This document shows, in pieces, positions 1-64,000 of a stretch of 64,000 nucleotides of DNA. Position 1 is the first letter of the stretch. Each line of letters begins with the position of its first letter. Source of the stretch: Nitrospirota bacterium. Lineage in GTDB: Bacteria; Nitrospirota; Nitrospiria; Nitrospirales; Nitrospiraceae. Location: contig JAUXQT010000030.1 in assembly GCA_030682135.1 (NCBI GenBank), forward strand, positions 1-64,000, in the 5' to 3' direction. The notes under the pieces are model-generated. The model worked only from the letters and a program-made list of their open reading frames with translations. It ran no database searches and had not been told where the DNA came from. The position numbers and the translations under genes are program-made.

Positions 1-80
1 GGCCAGAGCAAATACGCAAGAAAAGAAACGGTGGCCGCAAAATACAGGGCCATCGTCACCATGAAAAACATGGCGGCCAT
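1..80 (-). CDS. Cytochrome c assembly (CcsA/HemX-like) membrane protein, N-terminal fragment
   Basis: Reading leftward from an ATG at 80 gives about 26 residues (MAAMFFMVTMALYFAATVSF...), which form one hydrophobic membrane segment. The rest lies outside the window. A purine-rich site (gagggg) sits about 10 bases upstream of the ATG. The hydrophobic N-terminus with its Tyr-Phe core resembles the first helix of CcsA/HemX-type cytochrome c assembly proteins, which often lie beside hemA. The gene is divergent from the methylase at 143. The identification rests on one helix and is tentative. Confidence 0.45.
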   Translation of the reverse strand, partial: MAAMFFMVTMALYFAATVSFLAYLLW

Positions 81-142
81 AGAGTGCTATCCCCTCAACT
101 TTTCAGGACAAAAAGACACACATGAAACAAGGAATTATATCG

Positions 143-946
143 ATGGCGCAAGATGGGAGTCAACCAAACGATCGTAAGAAACAAGACAGAACCACCGCGT
201 TGCATTTCCCCGGCACCCTCTACATCGTCGGCACGCCAATTGGTCACCCAGACGACATCACGATTCGGGCTCTAGCTACGTTGCGCCGCGTCTCGATTAT
301 TGCGTCAGAAGATCCACGCATGACCCAGGCACTCCTGACCCATCACGGCATCACCGCTACGATCACGAGCTACGGCCCGCTCAATCGCCAGGAGAAAGTA
401 CAGCTCCTTCTGCATCGGCTCATGCAGGGGCATGATGTGGCCTTCGTCTCAGACAACGGCACCCCGGTGATCTACGACCCCGGCAGTCTGTTTGTGGCAA
501 CGGCCCATCGAGCAGGAATCCTGGTTAAAACGATCCCTGGCCCCTCCGTGATGACGGCAGCGACAGCCATCTCAGGGTTTTCTGGCGATGCAATCATTTT
601 TGAGGGGCGCCTGCCGTCATCAAGCCTGCGTCTCACAGCATTCCTCTCCAACCTTCGCGAAGAGCGCAGAACGCTCGCCTTCTATGTAGCCTCGGGAGCC
701 CTTAGAAAACTGCTAGGAAATCTGGTCAAAATCCTCCCCAATAGACAAGTTGCCATTGCGATAAATCTGACGACGCCCAAGGAGACTCTCATGCGCGGGA
801 GGCCTAACGATCTGATCGATCAGATCGGACAGGTATCGAAAGACTCGGCAGTAACGGTCGTGATTGAAGGGTACAGGGCAGGATCAAAATCGAAAAAGAT
901 GAGCAGAACAATACCCCGCACTACTCATCTTCGCGGCGGCGGATAA
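143..946 (+). CDS. RsmI-like 16S rRNA 2'-O-ribose methyltransferase (tetrapyrrole methylase fold)
   Basis: The family methylates the 2'-O of C1402 in 16S rRNA using S-adenosylmethionine. The fold is clear from the GTLYIVGTPIG strand-loop near residue 24, the SEDPR motif near 57, the SDNGTP loop near 104 and PGPSVMTA near 135. Length (267 aa) fits RsmI. Several hallmark residues differ from typical RsmI: GHPDD for GNLxD, EDPRMT for EDTRxT, and SDNGTP for SDAGTP. It may therefore be a divergent paralogue rather than the housekeeping enzyme. The ATG at 143 is preferred over the one at 122 because AAGGA lies 9 bases ahead of it. The last 26 bases overlap the convergent TusA gene. Confidence 0.75.
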   Translation: MAQDGSQPNDRKKQDRTTALHFPGTLYIVGTPIGHPDDITIRALATLRRVSIIASEDPRMTQALLTHHGITATITSYGPLNRQEKVQLLLHRLMQGHDVAFVSDNGTPVIYDPGSLFVATAHRAGILVKTIPGPSVMTAATAISGFSGDAIIFEGRLPSSSLRLTAFLSNLREERRTLAFYVASGALRKLLGNLVKILPNRQVAIAINLTTPKETLMRGRPNDLIDQIGQVSKDSAVTVVIEGYRAGSKSKKMSRTIPRTTHLRGGG

Positions 947-1223
947 GCACTCGAAATGATCCCTCGACGCGGTCCTGCGAGAGGACGCTATGCCCCTCAT
1001 TACTCACACTGCGAGGAACATTCTGAATCGGATCTCCATCATCCAACAAGACCGAAAGAATCTGTCCCTGCTCCATCGTTTCCAACTTCAACTTCGTCTT
1101 GACGAAGTTATAGGGGCAAATCACTCCTCGTAAATCCAACTCGGCATACGGCTGATCCGTCACAATCGTGTCTTTCTCTTCATCTCCAGCCACAAGTCGC
1201 TCCTTCGCATCTGTCCAAGCCAT
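921..1223 (-). CDS. TusA/SirA-family sulfur carrier protein
   Basis: TusA-like proteins carry persulfide sulfur on one Cys for tRNA thiolation, molybdenum cofactor work or sulfur metabolism. The core reads LDLRGVICPYNFVKTKLKLE, matching the TusA beta1-alpha1 segment. The usual CPxP is CPYN here, so the second Pro is lost and the Cys kept. The N-terminal 30 residues are an acidic extension. The ATG at 1223 (100 aa) is preferred over a TTG at 1247 because AAGAAG lies just upstream. The 3' end overlaps the convergent RsmI-like gene by 26 bases. Which sulfur pathway it serves cannot be told from its neighbours. Confidence 0.8.
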   Translation of the reverse strand: MAWTDAKERLVAGDEEKDTIVTDQPYAELDLRGVICPYNFVKTKLKLETMEQGQILSVLLDDGDPIQNVPRSVSNEGHSVLSQDRVEGSFRVLIRRREDE

Positions 1224-1306
1224 TCTTCTTGCGCGAGCCGGACGCAAATCCTAACAAGGATTCGGCAACCCCGCAAGCACTACGCTTCATGGCAGGCAAG
1301 GCAGAC

Positions 1307-1340
1307 AAAAAAAGAAGGGGCAGCGAAACGCTGCCCCTTC
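1307..1340 (-). terminator. Rho-independent terminator of the secreted-protein gene
   Basis: A near-perfect stem (GAAGGGGCAGCG / CGCTGCCCCTTC) with a small AAA-type loop is followed on the minus strand by a run of seven T. It lies 28 bases beyond the stop codon of the gene ending at 1368. Confidence 0.9.
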
Positions 1341-1367
1341 CCACAGAGTCACACAATGTATTGCGAC

Positions 1368-2108
1368 TTAGTTCAGACCCTTGACCAAGTTGGGCTTGGA
1401 ATAGTCCGTCCCGTAGTCAGATCTGTTCCCGCTTGCATTGCCCCATCCTGGCTGGGGTTCACATTGCCAGCAGGGAGCAGCACCGGTATATTCACCAACC
1501 GGGCTGGTGATACCGGAATCGATTTTCCCTGGCAACACTGCGCCACCGATACCACCGGTGGTGGAAGCGCTGGTCGTGTTAATTCCACGCTCGGTCCCGG
1601 GGTTCGGGCGCTGCCCGAGTCCGCCGAAACCGGCAAGGCGCTCATTGCCACGCATGACGGTGATCTCTCGGACGATCTTACGGCCAGTGCCGAATGGCTG
1701 CGCCGCACTCGTTTCCTCGAACGCCTGAATGGTCACATCGTCGCCAGTCTCAAGAATACGAATCTGGTCGAAGTTGGTTTTGTCATCAAAATACACCGTG
1801 CGGTAGTTCATGGCGCCGCCACCTGCACGACCCTCATCGTGAGAGCTTCCGCCGCCCTCAAGATGCATCTTCTTCGCCGGAAGATCGAGGCCAATTACTC
1901 GGCCATAGATCGTCTCGGCTTGTGACAAACGATCGAGGAAGCTGCTCCGATCGAACGTGGTCACGCGGGTGCTCGACCCCGACACATCGCCGACTCCTTC
2001 GCCCACGCCCAACCCTGATTGGTTAGATTGCAAGCGCTCCTGAGCGATTGACACACCCACGGAACCGACAAAAAGAATTGCCGTTCCTAGTGCCAACACT
2101 TTACGCAT
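1368..2108 (-). CDS. Secreted protein of unknown function
   Basis: The 246-residue product starts with a clear signal peptide (MRKVLALGTAILFVGSVGVSIAQ), so it is exported. I do not recognise the mature part. It has a Gly/Ser-rich stretch, then about 80 residues that look beta-rich with phrases such as RVIGLDLPAKKMHLEG and DDVTIQAFEE, similar in feel to small OB/DUF-type periplasmic domains. The tail is rich in Gly, Thr and Pro and low in complexity. Start choice is firm: AAGGAGG lies 8 bases before the ATG at 2108, and longer starts would bury the signal peptide. It is monocistronic with its own terminator. Confidence 0.75.
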   Translation of the reverse strand: MRKVLALGTAILFVGSVGVSIAQERLQSNQSGLGVGEGVGDVSGSSTRVTTFDRSSFLDRLSQAETIYGRVIGLDLPAKKMHLEGGGSSHDEGRAGGGAMNYRTVYFDDKTNFDQIRILETGDDVTIQAFEETSAAQPFGTGRKIVREITVMRGNERLAGFGGLGQRPNPGTERGINTTSASTTGGIGGAVLPGKIDSGITSPVGEYTGAAPCWQCEPQPGWGNASGNRSDYGTDYSKPNLVKGLN

Positions 2109-2340
2109 GTGCTGCCTCCTTGGTGAGATTAGAGAATGAAGTGAAATGACGGACAAACAAGATGGGACCAACATGATCAGGTTTATGCTGTTTCATCGCA
2201 ACTACGGCGCGGACTATAGGCCACCAATCCAGACATGTCAAGAGGCATAATCGTGAGTAATTTAGCATCGATTGAGACACTATAAAAGGATTGTCCTAGT
2301 AATAAAAACACTCAGGCTCCTGCACTGCTGCAACTCTATA

Positions 2341-2427
2341 TGGTGCCCAGAGGGAGGGTTGAACTCCCACTCTCTTACGAGAACCGGATTTTGAGTCCGG
2401 CGCGTCTGCCAGTTCCGCCATCCGGGC
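2341..2427 (-). tRNA. tRNA-Leu (anticodon CAA)
   Basis: On the minus strand the cloverleaf begins GCCCGGATGGCGGAACTGGC and ends with an encoded CCA. The anticodon stem CCGGA/TCCGG holds the loop CTCAAAA, giving anticodon CAA for UUG codons. The long variable arm (TTCTCGTAAGAGAG) is as expected for leucine tRNAs, and the T arm reads GGGAGTTCAACCCTCCC. The acceptor stem is 7 bp with one G-U pair. Confidence 0.95.
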
Positions 2428-2578
2428 ATAGACCATATATACAAGGAAAACGCCGCACATTCTTAACACGATGTCATCTGCGGGTCAATCAATCTCCCCT
2501 CTTTTCTTGCACATGAGTGCAATGCTAGACTGACGCCTCTACCCACTTCATACATATGTGCAGGAGGATCCTTAAATT

Positions 2579-2857
2579 ATGGCAGATGTTCAGTGCGTCA
2601 CATGCGGACAGGCAGGAGAAGCCATCACCGACACCCTCTTCATGGGAAAGCTCGAAACCGAGATCAAAGCCAAGGTCTGCAAGCCCTGCTGGAAAAAGTG
2701 GGAAGGCATGCGGGTCATGGTCATCAACGAGTACCAGGTCAACCTGGGTGACGAAAGCGGCAGAGAACTCGTCAAGAAACAGATGAAAGCGTTCCTGAAG
2801 CTTGGCGAACAAATTGACACCGCAAAAATCGATCAAAACTTTCGGCCGCAAGCCTAA
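2579..2857 (+). CDS. YggX-like Fe(2+)-trafficking / oxidative damage protection protein
   Basis: YggX proteins are about 90 residues long and help protect iron-sulfur proteins. The middle and C-terminal parts (KPCWKKWEGMRVMVINEYQV, then a helix with KKQMKAFL) match the YggX pattern W-x-W...LINEyxLN...M-x-xFL. Unlike E. coli YggX, the N-terminus carries two Cys pairs: CVTC near residue 6 and CKPC near residue 33. These suggest a bound metal such as zinc or iron, which is an inference. AGGAGG stands 11 bases before the ATG. It is a single gene between the tRNA and the BFN pair. Confidence 0.7.
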   Translation: MADVQCVTCGQAGEAITDTLFMGKLETEIKAKVCKPCWKKWEGMRVMVINEYQVNLGDESGRELVKKQMKAFLKLGEQIDTAKIDQNFRPQA

Positions 2858-3061
2858 GCCTCACGGCCACTCAGCAGGCTCCGGTGCCTTCCCTCTGTCC
2901 GTGCTGGCGAATTTCACCTGATTTTCTCCAGCGATCTCGCAGGCTTCGTTGACAGGCTTATTACAAAAATGCTAAGTTGCTCCCTTCTTGATCCTTCCAT
3001 GTGGACGATCAGCATCTCCTTGAGACCTTAATTAAAGGCGAGGAAGAGGAACGGGTTTGTC

Positions 3062-3517
3062 GTGATTACACAGATGCACATCAAGGGGTTAATGTTCGAC
3101 CCCTACAATAACGCCTATATCGTGGTACTACGCGACGAAGAACATTCCGACATGCTCCCCATTTGGGTCGGAAAATCAGAAGCCGGGGCAATCAGTATGG
3201 CGATGGAAAATGTCACGCCTCCCCGGCCAATGACGCACGACTTCATGAAGTCGTTTCTCGATGCCTATAATGCGAAAGTCATCAGCGTGGTCATTACGGA
3301 TCTGTCGGAACATACCTACTTTGCGAAGATCCACTTGATGTACGAAGACTCGGAATATACCGTAGACGCCAGACCCAGCGATGCGATTGCACTCGCCCTT
3401 CGGTCTAATGCGCCGGTATTTGCCAATGACACCGTTATTACGAAACAAAGCTCCGAGGAACTTGAACAGTGGCTGGAAAACCTTAAGCCGGAAGATTTCG
3501 GCAAACTGGACTCCTGA
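3062..3517 (+). CDS. BFN-domain protein (bifunctional nuclease family, DUF151), copy 1
   Basis: The family is small and named after a plant nuclease. In bacteria its role is poorly known. Key signatures are the LPIWVGKSEA segment near residue 30, PRPMTHDFMKS near 53 and VDARPSDAIALALR near 104, all hallmarks of the BFN domain. The start codon is GTG, with GAGGAAGAGGAA upstream. It is followed 16 bases later by a second BFN gene, a tandem duplication that probably forms a heteromeric pair. Both precede the rplM-rpsI ribosomal genes on the same strand, so they may share transcription with them. Confidence 0.85.
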   Translation: MITQMHIKGLMFDPYNNAYIVVLRDEEHSDMLPIWVGKSEAGAISMAMENVTPPRPMTHDFMKSFLDAYNAKVISVVITDLSEHTYFAKIHLMYEDSEYTVDARPSDAIALALRSNAPVFANDTVITKQSSEELEQWLENLKPEDFGKLDS

Positions 3518-3533
3518 TTCAAGGACACCCGAC

Positions 3534-4031
3534 ATGAGCACCATCAATCCACCCAAAGAGCAAAGCCTGATCGAATACCGGGTAGACCGCATTCTCGAGG
3601 AAGCCAATACCGACACCAGAATCGTCGTACTGGCAAGACAGGACGGCGCCCTCGACACATTCCCGATCTGGGTCGGGTCCGCGGAAGGCAATGCTATTAA
3701 ACTTGCCCTTGATGCCACAATCACCCCGCGCCCCATGAGCCATGATTTGATCAAGAGTTTCGCGGAACACTTGAGCGTCACGATTCAACGAGTCGTCATT
3801 GCCGACGTAAAAAGCAGCACCTATTATGCGACCGTCTATGTCGCCAACAAAGGCGTGGAGCGGATGATCGACGCCAGGCCCAGCGATGCGATTTCTCTGG
3901 CGTTGCGCGCTCATTGTCCGATCTATATCACCCAGGACGTATTGACCAGGCGGAGCACCACCAATCTCGACGCCTGGCTCGCAAAACTCGAATCGAAGAA
4001 TATCGGCACACCGGAAGTACAGGAAACCTGA
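3534..4031 (+). CDS. BFN-domain protein (bifunctional nuclease family, DUF151), copy 2
   Basis: This is a paralogue of the preceding gene: FPIWVGSAEGNAIKLALD, PRPMSHDLIKSF and IDARPSDAISLALR occupy the same positions. It has an extra 20-residue N-terminus (MSTINPPKEQSLIEYRVDRI) and ends with a short polar tail. The ATG at 3534 follows AAGGACAC. A longer reading frame runs upstream but only overlaps copy 1. Gap to copy 1 is 16 bases and to rplM 32 bases, consistent with one operon. Divergence between the copies suggests an old duplication with separated roles. Confidence 0.85.
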   Translation: MSTINPPKEQSLIEYRVDRILEEANTDTRIVVLARQDGALDTFPIWVGSAEGNAIKLALDATITPRPMSHDLIKSFAEHLSVTIQRVVIADVKSSTYYATVYVANKGVERMIDARPSDAISLALRAHCPIYITQDVLTRRSTTNLDAWLAKLESKNIGTPEVQET

Positions 4032-4063
4032 TTCACTCGTTAGCGAAGGAGCACGAACACACA

Positions 4064-4492
4064 ATGTTGACCTACCAACAAAAGCCCTTAGACGTACAGG
4101 AGAAGTGGTATCTTGTGGATGCAGAAGGGAAAACACTGGGCCGCCTGGCAGCCCGCGTGGCAGGAATGTTACGCGGTAAACACCGGCCGACCTTTACCCC
4201 CAATGTCGACATGGGCGACCATATCGTGATCATAAACGCCGAGAAGATCCACATGACCGGCGACAAGATGACCACGAAGCTCTATCGTCACCATACCGGG
4301 TTCCCGGGCGGACTCAAGACCGAATCGGCGCAGCATGTCTTCAGAAAAGACCCCACGATCATCTTGACCAAAGCGATCGAAGGCATGTTGCCGAAGACCC
4401 CGTTGGGAAATGGCATGGCCAAGAAACTCCGCGTCTATGTTGGATCCGTTCATCCGCACCAGGCCCAAGGACCGGAACCGATTACCCTGTAA
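4064..4492 (+). CDS. rplM: 50S ribosomal protein L13
   Basis: L13 is an early-assembly protein of the large ribosomal subunit that binds 23S rRNA. The 142-residue product has WYLVDAEGKTLGRLAARVA at residues 14-32, the GDHIVIINAEKI strand, YRHHTGFPGG, and the C-terminal GMLPKTPLGNGMAKKLRVY block followed by HPHQAQGPEP, all typical of bacterial L13. Length is standard. The start ATG at 4064 has GCGAAGGAGC upstream. It is coupled to rpsI 38 bases downstream, the usual bacterial order. Confidence 0.97.
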   Translation: MLTYQQKPLDVQEKWYLVDAEGKTLGRLAARVAGMLRGKHRPTFTPNVDMGDHIVIINAEKIHMTGDKMTTKLYRHHTGFPGGLKTESAQHVFRKDPTIILTKAIEGMLPKTPLGNGMAKKLRVYVGSVHPHQAQGPEPITL

Positions 4493-4530
4493 TCAATCAT
4501 CACCGAGAGTGAAGAAGGAGACGTTGTAGC

Positions 4531-4923
4531 ATGGCAGCAGTAACTCAATATGCAACCGGACGACGCAAGTGCGCAGTCGCCAGAGCCTGGGTCACCGGGA
4601 CGGCAGGCGACATTACGATCAATGATCAACCGATCGAGAAGGCATTCCCACGCCTGACCTTGCGGCAGATCATTCAGTTCCCGCTCGAAATCGGCGGGGT
4701 CGTCGGGCAATATTCGATAAAAGCCACGGTACATGGCGGCGGAGAAGTCGGACAAGCCGGCGCCCTCCGTCATGCAATCGCACGTGCATTGGTGGTGCTG
4801 AATCTCCCCCTCCGTACGCCTCTAAAGAAGGAAGGCTTGCTGACACGCGACTCGCGCGTCAAAGAGCGGAAGAAGTACGGACAGAAGGGCGCGAGAAAGA
4901 AGTTCCAGTACTCGAAGCGATAA
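4531..4923 (+). CDS. rpsI: 30S ribosomal protein S9
   Basis: S9 is a small-subunit protein whose basic tail reaches the P-site tRNA. The 130-residue sequence has [15 protein letters not shown] at the start, the [14 protein letters not shown] helix in the middle and ends with [24 protein letters not shown], the conserved extended tail with its final Lys-Arg. GAAGGAG lies ahead of the ATG. It is the last gene of the rplM operon, followed by a strong terminator. Confidence 0.97.
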
Positions 4924-4942
4924 ACATCGGAGCCACAGTCAG

Positions 4943-4975
4943 AAAAAGGGAAGGCTCCATGCCTTCCCTTTTTTG
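4943..4975 (+). terminator. Rho-independent terminator after rpsI
   Basis: A 13-bp perfect stem (AAAAAGGGAAGGC / GCCTTCCCTTTTT) with a TCCAT loop lies 20 bases past the rpsI stop. The A/T-rich base gives a U-tract in either direction. Confidence 0.92.
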
Positions 4976-5005
4976 TGTCTATATGATGCGCCGTTGGTGA
5001 GGACA

Positions 5006-6079
5006 ATGGAAAAAATACGCGTTGCAATAGCAGGAGCCAGTGGATATGCCGGAGCGGAACTCGTCCGCCTGGCAGCTCTCCATCCGTATTTCGAGCTGCA
5101 CGCCGTCACATCGGAAAAATCCGCGGGAACCCCCGTGGCCTCCGTCTTCCCCAGTCTGGCAGGGCTCGTAACACTTTCATTTCAAGCGCTCTCACCCGAA
5201 GCCTTAGCCGATCAGGTCGACGCAGTCTTTTTAGCGCTTCCCCATACCAAGTCATTGGAGCCAGTCTCCGCCTGTCTTCAAACAGGCAAACTGGTGGTCG
5301 ACCTCAGCGCCGACTATCGACTGAAAGATTCAGCCGTCTATGAGCAATGGTATCGCACGCCGCATACCTATGCAGGCCTCCTGAAGGAGGCAGTCTACGG
5401 ACTTCCCGAATTACACCGAGCCGCCATCGCCAAAACTAAATTGGTGGCCTCTCCAGGCTGTTACCCGACTGCCGCTATTCTACAGTTGGCCCCACTCTTC
5501 GCCCACGACCTCGTGCAACCGAACACCGTGGTCATCGATGCGAAATCCGGCATTTCAGGTGCAGGGCGAAGCCCGGCTCTCCCCTATCATTTTCCGGAAG
5601 CCCATGAATCCCTGGAGCCCTACAAGATCGGGCAGCATCGACACATCCCGGAGATCGAGCAGGAACTTGGCAGATTACGTCAACGGGCCTCGTCGTCGGC
5701 GGGAGCAGGGACCACGCAGCCAATCGTGACATTTACTCCGCATCTCGTTCCGATGAACCGCGGTATCTTGAGCACCGCCTACTGCAAACTGAAGAGCCCG
5801 ATGGCACTGGACAACCTGCGCCTGTTGTATCGAGACTTTTATAAGGGTGAACGATTCGTCAGAGTCCAGGAGGACATCATGCCGAATCCTCGCTACATCA
5901 AAGGCTCCAACTATTGCGACATCGGCATCTATCTCGACTCCCGTTCAGGGTCAGTCATCACGGTAGCCGCGCTGGATAATCTCGTGAAGGGTGCCGCAGG
6001 CCAAGCCATTCAGGCGATGAATCTCATGTCGGGCTTCCCGGAGGAAACCGGATTAACGGCTCCCGCGGCCTACCCCTAA
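5006..6079 (+). CDS. argC: N-acetyl-gamma-glutamyl-phosphate reductase
   Basis: This is the third step of arginine synthesis: NADPH-dependent reduction of N-acetylglutamyl phosphate to the semialdehyde. The N-terminal Rossmann motif is GASGYAGAELVRL at residues 8-20. The catalytic Cys sits in ASPGCYPTAAIL near residue 150, and GISGAGR and PEAHESLEPYKIGQHRHIPEIE follow. The C-terminal NYCDIGIYLD and VVAALDNLVKGAAGQAIQ-type helix (VAALDNLVKGAAGQAIQAMN) are typical. The ATG at 5006 is favoured over an upstream frame start inside the rpsI terminator, and GTGAGGA precedes it. argJ follows after 29 bases. Confidence 0.95.
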   Translation: MEKIRVAIAGASGYAGAELVRLAALHPYFELHAVTSEKSAGTPVASVFPSLAGLVTLSFQALSPEALADQVDAVFLALPHTKSLEPVSACLQTGKLVVDLSADYRLKDSAVYEQWYRTPHTYAGLLKEAVYGLPELHRAAIAKTKLVASPGCYPTAAILQLAPLFAHDLVQPNTVVIDAKSGISGAGRSPALPYHFPEAHESLEPYKIGQHRHIPEIEQELGRLRQRASSSAGAGTTQPIVTFTPHLVPMNRGILSTAYCKLKSPMALDNLRLLYRDFYKGERFVRVQEDIMPNPRYIKGSNYCDIGIYLDSRSGSVITVAALDNLVKGAAGQAIQAMNLMSGFPEETGLTAPAAYP

Positions 6080-6108
6080 CTCATACAGACCGAAACGGGT
6101 CTTTCACC

Positions 6109-7335
6109 ATGACAACCAAAAAGACATCAACCGCATCTTCGAGACGTGGCATCACCGCACCACAAGGATTCCGTGCCGCCGGCATCCATTGCGGGATCAA
6201 GAAGCCAGGCCTACTCGATCTCGCGCTGGTCGTTTCAGAACAGAGCGGCCCCATTGCCGGTGTCTTCACGCTGAATCAAGTGGTCGCAGCGCCAGTCATC
6301 GTCGATCGCCTACATTTACGCAAAGGAGTCGGGCGAGCCATTCTTGTCAACAGCGGTAACGCGAACGCCTGTACCGGAGCCAAGGGGTTAGCTGCCGCAA
6401 AAAAAACTGCGACCCTGGTCGCAGGACACGTAGGAGTCCCCTCGCACCAGATCTTCGTCGGATCGACCGGCGTGATCGGCCGTGTCTTACCGCTCAATCG
6501 AATCGTGAAGGGAATCCCGAACCTATTCAGTCAGCTCAACGATCGTGGAGGCCCGGATGCCGCACGAGCAATTATGACGACTGATCTGCGCCCTAAATCG
6601 ATTGCCCTTCAAGACACCATCGGTGGTCGCTTGATTACCATCGGCGGGATGGCCAAGGGCTCTGGCATGATCCATCCCAATATGGCCACGATGCTGGGCT
6701 ATTTCACCACGGATGCCTCGATCACGAGGAGCGCTCTCCAACGAGCCCTCACGCTGGCGGCCAACGAGTCATTCAATTGCATCTCGGTCGATGGAGACAC
6801 GAGCACCAACGATACCGTCCTTTGCTTGGCGAACGGCATGGCGGAAAACCGCACCATCAAGGAAGGCACTCCCGCCTTTCGTCGGTTTCTGCAACTCCTG
6901 ACAGAAGCCTGCCAGGCGCTGGCGCTGGCGATCTGCCGCGACGGCGAGGGGGTCACCAAAGTCGTGAAGATTGAGGTAACCGGCGCAGCCACCGTGGCAC
7001 AAGCCAGGCAGGTTGCCCAAACCATTGCCACCTCAAACTTGGTAAAAACGGCTCTCTTTGGAGAGGATGCCAATTGGGGTCGTGTCATGGCCGCGATCGG
7101 CCGGGCTGGAGTTCCGATTATGCCCTCGAAACTGAATGTGTGGTTTGATGAGGTCCAGATGGTCCAGAGCGGAATGGGACTCGGACTCGTTGCCGAACGC
7201 CGCATTGCCAAGGTGTTCCGTCAGAAAGAATTTACGATTTCTGTGGGATTAGGCAACGGTCGTCACCGATCCCATATGTGGACGACCGACCTGTCGTTCG
7301 ATTATGTCCGTATTAACGCAAGCTATCGATCCTAG
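6109..7335 (+). CDS. argJ: Bifunctional ornithine acetyltransferase / N-acetylglutamate synthase
   Basis: ArgJ transfers the acetyl group from N-acetylornithine to glutamate, allowing the cyclic arginine pathway. The precursor cleaves itself before a Thr that becomes the nucleophile. The site is visible as KGSGMIHPNMATMLGYFTTD near residues 183-202, with cleavage between Ala and Thr. SGNANACTGAKG near residue 84, CISVDGDTSTNDT near 223, and NWGRVMAAIGRAG near 320 are further family marks. The C-terminus ends with SFDYVRINASYRS, as in other ArgJ proteins. It lies directly downstream of argC on the same strand. Confidence 0.96.
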   Translation: MTTKKTSTASSRRGITAPQGFRAAGIHCGIKKPGLLDLALVVSEQSGPIAGVFTLNQVVAAPVIVDRLHLRKGVGRAILVNSGNANACTGAKGLAAAKKTATLVAGHVGVPSHQIFVGSTGVIGRVLPLNRIVKGIPNLFSQLNDRGGPDAARAIMTTDLRPKSIALQDTIGGRLITIGGMAKGSGMIHPNMATMLGYFTTDASITRSALQRALTLAANESFNCISVDGDTSTNDTVLCLANGMAENRTIKEGTPAFRRFLQLLTEACQALALAICRDGEGVTKVVKIEVTGAATVAQARQVAQTIATSNLVKTALFGEDANWGRVMAAIGRAGVPIMPSKLNVWFDEVQMVQSGMGLGLVAERRIAKVFRQKEFTISVGLGNGRHRSHMWTTDLSFDYVRINASYRS

Positions 7336-7559
7336 GGCATAATTCCACCATGTCGTCTTGCAAACGCAACGTCATTATGCTAGCGTGCCAAGGCTTTAGT
7401 AGTCAGGAGACTGTCTCCTTCTCGCATAATTTCGTGCGTTGAGGAACCGTATCAAATTCATATCGGCGTCATGGACGTCGCTCGACTTGAGAATAAGGGG
7501 GCCAGTCCCCCTCATCTGCGTCAGCGGGTGCTCTGCAAGTCTTGAGGGGAGGTGAAGGC
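7336..7559 (+). promoter_or_regulatory. Leader region of the rpsB operon
   Basis: This gap of 224 bases ahead of rpsB holds a short GC hairpin at 7496-7512 (AGGGGG / CCCCCT) and then CTTGAGGGGAGGTGAAGGC, whose GGGGAGG is the rpsB ribosome-binding site. A long leader ahead of rpsB-tsf is common and sometimes mediates S2 feedback, but I cannot match this one to a known motif. Confidence 0.4.
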
Positions 7560-8333
7560 ATGGGAGTGGTTTCGATCAAGGAATTGCTGGAAGCGGGTGT
7601 CCATTTCGGACACCAGACGAATCGGTGGAACCCAAAGATGAAGAAGTTCCTCTTTGGCGAACGTAACGGCATCTACATCATCGACCTTCAGCAAACATTG
7701 GCTCGGATGGAGCAGGCCTATGCCTTCGTGCGCGACACCGTCGCCGCCGGCCAGTCGGTCCTGTTTGTCGGGACCAAGCGACAGGCTGCCGAGATCCTTC
7801 AAGAAGAAGCCCTGCGCGCCAACATGTTCTTCGTCAACCAACGTTGGCTCGGCGGAATGCTCACGAACTTCCAGACGATCCGGAAGAGCATCGACAAGAT
7901 GAAGAAGCTGGAGACCAAGCTCGCGGATCCCAGCCAATACGGCTTGAAGAAAAAAGAAATCATGAAGATGCAGAAAGAGATCGTCAAGCTTCAGAAGTAT
8001 CTGAGCGGCATCAAAGACATGCGCGGCGTCCCCGGAGCCGTCTTCGTGCTCGACACCCGCATCGAACACCTTGCCGTGCAGGAAGCCAAGCGGCTTGAGA
8101 TTCCGATGATCGCGATTCTGGACTCGAACTGCGATCCGGACCACATCACCTACCCGATCCCTGGAAACGACGACGCCATTCGTTCCATCAAGCTCATCAC
8201 GTCCCTTATTGCCAACGCCTGTATCGAAGGCGCCAACATTCGGGCACAACGCGAAGAGGCGGACTTTAAACCGGCACCTGTGGCTGGCGGCAAACCAGCA
8301 GCCATGAGCCTCGCAAGCACGCCGGCCTCATAA
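7560..8333 (+). CDS. rpsB: 30S ribosomal protein S2
   Basis: S2 is a late-assembling small-subunit protein. The 257-residue product begins [20 protein letters not shown] and continues [25 protein letters not shown], both diagnostic. [30 protein letters not shown], the long charged coiled-coil insert near residues 120-155, and [19 protein letters not shown] then [19 protein letters not shown] follow as expected. GGGGAGG is placed well for the ATG at 7560. It is the first gene of the rpsB-tsf-pyrH-frr-alr run. Confidence 0.97.
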
Positions 8334-8393
8334 CGTCCGGCATGGCATAGGTCAACTACGGCACTCACTGTTTACTGAAAAGGACCGTCACGT

Positions 8394-8990
8394 ATGGCTG
8401 GATCAAGTCAGCTTGTCAAAGAACTGAGAGAAAAGACCGGCGCTGGTTTCCTCGACTGCCAAAAAGCACTCACCGAGAACGGCGACGATATCGAGAAAGC
8501 CGTGGATTACCTGCGGCAAAAGGGCTTGGCCGCGGCACTCAAAAAGTCAGGCCGTGAGACCAACCAGGGCCTCATCCACTCGTATATCCACATGGGTGGA
8601 AAAATCGGCGTGCTGATCGAAGTCAATTGCGAAACCGACTTCGTGGCCCGGAACGAAGAGTTTAAATCCTTCGTCAACGACTTGGCCCTCCAGGTGGCTG
8701 CCGGGAAACCCTCCTACGTCAAACGGGAAGATATTCCCGCCGAGCTGATCGCAAAAGAGCGCTCGATCTATGAGGGACAGGCCAAAGAAATGGGCAAGCC
8801 CCCGGCGGCTTGGCCGAAGATCGTCGAAGGCAAGCTGGAGAAGTTTTTCCAGGAGAGCTGTCTCATCGAACAAACCTTCGTCAAAGACACCGCCGTTACG
8901 ATCAAAGATCTTCTGGCCTTGAAGATCTCGAAAATCGGCGAGAACATGAACATCCGCCGCTTTACCCGGTATCAATTAGGCGAAGCATGA
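8394..8990 (+). CDS. tsf: Elongation factor Ts
   Basis: EF-Ts recharges EF-Tu with GTP. The N-terminal UBA-like helix and EF-Tu contact are seen in [19 protein letters not shown] at residues 8-26, followed by [20 protein letters not shown] and the core strand [18 protein letters not shown]. At 198 residues it is the short form, with one core subdomain and a compact tail (the E. coli protein is about 280 aa). AAAGGACC precedes the start. Its TGA stop overlaps the pyrH ATG. Confidence 0.96.
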
Positions 8991-9712
8991 GTTCTGCCAA
9001 CTATCGGCGCATCCTCCTCAAAGTCAGCGGAGAGATGTTGGCCGGTGAGCAGGGCTACGGCATCCAACCTTCCATCCTTGAAGGTCTTGCCACGGAAATT
9101 GCCTCCGTCGTGGCCCTCGACATCGAAGTCGCAGTGGTCATCGGCGGCGGCAATATCTTCCGCGGTATTGCCGCCAGCGCATCCGGCATGGAACGGGCTT
9201 CAGCCGACTACATGGGGATGCTCGCGACCGTCCTCAATGCCTTGGCCTTGCAAAATGCACTTGAGCGCATCGGCATCATGACGCGTGTCCAGTCGGCGAT
9301 CGAAATGCGTCAACTAGCAGAGGGCTATATCCGCCGCCGGGCCATTCGCCACCTTGAGAAAAAACGTGTCGTGATCTTTGCCGGCGGCACGGGTAATCCC
9401 TACTTCTCCACCGATACCGCCGCAGCGCTCAGAGCGATGGAAATCGGGGCGCAGGTCATCATGAAGGGGACCAAAGTTGACGGCATTTACGATGCCGATC
9501 CCGTGAAGAATCCCACGGCGACAAAGTATCAGACCATTTCCTTTCTCGCGATCTTGAATCAAAATTTGAAAGTCATGGACGCGACGGCCATCAGCCTCTG
9601 CATGGACAACAATCTGCCGCTAATCGTGTTCAACCTGAAGGAACAAGGCAACTTCAAACGCGTCGCCACTGGCGAAGCGATCGGAACAGTTGTCACGCCC
9701 GATCGCCGCTAA
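8987..9712 (+). CDS. pyrH: Uridylate kinase (UMP kinase)
   Basis: The enzyme converts UMP to UDP with ATP and is a hexamer regulated by GTP and UTP in many bacteria. The 241-residue protein shows [15 protein letters not shown] near residue 5, [11 protein letters not shown] near 48, [16 protein letters not shown] near 70 and [20 protein letters not shown] near 130, all typical of PyrH. The C-terminal part keeps [20 protein letters not shown]. The ATG lies within the tsf stop (ATGA overlap), so translation is coupled. frr follows after 18 bases. Confidence 0.96.
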
Positions 9713-9730
9713 TATTCCAGGGAGTCTCGC

Positions 9731-10294
9731 ATGTCGAATCCTGCCGCCATACACCAGAAAGTCACGGACAAGATGGAGTCCGCGCTGGAATATCTGAAGC
9801 GCGATTTAGCCGGACTACGAACAGGACGAGCCTCTGTGGCCCTCTTCGACGGCGTCCGTGTCGACTACTACGGCACCATGACCCCGCTGAAGCAGGTGGC
9901 CAATATTTCGACTCCCGAAGCGCGCCTCATCACGATCCAGCCCTGGGAACCGAACCTGATCAAGGAAATCGAAAAAGCCCTGGCAGGATCGAACCTCGGT
10001 GTGACCCCGTCAAACGACGGAAAAATCATTCGCATTCCCCTTCCTCCGCTCACCGAAGAACGGCGCAAGGAACTCGGCAAGGTCTGCAAAAAGCACGGCG
10101 AAGACACCAAAGTCGTGGTGCGAGGATTTCGTCGAGATGGCAACGAAGAGTTGAAGAAACTGCAAAAGGATGCCAAGTTGACGGAAGACGATTTACGGAA
10201 AGCCGAAGCCGACACCCAGAAGCTGACCGACCAATACATTCAAAAGGTCGACGACGTGGTGAAGAAAAAAGAACAAGAAATCATGGAAGTGTGA
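9731..10294 (+). CDS. frr: Ribosome recycling factor
   Basis: RRF splits the post-termination ribosome together with EF-G. The 187-residue length is standard. Recognisable blocks are LAGLRTGRASVALFDGVRVDYYG near residue 25, IQPWEPNLIKEIEKAL near 76, PPLTEERRKELGK near 108 and the C-terminal helix ending DDVVKKKEQEIMEV. AGGGAG lies 7 bases ahead of the ATG. The stop codon overlaps the alr start codon (GTGA). Confidence 0.97.
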   Translation: MSNPAAIHQKVTDKMESALEYLKRDLAGLRTGRASVALFDGVRVDYYGTMTPLKQVANISTPEARLITIQPWEPNLIKEIEKALAGSNLGVTPSNDGKIIRIPLPPLTEERRKELGKVCKKHGEDTKVVVRGFRRDGNEELKKLQKDAKLTEDDLRKAEADTQKLTDQYIQKVDDVVKKKEQEIMEV

Positions 10295-11433
10295 CTGCGG
10301 CTTCGACCTTGCTACCCACCTACGCCACCGTCAATCTCTCGGCACTCGCCCACAATCTCTCGTGTATCCAAGGCTATCTCTCTCCCGGCTGCGAGGTCAT
10401 GGCCATCGTCAAGGCCAACGCCTATGGGCATGGGGCCGTTGAGATCGCTCGCGCCCTTGCGCGAAAGGGTATCGGACGATTTGCCGTCGCCTCGCTTGAG
10501 GAAGGAATCACACTCCGTCAAGCCGGCCTCTCAACTCCCATCGTCGTACTGGGAGCACTCTTCGACCATCAACTGGCAGACCTGGTCGCGCACCGGCTGA
10601 CCCCGGTTATCAGCAATGGATTGATCCTCACTGCCTTGGCACAAGCAGCCAATTCGCAGCCATCCCCCTACCCGATTCACCTCAAGATCGAAACCGGCAT
10701 GGGGCGGTTGGGTTTTTCGCCGGACGAATTGCGCCCGCTCCTCGACAACCCTCTCTTGCGAAGTGCGCTTCACGTCGAGGGCCTGATGACACATCTTGCC
10801 GACGCAGACGGTACGGATACCGCCTTCACGGAGCGACAGCTTGGTGTATTTCAAGCCATCCTGGAGCAGGTCCGACGGCGAGGACTGGCCCTCCCGCTGG
10901 TACATACGGCCAACAGTGCCGCCATCGTCCGGTTTTCTGAATCCCATTACTCACTCGTGCGTCCCGGCATCATGCTCTACGGGTACCATACCCTGCCAGC
11001 CGCAGTACCCGCTCCTGACCTTCAACCGGTCCTTTCACTGCGTACCACCATCGCGCACATACGGACCATTCCACGGGGCGGAACGGTCAGTTACAACAGG
11101 ACATTTATCGCAAGCAGACCGACGCGAATCGCGGTCCTGCCTATCGGCTATGCCGACGGTTATAGCCGACGCCTCTCAAACCGCGGATCGGTGTTGATTC
11201 AGGGTCGTCGCGCCCCAATCGTCGGTCTGGTCTGTATGGATATGATCATGGTGGATGTCACGGACATCTCAACGGTAGAAGTTGGCGAGACCGTCACATT
11301 GATCGGGAAGCAAGGTGGGGCAGCTATCTGGGCAGATGAAGTCGCTGACTGGATCGGCACGATCCCCTACGAAGTCCTCTGTGGGATCGGTTCCCGCGTC
11401 CCCCGGCTCTACGAATCGACGGTGCGAGACTAG
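10291..11433 (+). CDS. alr: Alanine racemase
   Basis: This PLP enzyme makes D-alanine for peptidoglycan. The PLP lysine sits in MAIVKANAYGHGAVEIA near residue 37. The opposite catalytic Tyr is expected in the GGTVSYNRTFIA segment near 263. GFSPDEL, VRPGIMLYGYHT, PIGYADGYSRRLSNRG and VCMDMIMVDVT are further family motifs. Length (380 aa) is normal. The GTG start overlaps the frr stop by four bases, which makes it the last gene of the rpsB run. A strong hairpin follows. Confidence 0.96.
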   Translation: MTAASTLLPTYATVNLSALAHNLSCIQGYLSPGCEVMAIVKANAYGHGAVEIARALARKGIGRFAVASLEEGITLRQAGLSTPIVVLGALFDHQLADLVAHRLTPVISNGLILTALAQAANSQPSPYPIHLKIETGMGRLGFSPDELRPLLDNPLLRSALHVEGLMTHLADADGTDTAFTERQLGVFQAILEQVRRRGLALPLVHTANSAAIVRFSESHYSLVRPGIMLYGYHTLPAAVPAPDLQPVLSLRTTIAHIRTIPRGGTVSYNRTFIASRPTRIAVLPIGYADGYSRRLSNRGSVLIQGRRAPIVGLVCMDMIMVDVTDISTVEVGETVTLIGKQGGAAIWADEVADWIGTIPYEVLCGIGSRVPRLYESTVRD

Positions 11434-11453
11434 AGGGAATAGCGCGACAAGCG

Positions 11454-11492
11454 AGGCGCGATGGAGATCAATTGCTCTACATCGCGCCTTTC
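11454..11492. terminator. Hairpin between convergent alr and FadL-type gene
   Basis: A perfect 10-bp stem (AGGCGCGATG / CATCGCGCCT) with a 16-base loop is followed by TTTCTC on the plus strand. It sits in the 88-base gap between the convergent genes and probably ends alr transcription. Confidence 0.65.
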
Positions 11493-11521
11493 TCGCCCGT
11501 CGCGCCCATTGCCCGGCTTCG

Positions 11522-12958
11522 TTAGTAGATCATTCGAATCGAGACACTTCCGGTATGCAGCGTCGTGCGATAGGTTCCATTGACGGTCGGGTTGCGATTA
11601 CCCAGCACCGTGCGGTCCTCATAGAACGCCGCTTGGTAGGAGAGATCCAGTCCAATCGCCTTGGGCTTCAGCGATCCCACACCGAAATCTCCACATCGCA
11701 TCAGCCCCAAAAATGATCCCTGCTCCTTGCAAATCAATCCCACCCCACCTCCCACGACGTGGAGGTCCGAAGAGGGAATCCCTGGATCGTAGGTCAAATC
11801 AGGCATCTGCTGTTGCTGGTTGGTATAGCCTGCCCGCAGCGCCATCTCCCAGTTTGGGAGGGATTCAAGCGCCAGCCATTTGTATTCGGTTCCGAGCATC
11901 ACCGCATAGGTACTCTTCCAATTCTGCGGCTGCGGGATCGTCGCACCGTTCGCCAAGATCACGTCTAGATTTCGAACAGACTTCCATTCCACATAATCGA
12001 CATCCATCTCCAGCTTCCATTCCCGCTCTGGCGTGCGAACCGGCCAGAGGGCAATGGCGCCGGTGATCACTTGCGGCAAGACAAAGGTCGCCTTGGCATC
12101 CGAGACCTTGGCGCCATTCGCCAACAGGGCTCCGGTCAAATGAAGCGTGGCCTGACTGCGATAGACAATACCGATGTTCGCCACCGGCTTCCCGTCGGCA
12201 TTACGCAGGGCCGTATACAAGAGGCTGGCATTGAAACCGGCCGCGGTATCTTTGCCGGACAGCTCCATCTTCGAACCAGCTGGGATCCCCAGTCCCCCCG
12301 GCCAGACAGACTGTTTTTCGACCTGACCTTCGCCAACAAGTCCGCTGAATGTATAGATATCCGCGCCCAGCCCGAGTGAGAGATTGTCCGTCGCCTTATA
12401 GGCCAATGTCGGCTTGATATCCAGAAGCGGCAATGTGTTGAACGTGGTGGCAGTCCTGAACGGCCCATCGCTCGGCCAGCGGGTGAGCGAGCCAAACGGC
12501 ACCGTCAGACCGATCCCGGCAGTGAGATCGCCCAAAGCCGTCACCCCAAGGTCCTTCAAATTCGCCGTGATGAATGTGTGCCCGGGAGGGGGCCAAGCCG
12601 CACTCCCATTCCGGTCCCCACGGGCATTCACACCAGCCAGACTGGTAAAGTTCGTCGATCCACCTGATATAAGAGCCCCTGCCATCACTTGCACGCCCGG
12701 CAGTTGCGTCATCCCTGCGGGGTTGTAATGCACAGCGGAGGGATCGTCGGCTTGAGCTGCATAGGCATTGCTCATCGCCGACGCAGCGGTTCCCTGGCCT
12801 TGAATGCGCGGCACCTGTGCCGACGCCTCCCAGGGCAGACCACCCCAACTGAGCCCTACGAAGAACAGCACGGATCCCCACATCCATCGCACTGATCCTA
12901 ATATGTTCCAACAGCAGTCCCATCCTCTTCTCACTCTCGTCCTCCCTCTCTCACTCAC
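11522..12958 (-). CDS. FadL/OmpP1-family outer-membrane transport protein
   Basis: FadL-type barrels pass fatty acids or other hydrophobic compounds across the outer membrane. After a hydrophobic signal (residues 26-48, ending SAQVP), the mature protein begins IQGQGTAASAMSNAYAAQADDPSAVHYNPAGMTQLPG, which matches the FadL hatch start with its NPAG motif. The rest alternates in the pattern of beta strands, and the last residues (VSIRMIY) end in an aromatic, as outer-membrane barrels do. The frame opens at a GTG (12958) overlapping the upstream kinase stop by 8 bases. An internal ATG at 12883, just before the signal core, is an equally possible start. Confidence 0.88.
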   Translation of the reverse strand: MSERGRTRVRRGWDCCWNILGSVRWMWGSVLFFVGLSWGGLPWEASAQVPRIQGQGTAASAMSNAYAAQADDPSAVHYNPAGMTQLPGVQVMAGALISGGSTNFTSLAGVNARGDRNGSAAWPPPGHTFITANLKDLGVTALGDLTAGIGLTVPFGSLTRWPSDGPFRTATTFNTLPLLDIKPTLAYKATDNLSLGLGADIYTFSGLVGEGQVEKQSVWPGGLGIPAGSKMELSGKDTAAGFNASLLYTALRNADGKPVANIGIVYRSQATLHLTGALLANGAKVSDAKATFVLPQVITGAIALWPVRTPEREWKLEMDVDYVEWKSVRNLDVILANGATIPQPQNWKSTYAVMLGTEYKWLALESLPNWEMALRAGYTNQQQQMPDLTYDPGIPSSDLHVVGGGVGLICKEQGSFLGLMRCGDFGVGSLKPKAIGLDLSYQAAFYEDRTVLGNRNPTVNGTYRTTLHTGSVSIRMIY

Positions 12959-15665
12959 CTGGTGCGACCGGCCTCACCGAAGACTCCGGCGACCTCCGCT
13001 CCGACGGCCTGAACCAGCAGTCGGCAATCCGTCCGAGTTCATCGATATCGAACGGCTTCAGCACATAGGCCTGCGCCCCCATACCGATCGCACGAATGGC
13101 CAATTCCTTGGAGCCCGACGCCGTCACCATCACAATGGGAATCTGCTGATCCCATCGCCGAATCTGCCGCAGCACATCCATCCCATCCATAGAAGGGATG
13201 CCGATATCCAGGATCATGCCCTCGAATGTCTCGGCCCGGACGGTTTCCAACGCTCGGACTCCATCAACTTCCAGCTGGACACGATACCCCCTCGCTCGCA
13301 AACGATCCTGTAAGAGCTGGCGAATATCCGGATCATCCTCGACAATCAAAATGCGCGGCGCCGCCGCCGAAGCTCCTCCAAGCGGTGCCGCCATCGTCGG
13401 AACTAATGGAATGGTGAACGAGAGTTCCGCGCCCTGCCCCGGTTCACTCTTCGCAACGATCGTCCCACCCTGTAACTCCACCAACGTCCGCACGATCGAC
13501 AAACCCAAGCCGAGCCCTTTCGTGCCGCTCCTGGCCTGCTTCACGCGAAAGAATGGATCGAAAATCTGATCGAGAAACTCTGGAGATATACCGGGCCCCG
13601 TATCGCACACGGAGACTCCGGCGAGCATCTGATTCTCCTGTCGCGCCGTCACCAGAATGCTGCCGCCCTCAGGGGTAAACTTCACCGCATTCTGCAGCAA
13701 ATTTGTCACGATCTGAATCAGACGATCCCGATCAGCCCAAACCATGAGGGGGATAGGGGGAACAACCACTTCCAGGGTTTGCCGTTTGGCCTGGGCCAAC
13801 AAACGCAACTGCTCGACCGCATCGCCGACACATTGCCCCAGATCGATCTCGCTCGGCGCAAGATCCAATCTCCCGGACTGAATCCTGGTGCGATCTAACA
13901 AGTCCTCGATCATGCGGATCAATCGCTCGGCATTGTCCAGCATCCGCGAGAGGTAGCGCTGCTGCTTCTCATTCAGCGGTCCCGTCAATCCGTCCAACAG
14001 ATTTTGCAAGAACCCCTTGATCGAGGTCAGCGGCGTCTTCAGTTCATGCGAGACATGCGAGAGGAATTGCGACCGCAAACGATCGGCCTGCTCCAACTCA
14101 GCCGTGCGCTCACGAACTTTGGCTTCAAGGCCCAGGTTCAACTCTTCGATTTGCTCATATGCGGACGCGTTGTCCAAGGCGATGGCGACTTGATTGGCGA
14201 CCGTCATCATCAACTCAAGATCGTCCTGCGTCAGACTATGCTCCTGCATACGGTCGACCGTCAGACTGCCAAGAATCCGATCTTTCGTTTTCAACGGGAC
14301 GGCGATCAAGGCCTTCGCCTGCGTCAACAGGGCCAGCTGTTGGTTCAATGGATGAATGCGATCCCACACGGCTTGCAGATCCCCGATCAACAGAGGCTGG
14401 CCCTGGATGAGCACAATACCTTCCGGGCTCATGGGATCGGTCACGGGAATTTCTCGCGCACGCACAAACGCCTGAATCTCCGGCGAGACGCCGAATGCCC
14501 GCGCATCCTTGACGACCTGTCTGATCGGATCGTAAAACGAAACCATCACCCGATCGTACGGGAGATCGCCGGTCAGAGTTTCCAGCACTTTCTGCATCAG
14601 CGCCTCGCGATCGAGCGTCGAGTTGAAATGCAATCCCGCTCGATGGAGAGCCGTCAATTGAGCCACTTTCCGGCGCAATTCGACCCGCGTCTGCTCCTGC
14701 TCCAGGTAGGCGGCACGCAACTCTTCGTGGCGCGACTCCACAACGGTGATCTGCTCACGAATCAACGCTTCCCGCTGCTGGCTCTCCTGCCGAAGATGCC
14801 GGTTGATGAGCATCCCTGCGACGGAGATCGGAATAAGGCCGGCCAGGATCACTTCCCCAAGACTCATCGACGGATAGGCCAAACGCATCAGTCCGGCCGT
14901 GGCGAGACCGGCGCCCATCCCCCAAAGAGGCCAAGCTGAATAGCGTCTGGCTTGACGCTCCCACTTGACCTCCCATTCGCAGTAGTCGTCACCCTTCACA
15001 ATACAGGCCCGGTCGACCACTCGTGATTCAGGGAGCAGATGCAGGCGAGGCGGCACCATCGCGAATCGCCCCTTCGTCGATTCGCATATCTGCGCGGTAC
15101 AGGCCTTACGATAGGGACCGAATTGCTCAAAGACCCGCGCAGTGAGGTTCATTCTCAGCACCGCGGAAGTGTCCGTCACCTCCAGCACCGAATACTCAAG
15201 ATCCTTGGCATACTTCCGCGCGAAGTATGGAAACATGCGATGAATTTGCGCCAGGCTGAACGGACGTCCCAGCGTCTGAATCAGCGGGGAGATATGTTTC
15301 TCTCGGCCCACGTTCATGTAAAAATCAGGATCTCTCGACTGTTCCCGGCACAACTCACGCAGATAGGACGTAAACTCATAGGAGTAGCTGTTCCAGACAT
15401 TCTTCAGCTGGTCGAGGGTGACATGATAGGCGGGATCTCGTATCCGGTCGTTGAGCAAGCGGCACAAGTCCTCCATGGCTCGCACCGCGGCATCCGCGCC
15501 TTTCGTCCGTGTCACCCACTCTTCCAAATACTCCACGTTGTCGTGCACGATCATCCCGCTCACATCTTTGATCCGTTCACCCCGTTCGTCGACGCCAAAC
15601 GGCACAAACTTCATGTAGGGGCGTTCGAGGATGGTCTGCGTTGGAGGAAAAAGCTCTTCAGCCAT
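12951..15665 (-). CDS. Hybrid sensor histidine kinase with V4R-like, GAF and receiver domains
   Basis: The 904-residue signalling protein appears to have this order. A V4R-like small-ligand domain (about 130-240) ends in the typical KGDDYCEWEVKW. Two short membrane helices follow (about 244-290), then a coiled coil, a GAF domain (about 340-500) and a HisKA domain with phospho-His at 540 in SHVSHELKTP. The HATPase has NLLQNAVKF and DTGPGIS (655-700) and GLGLGLSIV, and the receiver carries phospho-Asp 820 in LDIGIP and Lys 870. The C-terminal receiver suggests a phosphorelay. It is followed with overlap by the FadL-type gene and preceded by the lipoxygenase-like gene, which hints at sensing of a lipid or hydrocarbon (inference). 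Confidence 0.9.
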   Translation of the reverse strand: MAEELFPPTQTILERPYMKFVPFGVDERGERIKDVSGMIVHDNVEYLEEWVTRTKGADAAVRAMEDLCRLLNDRIRDPAYHVTLDQLKNVWNSYSYEFTSYLRELCREQSRDPDFYMNVGREKHISPLIQTLGRPFSLAQIHRMFPYFARKYAKDLEYSVLEVTDTSAVLRMNLTARVFEQFGPYRKACTAQICESTKGRFAMVPPRLHLLPESRVVDRACIVKGDDYCEWEVKWERQARRYSAWPLWGMGAGLATAGLMRLAYPSMSLGEVILAGLIPISVAGMLINRHLRQESQQREALIREQITVVESRHEELRAAYLEQEQTRVELRRKVAQLTALHRAGLHFNSTLDREALMQKVLETLTGDLPYDRVMVSFYDPIRQVVKDARAFGVSPEIQAFVRAREIPVTDPMSPEGIVLIQGQPLLIGDLQAVWDRIHPLNQQLALLTQAKALIAVPLKTKDRILGSLTVDRMQEHSLTQDDLELMMTVANQVAIALDNASAYEQIEELNLGLEAKVRERTAELEQADRLRSQFLSHVSHELKTPLTSIKGFLQNLLDGLTGPLNEKQQRYLSRMLDNAERLIRMIEDLLDRTRIQSGRLDLAPSEIDLGQCVGDAVEQLRLLAQAKRQTLEVVVPPIPLMVWADRDRLIQIVTNLLQNAVKFTPEGGSILVTARQENQMLAGVSVCDTGPGISPEFLDQIFDPFFRVKQARSGTKGLGLGLSIVRTLVELQGGTIVAKSEPGQGAELSFTIPLVPTMAAPLGGASAAAPRILIVEDDPDIRQLLQDRLRARGYRVQLEVDGVRALETVRAETFEGMILDIGIPSMDGMDVLRQIRRWDQQIPIVMVTASGSKELAIRAIGMGAQAYVLKPFDIDELGRIADCWFRPSERRSPESSVRPVAPGE

Positions 15666-15877
15666 GAGATACTTTCGTCAATCAGAAATCCGGGATGCCG
15701 GTGAGGAAGCTGCCACGCTCGTACACCAGCCGCTCAGGCATATGATAGAGCGGCCGGCAAAATAGACAGGGCACGAATGCTCACCTTGAAGAAGCGCGTG
15801 GATTGTGCCTTGCAATTCCTGGAGAGTAAAGAGCCACCTCCGTCAGGCGGTCATAAAGTCCTGTCCAGCGCGATCTG

Positions 15878-17491
15878 CTAGGCATTCATATTCACTTCAA
15901 GGCTCTTGGGATAGAGTTTCCACGGCGTCCACGGCTCACCCTCCATTGCCCGCTGAAGCCCTTCCAGCTCCTGCCTGAACACCGCGAACGCCGCAACCGC
16001 CAGCGCAGAGCGTTCCGGATTGTTGGACTCGAACAACGCAACCGCCGTGAGGTCAGCCATCAAGGGGGCGCGCGGCGTACTCAACATGAAATTCATGTTC
16101 AGCAACCGCTGATAGACATCCACTGGTTCACGACTCCCATCACGAGCCACTTGCACCGGTATAACATTCGTCCAGACCTGGTAATTCCAGAGCGACGACC
16201 CGACCAATTCATGCTGCACTGTACCGAGATAGAGACAGCAAGCTGCTAATCGAGCCAACGAATCCAGGGTCGGGGATGCAGAAGTCACGGGCAAACCGTT
16301 CGGCAAGGCCTTATCCAGCGCATCCATCCACTCACAAATAGCACGATCCGCCCTGACATCTGCATCAGTGTCGTAATAAAGAGCCAGATATCGTGCCGTA
16401 TGCCGGTGCATGACATCGAACAAGGCGGCCAGATTCTCCTCGGTTGGCTGATCGAACCCTGCATGCAACAGTCCCCGCTTGGCGGCATAACCTTGGGGAT
16501 CCCAAGCCTTCGCATCAAACCCTCCGACGCTGTCGTCCATAAGCCGGTACATCTCCTCATGGGCATAACTGAAGACCGACTCGAAATCGCCTCCAGGAAC
16601 CACCTGCGACTCCATCCCGAGCCGGTTGCTGGCCTGAGCGCCGAAGATATGGGGCCACAGCAGCCGACACAAGGGATGATCGTCGGAGAGCACATTACGT
16701 GTCACGATCGACAGCGTCTCACCGCCGATCAGGTGCACCCAATTCCAGTGGCGAACAAGGCTCGTATGGGTCGAGAGGGCACAGAGCGCCAAACGGCCTG
16801 CCAACGCCCAGTTCGCATCGTTGGGATAGGACAGTCCGAGTGCGGATTCAATCTTCGTCGGAATCAGCCGCTTCCCCATAGGGTCCAACTGAAACTGAAC
16901 ACGCATGCCCAATCGATAGAGCCCTGCCCTGGGATGATATTCGGTCAGATGCCGGAGATCCCATTCAAAGGAGTCCTGGTTCATCACCTTCCTGACATAC
17001 CCGGCAAAAGGCCCTTGCACAGCCAGGGCCCCGAGGTCAGGACTCCCTTTCAGTTCCTGTGGAAGCACAGGAAATTCCAACACCTCCCTGGGAGCTCGGC
17101 CATGCCGTTTCGCCGCCCTGCTGACCGCCAGGCGATGTCGATCAGTATAGGCCTGGGCCAACGCCATCTGCGGATTCGCATCGATGGGAGGAAGTCCCTG
17201 TACCGTGGGAGGGAAGAGCCTATTCAGGAGCATGAACAATTGCGAGAAGAACCGGCGAACCCGGTGCCGGACTATAGGATATTGTTCGTCCGTGGGCGTA
17301 CGTTCACCGATCAACACATGCTGGATCGCGATACGGGGGAATATCCTCGCGACAGGAACGGCCGCCAGCTTGCGAGGGTCCTTGCGGCATCGAGTCACAT
17401 CCAAATCCCGATTGGTACTGAACTTTAGCGCCAGAATCCGACTCCATAACCCATTCCGAATTGCCCACCGAAGCTGCGCGATGCTTCCCAT
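15878..17491 (-). CDS. Lipoxygenase-family protein with incomplete metal site
   Basis: Lipoxygenases insert O2 into polyunsaturated fatty acids with a non-heme iron. The 537-residue protein keeps the family core: RHWNWVH (His248, His253), then VLSDDHPLCRLLWPH, and YLGTVQHELVGSSLWNYQ with His427. These align with His499, His504 and His690 of soybean LOX-1. The next ligand position (Asn694 in soybean) is Gly431 here. The C-terminal Ile that normally binds iron is absent: the chain ends VNMNA. So only three His ligands can be seen. It lacks an N-terminal PLAT domain and any signal peptide. It lies 212 bases upstream of the sensor kinase on the same strand. Confidence 0.82.
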   Translation of the reverse strand: MGSIAQLRWAIRNGLWSRILALKFSTNRDLDVTRCRKDPRKLAAVPVARIFPRIAIQHVLIGERTPTDEQYPIVRHRVRRFFSQLFMLLNRLFPPTVQGLPPIDANPQMALAQAYTDRHRLAVSRAAKRHGRAPREVLEFPVLPQELKGSPDLGALAVQGPFAGYVRKVMNQDSFEWDLRHLTEYHPRAGLYRLGMRVQFQLDPMGKRLIPTKIESALGLSYPNDANWALAGRLALCALSTHTSLVRHWNWVHLIGGETLSIVTRNVLSDDHPLCRLLWPHIFGAQASNRLGMESQVVPGGDFESVFSYAHEEMYRLMDDSVGGFDAKAWDPQGYAAKRGLLHAGFDQPTEENLAALFDVMHRHTARYLALYYDTDADVRADRAICEWMDALDKALPNGLPVTSASPTLDSLARLAACCLYLGTVQHELVGSSLWNYQVWTNVIPVQVARDGSREPVDVYQRLLNMNFMLSTPRAPLMADLTAVALFESNNPERSALAVAAFAVFRQELEGLQRAMEGEPWTPWKLYPKSLEVNMNA

Positions 17492-17807
17492 TCACATCTC
17501 CCTGCCCTATGGTGAATCACCACCATGTTATTTGCCGTATGAAAATACCCTACAGCATAAACCAGTTCATACCGCCAAGGCACTGACAAACTACGTAGGC
17601 ACTATCGGTCGGACAACGCAAAGGACATACCCTGCGGAACGCGTCATCCGAGAATCATGGTTTCATGTAAAAAATGCTGGGAATACGAAAACAGTGTCCA
17701 TGGAATATGGGGCTTCATTCCGGTCGTCGTGACGGCGAGTATCCCTTCAGATACTGGCCGTCACGAGAAAGATACAGAGGTAAGGCCTATGGTACCGCGC
17801 TTGAGAG
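17492..17807. other. Intergenic stretch with a long hairpin
   Basis: No gene was found in these 316 bases. An imperfect stem of about 15 bp (GTGACGGCGAGTATC / GATACTGGCCGTCAC) with a six-base loop lies at 17729-17764. There is no clear T-run on either side, so it may be a REP-like element or a weak terminator for the gene ending at 17808. Confidence 0.5.
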
Positions 17808-18116
17808 CTACGTTTTCACGGTTCGTTTGAGCTGTCGTTCCACACTGGCAACTTTGCTCGTGAGCCGGCCCTTGGGGCCTTTTCGATAGTCGACTTTGAT
17901 CGTGCAGGAAATACGGCCGCAATCTTCCTTCATCCGCACATAACATTGTTTGACGACGGCAAAGACCTCATCCCACTCCCCTTCAAGCACCGTCCCCATC
18001 GGATTCAACCGATAGTCCACTCCGCTCTTATCGATAATATCGAGCGAGCGCGACACATACTTACCGACGCTCTCGCCCTTGCCCAATGGCGACATACTGA
18101 ATTCCAATAAGACCAT
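17808..18116 (-). CDS. MTH1187/YkoF-family thiamine-binding protein
   Basis: Proteins of this family are about 100 residues, form a ferredoxin-like fold and bind thiamine or related compounds. The sequence has VLLEFSMSPLGKGESVGKYVSRSLDIID at the start, GVDYRLNPMGTVLEGEWDEVFAVVKQC in the middle and DCGRISCTIKVDYRKG near the end, all typical of the family. No THI-box riboswitch is visible upstream. The gene sits 59 bases from the siroheme gene on the same strand, so the two are probably co-transcribed. Confidence 0.85.
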   Translation of the reverse strand: MVLLEFSMSPLGKGESVGKYVSRSLDIIDKSGVDYRLNPMGTVLEGEWDEVFAVVKQCYVRMKEDCGRISCTIKVDYRKGPKGRLTSKVASVERQLKRTVKT

Positions 18117-18175
18117 GTTGTCGTAATGCTCCTTCTCTACGCTGCTGCTATCAGCTCTAGGGCGGCGTTATTCCC

Positions 18176-18835
18176 TTACGCCTCGCCCTTGATTCCAGGC
18201 ACGACCACAAGCTTCGCCCGTTCATCCAGCCAGACCTTCGGATACTGGACCTTCCCTAATACGCGAAACCCATCCAAGGCCTCACGCAACAGAGCCCGGC
18301 GTTTTTCGAACTCCGGTTCGTTCGCCTTGGTCTTCTCCCGAAGTTCGCCGAGCCATTCCACAAAGGCGGCAAACTCCTCGCCGAAAATCTTCTCCATATC
18401 TTCCTTCATGAAACCTGACAGAGCCGGAGCCACCCCGCTCGTGCTGATCGCGACACGGAGATGACCGGACGCCACGACCGCCGGCATCGTCACCGTTGAG
18501 CATTCCGGCTGATCGACCGACCACAAGAGGAACTTCTTCTCCCGCGCCTTCGCGAAGAGCGCACGCGAAAAATCGCGGTCCCCCCGCACCATATTCATCA
18601 CGAGAATCGCACTTTCCAAATCGGTGTCGCGAAAATGGCGCCCACGATGAACCACCTTCGCCGACGCAGCCAAATCTTTGAGCGTGTCGTTGAGCGACGG
18701 TGCCACGACCGTCACCTTCGCCCCTGCTTCCAACAACCGTTGAGTTTTTTCCGCAGCCTCCTCGTCTCCCCCGAGCACAAGCACCGGGTAGCCCTTCACA
18801 TCCAGAGACAACGGAAAGCCAGAATTTGCTGCCAT
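18176..18835 (-). CDS. Precorrin-2 dehydrogenase / sirohydrochlorin ferrochelatase (Met8/CysG N-domain type)
   Basis: The enzyme oxidises precorrin-2 with NAD and may insert iron to give siroheme, needed for sulfite and nitrite reductases. The NAD site is YPVLVLGGDEEAAEKTQRLLEAG near residue 16. CSTVTMPAVV and the segment VAISTSGVAPALSGFMKEDME match the Met8 family, where a SGxxPxLxxxL-like stretch binds the tetrapyrrole. It is a stand-alone form without the CysG methylase domain. The ATG at 18835 is chosen because GGGAGGA lies 8 bases upstream. The gene diverges from the CcmI-like gene at 18976. Confidence 0.88.
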   Translation of the reverse strand: MAANSGFPLSLDVKGYPVLVLGGDEEAAEKTQRLLEAGAKVTVVAPSLNDTLKDLAASAKVVHRGRHFRDTDLESAILVMNMVRGDRDFSRALFAKAREKKFLLWSVDQPECSTVTMPAVVASGHLRVAISTSGVAPALSGFMKEDMEKIFGEEFAAFVEWLGELREKTKANEPEFEKRRALLREALDGFRVLGKVQYPKVWLDERAKLVVVPGIKGEA

Positions 18836-18975
18836 GGTGGTTCCTCCCAATTCAATAGTGGGGCGTATCATACAACACCCTGTTTTGCAGCGTAAACCGT
18901 GCCTTCCCCTTTTCTACCGGCCCCCGCTATAATGCGCCGGTTTGCCCCCTACACCTATGCAAAGGAACCGTACCC

Positions 18976-19428
18976 ATGGCCGCCTATACCGCACGCACAC
19001 TTGGACTGGCCGGTAGCATTATCGGCCTCGCCGCGATCGCGGCCTGGCTGGGCCTGGCCCATAGCTGCGACCCGGCAACCGGCGAAGCCGTAGTGGCCGG
19101 TCGTGTCATGATCGCGCCGGCCTTGGCCGATCAGGTCCGTCCAACAGATGTCCTCTTTGTCATGGCCAAACGGCCTGGCAGCCCTCGTCCCGTCGCAGCC
19201 ACACGAATCGAGCACCCGCAATTCCCCGTGGCATTTGAGCTCACCAATGCCGATGTGATGGTGCAAGGATCAGAATTACGCGGAATGCTGGATGTGATGG
19301 CTCGACTGGATCGTGACGGACAAGCAGGTCCGGCACAGCCGGGCGACATCGAAGGCCGCTACGCGAAAAACCCGACGTTACCGGGCGGACGGGATTTTGA
19401 GATTATCTTAGATACGGTGAAACAGTGA
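18976..19428 (+). CDS. Membrane-anchored protein with CycH/CcmI C-terminal-like domain
   Basis: The 150-residue product has one N-terminal membrane anchor (residues 8-30). Its periplasmic domain contains VVAGRVMIAPALADQVRPTDVLFVMAKRP, FPVAFELTNADVM and a PGDIEGRYAKNP-type end. This is the pattern of the C-terminal domain of CycH/CcmI cytochrome c assembly factors, which occurs alone or after TPR repeats. No TPRs are present here. It is a lone gene, convergent with the HNH gene. A role in heme or copper protein handling is inferred from the domain only. Confidence 0.65.
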   Translation: MAAYTARTLGLAGSIIGLAAIAAWLGLAHSCDPATGEAVVAGRVMIAPALADQVRPTDVLFVMAKRPGSPRPVAATRIEHPQFPVAFELTNADVMVQGSELRGMLDVMARLDRDGQAGPAQPGDIEGRYAKNPTLPGGRDFEIILDTVKQ

Positions 19429-19500
19429 ATGGGGAGTCCTGAGTCCTGAGTGCGAAGATCGAGTCCCTCAGCACTCAGAACTTAACACTCAGCACTGTAT
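19429..19500. repeat. Intergenic inverted repeat, family B (TGAGTCCTGAGTGC type)
   Basis: GAGTCCTGAGTCCTGAGTGC is followed after a short spacer by CTCAGCACTCAGAACTTAAC and CACTCAGCACTG, so both arms are built from tandem 6-7 base units. It lies between convergent genes. The same units recur at 22853-22924. Confidence 0.8.
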
Positions 19501-20046
19501 TTACGTTTCGGCGGGGTCGGCGTCCAGCTCCATATTCCAATAGAGATAGTCGCGCCAGCTTTCCGGCGTATTCCGAATCCCGATGGTAATCGTCACAACC
19601 GGGTTCCAACGTGGTTTGACCGGCTTCTTCATCAGCCTCATGCCGGCTTCATCTGGCGTGCGACCGCTTTTTTTGTTATTACAGCGCCAGCAAGCCGTCA
19701 CGATATTTTCCCAGGTCTTTCTCCCACCCTTGGCGATGGGGACGACATGATCGAACGTCAGTTCCTCGGTCCGGAACTTGAACCGACAATATTGGCAGGC
19801 ATAACTATCGCGGGTAAAAATATTGATGCGGGAGAATTTCACGGCCCGGTGGACATCTTTGAGACGAACCAGCTTGAGAAGCCGCATGACGGAGGGAAGC
19901 TTGAAGGAGATCGATACCGCGTGCACCTCTCGATCGTAAACCTCAAGGACTTCGACTTTGCCCTGCCAGAGGAGCGCAATGGCTTTTTGCCAATGGACCA
20001 CCCGCAGGGGCTCGTACGTCGCGTTGAGCAGGAGAGTCATTTCCAT
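19501..20046 (-). CDS. HNH endonuclease family protein
   Basis: The 181-residue protein has the HNH core with zinc-binding Cys pairs: CQYCRFKFRTEELTFDHVVP near residue 84 and the later NIVTACWRCNNKKSGRTP. The N-terminal 70 residues (LLLNATYEPLRVVHWQKAIALLWQGKVEVLE) match the widespread chromosomal HNH family found in many free-living bacteria, often as a single gene. Its biological role is not known. No neighbours suggest restriction, intron homing or phage origin. The last 35 residues are acidic and Trp-rich. Confidence 0.88.
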   Translation of the reverse strand: MEMTLLLNATYEPLRVVHWQKAIALLWQGKVEVLEVYDREVHAVSISFKLPSVMRLLKLVRLKDVHRAVKFSRINIFTRDSYACQYCRFKFRTEELTFDHVVPIAKGGRKTWENIVTACWRCNNKKSGRTPDEAGMRLMKKPVKPRWNPVVTITIGIRNTPESWRDYLYWNMELDADPAET

Positions 20047-20215
20047 GCAGCAACCTCATTCCTAACCGGGGCTCCTTCTCTGAGAAGGCGCTGGTTTAGT
20101 CTTAAGACGCGTACCTTTGTCTATGCCATAAGCCTCAGTCGAAATCAAGTCATAGACGGGTCTCGGAAACAGGCTCGTCTCATTGGCCAAGTCTCCAACA
20201 AGAAAGATCAGCGCC

Positions 20216-20536
20216 ATGCCTGAATTTGTCACCGTTGCGAGAGTGGAGGAAATTCCTCCGGGAACCGGTCGGACCGTCGAAGTCCAAGGGGTCTGGATTG
20301 CGCTCTTCAATGTCGACGGATCCTTCTATGCCGTCGACAACACCTGCCCGCATGCGGGAGGGCCATTGGGAGAAGGACATCTGGAGGGCCACATCGTCGA
20401 ATGTCCCTGGCATGGATGGAAGTTTGACGTACAGACTGGAGCAAGGCCCGAGAATCAGAACATTACCGTCGCCTGCTGCCATGTCCGAATCGAGGGGGAT
20501 CACGTGCAGGTCGCGTTGCCTGAGCACTTTAAATAG
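20216..20536 (+). CDS. Rieske [2Fe-2S] ferredoxin
   Basis: This 106-residue protein is a soluble Rieske ferredoxin of the NirD / dioxygenase-ferredoxin type. The cluster ligands are in CPHAGGPLGEG and CPWHGWKFD, with two Cys and two His at correct spacing. There is no membrane anchor, so it is cytoplasmic. The start at ATG 20216 begins MPEFVTVARVEEIPPGTGR. An upstream in-frame start would add 11 residues not seen in the family. No oxygenase partner lies nearby, so its electron acceptor is unknown. Confidence 0.9.
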   Translation: MPEFVTVARVEEIPPGTGRTVEVQGVWIALFNVDGSFYAVDNTCPHAGGPLGEGHLEGHIVECPWHGWKFDVQTGARPENQNITVACCHVRIEGDHVQVALPEHFK

Positions 20537-20539
20537 AGC

Positions 20540-20630
20540 CTGTCTGGTTCATCTGGTCTCTCTCGTTTGTTTGCAGGATGAAACTAACCAAATAAACCAG
20601 ATAGACCAAACGAACAAGCCTGACTGGCGG
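20540..20630. repeat. Intergenic inverted repeat, family D (TCTGGTTCATCTGGTCT type), copy 1
   Basis: The left arm TCTGGTTCATCTGGTCTCTC is answered by AAATAAACCAGATAGACCAA about 45 bases on, followed by AACGAACAAGCCTGA, which pairs with the outer bases. Related sequence occurs at 40598, 41620 and 48840. Confidence 0.8.
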
Positions 20631-20636
20631 ATTGTT

Positions 20637-21143
20637 TCAGTATCCTGGAGTGCCGAGAGGCATTGGAGGGGCCGGCAATCCTGCCGGTTCACTATCCGGT
20701 TCTTTGGGAGTCACTCCGTCGGCCGGAAGCGACGCGGCATTGACCTTCTTCACCGCAAGATTGGCATGCCAAATGAATTCACGCTCGAACCATTGACCCG
20801 TCACCCCTTGGTCTCGTAGCTGAACCCGTATCTCGTACATATCCCCTTCCACCAGCTTCACCCGCCACTCACCCAACCGGGCAACCCGATGCCGTTCGCT
20901 CATCGAACGCACGTGCTCGGTCATCGCCTGAAGAATCGTGGGATAACCCAGAGCCCGATGGGTTTGCACCAACGCGAGGGCCTCGGCAGCCCGAGGATCA
21001 GCCATGGGATTGAGCGACGGAGGCTTCAGCCAGAGATAGTACAGCCCGCCCAATAGCAGTAGGGCCACCACCGTATAGTGAATCACCTTCACCATTGAAA
21101 ACGAAGAAGAGGCAGCAGGAGAGGACGAATGGTTCTGCGACAT
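20637..21143 (-). CDS. Membrane-anchored protein of unknown function
   Basis: I do not recognise this family. The 168-residue product has a short polar Ser/Ala-rich N-terminus, one membrane helix (VVALLLLGGLYYLWL, about residues 24-40), then a domain of about 100 residues likely outside the membrane, with helix YPTILQAMTEHVRSM and strands EWRVKLVEGDMYEIRVQL and WFEREFIWHANL. The tail is rich in Pro and Gly. The ATG at 21143 is preferred: CAGGAAG lies ahead of it. Single gene, flanked by repeat D. Confidence 0.65.
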   Translation of the reverse strand: MSQNHSSSPAASSSFSMVKVIHYTVVALLLLGGLYYLWLKPPSLNPMADPRAAEALALVQTHRALGYPTILQAMTEHVRSMSERHRVARLGEWRVKLVEGDMYEIRVQLRDQGVTGQWFEREFIWHANLAVKKVNAASLPADGVTPKEPDSEPAGLPAPPMPLGTPGY

Positions 21144-21345
21144 GGACTTCCTGTACAAGGGGTTCGATGAGAGGTCAAAAACTGCATAGCCTCGCGTAGC
21201 ATCTTAGGAAGTGCAGCAACGCGAAGTCAATCGAACCGCCGCCAGTCCGCACGCCGGCCCCGCATGCGGCTTGTGCGCGTGAAAGAGGTTATGTTACAAA
21301 TATCGGTCTAGTCGACACCTTTGTATCCTGAGGCGGTAAATACCC

Positions 21346-21792
21346 ATGAAATTCTTTCTCTACGGGGACCATCTCAACCCCACGCAGCTGAAACGTCGCG
21401 CGCCGGAGCATCAGTTCTTGATGCTCGCCACCATCCCAGAACATACCATCAAGTTTTGCCGATGGTCCTCGCAATGGCGATGCGGCCTGGCCAGCGTGGC
21501 CCCCTCGCCGGGAGAACAGGTCTGGGGAGCGGTCTTCGAAGTGACAGACGAAGATCTCAAGCTGATGGACCTCTTCGAAGAGGATGTGCCCCCAAGCGCA
21601 TTTCGCCAGGTCCAAGTGACCGTGCTGACCGAAGCCGGGGAGAAAATGCTTGTCACCACCTATGCGGCCACCCCGATCGGCAAGTTCAAACCCAAGGCGC
21701 ATTATCTCGATTGGGTCATGAAGGGCCTCAAGCATTGGAAGTTGCCGGAAGAGGCCATCGATATGTGGAAGTCGTTCGCACCAGCGCCGTAA
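21346..21792 (+). CDS. Gamma-glutamylcyclotransferase-like (AIG2/GGCT) protein
   Basis: The GGCT fold is marked by MKFFLYGDHLNPTQLKRRAPE, where YGDHLN stands for the usual YGSxLN substrate loop, and by VWGAVFEVTDEDLKLMDLFE, which holds the expected acidic residues. VTTYAATPIGKFKPKAHYLDWVMKGLK matches the C-terminal part. Members act on gamma-glutamyl peptides or amines, but the substrate cannot be told here. Length of 148 residues is normal. The next gene on the strand is the ferredoxin, 119 bases on, with a repeat between. Confidence 0.78.
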   Translation: MKFFLYGDHLNPTQLKRRAPEHQFLMLATIPEHTIKFCRWSSQWRCGLASVAPSPGEQVWGAVFEVTDEDLKLMDLFEEDVPPSAFRQVQVTVLTEAGEKMLVTTYAATPIGKFKPKAHYLDWVMKGLKHWKLPEEAIDMWKSFAPAP

Positions 21793-21799
21793 ACCAAGA

Positions 21800-21900
21800 G
21801 CCTATGGCCGATAGCAGGGCCGGAAAATGCACTGATAGCGCAGACTCAGATCCGATCTCATACGATACGCTATCAGCTATAAGCCATTCGCTCTTTTAAC
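21800..21900. repeat. Intergenic repeat, family C (GCTATCAGC / GCTGATAGC units)
   Basis: The spacer holds CTATGGCCGATAGC, ACTGATAGCGCAGACTC and ACGCTATCAGCTATAAGCCA, short units in both orientations. Related units lie at 22245-22322 and 51545-51790. Confidence 0.7.
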
Positions 21901-21911
21901 CAGGAGAATCC

Positions 21912-22238
21912 ATGCCAAAGCCAAAGTATCACATCGTCGTCTGCACCAACTCCCGTCCTCCGGGACACCCGAAGCCATCCTGCGGAAGCGCCGGTTCCGC
22001 CTCCCTCCTCATGGCCTTCAACATGGGCCTCATGCAGAAGGGTGTGACACCGGGCGACGTCATCGTCAGCGGCTCCTCCTGCCTCGGCCCCTGCGAGCAG
22101 GGACCCACTGTCGTCGTCTATCCGGACGCCACCTGGTACTCCAAGGTGACGGAAGCAGACGTGGCCACCATCATCGATGAACATATCAAGGGCGGAAAGC
22201 CTGTCGCCAAACTGAACCCTGATTCAGTCTGGAAATAG
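21912..22238 (+). CDS. Thioredoxin-like [2Fe-2S] ferredoxin
   Basis: The protein is 108 residues with a thioredoxin-like fold and four Cys placed as in Shethna-type ferredoxins: CTN near residue 11, then PSCGSAGS near 24, and SSCLGPCEQGPTVVVYPDATWY around 57-61. These ligate a 2Fe-2S cluster. Family members are found near nitrogenase, hydrogenase or NuoE-like systems, but here the neighbours are MoaB and a GGCT-like protein, so the partner is open. The gene is preceded by CCAGGAGAATCC, a good ribosome-binding site. Confidence 0.88.
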   Translation: MPKPKYHIVVCTNSRPPGHPKPSCGSAGSASLLMAFNMGLMQKGVTPGDVIVSGSSCLGPCEQGPTVVVYPDATWYSKVTEADVATIIDEHIKGGKPVAKLNPDSVWK

Positions 22239-22244
22239 GAATAG

Positions 22245-22322
22245 CATTCAGCCGTCAGCTTTCAGTTATCAGCATGGCGCGAAAAGCTAACTGCTGATGG
22301 CTGACCGCTGATAGCTTTTTCA
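22245..22322. repeat. Intergenic inverted repeat, family C, copy 2
   Basis: AGCCGTCAGCTTTCAGTTAT is followed by AACTGCTGATGGCTGACCGC and CTGATAGCTTTTT. The arms pair imperfectly, and the T-run makes it a plausible terminator for the ferredoxin gene. Confidence 0.75.
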
Positions 22323-22330
22323 TCTAAATC

Positions 22331-22864
22331 ATGAGTACTGCTGCCACACACCACGAACACAAATCCCATGCACCCAAGTCCATTGGGTGCATGGTGATTA
22401 CCTGCAGCGACACGCGGACTCCCGACACCGATACCAGCGGGCAAGCCATCCACAAACTGCTCAGACAGTTCGGCCATGAGGTTGTCTCGTACCATTTGGT
22501 CAAGGATGAACCGGCCCAGATCAAAAGCCGGATTGAGGAAGGCCTGACGAACGATGCAGTGCAAGCCATCATCATCAATGGCGGCACCGGCATCTCGAAG
22601 CGGGATTCAACCTTTGAAGCGGTCGACGCGATGTTGGAGAAACGGCTGGTGGGATTCGGCGAGATCTTCCGCTACCTGACCTACATGGACATCGGCTCAC
22701 CGGCCATCATGAGCCGCGCCGCCGCCGGCATCATCAAAGGCCGTATCTTGTTTTCCACCCCCGGCTCCGAAAACGCCGTTCGCCTGGCGATGGAAAAACT
22801 CATCCTCCCCGAACTCGGCCACCTCGTCAAAGAACTTACCAAGCAGAACAGTACTGAGTCCTGA
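22331..22864 (+). CDS. moaB: MoaB/Mog-type molybdenum cofactor biosynthesis protein
   Basis: MoaB/MogA proteins bind molybdopterin and adenylylate it before molybdate insertion. The MPT-binding fold is clear: GCMVITCSDTRTPDTDTSGQ near residue 19, INGGTGISKRDSTFEAVD near 82, with the conserved GGTG loop and Asp, and GSPAIMSRAAAGI near 122. LPELGHLVKEL at the C-terminus fits MoaB. Length (177 aa) is usual. The first 15 residues are His-rich and probably disordered. The enzyme would serve molybdoenzymes such as nitrite oxidoreductase if the host is Nitrospira (inference). Confidence 0.9.
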   Translation: MSTAATHHEHKSHAPKSIGCMVITCSDTRTPDTDTSGQAIHKLLRQFGHEVVSYHLVKDEPAQIKSRIEEGLTNDAVQAIIINGGTGISKRDSTFEAVDAMLEKRLVGFGEIFRYLTYMDIGSPAIMSRAAAGIIKGRILFSTPGSENAVRLAMEKLILPELGHLVKELTKQNSTES

Positions 22865-22924
22865 GATTTGAGTGCTGAGGAGGATTGCCCTACTCAGAAC
22901 TCAGCACTCAGGACCCAGCACTTC
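22853..22924. repeat. Intergenic inverted repeat, family B, copy 2
   Basis: ACTGAGTCCTGAGATTTGAG opposes CTCAGAACTCAGCACTCAGG. The left arm overlaps the last codons of moaB. The element fills the gap between convergent moaB and the CBS gene and could act as a terminator for both. Confidence 0.8.
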
Positions 22925-22927
22925 CCA

Positions 22928-23362
22928 CTAGTCTTGCGAAATCTTCGGTTCAGAATATGACGCCTCCGGCTTAATACTCGATTGGGCATACCGCTTATAA
23001 AACATCATCACATCCCGCACAGAAACCACCCCGACAATTTCGCCGGATTTGGTGACGGCAAGATGGCGTACGCCCAAGTCACCCATCATATCCTGCGCCT
23101 CATCCACCGACTGCGCCCCCTCAATCGTGCAAATGGGACTCGTCATGATCTTCTCGACGGTCATTTTGCCAAGCGGCTTACTGGTCGATACCGCCCGTCT
23201 GACAATATCCGTATCGGTGACGATTCCGACCAACTTCTTCCCCTTCTTCACAAACAAAGATCCCACCCGCGCCGCCTTCATTTTTTTGGCCGCGCTCACA
23301 ATCGACACACTGGGCCCGACAGTCTTGGGCTGTTTGCTCATGATCTTGGATACGGTAGACAT
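22928..23362 (-). CDS. Two-CBS-domain protein, copy 1
   Basis: Two CBS motifs make up nearly the whole 144-residue protein. Such pairs bind adenine nucleotides or S-adenosylmethionine and regulate partner proteins. CBS1 covers about residues 5-60 (MSKQPKTVGPSVSIVSAAKKM...GIVTDTDIVRRAV) and CBS2 about 70-125 (IMTSPICTIEGAQSVDEAQDMM...GVVSVRDVMMFY). There is no additional domain, so it must act through an unknown partner. A 20-residue Ser/Lys-rich tail follows. A second CBS pair is encoded at 48302. Confidence 0.88.
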   Translation of the reverse strand: MSTVSKIMSKQPKTVGPSVSIVSAAKKMKAARVGSLFVKKGKKLVGIVTDTDIVRRAVSTSKPLGKMTVEKIMTSPICTIEGAQSVDEAQDMMGDLGVRHLAVTKSGEIVGVVSVRDVMMFYKRYAQSSIKPEASYSEPKISQD

Positions 23363-23605
23363 GCTTCCCCCCTCTCGTTGATGGTGTCGAGTGAAAAAAA
23401 CGCCGGCGCTCGTTCTCCCAATATGATAGCTAAACTATTATACTCGCATACGTGGGGAGGATGGCTGCAAAAGAGCGCCTGGGTCAGGCCAAACAAAAAG
23501 GTGTGACTGAGGAATCGTGGATCGCTCAGGGGATCAATCGCAAGACCGCAGGAAACGCGGCAACTGAGAGCAGGAACCATTCAAACGCTCAGAAACTACG
23601 TCTGT

Positions 23606-23721
23606 TCAAAATGCCCTTCCAGCAAGGCCGCAGCCGAGTCAAAACCGGAGGCGTACCCTCAGGGGTACGTCGCAGGGAGACATGCGACTGAGAACGAAGT
23701 TGGGGACCGTTTTCAGCATCC
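23606..23721. repeat. Palindromic stop-codon-flanking element, family A, copy 1
   Basis: On the minus strand the element starts immediately after the TAA of the alcohol dehydrogenase (GGATGCTGAAAACGG) and ends in a matching arm with an internal small hairpin, GGCGTACCCTCAGGGGTACG. Six further copies are in the window. Confidence 0.88.
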
Positions 23722-24750
23722 TTACACCGTCAACAAAATCTTCCCGAAGAACTTGCGGCTGAGCATCTGCTCCTGAGCCGCCCGCGCCTCTTTGAGTGGA
23801 TAGGTGCGGTCGATCACGGAGATCACACGTTTTTGCCCCATCAGCTCAGCCGCCTTCACCAGTTCAGCCCGCGTGCCCATGTAGGAGCCCTTGATGGTGT
23901 ACTGTCGGGAATAGATGTACCGGAGATCTAATTTCACCTCCGCGCCAGTCGTCGCGCCGCAGGTAATCAAACGCCCGCCCTTCGCGAGGGACTGCAGACA
24001 GGTGTCCCATACCTCCGGACCGATATGCTCAAAGACCACATCGACGCCATGGCCTTCGGTCAGCAGCTTCACACGGTCTGCGACATTCTCCTTCGCATGG
24101 TTGATCACGGCATCGGCCCCCAGAATGACCGCCTTGGGAATCTTGTCATCCGATCCGACCGTCGTGATCACACGCGCGCCGGCGAGCTTCGCCATTTGAA
24201 TGGCCATGGTCCCCACCCCGCTCCCTCCCCCCATGATCAAGACCGTCTCACCATGTTGAAGGCCCGCCTGAGCAAACAACATGTGCGACGCGGTCACAGA
24301 GACGAGCGGAAAGGCCGCCGCCTGCTCGAACGAGAGGTTCTCCGGAATCGGCATCACATTGCGGAACGGCACCTTCACATACTCGGCATAGCCCCCATGC
24401 ATCATCGCCCCGAGCAGGCTGTAGGACTTGCAGAAGTTATCGCGCCCTGCCAGACATTGTTCGCATTTCCAGCAACTGATTCCCGGAGAAACAAACACCC
24501 GTTGCCCGACCGTCACGTGATCGGCTTGCGCCCCCACTTGTTCCACAATCCCAGCCACATCCGACCCTGACACATGCGGCATCGGCATGGGATAAGCCGG
24601 ATTCCCCTGGCGAATCCAAATATCCAGATGGTTCAAGGCACAGACTTTCACCCGGACCAGCACCTCATCAGGGCCGATCGTCGGCATCGGCAGATCTTCA
24701 TACGAGAGTTTGTCCGGTCCACCATGCGCCCGAAACAATACGGCTTTCAT
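23722..24750 (-). CDS. Zinc-type alcohol dehydrogenase / quinone reductase (MDR superfamily)
   Basis: This 342-residue medium-chain dehydrogenase uses NAD(P)H. The catalytic-domain motif is CALNHLDIWIRQG near residue 32 and PHVSGSDVAGIVEQVG near 60. A structural-zinc lobe is present with four Cys in CWKCEQCLAGRDNFC near 97-111. The nucleotide site is VLIMGGGSGVGTMAIQMAKLAGARVITTVGS near 168. The substrate is not predictable. Its stop codon directly abuts a family A palindrome, and a large inverted repeat lies upstream. Confidence 0.9.
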   Translation of the reverse strand: MKAVLFRAHGGPDKLSYEDLPMPTIGPDEVLVRVKVCALNHLDIWIRQGNPAYPMPMPHVSGSDVAGIVEQVGAQADHVTVGQRVFVSPGISCWKCEQCLAGRDNFCKSYSLLGAMMHGGYAEYVKVPFRNVMPIPENLSFEQAAAFPLVSVTASHMLFAQAGLQHGETVLIMGGGSGVGTMAIQMAKLAGARVITTVGSDDKIPKAVILGADAVINHAKENVADRVKLLTEGHGVDVVFEHIGPEVWDTCLQSLAKGGRLITCGATTGAEVKLDLRYIYSRQYTIKGSYMGTRAELVKAAELMGQKRVISVIDRTYPLKEARAAQEQMLSRKFFGKILLTV

Positions 24751-24862
24751 AATCAGCTCCTTGCTAGACCACAGCGTCCATCATAGAACCAGATCGGAGG
24801 AAACAGGCAGAAGCTTGAGGGAGAGGAAGTGGAGCCACTATCCACACAATCCAACAAACAAG

Positions 24863-24981
24863 GTTTTGAAACGGCGGGTGGCAGCGAGGTGGGAGCCCAA
24901 CCGCCCGCAGCGGGGGCCCTACACCGGGCGGGGTGCGAGGACGGTTGGGCTCCTCGCTGACAGGACCCGCCGTTTCAAAAC
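24863..24981. repeat. Long imperfect inverted repeat (single copy)
   Basis: Arms GTTTTGAAACGGCGGGT and ACCCGCCGTTTCAAAAC are exact complements 85 bases apart. Inside them GCAGCGAGG...GGAGCCCAACCG pairs with CGGTTGGGCTCCTCGCTG. The repeat contains the last two codons of PhzF and its stop. The transcript could form a very long hairpin at the PhzF 3' end. Confidence 0.88.
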
Positions 24982-25904
24982 TTCAACACCCCTTCGACGA
25001 CCATGACACATTGCCCGCCCACCTTGACAGTTTGGATGACCTCGTGTTCTGACTCGACCTGCACGAAGATTTGCGAGGGGCGTTCGATTTCATAGCCCTG
25101 TTCCACCACAATTTCAGTCGTCGGAGTCACCTCCACCACCCGATTCTGCACCAGGTAGGCACCCAAGGCGCCACTTGCGCTGCCGGTCGCAGGATCTTCC
25201 AGAATGCCGATCGACGGAGCAAACATCCGCGCATGGACCGTCGCAGTGGGTTCCACGGTCACGGTCGTAAAAACCATGATGCCATTGGCGCCGAAGCGCC
25301 GGCAGACATCCGTAATGGCCGAGGCATCGGGACGGATCGACCGCACCGCCGTCAGCGTGCGGACCGGGACAATCATCACGGGCAACCCAGTGGACACCAC
25401 CTCGATCGGCCACTTCATATCGGCAATCACATGTTTGGCCAGGCCCAGAGCACTGGCAACCTTATAGAGATCCTCCGCCTCCTCCACGGGGCCCAGAAAC
25501 TCCGGCTTCGGCTGCGTCATCACGACCCGCTCCACCAGACCATCTTCCGCATGGAGTTCGACGGAAAAAAGGCCGATATTGCATTCCTGCATCACCCGCG
25601 TCATCGACTCTTTGACTGGGACGATGCCCAATTCTGCCAGGATGAAGAAGGTCCCCAGCACCGGATGACCGGCGAAGGGAATCTCCTGGGTGGGTGTAAA
25701 GATGCGGAGCTTGACCACAGCCGCCTGGTCCGTCGGTGGAAAGACGAAGACCGTTTCGGAGAGATTCATCTCGCGGGCGATCTGCTGCAACTCGTCGTCT
25801 GTCAGGCCCCCGGCATCGGGAAATACGGCGACGGGATTACCACCGAACGGCTCCCCCGAAAACACGTCTGCTTGATAAAATTTGAGTGCCCGTCGGTCTG
25901 GCAT
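24975..25904 (-). CDS. PhzF-family isomerase/epimerase
   Basis: PhzF proteins are diaminopimelate-epimerase-like isomerases; most are of unknown substrate. The 309-residue protein begins with [25 protein letters not shown] and contains [12 protein letters not shown], where the Glu aligns with the catalytic Glu45 of Phz[12 protein letters not shown] near residue 76 and [16 protein letters not shown] near 236 are hallmark anion-binding loops. Phenazine synthesis genes are absent, so this is a stand-alone homologue. The stop codon lies inside the long inverted repeat. Confidence 0.9.
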
Positions 25905-25966
25905 AAGGACCTCCTATCAAGGGACTTCTATAGTCTCCATGTACGGCACACCGGAATAGGCTTCGC

Positions 25967-26090
25967 AGGATGCTCAAAAAAGCCGTTCAGCAAGGCCGCA
26001 GCCGACGAAGGCACCGGAAGCGTAGCCTTGGGCTACGTTGAGGATGCATTCGCGGCGAGAACGAAGCTGGCGGCCTTTTTCAGCATCCTG
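25967..26090. repeat. Palindromic stop-codon-flanking element, family A, copy 2
   Basis: On the minus strand the radical SAM gene ends TAG and the element follows at once as CAGGATGCTGAAAAAGGCC. The far arm is GGCTTTTTTGAGCATCC. The middle hairpin is GCGTAGCCTTGGGCTACG. Confidence 0.9.
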
Positions 26091-27329
26091 CTAAATGGGA
26101 TGTGGAAGCGCGTCAAACTCCTGCCTCATCGGACTTCGCAGATAGTTCTCCACAAAGTTCTGGAGCGAGCCGTTCCGATAGAGCAGCTCATTGGCATATC
26201 GCGTATCGATCTTGTGCAGGACCTTCACAGTCACCTTAGTCTTCTTCGCGAACTGCTCCAGCGTCACCCCGGTGATGTCGCTATAGGGACCCCGGCCTGA
26301 CTGCATGATGCACTTGGGAATGTGCACGACTTTTTCCTTCGTCAACCGGCGGGCGATGTCGTCGAACGTCAGGAGGACCGTGCAATCAGAATCGCCGCTC
26401 AGCAACGTGTTCGGCACATAGAGGAACTTGGCCCGGTTCTTCCGATACATCGTCAGGACCTTGTGGACGCTCGCTGCTGTGACGACCGTATCCTTCTTTT
26501 CCAGCTCCAATGCATCGAAGGTACTTACGATCCGTTTCCGATTGAGAAAAGCCGTCGCATAAGACTCGGTGTGGATCGTCTGAAGGTTGGGCAGCCCCGC
26601 CTCATAAATCCTGAGCGCTTCCCCCGGCAGATGCTTTCGCCCCTGCCGCATCAGACTGGTCGTGTCCTCTTTCAAGCCGCGCACCGGTGTCAGCGTCCCC
26701 ATCCAGAGCACACAGTTCTGGTTGATCGACGAGATCAGCGCCGCATCCTTCGACATCGTATGTTCATCGAAGGCGTAAAAATTCGCCGAGGAGACCGCCG
26801 GGCCGTCCAAGACTTTCAACACATGTTTCACCGAGGGCGCATGAGGCATGAGCTTCTGCCGATAGTCGCTCAGGGTGATGACCGACAGTTCGAAGTTGAT
26901 CCGCCCGGGGAATTGCGACACGAGTTGGTGGATCTTCGGGACATGCACGTATCCAACAGTAAAGAACTGGATACTCTTGTCCGTGTAGGTGAGAAAGTCC
27001 TCGACCCATTCCATTGCCTTCGGATGGAGAAACAGATCGGTCCATTCCATGTACTCGTTGCCGCCCAGACACCAGAACTGTTTCGGGTCCGTCGGCTTCT
27101 TGCTGATGTAGTCGAGGATATATTTCCAATCTTCGTCGCTGGTCTTCGGCGGGTCGAGCGTTTCGCGGTAGGAATGGTCCAGCTCGTAGCAGAACTCGCA
27201 CTTCACCGGGCAATCGCGCCCCAGGCTGAGCGGAATCTTGCCCGCGTCCATTTCCTTGCGCAGGACCTCACGATAGTCTTTGTTCGTAAAGATGGGAGCG
27301 GCTTGAAGGATCGGTAGAACAGTTCCCAT
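26091..27329 (-). CDS. Radical SAM protein of unknown function
   Basis: The 412-residue enzyme has a canonical radical SAM cluster motif, Cys40-x3-Cys44-x2-Cys47 in GRDCPVKCEFCYE. The rest shows a partial TIM-barrel pattern, with QFWCLGGNEYMEW near residue 83 taking the place of the GGEP SAM-contact loop. It has no B12-binding domain and no extra Cys-rich SPASM region. The C-terminal part (VHKVLTMYRKNRAKFLYVPNTLL...) is specific and unknown to me. A short divergent gene lies 87 bases upstream, followed by two B12-type radical SAM genes. A pathway linking the three is possible but unproven. Confidence 0.82.
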   Translation of the reverse strand: MGTVLPILQAAPIFTNKDYREVLRKEMDAGKIPLSLGRDCPVKCEFCYELDHSYRETLDPPKTSDEDWKYILDYISKKPTDPKQFWCLGGNEYMEWTDLFLHPKAMEWVEDFLTYTDKSIQFFTVGYVHVPKIHQLVSQFPGRINFELSVITLSDYRQKLMPHAPSVKHVLKVLDGPAVSSANFYAFDEHTMSKDAALISSINQNCVLWMGTLTPVRGLKEDTTSLMRQGRKHLPGEALRIYEAGLPNLQTIHTESYATAFLNRKRIVSTFDALELEKKDTVVTAASVHKVLTMYRKNRAKFLYVPNTLLSGDSDCTVLLTFDDIARRLTKEKVVHIPKCIMQSGRGPYSDITGVTLEQFAKKTKVTVKVLHKIDTRYANELLYRNGSLQNFVENYLRSPMRQEFDALPHPI

Positions 27330-27416
27330 AACGTCAGATCAGCAGGCTCGTGGGATGAACAAAAAAACCGCCGGCATGGTTTGACAGGCCTGGTCCAGCT
27401 TTGTCACAGTACACAT

Positions 27417-27680
27417 ATGAGTGATGACGCCATCCCTAAAGAAATCACCCACGCCCTGGAGGTTCTGGAACTCACGCTTCCCATCACCTCCGAAGACCTG
27501 GAGCGGGCCAAGCGCGTGCAGCTCTACAACTGGAACCCCGCCCGCTATTCGAACCTGACCAACAATCCCAAGCAATACATGCAGGCCTACAAGAAGGCCG
27601 AAGAGATGACCAAGGTCGTCGAAGCGGCCTATGCCCTTCTCATCGCCGTCCTCGTCCCGGATGATGAAAACGCCACCTAA
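27417..27680 (+). CDS. Small J-domain-like protein lacking HPD
   Basis: The 87-residue product is MSDDAIPKEITHALEVLELT followed by LPITSEDLERAKRVQLYNWNPARYSN, a linker and EMTKVVEAAYALLIAVL. The spacing (helix, basic helix, loop, final helix with AAYALL) resembles a J domain, but the HPD that triggers Hsp70 is replaced by NPA. That likeness is my inference. The start is the ATG at 27417; a longer frame from 27381 overlaps the radical SAM promoter region. It is convergent with the B12-radical SAM gene, the two stops being 101 bases apart. Confidence 0.6.
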   Translation: MSDDAIPKEITHALEVLELTLPITSEDLERAKRVQLYNWNPARYSNLTNNPKQYMQAYKKAEEMTKVVEAAYALLIAVLVPDDENAT

Positions 27681-27781
27681 CTGCGTTCTCAGTCGTACGT
27701 CTCCCTGCGACGTACCCCAGAGGGTACGCCTCAGTCACCGTACTCCCTGCGGCCTTGTTATCTGGCGTTTTGATCATCCTG
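27681..27781. repeat. Palindromic stop-codon-flanking element, family A, copy 3
   Basis: The element exactly fills the gap between two stop codons: the TAA at 27678-27680 on the plus strand and the TAG at 27784-27782 on the minus strand. From the minus side it starts CAGGATGATCAAAACGCC and has the core GGCGTACCCTCTGGGGTACG. The distal arm is degenerate. Confidence 0.82.
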
Positions 27782-29734
27782 CTATCCCGCATCGTGGCTC
27801 GTGACTCTGGCCATGCCTTCATGCCCCTCTGACTGGGCCACAGGCCAGGTGACTAATCCCGAGACGCCTTCGGGCGAGCCAACTGCCACCTGCTGCTGCG
27901 CGTAGATCTGCGGCAACTGGTTCGTTCCGTACTTCGAGATATAGAGGAAGACGTGCTCGCGTGAATTCACCCGAACCGCCCAAGGCTGAAAATCGTTCTT
28001 GTAGAACTCTTCGCAGAGCTGCATCGCGTCCAGGCAGGAGAGCGTGCTCGGATCGTTCAACGTGTAGTAATAGTCCAGCGGCAGATCGTAGTCCTCTTGC
28101 TTGTGGATCGTAATGCCGAACTTCTCCGGATTACGCACCATCGGCGTATGGCGATAGGCCACGAAGTAGAACAGCTCCACCGAATGGATCACCGGCTGGT
28201 TGTCGATGACGAACTGGCGGGTCTCCAGCGCTTCGTCGCGCGTCTCGCCGGGGAAGCCGTAAAAGGCCATCACGTGGTTCCAGATCCCCGCCTTCGCCGC
28301 CTGATGGAGATTGTTCTGGATCACGCTCTTCTTGGCATGTTTGTCCATGAGGTTTAGCACCCGCTCGTTCGCCGACTCCATCCCGTAATAGAGGGTGCAA
28401 CAGCCGGCCTTCGCGGCGAGATCCCAAATCTCCTGGTCTTGCAAGGTCTCTTCGAACCGGATCAGCGTGGTCCACTTGATCCCGACGTTCTGCTCGACCA
28501 AGAGCTGCGACACCTTCTTGAACAGGGCCGGGGGATAGGATTCATCGCTAAACAAGAAGTGTCGGCAATGGTATTTGTCCCGCAACGTCTTGATCTGTTC
28601 GACCACTTGCTGCGCCGGCACACCGCGATACTGGTCGAAGTAGCCCTGCCCATGGTCGCAGAAGGTGCAGCGGCCCCAATAACAACCGCGCGTCGCGAGG
28701 TAGGGAATGATCAACTCCGGCACGAAATACTTCTCCAGCGGCAGCCCCTCGAAGTCCGGCAGGGGCAGCGAGGTCGTCTTCTCCGTATAGACCTCGGGAC
28801 TCCGGTGGACGCCTGACTCATCGCGGTACATCAAGTTGGGCACGGAACTGATCGGCCGCTCTCCGTTCAAGGCCTCGACGAGCCAGAGGAGCGCATGTTC
28901 CCCTTCATAGAGGATGGCCGAGTCGAAGATCTCTTTGAAGAATCGTTCCTGGTTCGGCAGCTCTTCCTGCAACCGCGTGACGACATTGCCTCCCACCACC
29001 ACATGGATATGGGGGAAGGTCTCCTTGATCATCTTGCAGAATGTCAGGCCAGCCAGGAGCTGCATCTGCGTCCCGATCGAGACCCCGACCACGTCCGGCT
29101 TCTCTTTCGCCACCGCCGGCATGACCAACTGGTTGCAGATGTCGCGATAGACGTTCACCTGTTCATCGTCCAGACAGGCGAAGACTTCTTTCGAGACCCC
29201 GGGCCGATAACCCAGGTTGCTTTCCATCGGATAGAACACGATCGAGGCTGGATAGTAAGCGGCGGAAATGTAGTGCATCACCTCGCGGAAACAGTTCAGC
29301 GCCCCTTCCAGCTTCTCGGCCTGATAGAACCGCTCGCCCCGCACGATCAGCTTGGCATCCTCGGCCCGCTCCGCCAGATCGAACACGTCCACCGCATAGG
29401 CCTGCTCTACCACAGCCTTCTGATCAGCCTCACGCTCCGTGAGCGTACCGGCCTTCTCTTTGTCTTGCAGGGGCTTCAGCTGCATCCCCAACCGGGCCTT
29501 CACCCAGATCAGGAACTCCATGGTGAAGAAGTGGTCGTACATCTCGATGTTGATGTCGCGCTGCACGACTGTGTGTCCTGCTTCGCGGAGGATAGCCGTC
29601 AACGAGGGCAAGGCCAGATAGGGAGCCGTCGGCACCCATTCCGGGGGGAACAGCAGCATGACCTTCGACTGTTTCCGATCCTCTTTCTTGATCGGAGCCA
29701 AGCCTTGGATTTGTACGAGACCTGAGCTACTCAT
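27782..29734 (-). CDS. B12-binding-type radical SAM protein with CX4CX2C motif, copy 2
   Basis: The 650-residue enzyme has an N-terminal cobalamin-binding-type region (about 24-260; VMLLFPPEWVPTAPYLALPS, then PDVVGVSIGTQMQLL and VVVGGN), followed by a radical SAM barrel. The cluster motif is GCYWGRCTFCDHG, with Cys351-x4-Cys356-x2-Cys359 instead of the usual x3 spacing. A helical insert of about 130 residues lies within the N-terminal region. No DxHxxG base-off motif is seen. It is a clear paralogue of the gene 41 bases upstream, with which it forms an operon. The reaction is unknown; B12 enzymes of this kind often methylate or rearrange unactivated carbon. Confidence 0.85.
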   Translation of the reverse strand: MSSSGLVQIQGLAPIKKEDRKQSKVMLLFPPEWVPTAPYLALPSLTAILREAGHTVVQRDINIEMYDHFFTMEFLIWVKARLGMQLKPLQDKEKAGTLTEREADQKAVVEQAYAVDVFDLAERAEDAKLIVRGERFYQAEKLEGALNCFREVMHYISAAYYPASIVFYPMESNLGYRPGVSKEVFACLDDEQVNVYRDICNQLVMPAVAKEKPDVVGVSIGTQMQLLAGLTFCKMIKETFPHIHVVVGGNVVTRLQEELPNQERFFKEIFDSAILYEGEHALLWLVEALNGERPISSVPNLMYRDESGVHRSPEVYTEKTTSLPLPDFEGLPLEKYFVPELIIPYLATRGCYWGRCTFCDHGQGYFDQYRGVPAQQVVEQIKTLRDKYHCRHFLFSDESYPPALFKKVSQLLVEQNVGIKWTTLIRFEETLQDQEIWDLAAKAGCCTLYYGMESANERVLNLMDKHAKKSVIQNNLHQAAKAGIWNHVMAFYGFPGETRDEALETRQFVIDNQPVIHSVELFYFVAYRHTPMVRNPEKFGITIHKQEDYDLPLDYYYTLNDPSTLSCLDAMQLCEEFYKNDFQPWAVRVNSREHVFLYISKYGTNQLPQIYAQQQVAVGSPEGVSGLVTWPVAQSEGHEGMARVTSHDAG

Positions 29735-29775
29735 GTATTCTTTCTTGTTCCCTACACATCACCCGTCACGTCTCG

Positions 29776-31674
29776 TTACATTTTTCCAGCCAGCGTGCGC
29801 GTCACACCGGCGGTCTTCACAGACTGATATTGCAGATCCCGCAACTTCTCCAACCCGAACTTCGCGATGTAGAGAAAGATATATTCCCTGATGTAGAGCC
29901 GCAGATCCCAGCCTGCGTAATGGTTCTGTTCGAACTGTTGGAACACCCGCTCCGCCTCTTCGATGCTCATCCCGTTCTTCACCGTGTAGTAGTAGTCGAG
30001 CGCCAGATCCCATTCGGGGTTCTTGTAGGCCGTCACGCCCCACTTATCCGGATGCTTCGCCACGGGGTTATGCCGGCCCAAGTCGAAGGTGCCGAAGCCC
30101 AACGAATGGACATGGTCCTTGTTCGCTTCGAGAAACTCCACCGAGGACCAGGCCTCTTCCTTCGTCTCGCCGGGAAAGCCGAAGAAGCCCATGCAATGGT
30201 TCCAGATGCCCGCGTTGGCCGTGAGCTGCAAGTGCTTCGTCATGATCTCCGTCGTCGTCGCCTTGTCCATCAGCTTCAGCACCCGCTCGTTCCCCGACTC
30301 GTAGCCGAAGTGGAGGTACTTGCAGCCGGAGTCCTTTGCATCCTGCCAGACCTGATCTTCCAGCAGACTCTTCTCGAACCGCATGTGCGTCGTCCAGACG
30401 ATATCCATCTTGGTGTCGATCAGCCCGCGCGCCAGCTTGCGGAACAAGGCCGGCGGGTACGACTCGTCGGTGAAATGGAAATGCTTCGCCCCGTACTTGT
30501 CGCGCAGATGCCGGATCTCGGCCAGAATGTCTTGAATCTTCTTCGTCCGATAGCCAGCCGTATAGCCCTCGCCATGGTCGCAGAACTCGCAGCGGCCCCA
30601 GTAGCAGCCGCGCGTCGCCAGATAGGGCAGAATCTTCGTCGGCACAAAATATTTGTCCAGCAACAGACCGTCGAAGTCCGGCGGCGGCAGCGCATGCATG
30701 TCTTCCGCAAAACTCGTCTCCGACGTATGGACCCCGGTCTCGTCCTTGTAGATCGTGTTCGGCACGTCGGCCAGGCTCCGCTTCGCACCCACTGCCGACA
30801 CCAACTGCACAAAAGCCGTCTCCCCTTCATAGACCACGGCACTGTCGAAGTATTGGAACAGGGGCGACTGGGGCAGCACATCGCGCAGGCGCGTCACCGT
30901 ATTGCCGCCGATCGTCACATGGATATGGGGGAAGTGCTGTTTGATCAGGGCACAGAAGGTCATGGCAGAGAACATCTGCTGCTGCAGGACAATCGAGATG
31001 CCGATCACGTCCGGCTGTTCTTTCTCGATCGCCGGCTTCACCAAATGCTCGAACACATCACGATAGATATTCACCTGGGTATCGTTCACCGCATCCATGA
31101 CTTCGGATGAGACGAAGACCTTATAGGACAGATCCGTCTCCATCGGCGGCATGCAGATACGCGCCGGGGCATAGACCATCGAAATGACCGATGTCACTTC
31201 GCGGAACACTTGAATGGCCCACTCCAACTGGTCGATTTCGTAGAACACTTCCCCGCGGATAATCGCCTTCGCCTTCTCCGCCTTCTTGATCAATTCGTCG
31301 ATCCGCTGCCTGGTCACATCGCAGAGCGCCAGCTGCAAATCCATCTCATTGGCGTCCAGGTCCCGCTTCTTGGAGAGCTTGCGGAGCCGATCGAGCTGCT
31401 GCGGCACCCGGCGCAGGACTTTCTTCAAAAAGTCCTCGCTGAAGTACCAGTCCCACATTTCGAGGTTGATGTCTTTTTGGATGACCGTATGACCGGCCTG
31501 ACGGAGGACGGCGGTGAGGGAGGGAAGGGAGAGGTAAGGCTCGCTGGGGAACCAATCTGGAGGGAAGATCAGCATGACCTTCATCTTCCGGCCGCTGGTG
31601 GCTTCGAAACTCTGACGATTCAGGAGAATCAGTTCTTTGGAAGCTCGCTCGCCCTTGGAATACTCAATCTTCAT
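29776..31674 (-). CDS. B12-binding-type radical SAM protein with CX4CX2C motif, copy 1
   Basis: The paralogue of the following gene, 632 residues. The shared plan includes VMLIFPPDWFPSEPYLSLPS (about 33-52), DVIGISIVLQQQMFSAMTFC, TIGGNTVTRL, then the cluster motif GCYWGRCEFCDHG with Cys357-x4-Cys362-x2-Cys365. The C-terminal half of both ends with a Trp/Tyr-rich helical region before IFLYIAKFGLEKL. The ATG at 31674 (MKIEYSKGERAS) is chosen because the same N-terminal codons recur in a deleted copy at 32583. The stop is 41 bases from copy 2. Substrate unknown. Confidence 0.85.
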   Translation of the reverse strand: MKIEYSKGERASKELILLNRQSFEATSGRKMKVMLIFPPDWFPSEPYLSLPSLTAVLRQAGHTVIQKDINLEMWDWYFSEDFLKKVLRRVPQQLDRLRKLSKKRDLDANEMDLQLALCDVTRQRIDELIKKAEKAKAIIRGEVFYEIDQLEWAIQVFREVTSVISMVYAPARICMPPMETDLSYKVFVSSEVMDAVNDTQVNIYRDVFEHLVKPAIEKEQPDVIGISIVLQQQMFSAMTFCALIKQHFPHIHVTIGGNTVTRLRDVLPQSPLFQYFDSAVVYEGETAFVQLVSAVGAKRSLADVPNTIYKDETGVHTSETSFAEDMHALPPPDFDGLLLDKYFVPTKILPYLATRGCYWGRCEFCDHGEGYTAGYRTKKIQDILAEIRHLRDKYGAKHFHFTDESYPPALFRKLARGLIDTKMDIVWTTHMRFEKSLLEDQVWQDAKDSGCKYLHFGYESGNERVLKLMDKATTTEIMTKHLQLTANAGIWNHCMGFFGFPGETKEEAWSSVEFLEANKDHVHSLGFGTFDLGRHNPVAKHPDKWGVTAYKNPEWDLALDYYYTVKNGMSIEEAERVFQQFEQNHYAGWDLRLYIREYIFLYIAKFGLEKLRDLQYQSVKTAGVTRTLAGKM

Positions 31675-31900
31675 AGAACTCTGGTCTTTCTTTCGCCCGG
31701 CTGCGAAACGACCCGAATCATTCAAAAAGCCAAGGAGTTTCGGGGGTATTGTAAGGGGGCCAAAGAAGGATATGCAAGAGAGGGAGGGCGCGGCCAGGTG
31801 CCCTCTTTGCTCGCGCAACGCGCGGCCTCAGAAGGCCCTCGTTGGACGCGCGCAGTCGAGGACCATCTGACTCCCACTTTCCAATACAAAGGGAGCGAGA
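31675..31900. repeat. Upstream region of the B12-radical SAM operon, duplicated at 32584-32890
   Basis: Collinear blocks are shared with the second copy: CTTTCGCCCGGCTGCGAAA, CGACCCGAAT, TCAAAAAGCCAA, AGAAGGATATGCAAGAG and GAGGACCATCTG. The block probably holds the operon promoter on the minus strand. I found no gene in it. Confidence 0.75.
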
Positions 31901-31951
31901 ACGGAGAAAGAAAGGAACTACGGCCTGTCACCCCTCAAAGACAAACTAGGA

Positions 31952-32131
31952 TTAGGGATTGCCCAACATCTTGAGGATACGCTTTGCGAGGTGTTCGTTG
32001 ACCTCGGCGTGGCGAGGAATGGGCTGGGAAACCTTGGTGGTGAGATTGTGATACCAGTCGTGCTTTCCGCCATGACGGACGAGCACACAACCGTTGGATT
32101 CAAGCTGTCGAATGAGATCTTTGCGCTTCAC
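31952..32131 (-). CDS. hicA: HicA-type mRNA interferase toxin
   Basis: A 59-residue product from a GTG start at 32131: VKRKDLIRQLESNGCVLVRH, GGKHDWYHN and VSQPIPRHAEVNEHLAKRIL. This is the HicA double-stranded-RNA-binding fold, with the active His in HGGKHDWY. The GTG overlaps the HicB stop (GTGA), so the order is antitoxin then toxin with coupled translation. Its small size and GTG start make it easy to miss. The final ILKMLGNP is also family-typical. Confidence 0.88.
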   Translation of the reverse strand: MKRKDLIRQLESNGCVLVRHGGKHDWYHNLTTKVSQPIPRHAEVNEHLAKRILKMLGNP

Positions 32132-32328
32132 CGAAGTGTCAGCTCAGCAAGCTTGCGCACTCCAGGGATTTCGCCGCTGGTGAGGTCGCGGTGCAGATCG
32201 CGAAGATGGGATTGTAGGTCTTCGAACGACTCCCCTTGCGTCCAATAGTCAGGATAATCTTGGAGATAGCCGAGCCACTGCCCCTGATCCTGCCAATAAA
32301 TATACTTGGTCGATTCCATAACGGACAT
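32128..32328 (-). CDS. hicB: HicB-type antitoxin
   Basis: The 66-residue protein YIYWQDQGQWLGYLQDYPDY...TQGESFEDLQSHLRDLHRDL has the degraded-RNase-H fold of HicB antitoxins. It lacks the C-terminal DNA-binding domain found in longer members. It is paired with the HicA-like toxin downstream with a four-base overlap. Two close in-frame ATGs (32328 and 32319) could serve as start. Confidence 0.85.
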   Translation of the reverse strand: MSVMESTKYIYWQDQGQWLGYLQDYPDYWTQGESFEDLQSHLRDLHRDLTSGEIPGVRKLAELTLR

Positions 32329-32422
32329 TATAGCCGGACTCTAAAGGTCTGGGAAGTGGGGCGCGAAATCGAACAGCTCAAAACGGCAAATCTGCGTCAG
32401 AAGAGCAACCAACGAAACCCCA

Positions 32423-32547
32423 GGATGCTCAAAACGGCATCTCGCTAGGCCGCAGGCAAGTCAAAACCGGAGGCGTACCCTCAGGGGTACGTTGAGGATT
32501 TTGGCGAGCCAAGAACGACGCGAGAGGTCGTTTTGAGCATCCTGGTT
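32423..32547. repeat. Palindromic stop-codon-flanking element, family A, copy 4
   Basis: Arms GGATGCTCAAAACGG and GTTTTGAGCATCC flank the core GGCGTACCCTCAGGGGTACG. Its minus-strand start joins directly to the truncated radical SAM coding remnant at 32548-32583, as if the rest of that gene had been deleted. Confidence 0.88.
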
Positions 32548-32583
32548 GGAGGCCCGTTCGCCCTTCGGTGACTCAATGCGCAT
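32548..32583 (-). pseudogene. Start of a deleted third B12-radical SAM paralogue
   Basis: On the minus strand an ATG at 32583 gives MRIESPKGERASN, closely matching MKIEYSKGERASK of the gene at 31674. After codon 12-13 the coding region stops and the family A repeat begins. The upstream sequence is also a copy of the functional gene's upstream sequence. I read this as a gene lost by deletion of all but its first codons. Confidence 0.72.
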
Positions 32584-32890
32584 AGGGATTTGGTCCTTCT
32601 ATCGCCCGGCCTGCGAAAGCGACCCGAATGAAGCTACCCGCCAAGAGCTACTGGGTATCAGCGAAACTCTCCGAAGCCTCGGCGAAGGAGAAACAGTCAA
32701 AAAGCCAACGGGTTAGGCTAGAGAAGTGTCATTGTACGGAGGGGGGGAAGAAGGATATTCAAGAGCGGGAGGGGGCAGCCAGACGGTCCTCCGTGCTCGC
32801 TGAGGCCCCACGATAACACCGTGGTCCCTCAATGCGCGCAGTTGAGGACCATCTGCCCACCCCCTTCAATGTGAGGTGGGAAGAGAAAGG
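32584..32890. repeat. Duplicate of the B12-radical SAM upstream region
   Basis: This is the second copy of the 31675-31900 block, with about 60 extra bases. Shared blocks include CTTCTATCGCCCGGCCTGCG, AGCGACCCGAAT, TCAAAAAGCCAA, AGAAGGATATTCAAGAG and GAGGACCATCTG in the same order. It is degenerate and holds no gene of its own. Confidence 0.75.
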
Positions 32891-32909
32891 AAGCGGCCAG
32901 GCCGCCCCA

Positions 32910-33221
32910 TCACAGATCTGGAGAACCACCACGCTTCGTATGCCAGAGGGCAAGGATTTCGACGGTCTTGGATTCTGAGGTTACGCGATAATAGAGATGG
33001 TAATGGACGCGGGGAAGGTGAATGCGGCGAACACCGACAAGCGTGACGTTCCGGGCCTGTGCACCGATCGATGGCTGTGAGGCGAGAAGTTGGAGTGCGC
33101 GCTCGAGCTCGACGGCAAATGCATCCGGAGCCTTCGTGCGATTGGCCACCCACCATTCAGCAGCTTCGACAATGGCCCGTGCCGCGCTGCTGACGATGCG
33201 GACGGAAAATGGACCGCTCAC
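32910..33221 (-). CDS. ParE/RelE-superfamily toxin
   Basis: The 103-residue product has the ParE-type pattern: VRIVSSAARAIVEAAEWWVANR, then AVELERALQLLASQPSIGAQ, GVRRIHLPRVHYHLYYRV and VEILALWHTKRG at the end. The arrangement (two helices, then a four-stranded sheet ending in a His-containing strand) is typical of ParE toxins, which poison gyrase, though it could be a RelE mRNase. It follows its antitoxin with a four-base overlap. No DNA signature of transfer was seen, although it lies within the plastic region. Confidence 0.85.
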   Translation of the reverse strand: MSGPFSVRIVSSAARAIVEAAEWWVANRTKAPDAFAVELERALQLLASQPSIGAQARNVTLVGVRRIHLPRVHYHLYYRVTSESKTVEILALWHTKRGGSPDL

Positions 33222-33436
33222 GATCGACGAATCTGCTCCAAGACGTGCGACGCGCTTGCAGTCTCTCCTCGCTCGGCTTCCGCGATAGCCGCGAGCAGCT
33301 TGGCCTCCTCCTGAGGAAGGAGCTCGAAGGTTTCGTCCCCTTCCGAGGCCAGCACCGTCACAATCGTTCCTTCAGGCAGACTCTTCGCATCGACCTTGAT
33401 CGTCCCGCCATGGACTGTTCCAGTGGTAATCAGCAT
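33218..33436 (-). CDS. Antitoxin of the ParE-type pair
   Basis: The 72-residue protein starts MLITTGTVHGGTIKVDAKSL, PEGTIVTVLA, a beta-rich N-terminus often seen in small antitoxins of this kind, followed by acidic helices (PQEEAKLLAAIAEAERGETAS) that would embrace the toxin. No ribbon-helix-helix is visible. It precedes the toxin and overlaps it by four bases, which is the standard order. Confidence 0.78.
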   Translation of the reverse strand: MLITTGTVHGGTIKVDAKSLPEGTIVTVLASEGDETFELLPQEEAKLLAAIAEAERGETASASHVLEQIRRS

Positions 33437-33794
33437 AGCGGCATCCTAGCATTTCAGGGAGAAGCCGTCCAACGTCCGGTGCGATCAGGGCTGGCCTGGC
33501 AATTCCCTGTGCTCGTGCACGCGCGGTCGCGGACTCCCCTCGTTGGACGCACGCACGATGGGAACCAACCAGGCCACCCGTCCAACAAGGGAGGAGAAAA
33601 GAAAACGACTCGTTTGCTACGCGTACGCTGGAAGCGATTCAAGCCCCCTCACAACACAAAGGAAAATGGACAATCCACGAAGTCTGTGAAGGCGCCCCAG
33701 AGCATAGACCAGGCCGAGAGAAGAAAGTAGAATATCCCCGTTTCTTCATTCGAAAAGCGCACACTCGCTCTCAACTGAATCAAATAGTATTGAT
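33437..33794. other. Intergenic stretch with degenerate upstream-region sequence
   Basis: No gene was found. Between about 33515 and 33590 there is CTCCCCTCGTTGGACGCACG and a trailing GGAACCAACC, resembling the CCCTCGTTGGACGCGCGCAG block at 31838-31857. It may be a third decayed copy of that region. Confidence 0.45.
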
Positions 33795-35192
33795 ATGGGA
33801 AGATTCTTAACATGTGTCGCCGCGGTTATTATCTTCGCAGGCTGCTCAGGGATATCGGACAAATCGCCCTCGGATGGGGCTCTCTCGTTCTCGCCCACGC
33901 CAGAATCATCGAAAAAGCTTATCGTGTTCGTCCATGGAGTCCTTGGAGATCCAGGCACCAGCTGGACAAACAAAACAGGTGTCTCATGGCCAGACCTGAT
34001 CAAGGGAGACGATAAATTTCAGAATTTCACTGTCGCAATCTACAGTTACGACACCCCATTCCTCCGCCGCGCCTCAGGCATCGAAGAAATCGCGACGCGT
34101 CTGTTACGCCAACTTGAAGATGAGAACATCTTTGAAAAGTTCCGTGAGGTCTACTTCATAGCCCACAGCATGGGTGGGCTTGTGGTAAAGCGCGCTCTGG
34201 TAGACCTCAACCGTCCGTCTCAGGTCAAAAAGCTCCAAACCGTTAAAGCAGTCCTATACATTGCTACACCAGCGCAGGGAGCTAATATGGCTGAAGTTAG
34301 CTCGTGGCTGAGCGCCAACCCACAGCTCCGTGATATGCAGCCAGCCGACCTTAACAGCTTTCTTCAAGCTCTTGAAAACCAATGGCAGAACCTAATTCGT
34401 GATCGTGGCGCGCCTCCCTTTCCCCAATCCTTCTGCGCTTACGAGACGAAGCCCACTCATGGGATCGTTACCGTTAACCGCGTGTATGCCACAACATTTT
34501 GCGACCAAAACCCACTTCCAGTGGATGAGGACCATTCCAATATCGCCAAACCTTCCAACAGGGAGAGTGACATCTATGTCTGGGCACGAGCGCGGATACT
34601 GGAAACCAGTGCTCTCGCCCAGGGCCAGAAGCTCCAATTTTTTCTCAGAAAAACACCATACACCTATAGTTCAGGACTGAATGTTGAAGGAGTAGACTGG
34701 AAGGACAATTATCGCGAGTATGAATTTACCGTGAAAAATCCTAGCAAAATTGAACAGGTTACTGACCTACGACTCAACTTTGCACTTCCCTGGCCTGTGA
34801 TTGTTTCACGCCTGATATCCCAAGAAGGATGCGAAAGCCTCGCGTTCACAGGCAATGAAGCTGAGTCTTACGACGTAAAAGGCAAGAATCAGATAACCAA
34901 ATTGCAGACCTCCTGGACTAACCTCCTAAAAATCGGCGCAACGACGATGTTTCCAGAGGCCGTATTCCGTGGAAAACTTATCATGATCACTGAAGGGCCC
35001 CCTTCAGATTCTGCGAGTCTGACAGTGCAGTATCGTGATGGAACCGGTACAAGTAAGAAGTCCTTCTTCCACAGAATCTCAGTGCTTGATGCGGCCACTG
35101 GTACCGTCAAGATTAACCCCGAGCCACTGAAGGGCGAACAGAAGACAAGTATTCAGTTCATGTTCAAGGAACCGGTAGAATTTAAGAAATAG
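33795..35192 (+). CDS. Lipoprotein alpha/beta hydrolase (esterase/lipase-like)
   Basis: The N-terminus FLTCVAAVIIFAGCSG is a lipoprotein signal with Cys at about residue 17, so the protein is lipid-anchored. The hydrolase fold is seen in LIVFVHGVLGDPGTSW near residue 42 and the nucleophile elbow AHSMGGLVVK near 124. The acid and His are likely further on: DEDHSNI near 260 is a candidate for the His region. The C-terminal 190 residues are a separate beta-rich domain with no family I can name. Base composition is lower in GC than the neighbours, and the context of decayed transposase fragments suggests it may have arrived by transfer. Confidence 0.82.
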   Translation: MGRFLTCVAAVIIFAGCSGISDKSPSDGALSFSPTPESSKKLIVFVHGVLGDPGTSWTNKTGVSWPDLIKGDDKFQNFTVAIYSYDTPFLRRASGIEEIATRLLRQLEDENIFEKFREVYFIAHSMGGLVVKRALVDLNRPSQVKKLQTVKAVLYIATPAQGANMAEVSSWLSANPQLRDMQPADLNSFLQALENQWQNLIRDRGAPPFPQSFCAYETKPTHGIVTVNRVYATTFCDQNPLPVDEDHSNIAKPSNRESDIYVWARARILETSALAQGQKLQFFLRKTPYTYSSGLNVEGVDWKDNYREYEFTVKNPSKIEQVTDLRLNFALPWPVIVSRLISQEGCESLAFTGNEAESYDVKGKNQITKLQTSWTNLLKIGATTMFPEAVFRGKLIMITEGPPSDSASLTVQYRDGTGTSKKSFFHRISVLDAATGTVKINPEPLKGEQKTSIQFMFKEPVEFKK

Positions 35193-35713
35193 GGACAATG
35201 AAATGAAGCGGGCTGAACTGGCCCTGGTTTTGAACAAGAAAAGGGGTCTGAGTCACTCTTGTCCAAAATAACTTTTCCGAGAATTAGATCTTGGACAGCA
35301 TCTGACCGGACCGCTTGGTCCCTATGAGATTGTTGGAGGCCCCAAAGGGCTTCGGAAGCCATGAATTCACGCCCTTCGCGACAGCGTTGAAACAAGAAAA
35401 GGGGACAGGCTACTTTTCTAGCGGCTTCCTTGGCCTCCCCCGCTTCCGCATCGTCGATTCCAATCCCAACGTCGCCACAATCTTCGCTTGCCAGTCTTCC
35501 GTCCCATAGGGCTGCTGTCTGTTAATCAAAAAACGGGGTCAGGTCTTGCAATCGAACATTTCCCAGCACGTGGCCGTCCGGCACCGTCCTCGCCTCACAC
35601 CACGGATCATCCTGTATAAGAGTCGATGTAATGATAAACAGCGGGAAAAGGAAGGGGATTGAAGGGCACGAACTATTCAAGGGAGGAAAGGGCACATGAC
35701 TCTGCCCCGACTT
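35193..35713. other. Decayed mobile-element stretch with RAYT flank motifs
   Basis: Three short phrases typical of sequences next to REP-associated transposases occur: AAGAAAAGGGGTCTGAGTCA near 35234, AAGAAAAGGGGACAGGCTAC near 35394, and AAAAACGGGGTCAGGTCTTG near 35530. Apart from the transposase remnant at 35410-35532 I see no gene. Confidence 0.6.
35410..35532 (-). pseudogene. C-terminal fragment of a REP-associated tyrosine transposase (RAYT)
   Basis: Minus-strand translation of this segment reads RQQPYGTEDWQAKIVATLGL then ESTMRKRGRPRKPLEK and a TAG stop. That Gly-Arg-Pro-Arg-Lys end is the usual C-terminus of the Y1-type RAYT transposases. The catalytic part with the HUH and Tyr is missing, so this is a dead remnant. 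Confidence 0.82.
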
Positions 35714-35959
35714 CTATCGCTTGACCTCTGCTGACTTGGCCGCCTGTCGTTGGATATCGCGTTCCGGAATGATGATATTCACGACCTCGTCGTCCTCACA
35801 AATATCTGCGACATTAAGCGCCCCGCTCAGTATCAGCGCTCCAACTTCCTGTTCGCTGATCTTCAGGCGATTCGCAGTATTTGCAGGAGAGAGCCCTCGC
35901 AGACCGGGATCCCGCTCAAGTGCCGCCATCCATTCTGAGGCTGTGTACCGCTTTCTCAT
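35714..35959 (-). CDS. Small protein of unknown function, possible helix-turn-helix
   Basis: The 81-residue product has TASEWMAALERDPGLRGLSP, ANTANRLKISEQEVGALILS and a basic C-terminal tail. The middle resembles a helix-turn-helix of the kind that begins a segment named TANRLKISEQEV, and the tail is acidic (CEDDEVVNIIIPERD) then basic. That would suit a small regulator or antitoxin, but no toxin gene is next to it. It sits between two transposase remnants, so decay cannot be excluded. Confidence 0.55.
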   Translation of the reverse strand: MRKRYTASEWMAALERDPGLRGLSPANTANRLKISEQEVGALILSGALNVADICEDDEVVNIIIPERDIQRQAAKSAEVKR

Positions 35960-36047
35960 GCAACGCAGTCTATATAAGGGGCAATACTATTTCAATCGAC
36001 ATCCTGGCACAAAAACAGGGAGATTCTGAATTTGGCAGAAGATCCGC

Positions 36048-36154
36048 ATGCCGCGCCGCCCACGCCTCGCTGCCGAGATCTTGCCTATCACGTCCTGAAC
36101 CGGCGCGTCGGGCGACTCCCTTTCTTCGACAAGCCCGCTGACTCCGCCCCGTAG
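36048..36154 (+). pseudogene. N-terminal fragment of a RAYT transposase, frameshifted
   Basis: An ATG at 36048 begins MPRRPRLAAEIL, the usual N-terminus of RAYT proteins. One base later in frame it resumes as LAYHVLNRRVGRLPFFDKPA, so a frameshift lies around 36080. The upstream phrase GGCAGAAGATCCGC is shared with the second fragment at 37004. No catalytic core remains. Confidence 0.8.
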
Positions 36155-36257
36155 CCGAACGAATGAGACCAGCCAGCCCCGCCGATCCCCGTTCACTCTC
36201 GCCATCAGCCTTACGCTCTTTCCTCCTCCCCTCCATAACCTCGCTCCCATTGACGCT

Positions 36258-36281
36258 TATACAAAATTTTATATATACTGT
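36258..36281 (+). promoter_or_regulatory. AT-rich promoter/operator of the HigBA-type pair
   Basis: TTATACAAAATTTTATATAT is a palindrome-like AT stretch 5-30 bases ahead of the toxin's GTG, in otherwise GC-rich DNA. It would suit a self-repressing operator bound by the XRE antitoxin. Confidence 0.5.
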
Positions 36282-36286
36282 GAACC

Positions 36287-36616
36287 GTGAAACGGCTCGT
36301 ATGGCTGGGATCATCGATTGAAGATCTCCGAAGCTGGCCGACAGAGGCCCAGCGAGAAACTGGCTATCAGCTCTTCAAGATTCAGTCAGGAATGGACCCA
36401 TCGGACTGGAAGCCTATGCCCAGTGTCGGCGGGGGCGTTCAGGAGATACGGATTCACTGCGACAACGAATACCGGGTCATTTATCTGGCCAAGTTAGCCG
36501 AGTCTGTCTACGTGCTGCATGCCTTTGAGAAAAAGACGAGAAAGACCCCGCAATCGGCGATCGATCTTGCGCGGCGACGACTTCAGCTGCTACGGGGCCA
36601 CAGGAGGAACAGATGA
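36287..36616 (+). CDS. RelE/HigB-type toxin (Gp49-like)
   Basis: The 109-residue protein has KRLVWLGSSIEDLRSWPTEA near the start, DWKPMPSVGGGVQEIRI near residue 42, and the strand YRVIYLAKLAESVYVLHAFEKKTRKTP, typical of phage-derived Gp49-like HigB toxins that cut mRNA on the ribosome. The start codon is GTG with no strong ribosome-binding site. The stop overlaps the antitoxin ATG by four bases. Confidence 0.88.
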   Translation: MKRLVWLGSSIEDLRSWPTEAQRETGYQLFKIQSGMDPSDWKPMPSVGGGVQEIRIHCDNEYRVIYLAKLAESVYVLHAFEKKTRKTPQSAIDLARRRLQLLRGHRRNR

Positions 36617-36903
36617 AGAAACGCGTATCCGCAAGCAATGTCTTTCGGGATGTGGGATTCGACCCTGAGGAAGCGGCCAATTTGAAATTGCGGGCCATGC
36701 TCATGATCGAGATCGAGAAGTACATTCAGGAGAAGCACCTGACCCAGAAGAAGGCGGCGGAGCGTCTCGGCGTGACGCAACCCAGGATTAGCAATCTCAT
36801 GCGTGGGAAAATCGGACTGTTCAGCGTGGACACCCTCATCACCATGCTGACCCATGCAGGACTGAAGGTCGATGTACGAGTCAGACGGCCAGCCGCAGCC
36901 TAA
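36613..36903 (+). CDS. XRE-family antitoxin (HigA-type)
   Basis: The 96-residue protein has an XRE helix-turn-helix: HLTQKKAAERLGVTQPRISN and LMRGKIGLFSVDTLITMLTH. It would neutralise the upstream toxin and bind the operator ahead of it. The order, toxin first then antitoxin, is that of HigBA. CAGGAGGAACAG gives a strong ribosome-binding site. Confidence 0.9.
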   Translation: MKKRVSASNVFRDVGFDPEEAANLKLRAMLMIEIEKYIQEKHLTQKKAAERLGVTQPRISNLMRGKIGLFSVDTLITMLTHAGLKVDVRVRRPAAA

Positions 36904-37278
36904 GACTCCATAGGAAGGCACGTGGCACTCTCACGAGGGAAAAGAACAGTGGTCGGGAGTCTGTTTCTTGAGGGATCCGCCGGGTTTTCGACAGAAGATC
37001 CGCATGCCGCGCCGCCCTCGCCTCACTGCTGGAGACTTCGCCTATCACGTCCGAACCGCCGTATGGAACGACTGCCTTAAGAAGAAGCTTGGGTCCGGCG
37101 GATGGCGAAACAATTCGAGATGGAATCGCCGTTACGGCGACGAGATCGAGCGAAAGGATCCTGACACAATAAGTCCCATCTCTTTTCGTCGCTCCGACTA
37201 TGATGGCTTTACACTGCAATGGTTTACGAGGAATACTCCGCGCTCAAGAATCTATAACATTCGCTGAAGGAGAGACAC
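36904..37278. other. Decayed stretch with a second RAYT remnant
   Basis: An open frame of about 100 codons exists, but only its start matches the transposase. It also contains GATCCTGACACAATAAGTCC and no further recognisable coding. Confidence 0.5.
37004..37075 (+). pseudogene. N-terminal fragment of a second RAYT transposase
   Basis: ATG at 37004 begins MPRRPRLTAGDFAYHVRTAV, again the RAYT N-terminus with its Tyr-His. After about 20-25 residues similarity ends, so most of the gene is gone. It is 956 bases from the other N-terminal fragment and the two share flank sequence AGAAGATCCGCATGCCGCGC. Confidence 0.8.
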
Positions 37279-37593
37279 GATGGGAAACTATGGATCACTG
37301 TACTGCCACTGATCGGTATTCTTGGTGGTACGTCCCCTTCGACGGAACCGCTGACTCCTGGTTCGTATCGGGAAATCGGGGCGGTTCACAGTGAGGATTG
37401 CGTCGGTTATATTTTGGGGCTCATTCCTATATCCAATGGAAATGAGACCAAGGAGGCCATCGCCGACGCATTAAAGAAAGCACCGGGTGCAACGGCGCTT
37501 GTGAAGGTATCCGCCGACACATATTCTCAGCACTATATCGTGTATTCACGCGTCTGCACGCAGATCAACGGAGTGGCGGTCGCTCCCAAATAA
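37279..37593 (+). pseudogene. TRL-like small lipoprotein gene with a shifted start
   Basis: The frame reads LWITVLPLIGILGGTSPSTE, then SEDCVGYILGLIPIS, GATALVKVSADT and VCTQINGVAVAPK before TAA at 37591. That pattern resembles small secreted TRL-like proteins. There is no start codon in this frame. A good ribosome-binding site and ATG at 37280 lie one base out of frame and end after ten codons. A one-base frameshift near the start would explain both. A strong terminator follows, so the unit was once a gene. Confidence 0.55.
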
Positions 37594-37610
37594 TCCACTG
37601 ACACTATCCA

Positions 37611-37647
37611 GGCTCCCCGCTTTCGCTCACTCGACGAGCGGGGAGCC
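37611..37647. terminator. Strong hairpin after the TRL-like gene
   Basis: A perfect 11-bp stem (GGCTCCCCGCT / AGCGGGGAGCC) with a 15-base loop lies 17 bases after the stop, followed by TTCTC. The T-run is weak. Confidence 0.65.
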
Positions 37648-37763
37648 TTCTCGCACCGACATAACGATGTGCCAGAAACCATTTCACGGCCGGGCTCCCC
37701 GGACCACGCAAACGGCAGAGATGAAGAGAACAGGCTGATCTTCCCCGTGCGAGGCAGGACGAC

Positions 37764-38057
37764 TCACTCGATAGGCGTCAGCGTGGCGGGTGGGCGACTG
37801 GGCTTTTTCCGCGTCTCAACGTCCTGATCAATCAGCTTCAAGACATTCAATTGAGACTCTAACTCTTCAATACGCTTATCCCGCTCACGGAGTTGTCTGT
37901 GGAGAGACTGGACGACGCTTGACTCACCGGCAGGTGGATCGTTTCTATGCACCGCTGCCACCGGGGCGGGCGTCACTGTGCCGCACGCGCTGAGGGTGAT
38001 CGACAACAGCACGGCACCTCCCAGGCTGCCCAGGATTGATCTGAATACGCGATTCAT
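37764..38057 (-). CDS. Small lipoprotein with coiled coil
   Basis: The 97-residue protein has a lipoprotein signal (SILGSLGGAVLLSITLSACG), with Cys at about residue 25. A Pro/Ala-rich linker follows and then a heptad-like helix, LHRQLRERDKRIEELESQLN, probably a coiled coil. The tail is Lys/Pro-rich. I cannot name the family. The ATG at 38057 is chosen because a longer frame would put the signal sequence internally. Confidence 0.72.
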   Translation of the reverse strand: MNRVFRSILGSLGGAVLLSITLSACGTVTPAPVAAVHRNDPPAGESSVVQSLHRQLRERDKRIEELESQLNVLKLIDQDVETRKKPSRPPATLTPIE

Positions 38058-38744
38058 AGTCTTAGGTTTGCCATTAGACTCAACATCCCGCAAGAACATT
38101 CTTCTTCCCGACCACACTTGCGAGGAAGATAACAGGGAGACATTCTAAATTCCCCGATGCGTAACCGTCACGGGAACTTCTCGCATCACCACTGAGGATT
38201 AAATTGGCAAACGGGCAACGTTCATTTCCAGCCCGTGCACTCATTCCCCTCCTATAGAGGCTCCATCAAACAAACGGCATTTTCGAAATTCTTCCAACGC
38301 CTCGACAAACCAACACTTGGTTCGACGCTTTCACACCTGTGTTTCCCCTCACCTTGACGAAATAGGTCTGCCCGCATCAAGATTTAGTACGTGTTCGCTG
38401 TTTCCATAGTCGCACAGTGAAATGGTCACCTTCACGGGAACGGGAAACAGACATACTCAACGGATCGTTGCAGATCGACATTTTTCGCCGGCCTAAAGAG
38501 AGGGCCTGTGGCTTGACTAGGAATGCAGCCGAGCGAGCATGCCGCTGCTGTAGGATCCGGACTTCGGATTGTGAGCAATAGTGAACAGACGATGCGGGAG
38601 GCGATTGATAATATAAAATAGGGCTGATTGCAGCGCCTAATGAGGTTAGGTTCATCACATTCTGCAGCGTTCTTCTGAAACGCTTGCATGATGTGCTTGC
38701 GGTGCTACAGTTAGAATCCTGGAACTATTTCGCAAAGGAATCGT
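38058..38744. other. Intergenic stretch, no gene seen
   Basis: These 687 bases contain no convincing coding region. The reading frames seen on the minus strand have irregular codon use and no family match. The last 40 bases include AAAGGAATCGT, the ribosome-binding site of the next gene. Confidence 0.55.
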
Positions 38745-39746
38745 ATGTCGATTCGTACTGATCCGCTCGACTTGAACATCATCATTTCCGATCGAGAGCG
38801 TCGCAACGGAACGCTCTCGATCGAGAACACCCAACTTGGGGTCATGCTGCTCCATGCCCGGGGCTACGTCGTGCTCCAAGGCGCGATACCTGAATCCCTG
38901 GTGACTGAGCTGTATGCACGCTTCAAGACCATGTACAAAGACAATGTGCAGCGACTTCATGCGGAGGGGCACCGCACTAGATTCATCGGTGAAGGTGAAA
39001 ATGGGCACAGTGTGTTTTGGGAAAAGAATTCCCGCTTTCGGATTTTTCCAAAGCTACGCGGCCCTTTTGCCAGCCCCCAAGTGGTCCGGAATTCGTTTGC
39101 GGAGTCTATTCTCTCGGAAACGTTGGGCACAGACTATTATTGCAAATTTGTCTCAAGCGACACCTGCGCGAAAGGCGCGATTACGCAGGCGCCTCATCGT
39201 GACGTCGACTTTTACGATGAGGACACTGCGCGCGGTTGCTATGTCAATATTGCCCTCATGCATTGCGGGCTTCATAACGGCCCGACCGAGGTATGGCCGG
39301 GCGGCAGTCACCTGTGGCGCAGCGACAAATTTTTCAAGTTCAACCTTCGCCCATTCGGTGAGGATACCGCAAACCCGGCCATGGAGGCCTTCGTGAGCCA
39401 TCTTCCTTCTAAAAAGCTCGAACTCCAACCGGGCGATCTTCTGATCCGCGATCCTGGCATGTGGCACCGCGGGACGCCCAACCAGACCGATGAGCCACGC
39501 ACAATGATGACCATTGGCTACTTTCGCAAAGATTACTACTATGAGTACGGCGATCCATTTTTTAGTATCGATGAGGAGATCTACAAAGATCTGGATCCCT
39601 CGGTGCAGGAGCTGTTCGCGCCTTTTTTCAATATGGACGATTGGCGCTATTGGAAGCTGCGTAAGAGTCAGGCCATCCGCTACTTAAAGAGACGCCAGAA
39701 CCTTAGCGCACCACTTCGCATCGGGATACGCTGGTTGGCTGGATGA
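38745..39746 (+). CDS. Phytanoyl-CoA dioxygenase (PhyH) family protein
   Basis: PhyH-type enzymes are Fe(II)/2-oxoglutarate oxygenases. The iron site is visible as His-x-Asp in QAPHRDVDFYDED near residue 153 and a distal His in DPGMWHRGTPNQT near 243. GPTEVWPGGSHLWRSD near 182 matches the GPL..PGSH loop of the family. The substrate is unknown. The N-terminal part (SIENTQLGVMLLHARGYVVLQGAIPESLV) fits. Single gene, well-spaced from neighbours, with GCAAAGGAA upstream. Confidence 0.9.
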   Translation: MSIRTDPLDLNIIISDRERRNGTLSIENTQLGVMLLHARGYVVLQGAIPESLVTELYARFKTMYKDNVQRLHAEGHRTRFIGEGENGHSVFWEKNSRFRIFPKLRGPFASPQVVRNSFAESILSETLGTDYYCKFVSSDTCAKGAITQAPHRDVDFYDEDTARGCYVNIALMHCGLHNGPTEVWPGGSHLWRSDKFFKFNLRPFGEDTANPAMEAFVSHLPSKKLELQPGDLLIRDPGMWHRGTPNQTDEPRTMMTIGYFRKDYYYEYGDPFFSIDEEIYKDLDPSVQELFAPFFNMDDWRYWKLRKSQAIRYLKRRQNLSAPLRIGIRWLAG

Positions 39747-40007
39747 AGGCCGAGATCGGGAAGAAAGAAGAGGGGTCGAGATGAGCTAGCCCGTGAGTCT
39801 TTTCTGAAAAACTATTTCCCGTCGTGTGTCGGTCCAAATCCTTCAGCCCCAGCAGACCACGCACCTCGCCCATTAACCTACTCCATACCTTCCCTCTTCA
39901 TTAAACCTCTTCCGTCTCACCAAAGGACCACGCCCGCTCCCTATTGAAACGTCGCTCAGCACAGTGCTAACTAGACCGGTACCACAGAGCGAAGGAGTAC
40001 GGAACGT

Positions 40008-40595
40008 ATGGACTGGGATGAGAAGTATCAAAAAGGCGAGGCGGTCTGGGATAAAGGCGCGCCGGCGCCGGCGATGAAGCAGTATCTGTCGCGTCATACG
40101 ACACGCGGACGGGCGCTGGTGCCTGGCTGCGGCCGCGGGCATGAGGTGGCGCTGGCTGTGGAGCAGGGACTGGATGCAACGGGGCTGGACATCGCGCCAA
40201 CAGGGGTGGCTGAGGCGCGCGCGAAATATCCCCATCTGGCGGAACGATTCGTGACAGGGGATTTCTTCGATCCTCCGGAAGCAATGCGCGATGCCTATGA
40301 TGTCGTGCTGGAGCATACCTGCATGAGCGGGCTGCCTCCAAGTCTACGTGCCGATTATCGACGTGGCATCGATCTCACGCTACGACGCGGGGGCTTGCTG
40401 ATCGGAATCTGGTTCATCAATCCGGCGCTCGAGCCTGGTAACGAGGGGCCGCCCTTCCCATTCAGCGTGGCTGATTTGACGGCGCTCTTCGCGGAGGGCT
40501 ACGACATCGTCGAGGACTATGTGCCGGATGTCGCCTTTCCCGTGCGCGAGGGTCGGGAGCGGGTACGCGTGCTGCGCCGCACGATGGGGAGCTAG
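40008..40595 (+). CDS. TPMT-family class I SAM methyltransferase
   Basis: The protein is 195 residues, close to other bacterial thiopurine-methyltransferase-like enzymes. MDWDEKYQKGEAVWDKGAPA at the start and the SAM site LVPGCGRGHEVALAVEQGLD near residue 37 are typical, followed by TGLDIAP and DVVLEHTCMSGLPP. Related enzymes methylate thiols, selenium or tellurium compounds. The substrate here is not known. GAAGGAG lies ahead of the ATG. Confidence 0.9.
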   Translation: MDWDEKYQKGEAVWDKGAPAPAMKQYLSRHTTRGRALVPGCGRGHEVALAVEQGLDATGLDIAPTGVAEARAKYPHLAERFVTGDFFDPPEAMRDAYDVVLEHTCMSGLPPSLRADYRRGIDLTLRRGGLLIGIWFINPALEPGNEGPPFPFSVADLTALFAEGYDIVEDYVPDVAFPVREGRERVRVLRRTMGS

Positions 40596-40690
40596 TTCCG
40601 GTCTTTCTGGTTCATCTGGTCTATCTCGTGCGTAAGATCAACGAACGAGCGAGACTAGCTAAGAGATCTCCGCCATTCGCGCTCCACCCC
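40596..40690. repeat. Intergenic repeat, family D, copy 2
   Basis: TTTCTGGTTCATCTGGTCTA followed by TCTCGTGCG and AACGAACGAGCGAGACTAGC. It separates convergent genes. Confidence 0.75.
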
Positions 40691-40692
40691 CC

Positions 40693-41454
40693 TCACGGCA
40701 TAGGGAGCTTCACGCTGATGGCACCGCCTAAGTCCCCTTCTTGCGCGCCCTCTCGCGGATAGCCGGTGACATCTCGCTCGCCTTTAGGCGTCCCGTGGCA
40801 GATGAGACAATCCTTCCCATAGAACAGTGGCAGCAGCACCCGCACCGCCTTCCCATCCTCATCCATGGCACTCACGACCTGCCCTCCCTCCCGCGGGAAA
40901 GACGGCTCACTCATCTTTTTCATCTCGGCGGACTCAAACGTGTCGGGCTTGTTCTTCGGATTGCGGACCAGGCTGTCAGGCGCCGTCTGTTTCATATACA
41001 CACCGGACCACGATTGGAATCGCGTCCCCGTTTCCGTGCCAAACGTGGCAGGAATGAGCCCCTTGTATTTGATCCCCGGCATATTGATCACCGTCTGGTA
41101 ACTCGCCACCGTCTTCTTGCTCTCCTCCAAAAGCCTCGCCAGCAGGGGCTTCGCCATCTCCGGCACCGTGGAGGCGGATAGATTCGCCAAATCATGTCCC
41201 GTCCGGTCCTTAAATGCCGCGACCGTCTGTTGCGCAAACACCTCGGACGTGAACCCCTTGTGTCCCTTGGTCGGATCATTAAGCAAGAGCTGATTATGTC
41301 CGATCACCACCCGCCCGACATCGAGCAAGACCGCAAGCAGCCGTCCCGTTTCTCGAACCGTCGATTCATTCTCCGCAACAGCCGGCGTTATCGCCGCGCA
41401 TAACATCGCCATACAGGCCACAGATACAACCCGAACCACCCAACGCGTACACAT
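40693..41454 (-). CDS. Secreted DUF3365-type heme protein
   Basis: DUF3365 proteins are periplasmic or extracellular sensors with a c-type heme. The 253-residue protein has a signal peptide (VVSVACMAMLCAAITPAVA) and a CxxCH heme site in YGKDCLICHGTPKGERD near residue 216. The typical PLFYGKDCLICHG and GDLGGAISVKLPM are present. The ATG at 41454 is supported by GAGGAGAAGG. It is a single gene bordered by family D repeats on both sides. It lacks a kinase or cyclase domain, so it probably acts alone or with a separate partner. Confidence 0.88.
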   Translation of the reverse strand: MCTRWVVRVVSVACMAMLCAAITPAVAENESTVRETGRLLAVLLDVGRVVIGHNQLLLNDPTKGHKGFTSEVFAQQTVAAFKDRTGHDLANLSASTVPEMAKPLLARLLEESKKTVASYQTVINMPGIKYKGLIPATFGTETGTRFQSWSGVYMKQTAPDSLVRNPKNKPDTFESAEMKKMSEPSFPREGGQVVSAMDEDGKAVRVLLPLFYGKDCLICHGTPKGERDVTGYPREGAQEGDLGGAISVKLPMP

Positions 41455-41559
41455 GAATCCTTCTCCTCTTTGTCTGTTATGCCCCCACAGGCAGGCATCT
41501 CTTCCCTGTCCCCTGAGCCAGAAGACTAGAGCTCCCGACCAGGACCTGTCAAACAGGAA

Positions 41560-41700
41560 GCAGCGGTAGGTTCGATCATCCGACATGGCGCGGAGCGGGG
41601 AGCTGACGTCTCTCGTCTGTCTGGTTCAACTTGTCTATCTGGTCTATCTCGTATGTGTGATTCGACGCACGAGCAAAACCTGCTAGTCCCTCGCACGACG
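41560..41700. repeat. Intergenic repeat, family D, copy 3
   Basis: TCGTCTGTCTGGTTCAACTT, GTCTATCTGGTCTATCTCGT and GACGCACGAGCAAAACCTGC follow one another. A CGACATGGCGCGGAGCGGGG block precedes, also found near 42600 and 48800. Confidence 0.7.
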
Positions 41701-41798
41701 TCGACCGCAGCCAGGCCTCTTCTCACCCAATAGACCAGCCCGGCTTAACCACGTACAATCTCGCTGTCCCCATTTATATTTTCCAGGGTCAACGACGA

Positions 41799-42554
41799 AT
41801 GAGTGTCAGAAACCGACGGACGCCACCCATCCGCTATCTCCTGCTTCTCCTCGTCATCTTGGGAATCTCGCTTGCCCTATCCCCCCTCTCACTGGTCCGC
41901 AATAGTACGCCCGCCGCGGTGATTCCCACCCCACAGACCGACGCCTGGTGGATAACCCAACATGAGCATGCACTTGCACGCATCCATCAGGGCAACATCG
42001 ACCTTGTCATGATCGGAGACTCCATTACTCAGGGATGGGGCACTGAGGGGCGCCGCATTTGGGACACCTATTACGGGCATCGCCGTGCCGTGAACTTGGG
42101 ATTTGATGGTGATCGCACTGAGCATGTGTTGTGGCGGCTCGACCACGGCGAGATCGATGGAATTAGCCCCAAGCTGGTAGTCCTGATGATCGGGACGAAC
42201 AACACCGGCGCGCATCATGATCCTCCGGAGGAGACCTCCGCCGGCGTCCATGCGATCCTCACGGCCTTGCGCACCAGCCTTCCAGCAACCAAGATTCTCT
42301 TGCTCGGCCTGTTTCCGCGTACGGCCTCAGCCGATGACCCGATCCGTCGCATCAATGGGGCGGTCAATGACCACCTCCGCGCCTACGCAGACAACCAGCA
42401 TATTTTTTTCTTGGATCTCAGTCGGCATTTCCTCGACAGTCGGGGGCACCTCTCTCAAGACCTCATGCCGGATTTCGTGCACCCCAATGAGCATGGGTAC
42501 CTGGTCTGGGCTGACGGCATGGAGGATATGATCAAGCGACTACTGGGCGAGTGA
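41799..42554 (+). CDS. SGNH/GDSL-family hydrolase, membrane-anchored
   Basis: The 251-residue protein has one N-terminal membrane helix (RYLLLLLVILGISLALSPL) and an SGNH domain like the PAF-acetylhydrolase gamma type. Catalytic blocks: GDSITQGWG with the Ser near residue 75, VLMIGTNN near 131, and the Asp-His pair DFVHPN near 228. The protein therefore acts outside the cytoplasm on an acyl ester whose identity is not evident. Confidence 0.88.
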   Translation: MSVRNRRTPPIRYLLLLLVILGISLALSPLSLVRNSTPAAVIPTPQTDAWWITQHEHALARIHQGNIDLVMIGDSITQGWGTEGRRIWDTYYGHRRAVNLGFDGDRTEHVLWRLDHGEIDGISPKLVVLMIGTNNTGAHHDPPEETSAGVHAILTALRTSLPATKILLLGLFPRTASADDPIRRINGAVNDHLRAYADNQHIFFLDLSRHFLDSRGHLSQDLMPDFVHPNEHGYLVWADGMEDMIKRLLGE

Positions 42555-42873
42555 TCGTAACAGACCGGTCAGAAAAGATGCGGGGCTAGGTCCTACTGTC
42601 CACCATGATGCGGCGCATGGCGGGAGCCGGCTCAGTGGAGTTCCGTCGCCTGTTTTCTTCGACGACACACATGCACCTGAATACGGCTGCTTGACGCGCG
42701 GTCTTTTCGCTCGTAGCATGAATCCAGGCGTTTCAACCACGCCGACTGTCTCATCCCTCGCGCTTCCTGGCCTTTTCTCACGCGATCGATTCTCCAGTCT
42801 CCGCCGTTCCACCGCCGATCTCGCTCTGCGCATGGCTCTGCCAACGCGCACAGCGGAACAAGGAGCAATCCAG

Positions 42874-43083
42874 ATGGCAGTACAAAAGCCTATTACAGAC
42901 CGTATTTTCGAATGCCTGCACGGTACTGAGGAATACGAGTTCGAGGCCCTCGTGGCTCGCTACCCGCAGTTCACCTGGAATGAGCTCTTTCAAGAGGTGT
43001 CTCGCTTGAATCGAACCGGGCAGGTGATCATTACAAGAAATGTGGGAATCTTTACCCTGAGGCAGGCGCCGGCGATGAAATAA
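42874..43083 (+). CDS. Small winged-helix-like protein of unknown function
   Basis: The 69-residue product MAVQKPITDRIFECLHGTEE YEFEALVARYPQFTWNELF... has the helix pattern of small winged-helix domains: helix, then FTWNELFQEVSRLNRTGQVI as recognition helix and GIFTLR as wing. The start at 42874 is supported by AAGGAGC. A longer open frame upstream has poor coding character. It may be a DNA-binding regulator; I cannot name it. Confidence 0.65.
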   Translation: MAVQKPITDRIFECLHGTEEYEFEALVARYPQFTWNELFQEVSRLNRTGQVIITRNVGIFTLRQAPAMK

Positions 43084-43208
43084 ACACCTGCCAGAAAACA
43101 TAACCAGTCCCCTTCTGCAACGGGAGGCGGGGAACTGCTTTGCCTGGCCTCTATGGACCAGACCAATCTGAGCCAGTACAATGCTCCCATATCTTGTCTC
43201 TGTTGCGT

Positions 43209-43637
43209 ATGCTTCCCACGATGATACTTCCACGCCCGACAGATCAGCTTGCAGGCTGTTGCTGGTTGCCTCGCTTCGCAGCAAAAGTCCGTGCATCCCG
43301 CTCCAAGCAGTTGCCATTTGTGTACCGCTTAGCCTTGGGACATTCACTCGGCATCGATGGAAGTTTTCTGCGCCAGTTCAAAATTTCTCACCAACAGTTT
43401 ATCCACGCAGTCGAACAGGCACCCAGCAACGAGGCCTTGGCGCAATGGTTTCTGACTTTGCCGGCGGTGACTGACATCTCGATCAAGAGCTGGAACCGTC
43501 ATGCGCCTCTGCTAGGATCAAAGGGCCACCCCGGATATCTCACACGCCATCTGATCAAGTGGGTACTGTACCCAAAGTCGGTGACACATCCAGTGGGAAG
43601 CCTGTTCGAAGCCATTGAGCAGGATGAACGATCATGA
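43209..43637 (+). CDS. DUF5069-domain protein
   Basis: The segment PRPTDQLAGCCWLPRFAAKV near the N-terminus and FVYRLALGHSLGIDGSFLRQFKI match DUF5069, a family of small proteins of unknown function. The start is uncertain: ATG at 43209, 43221 or the upstream 43140 are all in frame and none has a strong ribosome-binding site. The C-terminal part, with WVLYPKSVTHPVGSLFEAIE, fits the family. Single gene. Confidence 0.72.
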   Translation: MLPTMILPRPTDQLAGCCWLPRFAAKVRASRSKQLPFVYRLALGHSLGIDGSFLRQFKISHQQFIHAVEQAPSNEALAQWFLTLPAVTDISIKSWNRHAPLLGSKGHPGYLTRHLIKWVLYPKSVTHPVGSLFEAIEQDERS

Positions 43638-43741
43638 GGGCAGGAATGCCACCTGCCTCACTTCGCGGCCGGTGGCAAGCATTCGTCCAACACTTCCTGT
43701 AGAATCTCTCCGTAACAAGTATCCATCCTCCCGGAGCTTGC

Positions 43742-44071
43742 ATGACACGGGGCAATCAGTCTCATCAGGACCAGAGCCATCGAGAGCGGGCGCTCAAACT
43801 ATTTCCCTGGATCTGTGCGCATTGCGGCCGCGAGTTCGACGGCAAGAAACTCCACCAGCTCACGGTCCATCACAAGGACCATAACCACGACAACAATCCG
43901 CCGGATGGGAGCAACTGGGAATTGCTCTGTCTCTACTGCCACGACAATGAACACCAGCGCTATCGCGTGGCTGACGCGCCCGGTGAGGCGCCACCGAGCC
44001 ATGAGCAGGATCGGCCTTCAACCTTCACGCCCTTCTCCCACCTCACGGACTTGCTCAAACAGAAATCATAG
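43742..44071 (+). CDS. yajD: YajD-type HNH nuclease
   Basis: The 109-residue protein has HNH zinc motifs: CAHCGREFDGKKLHQLTVHH and ELLCLYCHDNEHQRY. The KDHNHDNNPPDGSNW segment between them is typical of YajD. The family is widespread, with unknown role, probably a structure-specific or nicking nuclease. A good ribosome-binding site (CCGGAG) precedes. The C-terminus is low in complexity. Confidence 0.9.
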   Translation: MTRGNQSHQDQSHRERALKLFPWICAHCGREFDGKKLHQLTVHHKDHNHDNNPPDGSNWELLCLYCHDNEHQRYRVADAPGEAPPSHEQDRPSTFTPFSHLTDLLKQKS

Positions 44072-44112
44072 TGGCACCAATAGGTGGGATCGCAAACAAC
44101 AGTTCAACATGA

Positions 44113-44145
44113 GTGCGAGGGATACCCGATAGGGTCCCCCCGCAC
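44113..44145. terminator. Hairpin between convergent yajD and truncated hemoglobin genes
   Basis: GTGCGAGGG and a CCCCCGCAC-type arm pair with an inner GGGTC/GATACCC stem. It lies in the 83-base gap between convergent stops. No T-run. Confidence 0.5.
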
Positions 44146-44154
44146 CTCTAGACC

Positions 44155-44598
44155 TTACTTCTTCTCGACGATATCGCTCTTCATCGGGCCGAGCACGCCC
44201 AGGAGTTCATCCTTCTCTGTCTTGCCGACCTTGTGGTGATCCAACGCAGCCACTAAGTCTTCGACGAGGGCTCCGAAGGCCGCATCGTGCACGCCCATCC
44301 CGGCATGCGTCTGCTTCATCGTGCGACCGGTGTATTTGCATGGTCCGCCACTTGCCTCACAAATCTGATTGACGAGATGCATCTTGAGTTTTGTGAGATC
44401 CGTGCTCCCGAAGAATCCGTTGATGCGTTTATCTCCTCCGACGTTGCCGACGAAGGTCTCCACCACTGCCGTGATTGCTCCCTTGCCACCCAGCCGGTCA
44501 TACAACGACTTGGCCGCAACCCCGTCAGCCGCATGGCCCTGTCCGACCATCAACACCACACTCATCACAACGATACCCATGAAACCCTGCTGCTTCAT
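44155..44598 (-). CDS. Exported truncated hemoglobin, group I
   Basis: Truncated hemoglobins bind O2, NO or nitrite chemistry partners at heme. After a signal peptide (GFMGIVVMSVVLMVGQGHA) the 147-residue protein has SLYDRLGGKGAITAVVETFV, then the proximal His in MKQTHAGMGV and DAAFGALVEDLVAALDHHKV at the C-terminal helices, typical of group I. An exported form is unusual, as most are cytoplasmic. AAAGGAGGAG precedes the ATG at 44598. It is the last gene of a likely operon with the MarR regulator and DUF2024 gene, 33 bases downstream of the MarR gene. Confidence 0.88.
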   Translation of the reverse strand: MKQQGFMGIVVMSVVLMVGQGHAADGVAAKSLYDRLGGKGAITAVVETFVGNVGGDKRINGFFGSTDLTKLKMHLVNQICEASGGPCKYTGRTMKQTHAGMGVHDAAFGALVEDLVAALDHHKVGKTEKDELLGVLGPMKSDIVEKK

Positions 44599-44631
44599 CA
44601 CACTCCTCCTTTTGTTATGAATATACCGGGC

Positions 44632-45300
44632 TCATCGCCCCTCTCCTCCCCCAAGAAACCTCTCCCATCGGCGCACCTGCTCGATCTCAGCCCCTGGCAT
44701 AAATTCAGGACAATCGAGCCGCAACTGGCCTTCACCAATCGCCTTGTTCATCAAACCGCAATGATGCGGTTTCGCGGCATCACTGTGGATATGGGGCTGA
44801 AAATAGGTGCAACCGGCGCACATCCGCACGACCGAGATCGCCCCTTGCTCTTGTAGTGAGTGAATCACCTTGGTGAGCCCCCGTAACAACACCGCTTGCT
44901 CGTCGGGCGTGAGACTCTTCACGCCGGCTTGAACAACCTGTGTCCAACCCGTGACGCGCTGGGCTTCTCGCCTACCGGCTGCTGTGAGCGTAATGACGAG
45001 TGCGCGCTGATCTTCCGCCGATCGGGCTTTGTGCACGAACTTCTTCTCCACGAGGGTCATGACCGCTTCGCTGGCCGTAGCCGCCGTCAGACACAACTCT
45101 GTCGCGACGTCATTCAGCCGAACGGGTTGGGCCGCGCGATCGGCCAGAAATCCAAGGATTTGCCCTTGCGTCGGCGTGAGCTTTTGCGCCGTACCGCCTT
45201 CCCAGGCTTGGCTTCGTAGGGCCGTCGCGATTTTGGTCAGTCCGACCGTAATATGATCGACGGTCGACTTCTCCCCCAGCAGGGGAAGCTGTTTGCCCAT
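44632..45300 (-). CDS. MarR-family regulator with Cys-rich C-terminal region
   Basis: The 222-residue protein has a MarR winged helix (TPTQGQILGFLADRAAQPVR, LNDVATELCLTAATASEAV, then VEKKFVHKARSAEDQRALVI). After residue 170 it carries an uncommon region with RMCAGCTYFQPHIHSDAAKP and HHCGLMNKAIGEGQLRLDCP. Four Cys and several His there could bind a metal, a cluster or react with NO or peroxide. The gene is within an operon with an exported truncated hemoglobin, so a nitrosative or redox sensing role is plausible. That is inference. Confidence 0.85.
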   Translation of the reverse strand: MGKQLPLLGEKSTVDHITVGLTKIATALRSQAWEGGTAQKLTPTQGQILGFLADRAAQPVRLNDVATELCLTAATASEAVMTLVEKKFVHKARSAEDQRALVITLTAAGRREAQRVTGWTQVVQAGVKSLTPDEQAVLLRGLTKVIHSLQEQGAISVVRMCAGCTYFQPHIHSDAAKPHHCGLMNKAIGEGQLRLDCPEFMPGAEIEQVRRWERFLGGGEGR

Positions 45301-45315
45301 CTCTCGCCCCCTCTC

Positions 45316-45570
45316 CTATGCCGATAACGGCACAATGAATCCGCCCAACTGTCGATACTCCCGCTGCTGATGTTCCGTGAACATGACCAAGGGCTCCTGG
45401 TGACACAACCGGCATTCCTCCGCCGTCACGGCGACCGCCGCATATCCCTCCGTCTTCACATACTCACTGGCCAACCTGAGCGCAGTGATTTGGTCGCCGG
45501 CCATGACATCAAAATGCAGGGTCTTTCCCGGCACCTCCACCCACACATCGAACACCTTCACCGTATCCAT
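45316..45570 (-). CDS. DUF2024-family protein
   Basis: The 84-residue protein has VKVFDVWVEVPGKTLHFDVM then DQITALRLASEYVKTEGYAA and ECRLCHQEP, characteristic of DUF2024, a small fold with a CxxC-like pair. Function unknown. The ATG at 45570 has GAGGGAGGCTGGG ahead of it, so a longer start is rejected. It is the first gene of the operon, 15 bases ahead of the MarR gene. Confidence 0.85.
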   Translation of the reverse strand: MDTVKVFDVWVEVPGKTLHFDVMAGDQITALRLASEYVKTEGYAAVAVTAEECRLCHQEPLVMFTEHQQREYRQLGGFIVPLSA

Positions 45571-45845
45571 CCCAGCCTCCCTCTGACGTCGTGAATCATT
45601 CATCATTCAGGAGTCCATACTATATAGATAGGAACACTTCTCTGTCAAGCGCCCCTTTCGCAGTAGCAGAGACTGCTCGACACCCTACCGACCGAGACGA
45701 CACACCTCCAATTGCGAGATGCGTCAGTCTCCCGCTTTGAGGTAGACTGACGACCCTGACACGGAGACTCCCCGCCCCTGCTGCAAGGGCAATCTCCGAC
45801 GGACCTCTTGATGGGACCACCCCTCCGCCAACACTTGGAGCATAC

Positions 45846-46241
45846 ATGCCGCATGTCTTGATCATTCATGAAGTCGAAGCCTATCCGGCATGGAAAGCCG
45901 TATTCGACCAAGCAGCAGGCATCAGAAAACGCGCGGGGGAGATCAGCTACCAATTACTTCGATACGACAACGAGGCCAACCGCATCGTCCACTTCTCTGC
46001 CTGGTCCTCGCTGGACAATGCCCGTCGTTTTTTCGAGTCCCCGGAGCTCATTGAGATCAGAAGACAGGCCGGTGTGAAAGCGCCAGAATTTATCTACCTG
46101 CACGAGATTGAACGCGGCCTGCTCCAGCAGGATGCTGAAAAAGTCCGCCCGCGGCATTCTCGCTTCATGAAGAGGCTCAACGTACCAACCAGTACGCCTC
46201 GCCTCTTCGCTCGCTGCGGCCTTGCTGAACGGCCTTTTTGA
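45846..46241 (+). CDS. Antibiotic-biosynthesis-monooxygenase-like (ABM) protein with repeat-derived C-terminus
   Basis: The first 94 residues match the ABM/ferredoxin-like dimer fold: HVLIIHEVEAYPAWKAVFDQ, LLRYDNEANRIVHFSAWSSL and FFESPELIEIRRQAGVKAPE. From about residue 96 (QDAEKVRPRHSRF...) the frame runs into a family A palindrome and is read to a stop at 46241. In other copies TAG stands directly before the CAGGATG start of the element. Here the codon is CAG, suggesting a lost stop codon. The natural protein would then be about 95 residues. Function unknown. Confidence 0.75.
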   Translation: MPHVLIIHEVEAYPAWKAVFDQAAGIRKRAGEISYQLLRYDNEANRIVHFSAWSSLDNARRFFESPELIEIRRQAGVKAPEFIYLHEIERGLLQQDAEKVRPRHSRFMKRLNVPTSTPRLFARCGLAERPF

Positions 46242-46252
46242 GCATCCTGTGG
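46129..46252. repeat. Palindromic stop-codon-flanking element, family A, copy 5
   Basis: Plus-strand orientation. The near arm is CAGGATGCTGAAAAAGTCCG and the far arm GGCCTTTTTGAGCATCCTG. It overlaps the last 37 codons of the ABM-like gene, which read into it. Confidence 0.9.
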
Positions 46253-46469
46253 TTGTTCAGGCCGTGGTGCCGCTCGGAGTATTGTGGCTATTCTTTTCGC
46301 ATTTACCGAGTTTTTCCGCAGCCTGCTAGTCTTGAGATGGCATACCCACCTCCCACCTTGACTCAGACTTGCTAGCCGAATATTTTCACGCTGACAGTTC
46401 GTACAGAAGCGAGACCGTACGGCCTCTCGAACAGAGACAATCTTTACAATTACCAAGGAGGTGCGCGTG

Positions 46470-46655
46470 ATGAGGTTCGTGAAAGTGCAGGATGAGGAAC
46501 GGAGCGGTGAAGTGGCGATCAATCTTGATCTCGTCCGAGAGGCTCACTTTGGAGGGGGATTACTGCACCTCTACTTCGAGCGCAGCTCGACGGCACAGGA
46601 TGACATGACATTTACCGGTGAGAATGCTCAGAAAATCTGGGCCGCGATGGGATAG
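46470..46655 (+). CDS. Small protein of unknown function
   Basis: The 61-residue product MRFVKVQDEERSGEVAINLD then LVREAHFGGGLLHLYFERSS has a beta-rich pattern and no recognised family. Start support: AAGGAG is 9 bases ahead of the ATG at 46470 (a GTG at 46461 is closer to it and less likely). It looks like a small single-domain protein of the kind found in many Nitrospira-like genomes. Confidence 0.6.
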   Translation: MRFVKVQDEERSGEVAINLDLVREAHFGGGLLHLYFERSSTAQDDMTFTGENAQKIWAAMG

Positions 46656-46893
46656 CACGGATTGGAACAGGAATGGGATGGAGGCAACGGTCGACGGAAG
46701 TCCGGCGCGGGGTTTCTGTGCGAGCATATACCTCAACCGCCGAGATGGACGCGCCCCCTACGCCGCACCTCATCGCAGGCGCGATGAGGCATGCGGAAAG
46801 AAAATCCGGCGATTGAGAGATACTCCTGTTGAGGGCCTGCAGGATGGAAGGACCTACGAAACGAACTCAAGCACGTTGCGCTGAACAGACACG

Positions 46894-47340
46894 TCAGCCA
46901 ACCTCGATCGTCAGATCGTGTAAGTGCTCCATGCCAAAACACATCAACGTACAATAAATCTTATAGTTCTGTGCCCCCTTGTCTCCGGCAATAAAATCAA
47001 GGGTGGCCTGCCTATTCTTCAGACTGAGCTCCTTCGTTTCCGCAACGATTTCCTTGCCGTTATGCAGGGCAAATGCATGCACAAATCCATGTTGCTCCTC
47101 AGCGGCGCGCATGAGATCGCGCAAAACTTCAGAGGTCTTCTCGTCAAAAATAAATGTTACGCGCACAGATTCGCCCTTCTTAACATGGAAAGGCGCGTCA
47201 ATGAGACGTCCATTCGTATCACTGAAACCGTCTTTGTTGACCTTGATCTTGAACTCAATATCGGGATTTCCCGCCCCCGCATCAAGCGCGCAGACAACTG
47301 AAATAAATACCGCAATACACAGTACCAACGCTCGTTTCAA
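46894..47340 (-). CDS. Exported cupredoxin with CuA-like ligand pattern
   Basis: The 148-residue protein has a signal peptide (ALVLCIAVFISVVCALDAGA), then a cupredoxin-type beta fold (FHVKKGESVRVTFIFDE, HGFVHAFALHNGKEI). The C-terminal loop YCTLMCFGMEHLHDLTIEV carries Cys130-x3-Cys134 with Met137, His139 and His141, and His88 is upstream. Classical CuA has Cys-x3-Cys-x3-His-x2-Met plus an upstream His, so the ligand spacing is similar but altered by one residue. It may bind copper as a CuA-like or type-1 site. It is 31 bases downstream of a Cys-rich gene, on the same strand. Confidence 0.78.
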   Translation of the reverse strand: MKRALVLCIAVFISVVCALDAGAGNPDIEFKIKVNKDGFSDTNGRLIDAPFHVKKGESVRVTFIFDEKTSEVLRDLMRAAEEQHGFVHAFALHNGKEIVAETKELSLKNRQATLDFIAGDKGAQNYKIYCTLMCFGMEHLHDLTIEVG

Positions 47341-47371
47341 AATCTGATCCTCCGCTACAAGTTACAATACG

Positions 47372-47662
47372 TTATGGCATCGAGATAATCGGAATCTCCC
47401 GTGCCGACTCTTCCCTGAACTCCTCCATCTTTTGATGGAGAGCGCTTAGAATTACAGGGTCTTTCCTGCAGGCCTCGTTGCACTTTTCCCCCATGTGCAG
47501 AATGGAACACTCATCCAATACGGTAAGCTTCCCGCGCACCCCATTCAACTCGAAGCGGACTTTCACCGGCTCCTGGTGCAGAGGGCAAATCGTTTCGGCA
47601 ACAACCATATCCTTAACGAAATTCGGATGCTTTGCAAACAGGTCTGCCATACGCGCACCCAT
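47372..47662 (-). CDS. Small Cys-rich protein of unknown function
   Basis: The 96-residue product contains MVVAETICPLHQEPVKVRFE and LDECSILHMGEKCNEACRKD, four or five Cys plus His, likely a metal or cluster site. I know no family for it. It has no signal peptide, so it would act in the cytoplasm. The start could be ATG 47662 or 47650. It is probably co-transcribed with the cupredoxin, 31 bases on, and may be involved in copper or redox handling (inference). Confidence 0.62.
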   Translation of the reverse strand: MGARMADLFAKHPNFVKDMVVAETICPLHQEPVKVRFELNGVRGKLTVLDECSILHMGEKCNEACRKDPVILSALHQKMEEFREESAREIPIISMP

Positions 47663-48301
47663 GATGTGACGGGTGAAGATTGAAGCGGGCTGATCCTCTA
47701 AACACTCTAACAGTACGCGGCTTCTAGCACAAACATCTACAAGTTTGTACAGACGACGAGTTGAATCCGCGGAATCTCGATCGCGACATTCCTACAGTTC
47801 TGTTGATGATTCAGACTTGGCAACTTGCCTGTACTTGTGCCGGGCTCACCCCTAGACAGAGACTCAACGAACCGGCAAGTCCAGGCCTTCTTCTCGTTCA
47901 CCATGAAGCCTATGTCTAGTTGTGCCGAGCAGCCCGTAAAAGTCAGTGAACCGGAGTGCGCACTGGTTGTGGCGTGGTCGGAAGGTTAGTCTAAACGCTG
48001 GGTTGGCGATGAGCTGGATGGATGAGATCGCTGGCCTGGCAGATCCGGCCGTGATCATGGTCGTGCCGCGCATGGCACACACACCTGGTTCCGGTCTTGG
48101 GGTCGCACGATAGCGCCTCTTCTGACTTGATACTATTCTCCTATCCTGATAGAAGTTTTGTCGCACTTTATATGAGCAGGCCGTTACGGCCTGTAATAAT
48201 TCTCACTACAATCTCACCGCCAATCTCTTCGACTTCCATGAAATGGGACTCACCTTCAACTAGCTACTCATCCATCAAGACCCCTAAAGGAGAAACTGAT
48301 T
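47663..48301. other. Intergenic stretch, no gene seen
   Basis: These 639 bases contain a small hairpin near 47729-47748 (ACAAAC / GTTTGT) and some open frames without family resemblance. One plus-strand phrase near 48060-48110 gives CysHis-rich peptides on translation, but no clear gene. Near 48290, CTAAAGGAGAAACTG is the ribosome-binding site of the next gene. Confidence 0.5.
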
Positions 48302-48745
48302 ATGCGACGTGTTGATTACATGGTAGGTGCCAGGGATTTCTCAACGCTCAAGGCAGAGCACTTCATGCAAGATGTCGTGTCGTACTACCGGGTTGAGACT
48401 ACGGGAGATAAACTGGCTGGGGCGATCTCTGAAGGCGGCTTCGGGAGCGTTCCCATTTTAGCCGAAGACGGCAAGGTGCTGGGGATTGTGAGTGAGTTCG
48501 ATTTGCTGAAAGCAATCATGGACGGCAAAGAACTGACCAAGGTGACGGCAGGGGATATTATGACCAAGGGGGCGATCTCCGTGACCCAGGATACGCCAGC
48601 AATGGAGATCATTACCCTACTGCAGAGCAAACATCTCATTCGGGTTGCCGTGGCTGACGCTGATGGCAAGCTAGTCGGCATCGTCTCTCGCAGAGACATC
48701 CTTTTGGGCTACGTCAGAGCGACCAAGCCGATGTGGACGTTCTGA
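48302..48745 (+). CDS. Two-CBS-domain protein, copy 2
   Basis: The 147-residue protein is nearly all CBS pair: FMQDVVSYYRVETTGDKLAG... SEFDLLKAIMDG (first motif, about residues 22-75) and IMTKGAISVTQDTPAMEIIT ... SRRDILLGYVRA (second, about 82-140). Together they would bind an adenine nucleotide. AAAGGAG is 9 bases ahead of the ATG. The protein has no other domain, so the target it controls is unknown. Confidence 0.87.
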   Translation: MRRVDYMVGARDFSTLKAEHFMQDVVSYYRVETTGDKLAGAISEGGFGSVPILAEDGKVLGIVSEFDLLKAIMDGKELTKVTAGDIMTKGAISVTQDTPAMEIITLLQSKHLIRVAVADADGKLVGIVSRRDILLGYVRATKPMWTF

Positions 48746-48789
48746 CTTGAGGGCATGAACGAATCAACGCAGACGAGCGAGAAAGAATG

Positions 48790-48895
48790 AGGGTCCAGTC
48801 CTACGATCCAACATCGCATTGCGCATGGCAGAAGTCTAGCTTCTCTGATTCATCTCGTCTGCTTGGTTTTTCTGGTTTGACGAAGGAGAGAGGCC
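48790..48895. repeat. Intergenic repeat, family D, copy 4
   Basis: GGGTCCAGTCCTACGATCCA, then CGCATGGCAGAAGTCTAGCT and TTCTCTGATTCATCTCGTCT, related to the blocks at 40600, 41560 and 42590. Confidence 0.65.
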
Positions 48896-49042
48896 GGACA
48901 ACCCTGCGCACCAACGAGTCCGTCTCTTAATCGCTCCTCGCCCCTCACGCAACGCTTCCACAAGCCAGGCGCCGCTGGTCGATACACGACAAAGAAATGA
49001 ACCACTTCAGTCTGAAAAATCAAATATCCCGATGTCTTTCTC

Positions 49043-50167
49043 TTAGCAGACCGCAAGGCGCCAGAGGGACGTGAGTTCCGCCGCACGGGCGGCATGGAGC
49101 GGGTCCGTTTGGTCGGAGACACGAGGGTGATTCGGCCTGGCATCGATCTTACCGATCACCCTGAGCCCCGCATTCTCAATAACCGCGAGTAACTCTGCTC
49201 TCGTCCGCAGTTCCAGATGCTCGGCAAGATCCGAGAGCAAGAGCCAGCCTTCTCCTCCCGGCTCCAGGTGTGAAACTAGGCCATTGAGGAATCCGCGCAG
49301 CATGCGGCTTTCGAAATCATAGATCGCCTGTTCGATGGGAGCGCTGGGCCTGGCCGGAACCCAAGGAGGATTACACAGAATGAGCTGAGCCCGGCCCTCC
49401 GGAAAGAGATCAGCCTGCACCACCTCCACTCGGTCGGTGAAACCCAGCCGCGCAAGATTCTCACGCGCACAGATCAGGGCGCGAGGATCTTGATCAGTCG
49501 CGACGATATGCGGCAGGCCCCGTCGGGCCAGCACCGCAGCCAACACACCCGTCCCTGTCCCGATATCGAACGCCCGTGCACAAGGCGGCAAGGGCGCCTC
49601 GGCGACCAGGCCCACATATTCACCGCGAGTCGGCGAGAACACACCATAGTGGGGGTGAATGCGGTCACCGAGTGCAGGAATCTCTATGCCTTTCTTCCGC
49701 CACTCATGCGCACCCACCAGCCCCAGCAATTCGCGCAACGACACCAGTGCGCGCCCGTCAGCAGGCCCATAGGCTTCCGTGCAGGCGAGACGCAGGTCAG
49801 GCGCACGGCGCAGACGCACCTCATAGTCCTCTTCGAGCGCCACCAGCAACATGCCCAATGTACGGGCGCGCTGAGACTGAGCCTGCCGATGTAAATGGAA
49901 GCCCTCAGCCGGCGACGAGCCAGGCTTGGGGGGATTGCGGTCGACTCGACGCGCCATCGCGTTCAGCAACTGTCGTGCATTCTGAAAGTCGCCCCGCCAG
50001 AGCAGCGCGGTCCCCTCGCAGGCCAGCCGATAGGCGGCGTCGGCGGTCATGCTATCGTTGGCGGTGACCACGCGGGCAGGAGGTGAGGATCCCCATTCCG
50101 ATCGCCAGCACGCAGAGCAGGTCTGGCCAGCCTCGATCCAGCTCACCGACGGTGGCCCGGCGGTCAT
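49043..50167 (-). CDS. Class I SAM-dependent methyltransferase with NPPW motif
   Basis: The 374-residue protein has an N-terminal helical region with AYRLACEGTALLWRGDFQNA, then a HemK/RsmC-like methyltransferase fold: AFDIGTGTGVLAAVLARRGL near residue 212, VATDQDPRALICARENLARL and LILCNPPWVPARP near 278. The NPPW motif points to methylation of an exocyclic amino or amide nitrogen. The target is unknown. The start is uncertain between ATG 50167 and 50050. It is a single gene on the minus strand. Confidence 0.82.
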   Translation of the reverse strand: MTAGPPSVSWIEAGQTCSACWRSEWGSSPPARVVTANDSMTADAAYRLACEGTALLWRGDFQNARQLLNAMARRVDRNPPKPGSSPAEGFHLHRQAQSQRARTLGMLLVALEEDYEVRLRRAPDLRLACTEAYGPADGRALVSLRELLGLVGAHEWRKKGIEIPALGDRIHPHYGVFSPTRGEYVGLVAEAPLPPCARAFDIGTGTGVLAAVLARRGLPHIVATDQDPRALICARENLARLGFTDRVEVVQADLFPEGRAQLILCNPPWVPARPSAPIEQAIYDFESRMLRGFLNGLVSHLEPGGEGWLLLSDLAEHLELRTRAELLAVIENAGLRVIGKIDARPNHPRVSDQTDPLHAARAAELTSLWRLAVC

Positions 50168-50361
50168 GACCGCACCTTGCAGGCACGTATTGTATCTAGG
50201 CGGACAATCTCTTCGTTCATGTTGCGTCTATGGAGGAAACCCCGGGACCACCGGCAGGTAGGTCGTTGTTCTGGCATGTGGCCTGGTGGCCAGAATGATC
50301 AGTCAATCACATCTGAGGAGTGGCACGCGCAAACTCTCTTCCACACGCTGCCGACGAGGCC

Positions 50362-50607
50362 CTACTGCTCATAGTTCTCGACGACTTGCGGCGGACGCAC
50401 TTCTGCTTCGTCCGGATCAAGCCCGACGTCGCGCAGGGCACGCCGCTGGCGCAAGAGGTCCCAGCATTGATCCAGCTCCACCTGAACGTTCGCGAGGCGC
50501 TTCCGATCGGCTTTGGGGAGTGCCCCTTGCTCATACAGCCGATGCTCCTCTGCGACAAGGTGCTGAATATGATTGAGAACCGGCTGATCTTCAACGTGAT
50601 TCTCCAC
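50362..50607 (-). CDS. DUF2630-family protein
   Basis: The 81-residue protein HIQHLVAEEHRLYEQGALPK then LANVQVELDQCWDLLRQRRA and GLDPDEAEVRPPQVVENYEQ matches DUF2630, a small helical family of unknown role. The start is GTG at 50607 with GGAGGAGGCTCTC just ahead of it. Single gene. Confidence 0.88.
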   Translation of the reverse strand: MENHVEDQPVLNHIQHLVAEEHRLYEQGALPKADRKRLANVQVELDQCWDLLRQRRALRDVGLDPDEAEVRPPQVVENYEQ

Positions 50608-50840
50608 GAGAGCCTCCTCCCATGCGGATGTGATGGAACGGTCAGGCTGTGATGGTACGCCTCCCCGAAACTGTGGTCAATCGATGCGTCGGCCAACGTG
50701 ATGGTCTCGCGAAGGGCATCTGACGCACGAGCCGCTCCCCGGAACCATAATCGCCTCGTGCTCTTACCTTCTGCCTCACTCAAGAACAGGGCGGAGCAAA
50801 CCGATATCTTCTAATAGAGACACCTACCAATGGAGCAACC

Positions 50841-51482
50841 ATGCTGACAGCAATTGGCGACGTCATGCGGCGCGTGTATGAGCGGGGCTGGATTACGACG
50901 AGAGACGGAAACATCAGCATGCGGAAGCGCGAGGGGAAGTATCTCTACATTACCCCCTCGGGGTGGCGGAAGACCATTGTGCATCCCGAGCATGTCGTGC
51001 GGATTCAAATCGTGTCCGATCCGCTGACTGGCACACTGATTCCCAAGGTCCAAGAAGGGCAGCAACCATCCGGTGAACTCTGGATGCACTGGAACTTACA
51101 ACGCGACACGAAGAAAACTCGAACCGTTGTGCATGTCCATGCCACACACATCGTGGCTGCCATCTATGCGGGCTGCGACCTGCAGGCGGTCAGCGCCGAG
51201 TTCCCTGAAATCTCGCGCTACACCAGAGTGGGGCCAACGGTGCCCGCCTTGCCGGCCCTGTCGCGTGAATTGGCAGACGTGACGGCTGAATGCTTCGACA
51301 TCGGGAAGGACGGGGCTCTGGCGTTCGATATCGTGGGGCAAGCCAACCATGGCGTCTGTGCGGTGGCGACCGATCCCTGGGCCGCTTACGAACATATCGA
51401 GCGCCTCGATCACATTTGCGAAATTGTCCTCAAGTCCGGTGTGCACCGCACAATGCGTGCAAATACATCTGCCGCGGCCTAA
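50841..51482 (+). CDS. Class II aldolase/adducin-family protein
   Basis: Class II aldolases such as fuculose-1-phosphate aldolase bind zinc through a HxH pair and another His. In the 213-residue protein: ERGWITTRDGNISMRKREGK near residue 13, PSGELWMH near 77, and VVHVHATHIVAAIYAG near 98, with a distal His in GQANHGVCAVATDPWAAYEH near 169. The sugar phosphate substrate is unknown. AATGGAGC precedes the ATG. Confidence 0.88.
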   Translation: MLTAIGDVMRRVYERGWITTRDGNISMRKREGKYLYITPSGWRKTIVHPEHVVRIQIVSDPLTGTLIPKVQEGQQPSGELWMHWNLQRDTKKTRTVVHVHATHIVAAIYAGCDLQAVSAEFPEISRYTRVGPTVPALPALSRELADVTAECFDIGKDGALAFDIVGQANHGVCAVATDPWAAYEHIERLDHICEIVLKSGVHRTMRANTSAAA

Positions 51483-51916
51483 GGAACCTCCCCCTACTCT
51501 GAAGGCCCACCCCGGGCCAATCGTGAAGCCTACCCCTTGGTTCGTCGTTCGTCTCTCGTCCGAAGAAAAGAGCATATGGCGCATGGCTTATAGCTGAAAG
51601 CATCCCCATAGGGTACCAACCGGATTGTCTTTGCCCGTGCTATACGCCATGCGCATTCGCTCCGTCCTCCCACGATAGACCCTTCACGCTTTACGAACGA
51701 CGCGTCCCTCTCTTGCCATACGCTATAGGCCATCAGCTCCTTGCGCCCCAGCCCATCAGCCATCAGCTCTTCTCTTCCTTCTGGCCAGGAGGGCTGGACC
51801 AGACCGCCTCTGAACCAGTAGAATGCACGATCCGCTTTTCCTTCCCCCCTGGCCTCATAGGCTCGTTGGAAACGGTACGACTCGAACAGCATCGCCCTTA
51901 ACGTGAAGGAATTATC
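51483..51916. repeat. Intergenic repeat cluster, family C
   Basis: These 434 bases hold several units in both orientations: GCGCATGGCTTATAGCTGAA near 51580, ACGCTATAGGCCATCAGCTC near 51722 and AGCCCATCAGCCATCAGCTC near 51750. Also AGCATATGGCGCATGGC. No gene was found. The frame of about 120 codons on the minus strand here is built from the repeats. The last bases GTGAAGGAATT form the ychF ribosome-binding site. Confidence 0.7.
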
Positions 51917-53008
51917 ATGAGTGTGAAATGCGGAATCGTCGGACTACCCAACGTCGGTAAGTCGACCCTCTTCAATGCGCTGACCAAGTCTGGGATCGCA
52001 GCAGACAACTACCCCTTCTGCACCATCGAGCCGAACGTCGGCATCGTGGAAGTGCCGGATGCGCGAATGCAGGCGCTGGCCGACATCGTCAAGCCGCAGA
52101 GGATGCAATATGCCACCACCGAGTTTGTCGACATCGCAGGCCTGGTCGCCGGAGCCTCGAAGGGTGAAGGCTTAGGCAACCAGTTCCTCGCCAACATTCG
52201 TGAAACCGACGGGATCGTCAATGTCGTGCGCTGTTTCGAGGACGATAACGTGGTGCACGTGGCCGGCAAGGTCGATCCGATTTCCGACATTGCGACCATC
52301 ATTACGGAATTGGCACTGGCAGACCTCACCACCGTAGAGAAATCCCAGGAGCGCAACCTCAAGCTCATACGAGCCGGGAATAAAGATGCGGTGAAGCTGG
52401 GCGAAATCCTGGAACAAGTCGCGATCTGCCTGAACCAGGGCAAGCCGGCCCGCACGATGAAACTGGATGCGGCTCAGATGGCCTTATTGAAACCGTTGTG
52501 CCTACTGACCATCAAGCCTGTCATGTACGTGGCCAACGTGGCCGAAAAGGGATTTGCGAATAATCCCCTCCTCACCCGTATGGAAGAATTCGCCGCACGC
52601 GAAGGGGCGCCGGTCGTCGCCATTTGCGCGGCACTGGAGTCGGAAATCTCCGGGCTGTCGGACGAAGAGAAGCTGGAATTCCTGACCGATGCCGGCATGG
52701 CCGAGCCGGGGCTCAACCGTCTGATTCGCGCGGCCTACCAATTGTTGGGCCTGCAAACCTACTTTACTGCAGGCGTGAAAGAAGTCCGTGCCTGGACCAT
52801 TCATATCGGCGATACGGCCCCACAAGCCGCCGGCGTCATCCACGGCGATTTCGAGAAAGGCTTCATCCGAGCGGAAGTGATCGGCTACGACGACTTCATC
52901 GCTTGCAAGGGCGAAGCGGGTGCGAAGGAAAAAGGGAAGATGCGGCTGGAAGGCAAGGAGTACGTGGTCCAGAATGGCGATGTCATGCACTTCCGCTTCA
53001 ACGTCTAA
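51917..53008 (+). CDS. ychF: Redox-regulated ATPase YchF
   Basis: YchF is an Obg-related GTPase-fold ATPase found in nearly all bacteria and implicated in stress response. The 363-residue protein has G1 [18 protein letters not shown] near residue 8, [13 protein letters not shown]3 [20 protein letters not shown] near 70, and the NVAE motif at the G4 position, which explains the ATP preference. The C-terminal TGS-like domain ends [25 protein letters not shown] precedes the ATG. A VF530-type gene follows in 9 bases. Confidence 0.97.
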
Positions 53009-53017
53009 CCTTCGCTC

Positions 53018-53251
53018 ATGAGCCAGCCACCCCCCATCTCTCACCCCCGCGATCCCTTGCATGGGATCACGCTCGAAACCATCATCAAGGAACTGGTCGA
53101 GAAGTATGGCTGGGAGGAGATGGGGAAACGCGTTCCGATCCGCTGCTTTCTCCACGATCCTAGCGTGAAGTCCAGCCTCACCTTTCTCCGAAAAACGCCT
53201 TGGGCACGAGAGCGGGTTGAAGGCTGGTATATCGCATATAAAGATATGTGA
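53018..53251 (+). CDS. VF530-family (DUF2132) DNA-binding-like protein
   Basis: The 77-residue protein [20 protein letters not shown] then [20 protein letters not shown] and [20 protein letters not shown] matches VF530/DUF2132, a small helical family structurally similar to DNA-binding SRCAP-like folds. Function unknown. It follows ychF with a 9-base gap, so it is probably in the same transcript. Confidence 0.88.
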
Positions 53252-53310
53252 GCGACGGTTGCCGACTCCCTCGACTTACATCATTCAACACACAGAGGAT
53301 CCACCATTCC

Positions 53311-53871
53311 ATGGCCTCGAACGCGACCATCTACAAGGCAACGTTGCAGATCTCCGACATGGACCGCCAGTACTATGGGGACCATTCGCTGACCCTGGCG
53401 CGCCATCCATCCGAAACCGACGAGCGCATGATGGTGCGGCTGCTGGCCTTTGCCCTCCATGGACATGACGCCTTGTCGTTCGGCCGGGGGGTGAGCACCG
53501 AAGAGGAGCCGGCACTCTGGCTCAAGGATCTGACCGGCGCCATCGACCTCTGGATCGAAGTGGGGCAACCCGATGAGAAATCCATACGCCAGGCTTGCGG
53601 CCGCGCACAACAGGTCTACCTCTATACCTATGGCGGTCGTGGCGCCGATCAATGGTGGGAGAAAAATCTGGCCACACTTGCACGGTTGACGAATTTAACC
53701 GTGATGAATCTTCCGCTCGACGGGAGCCGTGCCTTAGCTCAACTGGCCATGCCCAGCATGCAACTGCAATGCACCATTCAAGAAGGACAGATCTGGATGG
53801 CGAACGGAGAGCATACGGTGCAGCTGGAATTGACCCTGTTGAAACAGCCGGCCACTCCATCTGGACGATAA
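53311..53871 (+). CDS. YaeQ-family protein
   Basis: YaeQ has a fold close to PD-(D/E)xK nucleases; its role is poorly understood. The 186-residue protein starts MASNATIYKATLQISDMDRQ and has ALSFGRGVSTEEEPALWLKD near residue 54 and IDLWIEVGQPDEKSIRQACG near 74, where acidic residues and Lys may form the active site. The ATG at 53311 has AGAGGAT ahead of it. Followed by the SUI1 gene after 13 bases. Confidence 0.88.
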   Translation: MASNATIYKATLQISDMDRQYYGDHSLTLARHPSETDERMMVRLLAFALHGHDALSFGRGVSTEEEPALWLKDLTGAIDLWIEVGQPDEKSIRQACGRAQQVYLYTYGGRGADQWWEKNLATLARLTNLTVMNLPLDGSRALAQLAMPSMQLQCTIQEGQIWMANGEHTVQLELTLLKQPATPSGR

Positions 53872-53884
53872 TGCGGGTGTCGCG

Positions 53885-54280
53885 ATGAAGGACAAGAAAC
53901 GCGTCGCTACCAGTGGTGAACCAATCCTCTGGAAGAGTCCATTTGCAACCCTGACGAGCATGGACCTCCCTTTGGCTCCAGCAGGCAAGACCCCTGTCGC
54001 AACAGGCGACGTCGCGCCTCCCTCACAGAAAAAAAGCCGTGGGCGGGTGGATATCATTCGCCAAACCGCGCACCGGGGCGGGAAGACTGTGACGGTCGTC
54101 ACGGGTTTCACCGGCATCAGTCTAGCCGAGAAAGAGACCCTTGCGAAAGACATGCAGAAAGCCTGTGGCGCCGGAGGCACAGTGAAGGAGGGCCGGATCG
54201 AAATGCAGGGGGATCAACGAGACACCGTCTTCCGCATCTTGACCAATGCCGGATTTCGACCGGTGTTTGCGGGAGGATGA
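53885..54280 (+). CDS. SUI1/YciH-family translation initiation factor-like protein
   Basis: Bacterial YciH is a homologue of eIF1 that can edit initiation complexes. The 131-residue protein has a basic linker (PPSQKKSRGRVDIIRQTAH) and the SUI1 domain KTVTVVTGFTGISLAEKETL then KACGAGGTVKEGRIEMQGD and the terminal ILTNAGFRPVFAGG. The GxGGTVK-type loop is typical. The first 45 residues are variable. The gene starts 13 bases after yaeQ. Confidence 0.9.
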   Translation: MKDKKRVATSGEPILWKSPFATLTSMDLPLAPAGKTPVATGDVAPPSQKKSRGRVDIIRQTAHRGGKTVTVVTGFTGISLAEKETLAKDMQKACGAGGTVKEGRIEMQGDQRDTVFRILTNAGFRPVFAGG

Positions 54281-54541
54281 CAGCTGTGGCGCGATACAGG
54301 CGGGACGAGCGGGAGGGGCGAGACGAGAGAAGATTCGAGGGCAGATTCTTGCAGCTTCGAACATCATACCTTGGCTCAGGCCTAACACGATTCTCTACCT
54401 ATCTCGCGTGTCTCGATTTTCCCGCGCTTCACGCGCGCCCACGCTTTCCTCGATTGACTTCCTCCCCCGTCCACGGTACAGGATGCACCATTATTCTGAC
54501 AGCGCGTACTCACGCCTCATCCATCACTGAAAGGCCACCGC

Positions 54542-54718
54542 ATGAAAAACGTCGAGATGACCATTGCAGGGACCATATTGACCATCAAAGTCGACCTATC
54601 CAAAGAGTTCGGGCCCTCGGCTTCGGGGAAAACAATTATCATCGCCTCAACAGAGGGGAATGTGACCATTCCTGAACGAGAAGAAAAAGTCGGACTGAAC
54701 GTCTACCGGAAAAAATAA
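54542..54718 (+). CDS. Small protein of unknown function (58 aa)
   Basis: MKNVEMTIAGTILTIKVDLS is followed by KTIIIASTEGNVTIPEREEK and ends NVYRKK. It is beta-rich with alternating hydrophobic residues, in the style of a small barrel or edge-strand protein. A weak GAAAGG is 8 bases ahead. I do not know the family. The coding looks genuine: codon use is regular and the length is short. Confidence 0.62.
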   Translation: MKNVEMTIAGTILTIKVDLSKEFGPSASGKTIIIASTEGNVTIPEREEKVGLNVYRKK

Positions 54719-55091
54719 TCGAGGCATCGACTCGCACAGACCTCTCAGGACATGAGGCCCAATAGTCCCCCCTCTATACCCACTCACCGGGCACGACTGT
54801 CTCCTCCGTTCAGACGTCGAAAGTCTTCGACATCATCTTCATGACAGCTGAAGCCTCACCTGGTGCGGACTTGAAAACAGGATTCTGCACTGAAGGAATG
54901 ATGACCAGCGCGAGATGATCGGTACGGCAAGCCGATGGGGTGAGCGAACAGGATCACGGCAATACAGGCGAGTACAGGCTGGAAACAATGGCCCCAGCGC
55001 GCAACCATCGACGTGCGCGGCATGCGGCTAACGCACGCCGATGGACGCAGCGGGTGTGGCTTCGGCCAGAACGGCCGAAACACAGACGGTC
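54719..55091. other. Intergenic stretch, no gene seen
   Basis: 373 bases without a recognisable gene. The minus-strand frame in it (Pro/Ser-rich) has no family resemblance. Its right end meets the stop of the small Lys-rich gene. Confidence 0.5.
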
Positions 55092-55187
55092 TTACTTCTT
55101 CTTGGCAACCTTGGCGGCGCGCTTTTCCTTCACCGTCGTGGCAGGTTTCTTCTTGGTATTTTTCTTCTGTGTCATGCCCTTAGCCAT
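55092..55187 (-). CDS. 31-residue Lys-rich basic peptide
   Basis: MAKGMTQKKNTKKKPATTVK and then EKRAAKVAKKK, over one-third Lys. An ATG at 55187 has AGAGGAGAGACTCC ahead of it, a strong ribosome-binding site, which supports real translation. The composition resembles short histone-H1-like or AlgP-like tails, and could bind nucleic acid. It has no hydrophobic segment. Function unknown. Confidence 0.65.
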   Translation of the reverse strand: MAKGMTQKKNTKKKPATTVKEKRAAKVAKKK

Positions 55188-55389
55188 GGAGTCTCTCCTC
55201 TGATATGTGGATGAGTCATGTGGGACCACGATGCAGTCGCCACCCCCTCTTCATACCCCAATTACAAAAAAATTGGAATAGGGCCGGCAACCTGCTCTCG
55301 CCGGTTGACTTCGCTTCCTGCCCCCTGTACAGCTTGCATCATTCGAAGAATCTGTCCATCCGACAGCAGGATGCATCAGGAGGAGCGTG

Positions 55390-55644
55390 ATGGGAAATCC
55401 AGAGGGCAATAAAGAGCGTGAGGCGTTTGCCGATGCAATCAACCGTGCCGCATTCAGCAGCGAACGTGTGCTGTTGCGCCGACGTGGCCGAGCGGTCGCC
55501 GCGGTCGTGCCCATCGAGGACCTGCGACTCCTGGAGGCGCTCGAAAACCGTATCGATCTTGTCGATGCCCGAGCCGCGTTAGCCCAGGCCAACAAGAAAG
55601 GCGCTCAGTCGCTCGACGTGATCCTGAAAGAATTGGGGCTCTGA
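55390..55644 (+). CDS. Phd/YefM-type antitoxin
   Basis: The 84-residue protein has FADAINRAAFSSERVLLRRR then GRAVAAVVPIEDLRLLEALE, the N-terminal DNA-binding and dimerisation pattern of Phd/YefM (the VLLxRxGxxVAxxVPxxD core). The tail NKKGAQSLDVILKELGL would cover the toxin. AGGAGGAGC precedes the ATG at 55390 (a GTG at 55387 is less likely). The toxin follows after 9 bases. Confidence 0.88.
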   Translation: MGNPEGNKEREAFADAINRAAFSSERVLLRRRGRAVAAVVPIEDLRLLEALENRIDLVDARAALAQANKKGAQSLDVILKELGL

Positions 55645-55653
55645 TACGACCAA

Positions 55654-55914
55654 ATGATCTCCGCCATTCTCCTCGCCCCACCAGCCGAACAACAACTCAG
55701 AGCCGTTGAGAAACCGCTTCGGAAGGCCCTCGTGAAATGGCTCAATGCCATGAAGAACCATCCGCGCCCCCCAGGCGTCACCACGCTTGAAGGCGAAGAC
55801 CATCTCTATCGAGTCCGCGATGGCGACTACCGGATTATCTACGCAATCCGCGATAACAATCTCGTCGTGCTCGCCATCAAGCATAGCGTTCGGACACCGG
55901 TCTCTCGATCCTGA
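55654..55914 (+). CDS. RelE/ParE-superfamily toxin
   Basis: The 86-residue protein reads ILLAPPAEQQLRAVEKPLRK, then GVTTLEGEDHLYRVRDGDYRIIYAIRDNNLVVLAIKH. The YRVRxGxYRIIYxI pattern is the core RelE strand, with the Arg and Tyr that act on mRNA. It follows its Phd/YefM-like antitoxin with a 9-base gap, the usual order. Confidence 0.9.
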   Translation: MISAILLAPPAEQQLRAVEKPLRKALVKWLNAMKNHPRPPGVTTLEGEDHLYRVRDGDYRIIYAIRDNNLVVLAIKHSVRTPVSRS

Positions 55915-56098
55915 AGGACTTCGCTCACCCAACGTTCTCATCAACACCACGCTGGCAGAGTTTCAGCGGAGACCTGCTCCATCGGCCATTGAACAGCAGG
56001 GGTACTCTTCAAGTCATCAATGTGACTACGGAAACAGTGGTGATATGAAAATCCCTTGAAATGCCGGGAAGCTTGGATTGAAACGTGAAGAGAATCAG

Positions 56099-56223
56099 CA
56101 GGATGCTCAAAAAGGCCGTCCAGCAAGGCCGCAGCCGATGAAAGCATCCGAGGCGTAGCCTTTAGGCTACGTTGAGGATGCGTTCGAGGTGAGAACGCCG
56201 CTGGCGGACTTTTTCAGCATCCG
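56099..56223. repeat. Palindromic stop-codon-flanking element, family A, copy 6
   Basis: On the minus strand it begins after the TAG of the methyltransferase as CGGATGCTGAAAAAGTCCGC. The far arm is GGCCTTTTTGAGCATCCTG, and the core GCGTAGCCTTTAGGCTACG. Confidence 0.9.
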
Positions 56224-57408
56224 CTAGTGTTCGCCGCTGGCAATCTCTCGATAGTACAACTCCAGCATGACCCTGCTGGCTGGTTCGACAAGCACCAACT
56301 GGCGTTGATCCAAGGTGTTGGCGCAATAGAGATAGATCCCCTCCGATGCCTGCCCAAGCTCGACATGCAGTTGACGTCCATCCGGCTCCTGCCTCGTCGT
56401 CTCGTGAAGGACCTTCTTCTCGCGCAATTGTTCCCAGACGATCTGTGCAGAAGACCAATGGTTCTCATAGAGCGGCGCGTCAGGATCGGCTGAGCCTGAT
56501 TCCAGCTTCGTTGGATCGAACGAACAACCTTCGTCTGGCTCTGGCGTTTCATCCCAATGAAGGGGATGCGATATTCCCCTCCCCAACAGATACAGAGGGC
56601 CATCGTCGGCAACTTCTTCGACGAGCCGGTAGCGAATCAATTCCGGCTGCTCGATGAGGTCAAACCCTCGTGCAGCCACAGCCCGTTGCAACGGGACTCG
56701 CCTCGCCAGCTGACGGGTTTTCTCAAATAGGATCATGCGCCCATTGATCGAGAGCTGCATGCTCAGGCAATCAAGCCTCGCACCAATTCCTGTTCGCCCC
56801 TCGAAATCAGCCTGCTGATGCCCCTCGCTGCCACGCTCGAAGGTGGTCCAACTGCGACTGGGAATACCAGGGTCCTGTTCCGTTTGTACCAGGGCATGCG
56901 TGGCAAGGATCAGATCATAGGAGGAATTGGAAGCGGTGTGGTCGAGATCGAGACAGTCGAACAGCACATTGGTCAGGCCCAACGCCTGCGCTCGCTCCCG
57001 CGCACGTTCAATCGAGACCGGTGAGCGATCGATTCCGACGAAGGTCTTGTCGGGATGCTGCTTTGCATAGAACGTCGTGAGGATGCCGACCCCACAGCCC
57101 ACATCCAGGACGGACCGGGCCCCACCGATACGATCCGCGACGCGAAGACCGATGGCGAGATAATAGTCGTACCGCTGACTATACAGAACCGGCAGGATAT
57201 TCGGATGGGCTGTGGCATCGTAGAATGCGATCTCGTCGGCAGCAGATCCGCGACGTTTCTGTTCCACCTGCCGATGTAATGTTGTGAGGTCTTCGGAAGA
57301 GAGCGTCTCCCGCTGCCACTGAAAATAGGCCTCGTCCGAGGTGAACTGCCGGAGACCCCACCAGGCCAGGTGTGAATGGAGCGATGGCAACCGTGAGTCG
57401 TTGGTCAT
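56224..57408 (-). CDS. Class I SAM-dependent methyltransferase (fused with unknown C-terminal half)
   Basis: The protein has 394 residues. The methyltransferase domain is about residues 60-240, with the SAM site SVLDVGCGVGILTTFYAKQH and the acidic FVGIDRSPVSIERARERAQA following. The motif VLFDCLDLDHTASNSSYDLI closes motif II. The C-terminal 150 residues are unusual: acidic, with PDEGCSFDPTKLESGS, then YLYCANTLDQRQLVLVEPAS, which I cannot assign. The ATG at 57408 has GAGG ahead of it. The stop is followed directly by family A copy 6. Confidence 0.82.
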   Translation of the reverse strand: MTNDSRLPSLHSHLAWWGLRQFTSDEAYFQWQRETLSSEDLTTLHRQVEQKRRGSAADEIAFYDATAHPNILPVLYSQRYDYYLAIGLRVADRIGGARSVLDVGCGVGILTTFYAKQHPDKTFVGIDRSPVSIERARERAQALGLTNVLFDCLDLDHTASNSSYDLILATHALVQTEQDPGIPSRSWTTFERGSEGHQQADFEGRTGIGARLDCLSMQLSINGRMILFEKTRQLARRVPLQRAVAARGFDLIEQPELIRYRLVEEVADDGPLYLLGRGISHPLHWDETPEPDEGCSFDPTKLESGSADPDAPLYENHWSSAQIVWEQLREKKVLHETTRQEPDGRQLHVELGQASEGIYLYCANTLDQRQLVLVEPASRVMLELYYREIASGEH

Positions 57409-57423
57409 GAATGCAGCCTCGGC

Positions 57424-57546
57424 GCGCCTGCTCAACAGGTTTTCCAGCGAGGCCGCAGGCGAGTCGAAATCGGAGGCGTACCCTTGGGGTACGTTGAGGA
57501 TTTCGATGAGCCGAGAACGAAGCTGGAGAGCCTGTTCAGCAGGCGC
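57424..57546. repeat. Palindromic stop-codon-flanking element, family A, copy 7
   Basis: This is a variant: after the TAG of the ProA-like gene the element begins GCGCCTGCTGAACAGGCTCT and the far arm is CCTGCTCAACAGGTTTTCC. The core GGCGTACCCTTGGGGTACG and TTGAGGATTTCGATGAGCCG match the other copies. Confidence 0.82.
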
Positions 57547-58911
57547 CTATGGCCGCTTCAGCATGATCGCGTCAAAATACGTCTCCGGCACCGGGTGCGG
57601 GAAACGCAACTGACCTGAGCCGAACGACACATACTTTTCGCAGGTCAATTGCTCAAGTCCAATCGGCCCCTTGGCATGGAGGCGCGAGCCGCTGAGCCCG
57701 ATATCGGCGCCCATCCCGTAGCTGTCGCCGGCATTGAGCCGGGACGACGCATTCACGAAGACGGCGCTGGCATCCACTTCGCGTGTGAACCGCATGGCCG
57801 ACTCATAACTCGTCGTCGCGATCACGGCAGTGAGGCAGGGGCCATGCGCCACGATATGCGCCAAGGCCTCATCCAGGTTCGCCACCATTTTGACCGCCAG
57901 CACAGGTCCCTGGAATTGAGTCTGCCAATCTTCCTCCTTGGCCGGAATGATGGAGGCATGTCCGGTCATCGCCATTTGCCCCATCAAAGCCATCGTCTTG
58001 GGGCAGGCTCGAACCTCGACCTTGAACTCTTCGAGCAGGCGGTTGATCAATGGAGGAAGAAACTGTCGCCCGATGACCTGCTGCACCAGCAACGTGTCCA
58101 TCGAATTCGACGCAATGGCCTTCTGCACTTTGGAACTAATCGCCACGTTTTGCGCCATCGGCATATCGGTGTCGGCATCCACATACATATGAGTGAGTCC
58201 GCCGTCGTTGCAGAGCACCGGCATCTTGGCCTGTTCGACCACGGCTTTGCGGAGACCGGCCCCGCCACGCGGGATAATCGCATCGAGACTCTTGCCGGAC
58301 CGGATCAGCTCGACCGCCACCTCTTTCTCAGGGCGGTCGATGATGATCCATGCGCCGGCCGGCACCCCGTTCGCTTCCGCAGCTTCGCGCAGTCCTGTCC
58401 CGATCGCCTGTTGCGTCAGCCCCCATTCCGGCGCGCCACGAAACACACAGAGATTTCCCGATTTAAAGCAGAGCGCAATCGACTCCACCGTAATGAGAGG
58501 ACTTAGTTCTGAGATGACGCCGATGACGCCGATCGGAACACGCACACGGCTGACTTGCAGTCCGTCCGGCCGTTCCCAGCGAGACGTCACGGCACCGACC
58601 GGGTCTGGCAAGTCTGCGATCATGCGAAGCCGCTCAACCATCTCCTTGATATCGTCTGGCGTCATACGTAAACGGGCGACGGCCGCTTTCATCCGATCTT
58701 TCATAACGTCGGCTTCATAAGACTTCCCGACCGCATCCACATCTTTCTCATTCGCCGCCAGAATGATGTCTTCGTCAGCCGCCAATCGATCCGCCATTGC
58801 GCGTAGCGCTTTCTCTTTTACAGGGCCGGAGAGCAATGCAAGATGACGAACAGTATTGCGACATTCTTTCAATATCTTATCGATGTATAGCTTAACCGGA
58901 AGCTCAGGCAT
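57547..58911 (-). CDS. ProA-like gamma-glutamyl-phosphate-reductase-family protein lacking the catalytic Cys
   Basis: The aldehyde-dehydrogenase fold of ProA makes glutamate semialdehyde for proline. The 454-residue protein has the family hallmarks: RVPIGVIGVISELSPLITVE near residue 125, SGNLCVFRGAPEWGL near 151, LDAIIPRGGAGLRK near 209, and C-terminal FVNASSRLNAGDSYGMGADI, with LHAKGPIGLEQLTCEKYV following. Where ProA has QRPxTCN with the active-site Cys (Cys255 in the Thermotoga enzyme as I recall), this has KVQKAIASN: Ser at 268. Another conserved Cys, in GxCHxYVD, is Thr240. Probably a paralogue with changed or lost activity. ATG 58911 is chosen over a longer frame. Confidence 0.8.
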   Translation of the reverse strand: MPELPVKLYIDKILKECRNTVRHLALLSGPVKEKALRAMADRLAADEDIILAANEKDVDAVGKSYEADVMKDRMKAAVARLRMTPDDIKEMVERLRMIADLPDPVGAVTSRWERPDGLQVSRVRVPIGVIGVISELSPLITVESIALCFKSGNLCVFRGAPEWGLTQQAIGTGLREAAEANGVPAGAWIIIDRPEKEVAVELIRSGKSLDAIIPRGGAGLRKAVVEQAKMPVLCNDGGLTHMYVDADTDMPMAQNVAISSKVQKAIASNSMDTLLVQQVIGRQFLPPLINRLLEEFKVEVRACPKTMALMGQMAMTGHASIIPAKEEDWQTQFQGPVLAVKMVANLDEALAHIVAHGPCLTAVIATTSYESAMRFTREVDASAVFVNASSRLNAGDSYGMGADIGLSGSRLHAKGPIGLEQLTCEKYVSFGSGQLRFPHPVPETYFDAIMLKRP

Positions 58912-59008
58912 TTTAAACCTCGTGAGACGTAAAACATGACCCAACACGATCCATACAGCAGAACGAACGAGCGACTATACCATGCGTTTTTTCTGACAGT
59001 AAACAGGA

Positions 59009-60322
59009 CTACGCCGAGCCTCCCGAGATTGCCGGAAGTCTTCGCCTCTCTTCTTCACGGGCGACGCGCCACCCGACCCATCCCCAGAACAGAGCCAGTG
59101 GAACCAGAACCCAGGCCATCTGCCCCGCCGTGACACCCAAGGCTTTCACCCCGCTCACCATCCATCCCGTCGTCGCATCACCTCCACGCGAGACCGCGGT
59201 ATCGATAAAATTTTTGGCCTTGTACTTCTCCTCACGACTCACCACGGTAAACAGCACCTCGCGAGCGGGCTTGGCGATGGCATATTCCCCGACTCGCCGC
59301 ACGATCGTAAAGAACACAAAGGTGACGAGGAACGGCATGACGGCAATCAGACTAAACCCCAAGGCGCTCGCAACAGGAAGCACGACAAGCGCCGACACCA
59401 ACCCAAACCGACCGATCATACGGCTCGTGACGGTCATCTGAACGAGAAATGTCAGCACATTCACAACCAAATCGATGAGTGCAAACAAACGGGTACGACC
59501 TTGCGGGGAGGGAATCTGCTCACTCACCAGCCGCATTTGCTCCAGATACAAGAACGTTGCGGTCGTCGTGAGAAAAAACAGATAGAGACAGATACCCAGA
59601 AGATAGGGCGACGAGAGCGCCAACCTGACCCCCGCCCAGACACTCCCGCCAATCGCTTCACCCTGCCGGCTGATCTGACTAAAATGTCGCGCCATCGCCC
59701 ATCGATCCAGCCGATAGATACAGAACCCGCAGGCTACGAGAAATCCTACCGAGATGAGCAGTAATACGGGAACTGGGACGACATAGGTGAGTCCGGTCGT
59801 GAGGAGCGGACCGGCCATCGCACCGATACTGCCGCCGGCAGCGATCACGCCGAACAGCCTGACGCCCTGCGTCGGCGTAAACAGATCGGCCATGAAACTC
59901 CAGAACACCGACACGACAAACAGATTGAAGACCGACAACCAGACGAAGAATGTGCGGGCGGCCCACTGCGGAGACAGATGGCTCGTCATCGCCACAAAAA
60001 ACAGAATCAAGTTGAGGCTGAAAAATGCGTACACCGTCAGCAGCAACCGATATCGCGGAACGCGGGCGGAGAGCCATCCGAACAAAGGTGTCACCAATAG
60101 GAGCGTGACGAAGGTGGCGGTCATCATCCACGGCAGATGCTGCACACCACCCTGGATCGCCATCTCATCGCGTACGGGCCGCAGGATGTAGTACCCGCAG
60201 AGGAGACAGAAAAAATAGAGGAAGGCCCAGCCCACCGGGACGGCTTCGTCCGGTTCTGCATCGGTCACCGAAGGGAGCACGTTTCGAAGCCACGCCATAG
60301 GATGGGCATCCTGCCGTGACAA
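59009..60322 (-). CDS. MFS / NTP-NDP-exchanger-like transporter
   Basis: The 437-residue membrane protein has about twelve hydrophobic helices, in a pattern like the bacterial relatives of ATP/ADP exchangers: [20 protein letters not shown] near residue 28 and [16 protein letters not shown] central loop carries many charged residues ([20 protein letters not shown]). [20 protein letters not shown] near 352 is also typical. The substrate is not clear from sequence, so I avoid naming one. Divergent from the threonine aldolase gene with 74 bases between. Confidence 0.8.
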
Positions 60323-60396
60323 CCTCTCCCGCGCAAGGAGAAAATTTGCTAGAATGCGCCGAACGAACGACCACTTCCCGTGCTCACGAACCTGTC

Positions 60397-61428
60397 ATGA
60401 TCGACCTGCGCAGCGATACCGTCACCAAACCCACCGACGCCATGCGAAAAGCCATGGCCGCGGCAGAGGTTGGAGACGACGTCTACGGAGAAGATCCCAC
60501 CGTCAATCGCCTCCAGGACATGGCAGCCGCAATGTTCGGGAAAAAGGCCGCGCTCTTCGTGCCGTCCGGCACCATGGGCAATCAACTCGCCATTCGCCTC
60601 CACACGCAACCGGGCCAAGAAGTCATCGTGGAGCAGACCGCACATATCGTCCGTTACGAGCAGGGCGCCGCCGGAGCGCTGGCAGGCGTCCAACTCCATT
60701 GGGTCGCGGGAACTCGCGGTCTCATCTCAGCGGAGCAGGTTGAGGCGGCCATCCGCCCCACAGACCCGCATACCATTCAAACAGGGTTGATCTGCCTGGA
60801 GAACACCCATAACAGCGGCGGCGGAACGATTTATCCGCTGGCAACGATTGAGCGTATTCGCGCGGTGGCGGCCACCCACGGCATCCCGATGCATTTGGAC
60901 GGAGCACGGTTGTTCAACGCCATCGCGGCCACCACCTTGCCACCCGCTTCCTATGCCCAGCACTTCGATACGCTATCGGTCTGTCTCTCGAAAGGCTTGG
61001 GCGCACCAGCCGGCTCACTGCTCATGATGAACGATCTCGCCCTCTTCGAGCGGGCGAAGCGGCTGCGCCGGATGTATGGCGGGGCGATGCGGCAGTCCGG
61101 CATTCTAGCCGCGGCAGGCATCTACGCGCTGGAACACCATGTCGCACGGTTGAAAACGGACCATGTTCACGCCAAACAACTGGCGCGGCGGCTGCAACGG
61201 ATTCCGACAGTCAAGGTCAACCCTCAGGATGTCGAGACGAATATCGTCATGTTCGAAGTCATCGGCCACCGCCTGACGCCCCCTGCGATCATCGCCGCCC
61301 TGAAAGAGGAAGAGCTCTTGATCAATTCGGTGGGTGGCACGAAGTTTCGGGCCGTCACCCATCTGGGTATCTCCACCGCCATGGCCGAACAGGCCGGCGA
61401 AATCGTGGCCCGCCTGTTGGGAGAATGA
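60397..61428 (+). CDS. ltaE: Low-specificity L-threonine aldolase (beta-eliminating lyase family)
   Basis: PLP-dependent cleavage of threonine to glycine and acetaldehyde. The 343-residue protein begins [20 protein letters not shown], the hallmark N-terminus, and has [14 protein letters not shown] near residue 28, [16 protein letters not shown] near 59, and the PLP Lys in [16 protein letters not shown] near 197. [15 protein letters not shown] is diagnostic. ATG 60397 is chosen; a longer frame to 60316 would run into the promoter region. Confidence 0.92.
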
Positions 61429-61490
61429 CTCGCTCGCTCATTGACTCCTCTCCCACCGAAATCTAGAATGCCGCAGATCATGGAGCAACA

Positions 61491-61718
61491 ATGCCATTAG
61501 AAGTTGTATCGTTCAAACAGATCGGCCGAATCCTTGAGGTCACCGACTCGCTCGGCCTGAACCGCGAATGGGTTGAAATCCCGTTGTCCCCGGAAAGCCC
61601 TGGTGTGGTCCGGCGATTGACCAATGGCAAGTTAGAAATCATCGTCGATGCGGACGAACCGTTCGAGGACTGGCTGGGATCGCTCCCGAAACATATTCAG
61701 CTCGCACAGAAAGTGTAA
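61491..61718 (+). CDS. Small protein of unknown function
   Basis: The 75-residue product MPLEVVSFKQIGRILEVTDS ... NGKLEIIVDADEPFEDWLGS is beta-rich and acidic. I have no family for it. It immediately precedes the nucleotidyltransferase gene (2 bases between stop and start), suggesting one transcript and possibly a functional pair. That is inference from spacing only. Confidence 0.6.
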   Translation: MPLEVVSFKQIGRILEVTDSLGLNREWVEIPLSPESPGVVRRLTNGKLEIIVDADEPFEDWLGSLPKHIQLAQKV

Positions 61719-61720
61719 TC

Positions 61721-62506
61721 ATGGATAGCCCCGTGACCCATCCCACTCCGACGTCAGAAGAATTGAACGCCGAACTGCTGGCCATGCCGGAACCGCCGGA
61801 ACAACCGGACCCCATCACCGAACCGGGATTCGAAGAACTCGTCACGGTGGCCTTGCGCCATGTCCGCGGCCGCCGCGGAGGCGATCTCGTCAGTGTGATC
61901 CTCGTGGGGTCCAGCGTGAGGCGTGCCATTACGACTCACAGCGACATCGATCTCATTGCGCTCGTGAAAGGACAGGCCGATGGCCATGAGATCGTCCGTG
62001 TCGCCGATCGTCTGGCCGACATTCGTTATCGCGGACATCATGAGCTTGAAGAGGATCTCGCCTACTCCCCGCGCCTCCCTTCTCTGCTCCGAAAAGCCCG
62101 CATCCTCTTCGATCACGAGGGCATCGGCGCCAAACTCCTCGAACGAGCCAACCAACGCTTCCGGCAAGGCCCCCCCGCCGTCAGCATCAATGAACAGATT
62201 CGCATGAAGGCAGAATGTTTTCATTGGCTGGGAAAAGCGCGAGATTTGGCGGATAAACCGGCAACCGCGCAATATATCCTCTCGTTATTTTTCGAAGACA
62301 TCATTAACGCGTTTTTCAGACTTCGGGGCTTCTGGTTGACCGCGCCGGTCGAGGCGCCAAAGTTCATCGCCTCCCGCGATGCCACACTCGGTGACCTGGC
62401 TGGACGGTTTCTCACAGCCGCGACTCTGCCCGAGCGGCTCAACTTAGGCCGCGATCTAGCCGATATCCTGTTTAAGGACGTCCCGAATCCTGCCAGAATC
62501 GACTGA
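61721..62506 (+). CDS. Nucleotidyltransferase-fold protein with C-terminal helical domain
   Basis: The 261-residue protein has a Pol-beta-type NTase core: SVILVGSSVRRAITTHSDIDLIALVKG near residue 58-84, where GSS and D-x-D bind the nucleotide and metals. A helical C-terminal part (SINEQIRMKAECFHWLGKARDL and FFEDIINAFFRLRGFWL) resembles the HEPN-like helix bundles that follow MNT-type domains. Target unknown. The start overlaps closely with the stop of the preceding small gene. Confidence 0.8.
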   Translation: MDSPVTHPTPTSEELNAELLAMPEPPEQPDPITEPGFEELVTVALRHVRGRRGGDLVSVILVGSSVRRAITTHSDIDLIALVKGQADGHEIVRVADRLADIRYRGHHELEEDLAYSPRLPSLLRKARILFDHEGIGAKLLERANQRFRQGPPAVSINEQIRMKAECFHWLGKARDLADKPATAQYILSLFFEDIINAFFRLRGFWLTAPVEAPKFIASRDATLGDLAGRFLTAATLPERLNLGRDLADILFKDVPNPARID

Positions 62507-62650
62507 CAGGCTCCGGATCGATCATCAGACTGCCGCCTGGCGAAGCTCGTCAGCCATTCATCCGTGCAGGCCTGATAGAGCACAGGCTTCGCATAAGGCT
62601 TGTGATCTGCGCAACGACGTCCTGTCACGACCGCACCAGAAGGAGTCAAT

Positions 62651-63544
62651 ATGGAAATCGGATTCATCGGGCTTGGGAAGATGGGCATGAACATGGTCAC
62701 CCGGTTGCAGCGCGACCGGCACCGGGTCGTCGTCTACGACCGATCGGCGGATCTGATCAAGCAGGCAGAAGGCGTTGGCTGTGTCGGCGCCTCCTCGTTA
62801 GCCGACCTGGTCGGCCAACTGAAGGCTCCACGCGCGGTCTGGATCATGGTCCCCTCCGGCGCCCCGACAGAAGAGACCGTACAGGCCGTCGCGGCGCTGC
62901 TCCAGTCTGGCGACACGGTCATCGACGGCGGCAACACCAGATTTCACGACGACGTACGACGGGCCGCGGACCTCAAGAAGAAACAGCTGCACTATGTCGA
63001 TGCCGGAACCAGCGGAGGCGTCTGGGGATTGAAAATCGGCTACTGCCTGATGGTCGGTGGCGATGAGGCGCCGGTCACACGGCTCGCGCCGATCTTTACG
63101 ACATTGGCACCGGAGCAGGGCTGGTCTCACGTCGGTGGAGTGGGCGCCGGGCATTATGTGAAAATGGTCCATAACGGCATCGAGTACAGCATGATGCAAG
63201 GGTATGCCGAAGGCTTCGAGCTCATGGCGAAAAGTGACTACAAGCTCAACCTCGCCAACATCGCAGACCTCTGGATGCACGGGAGCGTCGTCCGTTCCTG
63301 GCTCTTGGAACTGGCAGCGGGCGCCTTGAAAGAGGATCCACGGCTGGAACAGTTGAAGGGGTACGTGCAGGATTCCGGCGAGGGCCGCTGGATGATCGCC
63401 GATGCGATTGAGAAGGATGTCCCGGTCCCGACCCTCGCGACGGCCTTGTTCACGCGATTCCGATCGCGACAGAGCGAATCCTTTGCGGAAAAGATGCTGG
63501 CGGCCCTGAGAAATGCCTTCGGCGGCCATGCCGTTCGCCGATAA
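62651..63544 (+). CDS. gnd: 6-phosphogluconate dehydrogenase, decarboxylating, short form
   Basis: The pentose phosphate pathway enzyme converts 6-phosphogluconate to ribulose-5-phosphate with NAD(P). The 297-residue product is the short type (the long type is about 470). The Rossmann site is GFIGLGKMGMNMVTRLQRDR; DAGTSGGVWGLKIGYCLMVG near residue 117 and VGAGHYVKMVHNGIEYSMMQ near 164 hold the catalytic Lys and the substrate loop. The start lies 11 bases past AGAAGGAG. It precedes zwf by 11 bases, so the two pentose phosphate enzymes are coupled. Confidence 0.94.
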   Translation: MEIGFIGLGKMGMNMVTRLQRDRHRVVVYDRSADLIKQAEGVGCVGASSLADLVGQLKAPRAVWIMVPSGAPTEETVQAVAALLQSGDTVIDGGNTRFHDDVRRAADLKKKQLHYVDAGTSGGVWGLKIGYCLMVGGDEAPVTRLAPIFTTLAPEQGWSHVGGVGAGHYVKMVHNGIEYSMMQGYAEGFELMAKSDYKLNLANIADLWMHGSVVRSWLLELAAGALKEDPRLEQLKGYVQDSGEGRWMIADAIEKDVPVPTLATALFTRFRSRQSESFAEKMLAALRNAFGGHAVRR

Positions 63545-63555
63545 CCAGGATCCCT

Positions 63556-64000
63556 ATGCCACCGACTAGTCCCCGTATCGACATCAGCCCCTCCAAGGAA
63601 ACGATTCCGCCGGTCGAGCCCTGTACGCTCGTCATCTTCGGCGGGTCCGGCGATCTCGCACGTCGGCGGCTGATTCCCGCGCTCTACAACTTGCTCCTCG
63701 ACGGGCTCCTCCCATCGAACTATGCCGTGATCGGGTTAGGCCGCAAGTCGATGACGGACGAGGAATTTCGTGCGACGGTTCGTGAGGGCGTGCTCACCCA
63801 TTCCCGGCAGGCCTTGGCAGAGGACACATGGAAGGACTTCGCGCAACATCTCTTCTTCGTATCGGGTGAAAATGAGGATCCGAACACCTATGCCAGACTG
63901 AGGTCACGGGCAGAGGATATCGAGCGAAATCTTCAGTTGCCCGGCAACCGGATTTTTTACCTGAGCATCCCTCCGAGTTCGTTTTCATCGGTGTGCGAGG
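63556..64000 (+). CDS. zwf: Glucose-6-phosphate dehydrogenase, N-terminal part (cut by window end)
   Basis: The frame runs off the end of the window after 148 codons. The NADP-binding motif is VIFGGSGDLARRRLIPALYN with GGSGDLA for the usual GASGDL(T/A). ATG 63556 follows AGGATCCCT. It lies 11 bases after gnd. RIFYLSIPPSSFSSVC at the end matches the FYLAxPP segment of the family. Confidence 0.93.
   Translation, partial: MPPTSPRIDISPSKETIPPVEPCTLVIFGGSGDLARRRLIPALYNLLLDGLLPSNYAVIGLGRKSMTDEEFRATVREGVLTHSRQALAEDTWKDFAQHLFFVSGENEDPNTYARLRSRAEDIERNLQLPGNRIFYLSIPPSSFSSVCE

Follow-up and report, generated by a model that had tools for sequence, protein, structure and literature searches.

The palindromic repeats of a Nitrospira genome considered here, seven of which lie in a window of 64,000 nucleotides (the whole stretch of DNA that was analysed), raise the question of how an element can come to stand exactly behind the stop codons of genes, and of whether it is of any use in that position. 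Nitrospira are important nitrifiers with dense repeats, and the genome in question (3.75 Mb) holds at least 150 copies of the palindrome family. Our explanation, to which as a whole we assign a probability of roughly 0.85, is that the family is a non-autonomous mini-transposon (MITE), probably moved in trans, which inserts at YTAR. If so, a simple rule would place a mobile element exactly at stops without any recognition of stops, by way of a duplicated target that contains the stop; such a rule predicts where elements may be located, and the natural placements would constitute a test of the effect of a hairpin directly behind a stop.

The seven copies and the complete unit

The sequence-only reading had described seven palindromes that start directly behind stop codons, with the same end facing the gene in every case. 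The seven are found where it had placed them and form one family, with 76-129 bits against a covariance model; the adjacency to stops holds for five of the seven, each of which directly adjoins the in-frame stop of a long ORF, and fails for those at 32423 and 46129. The ORFs adjoining the flush copies encode 342-650 amino acids and are all on the minus strand. In four cases the core is on the plus strand and its 3′ end touches the stop: at 23598..23724 (TAA of a zinc-binding dehydrogenase ORF, 23722-24750), 25966..26091 (TAG of an ORF with no Pfam match, 26091-27329), 56099..56225 (TAG of a methyltransferase-like ORF, 56224-57435) and 57424..57547 (TAG of an aldehyde-dehydrogenase-like ORF, 57547-58947), the last with arms that are altered yet still pair (GCGCCTGCTC/CAGCAGGCGC). 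The fifth, at 27656..27781, is on the minus strand, and it is the 5′ end of the model that touches the TAG stop of a radical-SAM ORF (27782-29734). A common orientation can be claimed for the outer repeat alone, which hardly differs between the two ends; by the asymmetric core, this copy is reversed.

As for the two remaining copies, neither end of the core at 32421..32545 (plus strand) is adjoined by a stop codon, and the other is a full-length unit on the minus strand (46125..46328), with the core at 46127-46249 and the left arm and left inverted repeat extending to 46328. This unit is flanked by CTAG at its left end and CTGG at its right end; CAG takes the place of TAG at the junction, and the ORF 45846-46241 continues into the element.

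The palindrome (125 nt) is the 3′ part of a unit of ~200 nt with terminal inverted repeats (CAGGCTGCGGAAAAA.../...TTTTTCAGCATCCTG), composed of the inverted repeat CAGGCTGCGGAAAAAC, a left arm of ~79 nt that includes it, the structured core of 125 nt, and the second inverted repeat (read inwards, CAGGATGCTGAAAAA), so that the true 5′ end of the full unit lies ~79 nt beyond the 5′ end of the covariance model. The lengths spanned by pairs of inverted repeats peak at 120-139 nt (28 pairs) and 200-219 nt (36 pairs). In its short length, its terminal inverted repeats and its lack of a long ORF, the unit has the form that characterizes a MITE. A profile detected the left arm in 53 of 157 copies, and the 104 in which it was not recognized are presumably older or shortened. 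One sub-family (for example, L021:16380 and L111:972) begins with CAGGTTGTTGACAAACTA, which resembles the termini of L388, a sister insertion sequence.

These counts derive from a set of 165 copies, with one row per copy, from which we had removed opposite-strand echoes, two duplicates from overlapping stretches (L059, L104), matches cut off at the end of a stretch, and any match scoring less than 61 bits; counts use the 157 copies at or above 80 bits, and flank tests use 154 or 155 of these. The analysed stretches amount to ~0.7 of 3.75 Mb and were selected around copies, so that counts of sites are a non-random sample, and their genes were called with a custom codon-usage script, not with a standard program.

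Five window copies were folded against shuffles, with z-scores of −7.3 to −9.7 in four of the five; the copy at 23598-23721 folds poorly, no better than its own shuffles (z −0.56). Compared with Rfam at the gathering threshold, the window returned tRNA only, with no match for the palindromes.

A duplicated YTAR target and its possible transposase

Of the 157 copies, 62 have YTAR at their 3′ end, whereas eight other offsets give 0-2 each. In 36 units the arm aligns from base one or two; 17 of them carry YTAR on each side, and in 12 of these 17 the two 4-mers are the same when read in direct orientation (permutation p 0.006). Where a member is a non-palindromic YTAR (n = 9), there are five direct matches and no inverted ones; one contrary unit, L013:4634, excluded from the 36, has TTAG/CTAA, that is, the inverted arrangement. 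The unit therefore shows the target-site duplication characteristic of MITEs, in the form of the 4-bp Py-T-A-Pu duplication by which IS5-group targets are defined. A 2-bp TA duplication of the IS630/mariner type was also considered, and was abandoned in view of the pairs CTAA/CTAA and TTAG/TTAG, which agree when read in direct orientation.

The same ends are found in two related genomes on intact insertion sequences, L393 (1319 bp) and L401 (1318 bp), which encode a DDE transposase and carry CAGGCTGCGGAAAAAC at both ends, matching the inverted repeats of the unit; they are flanked by CTAG/CTAG and CTAG/TTAG, respectively, and their transposase ORFs are without stops. The parent insertion sequence with shared ends that is expected of a MITE thus exists in the relatives, and in the genome itself the search for an intact parent yielded a broken remnant and, at two contig edges, the end of the sister element L388, and nothing else. 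The protein of L393 is matched by PF01609 only (42.8 bits), and the sister protein P0001 reaches 213.9 bits with the IS1182 model (cut-off 270) and 119.5 with the IS5 model (cut-off 140). We infer that a transposase of the L393 type is the mover of the family: a DDE transposase of the IS5/IS1182 kind would be supplied in trans by insertion sequences of 1.3 kb with the same inverted repeats. Two other sets of candidate parents were put aside: pairs of inverted repeats 0.8-4 kb apart have no common size, and DDE_Tnp_1 loci with YTAR flanks (for example, L349, contig C64 of the genome itself, GGAAGGTCTGATTAATTC) have different inverted repeats.

The Nitrospira unit resembles IS5-type elements, with Escherichia coli IS5 as the model for the target, in its 4-bp Py-T-A-Pu duplication, most often CTAG, the sequence of 15 of 24 known IS5 targets (PMC5493358). 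It differs from them in having no ORF and a conserved, rod-like core of 125 nt, and the related transposase, as judged from the sister protein, falls below both model cut-offs. As in other MITEs derived from insertion sequences, a related insertion sequence with a DDE transposase has the same inverted repeats; an example is RUP of Streptococcus pneumoniae, an intergenic MITE of ~107 nt with ~108 copies, whose mobility has been attributed to IS630-Spn1, acting in trans via shared inverted repeats (PMC2229807). The target of RUP, however, is TA-containing, whereas that of the Nitrospira MITE is YTAR, whose duplication restores stops.

It is here that two other origins can be weighed. REPs are linked to RAYTs (REP-associated tyrosine transposases), and a REP- or BIME-like repeat moved by such an enzyme could supply the stop from a terminal TAG box. 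The palindromes do lie behind genes with TAG at both outer ends, and GTAG-type REPs often give flanking ORFs their TAG stop and are located near 3′ ends, for the most part in gaps between genes that are convergent or in tandem (PMC3733652). However, Y1_Tnp has no match in the genome and is absent from 13 of 32 genomes of the genus, including G001, which has at least 113 copies; the unit measures ~125-200 nt and not the 20-40 bp of REPs; and YTAR is directly repeated at the two ends, which makes the TAG a part of the duplicated target site. The GTAG box was not found at the unit ends, which are mostly CTAG, TTAG or CTAA, and we consider this origin very improbable.

Still more improbable is that the palindromes are attC sites of an integron, standing where gene cassettes once were, a resemblance that the sequence-only reading had proposed for testing; in its favour, the palindromes are imperfect, ~125 nt long, with unpaired, asymmetric parts, and lie directly behind stops. 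The core motif of attC, R″/R′, is RYYYAAC...GTTRRRY, and the end logos contain neither half; what was found instead is a target-site duplication with matching insertion sequences, and the insertion is clean, with 4 bp duplicated and the gene end unchanged, which is not how a cassette inserts. In the open-access literature that was searched, no description of these Nitrospira repeats was found, and the passages considered from PMC12306157, PMC6006769 and PMC3119063 do not concern the family.

Stop codons, gene ends and the possible retention of hairpins

According to the MITE explanation, the element would insert at YTAR, mostly CTAG, and duplicate those 4 bp; where YTAR is composed of the last base of a sense codon and the stop itself (TAA or TAG), neither the gene nor its stop would be damaged and the element would lie flush behind, since the duplicated target includes the stop and Y-TAR is thus restored after insertion, and insertions within reading frames would mostly be removed by selection. 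In other words, of the earlier suggestion of a mobile element with a preference for stop codons, the mobility probably stands, while the target would be YTAR, which includes TAA and TAG stops after C or T. At one locus, five relatives have this gene end too, with CTAG present once, as the stop, and the empty site aligns without gaps to the joined flanks of the copy; a second empty site (L020:16614 versus L212, one relative) differs by one base in the 4-mer. Among ten site comparisons, the relative has TGA against TAA or TAG in two and a longer gene in one, and several are ambiguous.

Across the genome copies located with the covariance model, the excess at stops is present: a stop trinucleotide is exactly flush with the model's 3′ end in 87 of 155 copies, against 0-13 at other offsets (−6 to 39), and for 45 of these 87 the stop closes an ORF that has 80 codons or more and the codon use of a coding sequence. 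For the 5′ end of the model, counts stay at or below 11 of 154 at every offset.

A neutral MITE, with YTAR targeting and the loss of gene-breaking insertions only, would also stand behind stops without any function there, and this reading falls only somewhat short of an even chance. In the stretches chosen around copies, 126 of the 811 YTAR sites that lie outside reading frames or at stops are themselves stops, as are 45 of 251 for CTAG, and of 45 full-length units 14 directly adjoin an in-frame stop at one of their ends (a count by eye, one borderline), with p 0.03 against 0.18. On the other hand, the 3′ end is flush with an in-frame TAR stop in 40 of 154 copies, which exceeds both the ~9% expected under random orientation (p 6e-10) and the 18% obtained without halving (p 0.015). 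Neutrality is likewise at odds with the gene context, since copies are enriched in convergent gaps (38 of 151 gaps with copies versus 26 of 281 element-free, p 2e-5) and depleted in divergent ones (15 of 151 versus 61 of 281, p 0.002), and with the retention of structure at two loci that persist across species with compensatory changes (double changes in 6 of 41 and 7 of 45 pairs). In tandem gaps, the 3′ end points towards the upstream gene in 64 copies versus 34 (p 0.003).

The excess of flush stops beyond the YTAR prediction, the convergent and divergent bias and the compensatory changes suggest that many old copies may have been kept as 3′-end hairpins, perhaps as terminators or protectors of mRNA ends. 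The role of 3′-end RNA stabilizer or terminator that had been proposed from the window has indirect support, from placement and conservation. A further step, that the family has become a domesticated, self-spreading 3′-end module from which many Nitrospira genes have acquired a bidirectional terminator or mRNA-end hairpin, maintained at each locus by selection on RNA structure, seems to us less likely than not. A terminator scan of positions 23000-33000 gave 12 sites versus 8.2 (sd 2.7) in shuffles, only one of them inside a copy; of the features typical of intrinsic terminators, a GC-rich hairpin with a free U run behind it, a strong rod is present in four of the five folded copies, but the stem takes up the T run in its own pairing.

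The family and the ends of its unit

The repeats constitute a new family of mini-transposons (MITEs) of Nitrospira and its relatives, with an IS5-like YTAR target (C/T-T-A-A/G); the comparisons of sequence give good support to its mobility. The sequence-only reading had proposed seven palindromes, at 23606-23721, 25967-26090, 27681-27781, 32423-32547, 46129-46252, 56099-56223 and 57424-57546, all of which are present and belong to this single family. It had placed each of them directly behind a gene stop, which holds for five, each of them adjoining a long ORF at its in-frame stop, but not for copies 32421 and 46127, and it had the same end facing the gene in all seven, which fails at 27656, where the opposite core end does so. 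A 131-aa ORF (window 45846-46241) has CAG in place of the TAG of flush copies, reads on, and terminates inside copy 5 (46127), this element possibly supplying it with a C-terminal extension. Radical-SAM/B12-binding ORFs adjoin each other at 27782-29734 and 29776-31818, and the stretch 31637-31797 recurs at 32546-32782, adjoining copy 4 (32421), perhaps as the remnant of a third copy of such an ORF.

A covariance model of the core, built from 36 copies, finds at least 150 copies in the genome containing the window (3.75 Mb, 113 contigs). Among the 31 genomes compared, each of the 19 of the genus (our own included) has at least 54 matches, the highest counts being at least 113, and of the 12 that belong to other families within the order, 11 have 1 to 79. 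A phylum-wide draw gave matches in 53 of 118 genomes: 23 share the taxonomic family, and in the other 30 the best scores are weaker; of the 65 matchless genomes, 45 are not itemised. Of at least 111 exact core matches, 80 named ones are listed, all with the title Nitrospira, Nitrospirae or Nitrospiraceae except for a single Geobacter. The core forms a long rod with 43 pairs; in 25 of these pairs, one or more of the 36 copies has a change at both positions. Longer variants occur in fetched stretches, of 160 nt (L138:2501, L116:2501, L131:12246) and 190-193 nt (L026:3875, L090:1211, L066:1611), and in the orthologues L141 and L218 an extra stretch with CACCCGCCCAACCC lies inside the palindrome.

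A stop trinucleotide stands at a single exact offset from the model's 3′ end in 87 of 155 copies, and in 45 of these it terminates an ORF that is 80 codons or longer and shows coding-like codon use; no comparable peak was seen at the model's 5′ end. The left arm, detected by profile in 53 of 157 copies, begins TAGCAGGCTGCGGAAAAACTC some 79 nt outward of that 5′ end. Repeat-pair lengths over the loci sampled show two peaks, with 28 pairs at 120-139 nt and 36 at 200-219 nt, and thus short and full-length forms both exist.

Target duplication and stop codons

YTAR adjoins the 3′ end in 62 of 157 copies, versus 0-2 at eight other offsets. In the 36 units whose arm aligns from its first or second base, it is found on the left in 27, on the right in 19 and at both ends in 17; the two sites are identical in direct orientation in 12 of these 17 (permutation p 0.006), and nine both-end units with a non-palindromic member give five direct matches and no inverted one, the inverted arrangement TTAG/CTAA appearing in one unit outside this set. 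At locus L027 (contig C45 of our genome) a 197-nt unit has a CTAG on either side, and the joined flanks align without gaps to five relatives, each with one CTAG, which is the upstream ORF's stop. A similar unit occupies this site in relative G009 (L312), and at the same stop L314, L315 and L319 carry other sequences starting CTAGCAGG. A second empty site sets L020:16614, with TTAG twice, against L212, with TCAG once. The remaining comparisons are less clean: TGA at that codon in two relatives, TAA for our TAG in two, a longer gene in one, and several ambiguous. In relatives, the core lies in the orientation opposite to ours at L238:1280-1430 (orthologous to the L061:5055 site) and L195:3220-3393 (orthologous to the window 27656 site), through either independent same-site insertion or inversion.

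TAA and TAG stops preceded by C or T are YTAR sites, and since insertion duplicates the site, the gene retains both its final codon and its stop. The in-frame stops that lie flush with a copy comprise 29 TAG, 11 TAA and 2 TGA; overall usage is nearly even (TGA 111, TAG 108, TAA 105). In the fetched stretches, stops make up 126 of the 811 YTAR sites, and 45 of the 251 CTAG sites, that lie outside reading frames or at stops, so that targeting and the loss of harmful insertions account for a good part of the stop effect.

Placement at gene 3′ ends

The 3′ end is flush with an in-frame TAA or TAG stop in 40 of 154 copies (p 6e-10 against the about 9% expected under random orientation at CTAG; p 0.015 against the undivided 18%), and 14 of 45 full-length units are flush at one of their ends (p 0.03). 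As counted with a home-made gene caller in stretches selected around copies, convergent gaps are enriched (38 of 151 copies versus 26 of 281 element-free gaps), divergent gaps are depleted (15 of 151 versus 61 of 281), and where the two genes are in tandem the copy's 3′ end lies towards the upstream gene in 64 cases versus 34. The rod is kept at two loci (7 and 4 assemblies compared), with double changes in 6 of 41 and 7 of 45 pairs, changes that could come from palindrome-correcting mutation rather than from retention as a hairpin. The T run of the core pairs within the stem, a further caveat to such a role. The stop-flush excess, the gene-gap placement and the kept rod fit, without proving it, a retention of the copies as 3′-end hairpins, a role that may be proposed and is testable.

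Candidate parent insertion sequences

We infer the mover of the family from candidate parents. A search with the IS1182/IS5-like transposase P0001 reached two insertion sequences, L393 (1319 bp) and L401 (1318 bp); each has CAGGCTGCGGAAAAAC at either end, and no stops interrupt their transposase ORFs. Their first 16 bases are those of the MITE's left end, and they are flanked by CTAG on both sides (L393) or by CTAG and TTAG (L401); similarly, IS5 of E. coli duplicates Py-T-A-Pu, CTAG being commonest (PMC5493358). A visual comparison shows no relation between the MITE interior and either of them. Of the 32 genus genomes, 11 contain matches to the L393 transposase, many with low identity, and our genome holds a broken remnant of this type with no recognisable ends. 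Two of its contig edges carry the terminus of a sister element, CTAG followed by CAGGCTGTTGACAAA, and a MITE sub-family starts in like manner. Another YTAR insertion sequence of our genome is L349 (contig C64); 1186 bp long, it contains a DDE_Tnp_1 ORF, has the inverted repeats GGAAGGTCTGATTAATTC and is flanked on each side by CTAA.

What the first reader, a model, noticed from the sequence alone, without database searches (positions are those of the whole stretch)
32423..32890. A third B12-radical SAM copy deleted from its 12th codon up to its 3' repeat
The upstream region of 31675-31900 is repeated at 32584-32890, and an ATG with MRIESPKGERAS follows at 32583, matching MKIEYSKGERAS. The next bases are the family A element, which elsewhere stands at gene ends. 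So the whole body of a gene has been lost, leaving its start and its 3' element joined. HicAB now sits between the two copies.
Basis: partly seen in the sequence, partly recalled or inferred. Interest (0 to 1): 0.65.

Follow-up and report, generated by a model that had tools for sequence, protein, structure and literature searches.

The report
Leftover gene start beside radical-SAM operon
Next to a pair of B12-dependent radical-SAM genes in a Nitrospira genome lies a leftover of the same operon, just its promoter and first 12 codons glued to a hairpin repeat of the kind that normally marks the operon's end; it is an old recombination scar that many relatives share, showing how this spot is repeatedly broken and refilled with toxin-antitoxin genes.

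Summary
An ATG plus 12 codons (32583-32548, minus strand) with its promoter and leader repeats the 5' end of the intact B12/radical-SAM gene (gene 2). It abuts a 126-nt palindromic repeat (32545-32420), with HicBA between the two copies. It is not private to this genome: the same 12-13-codon|palindrome junction occurs in ten other Nitrospiraceae genomes found here, and further relatives carry 31-57-codon stubs. The palindrome is genome-wide, but the stub's copy belongs to the lineage found at the 3' end of the same operon (gene 1): 91-92% identical, against at most 86% for any other full-length copy in two relatives; tree support 93/87. The lost stretch probably covers two genes. The scar is old and has moved between species. 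An intact third copy is unproven: almost all of 109 Nitrospiraceae genomes with the operon have two genes, and those with more are probable strain mixtures or split genes. Most likely this is the scar of a lost operon copy at a recombination hot spot that also collects toxin-antitoxin modules. A start-duplicating insertion without any third copy remains a serious rival.

The parts
32548..32583 (-). Stub: ATG and 12 codons (MRIESPKGERAS) of the B12/radical-SAM gene 2
32584..32762 (-). Promoter and leader of the stub; promoter-like TTGAAT..TACAAT at 32762-32731, leader motif GCCTAACCCGTTGGC at 32718-32704, extra leader segment about 32619-32690 shared with the intact gene of L064
32420..32545 (-). 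126-nt palindromic repeat abutting codon 12; of the lineage found at the 3' end of gene 1 in relatives
32131..32328 (-). HicB-like antitoxin (weak UPF0150-like hit, below Pfam cut-off)
31952..32131 (-). HicA toxin gene, GTG start (59 aa plus stop)
   Evidence: PF07927 E 1.3e-10
31675..31800 (-). Leader and promoter of intact gene 2; TTGCAT..TACAAT at 31777-31748
31795..31885 (-). Second genome-wide repeat in the distal upstream region
29776..31674 (-). Intact gene 2, B12-binding/radical-SAM protein, 632 aa
27782..29734 (-). Gene 1, B12-binding/radical-SAM paralogue (47% to gene 2), 650 aa
27659..27781 (+). Palindromic repeat at the 3' end of gene 1 in this genome; opposite orientation and different subtype from that of G028 and G030
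32910..33221 (-). ParE/RelE-type toxin gene
   Evidence: PF05016 E 2.2e-11
33218..33436 (-). Cognate small antitoxin-like gene, no Pfam hit; promoter-like TTGGAC..TAGGAT at 33472-33443

Best explanation
A non-coding scar of a lost copy of the gene 2-gene 1 operon. A DNA segment beginning with the operon's promoter, leader and first 12 codons was joined to the left edge of the palindromic repeat that normally follows gene 1, removing about 3.9 kb (two genes). Either a tandem duplicate was gutted, or an operon-deleted allele later regained the operon beside its own scar. The junction then spread among Nitrospira by homologous recombination through the shared leader and gene 2 arms, and toxin-antitoxin modules accumulated in the gap (HicBA here, a hicB match in G123, none detected in G028 or G078). 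Shown: the junction, its recurrence, and the kinship of the repeat with the operon's 3' end. Inferred: the route (duplication then deletion, loss then regain, or template switching), the spread, and lack of function.
For: Window stub repeat against G028: best hit is G028's own stub repeat (96%), then the gene 1 3' repeat (92%), all others at most 85% over full length (a partial copy 89%) of 167 candidates; in G030 the gene 1 3' repeat is first (91%), next 86%; in the own genome nothing above 85% over full length. Tree: eight stub repeats form one clade (98/98) inside a clade (93/87) holding only gene 1 3'-end repeats and two copies about 1.8-1.9 kb further down the same cluster. Same 12-13-codon junction in eleven genomes. 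Repeats within 3 kb upstream of gene 2: in 7 of 9 loci they abut a 12-codon stub. Most stub repeats lack the usual stop/YTAR left flank, so the junction is secondary. Tyr5 is kept in 79 of 79 intact proteins but is Ser/Leu/Phe in most 12-codon stubs, pointing to relaxed constraint and common descent. Eleven genomes at least 90% complete have no strong hit to the operon, so loss is plausible. L104, L110 and L111 have few such repeats (22-35 candidates), all others at most 80% identical, consistent with import.
Against: No intact three-gene array in 109 genomes with the operon. Only 5' pieces of at most 60 codons survive upstream of gene 2, never internal or 3' pieces of gene 2, in 415 kb. Longer stubs (31-57 codons) join toxin-antitoxin promoters or other DNA, not this repeat. 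The DNA right of the stub repeat does not match the DNA right of the gene 1 repeat. R2-type stub repeats (L063, L078, G071) are not clearly operon-derived.
Confidence: 0.5

Rival explanations
1. Start-duplicating insertion without any third copy. Foreign DNA carrying a repeat or toxin-antitoxin module plus a leader and gene 2 start recombined with gene 2 by homology on one side and joined illegitimately within the first 12-57 codons on the other (homology-facilitated illegitimate recombination). The old start is left upstream as a stub and the gene stays whole.
For: One mechanism covers all stub classes, including those followed by toxin-antitoxin modules. Only 5' stubs are seen. Several stub leaders are closer to intact leaders of other species than to their own gene (window stub 92% to L064 gene, 65% to own; L110 stub 93% to L084 gene, 49% to own). 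Gene 2 is strongly mosaic between species. No third copies. Precedent: Vibrio cholerae T6SS arrays (PMC5361080).
Against: Does not by itself explain why the stub's repeat is of the lineage at the operon's 3' end, nor why the break falls within 1-3 nt of the repeat's edge and of codon 12-13 in several lineages.
Confidence: 0.33
2. One-step template switching at replication: the nascent strand leaves gene 2 after codon 12, copies the palindrome at the operon's end, then jumps back upstream of gene 2.
For: Gives the junction and the repeat's origin without a third copy; fits L104, L110 and L111, where the DNA resumes about 20 nt before the ATG; the palindrome folds strongly.
Against: No clear microhomology at the junctions; does not explain the toxin-antitoxin stubs.
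Confidence: 0.12
3. The stub is functional: promoter, leader and short reading frame (40 codons read into the repeat) retained as a regulatory leader or small peptide gene.
For: Promoter-like hexamers and the leader motif are retained in the window stub.
Against: Reading frames after codon 12 differ between genomes (seen in the sequences); one stub has lost its start codon (L077); Tyr5, invariant in intact proteins, is lost in most 12-codon stubs; no Rfam match.
Confidence: 0.05

Closest known systems
Displacement stubs left by homology-facilitated illegitimate recombination (Vibrio cholerae T6SS effector-immunity arrays, Rhs orphan 3' ends; PMC5361080)
   Same: Serial insertions at one locus leave truncated gene pieces in an array, and the arrays then spread by ordinary homologous recombination
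   Different: Here the constant part is the gene body downstream and the orphans are 5' ends; the join often falls at the edge of a palindromic repeat
REP/BIME-type intergenic palindromic repeats (PMC2817692; PMC12306157 lists Nitrospira moscoviensis)
   Same: High-copy imperfect palindrome, mostly right after stop codons
   Different: No Y1_Tnp transposase found in this genome; unit of about 126 nt; this copy follows codon 12 instead of a stop
Toxin-antitoxin hot spots
   Same: HicBA and ParE/RelE-type modules recur at one intergenic site
   Different: Modules are interleaved with duplicated starts of one host gene; no integrase or attC site was shown

Membership tests
Remnant of a third tandem gene copy | Locus-specific gene sequence beyond chance | tested here: met
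Remnant of a third tandem gene copy | Retained 3' element belongs to the gene/operon end | tested here: met
   (end of gene 1, not gene 2)
Remnant of a third tandem gene copy | Intact extra copy in some relative | tested here: not met
   multi-contig cases are probable strain mixtures; REEB81 contig L056 with a 208-codon copy running off the contig end stays open
REP/BIME palindromic repeat | High-copy intergenic palindrome | tested here: met
REP/BIME palindromic repeat | Cognate Y1 (RAYT) transposase in the genome | tested here: not met
   PF01797 no match in G000
Homology-facilitated illegitimate recombination scar | One homologous and one illegitimate junction with donor DNA between | tested here: inconclusive
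   mosaic leaders and gene 2, no donor identified
Integron cassette array (considered) | attC sites and integron integrase | not tested
   No attC model or integrase search run; the GTTGGAC motif before relB reads as a -35 box
B12-binding radical SAM proteins (gene 2, gene 1) | PF02310 and PF04055 over curated cut-offs | tested here: met
   no NCBIfam family reaches its cut-off

The most novel reading that the evidence does not exclude
The 5' end of this operon is an integrase-free cassette-exchange site. Short duplicated starts act as homology arms, palindrome edges act as recurrent, nearly fixed break points at codon 12-13, and toxin-antitoxin modules are gained and lost between species without ever inactivating the host gene.
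Probability: 0.22. Interest if true: 0.6.

Novelty: new variant of a known kind. Interest (0 to 1): 0.4.

Why it matters
The stubs are footprints of how foreign modules enter a conserved operon without breaking it, across many Nitrospira genomes. The recurrence of one junction (codon 12-13 against the edge of a palindrome of the operon's own 3'-end lineage) makes the role of palindromic repeats as break or join points directly testable. It also warns that similarity upstream of a gene can be a recombination scar and need not mean a lost paralogue.

Tried and rejected
Integron/attC reading of the toxin-antitoxin array: the GTTGGAC motif before relB is the -35 of a promoter and the hairpin repeat is dispersed over dozens of contigs; not pursued. 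Simple insertion of the palindrome into gene 2 at codon 12: rejected, because the DNA after the repeat is never gene 2 codon 13 onward and the usual left-flank target is mostly missing. Stub as remnant of gene 2 alone with a gene 2 3' repeat: not supported for the window (R1 lineage), left open for L063, L078 and G071. Extra gene 2 contigs of nzgw278 and ACE_NIT9 as real third copies: both contigs carry the same gene 2-gene 1 synteny, so strain mixture is likelier. Rfam gave no match. One pairwise matrix script crashed after printing the alignment; the tree replaced it.

Full report
What is there. On the minus strand the order is: ParE/RelE-type toxin-antitoxin pair (33436-32910), a promoter and leader (about 32762-32584), ATG plus 12 codons (32583-32548), a 126-nt palindromic repeat (32545-32420), hicB-hicA (32328-31952), another repeat, promoter and leader (31885-31675), then intact gene 2 (31674-29776) and its 47%-identical paralogue gene 1 (29734-27782). 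The window lies in a Nitrospira-related genome: its closest named relatives are Nitrospira MAGs, and genus and family members were searched. Leader plus start align with score 74 against a shuffled maximum of 29.

The stub is not unique. A profile of the first 36 nt of gene 2, scanned over up to 6 kb upstream of gene 2 in 80 loci, finds extra starts in 13 loci (14 stubs, one locus with two), scores 25-56, against a reverse-strand maximum of 2.0 in 334,160 positions. Twenty further regions add G123, G078 (two stubs), G040 and G071; the region from G104 repeats L063. Two classes stand out. In one, 12-13 codons join the edge of a palindromic repeat: window, G028, G123, G078, L104, L110, L111, G040, L063, L078, G071. 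In the other, 31-33 codons join the promoter region of a RelB-type antitoxin gene (L083, L125, L100), with longer or other stubs in L072, L096 and L125 and a stub fused into relB in L077. No internal or 3' piece of gene 2 was found in 415 kb of upstream sequence.

Where the repeat comes from. The palindrome is a genome-wide repeat (205 first-look candidates, 40 scored) whose left edge has a stop triplet within 7 nt in 42 of 60 copies, against 11 of 58 for the right edge. Against this background the window stub's repeat has one clear kin group. In G028 the best hits are G028's stub repeat (96%) and the repeat 4 nt after gene 1 (92%), the rest at most 85% over full length (a partial copy 89%) of 167 candidates; in G030 the repeat after gene 1 is first (91%), the next 86%. 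In a tree of 133 repeats eight stub repeats form one clade (98/98) inside a clade (93/87) made of gene 1 3'-end repeats plus two copies 1.8-1.9 kb further down the same cluster. The alignment is short and many forks are unresolved. The window's own gene 1 3' repeat is of another subtype and opposite orientation, so the comparison rests on relatives. The simplest reading is that the start of the operon was joined to the end of the operon, removing both genes.

Age and spread. G028, G123 and G078 share the window's junction. HicBA sits in the gap in the window; G123 has a hicB match there; it was not detected between stub and gene in G028 or G078. L104, L110 and L111 are rpoB-distant from the window (about 77-78%) and hold few such repeats, yet their stub repeats fall inside the window's stub clade, which suggests horizontal transfer. 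In L110 the leader of the stub is 93% identical to the intact leader of L084, and the first 150 nt of gene 2 are closest to L104 and L111 while many later stretches are closer to other genomes. The window stub's leader is 92% identical to the intact leader of L064, including an extra segment of about 70 nt, against 65% to its own gene 2. Gene 2 is mosaic throughout. This fits repeated homologous exchange using leader and gene 2 as arms.

Was there ever a third copy? Of 120 Nitrospiraceae genomes at least 90% complete, 109 have strong hits to the operon. All but three have at most two; G103 (4), G061 (3) and G115 (3) are probable strain mixtures or split genes, two of them apparently the MAGs examined. 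REEB81 has a second contig with 208 codons of gene 2 running off its end, unresolved. Eleven genomes have no strong hit, so loss of the operon is plausible. Hence three routes remain: tandem duplication then deletion; operon loss then regain beside the scar; or no third copy at all, by illegitimate insertion or template switching. Homology-facilitated illegitimate recombination has a published precedent in Vibrio cholerae T6SS arrays (PMC5361080), where successive insertions displace gene pieces; there orphan 3' ends form, here orphan 5' ends.

Function. After codon 12 the reading frames differ between genomes, one stub has lost its start codon (L077), and Tyr5, present in 79 of 79 intact proteins, is lost in most 12-codon stubs. 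The stub is probably dead, though its promoter-like hexamers remain.

Verdict. The extent (two genes), the age and sharing of the scar, the separate history of HicBA, and the lack of any intact third copy change the interpretation. Counts of loci and genomes partly overlap between collections, and many are MAGs.

Noticed in passing
31675-31780 and the same position in relatives: Leader of gene 2 with a promoter (TTGCAT..TACAAT) and a TAACYYNTTGGC motif in 45 of 76 intact copies; no Rfam match in the window's region; candidate regulatory leader.
   Followed up: partly
31795-31885: A second dispersed hairpin repeat, 47 matches in the genome, often in close pairs.
   Followed up: partly
L100:2251-2500: The RelB-type antitoxin gene itself appears cut after its first few codons and followed by another gene start, the same stub pattern as gene 2.
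   Followed up: no
36031-36154 and 36937-37076: Two related fragments resembling the start of REP-associated transposases, although no Y1_Tnp match exists in the genome.
   Followed up: partly
L056 (REEB81): A second contig with a gene 2 copy running off the contig end, 92% identical to the other REEB81 copy; third copy or strain mixture.
   Followed up: partly
G059, G083, G087, G088, G107-G109, G116, G131, G011, G019: Genomes at least 90% complete without a strong match to the radical-SAM operon; possible losses worth reading at the locus.
   Followed up: no
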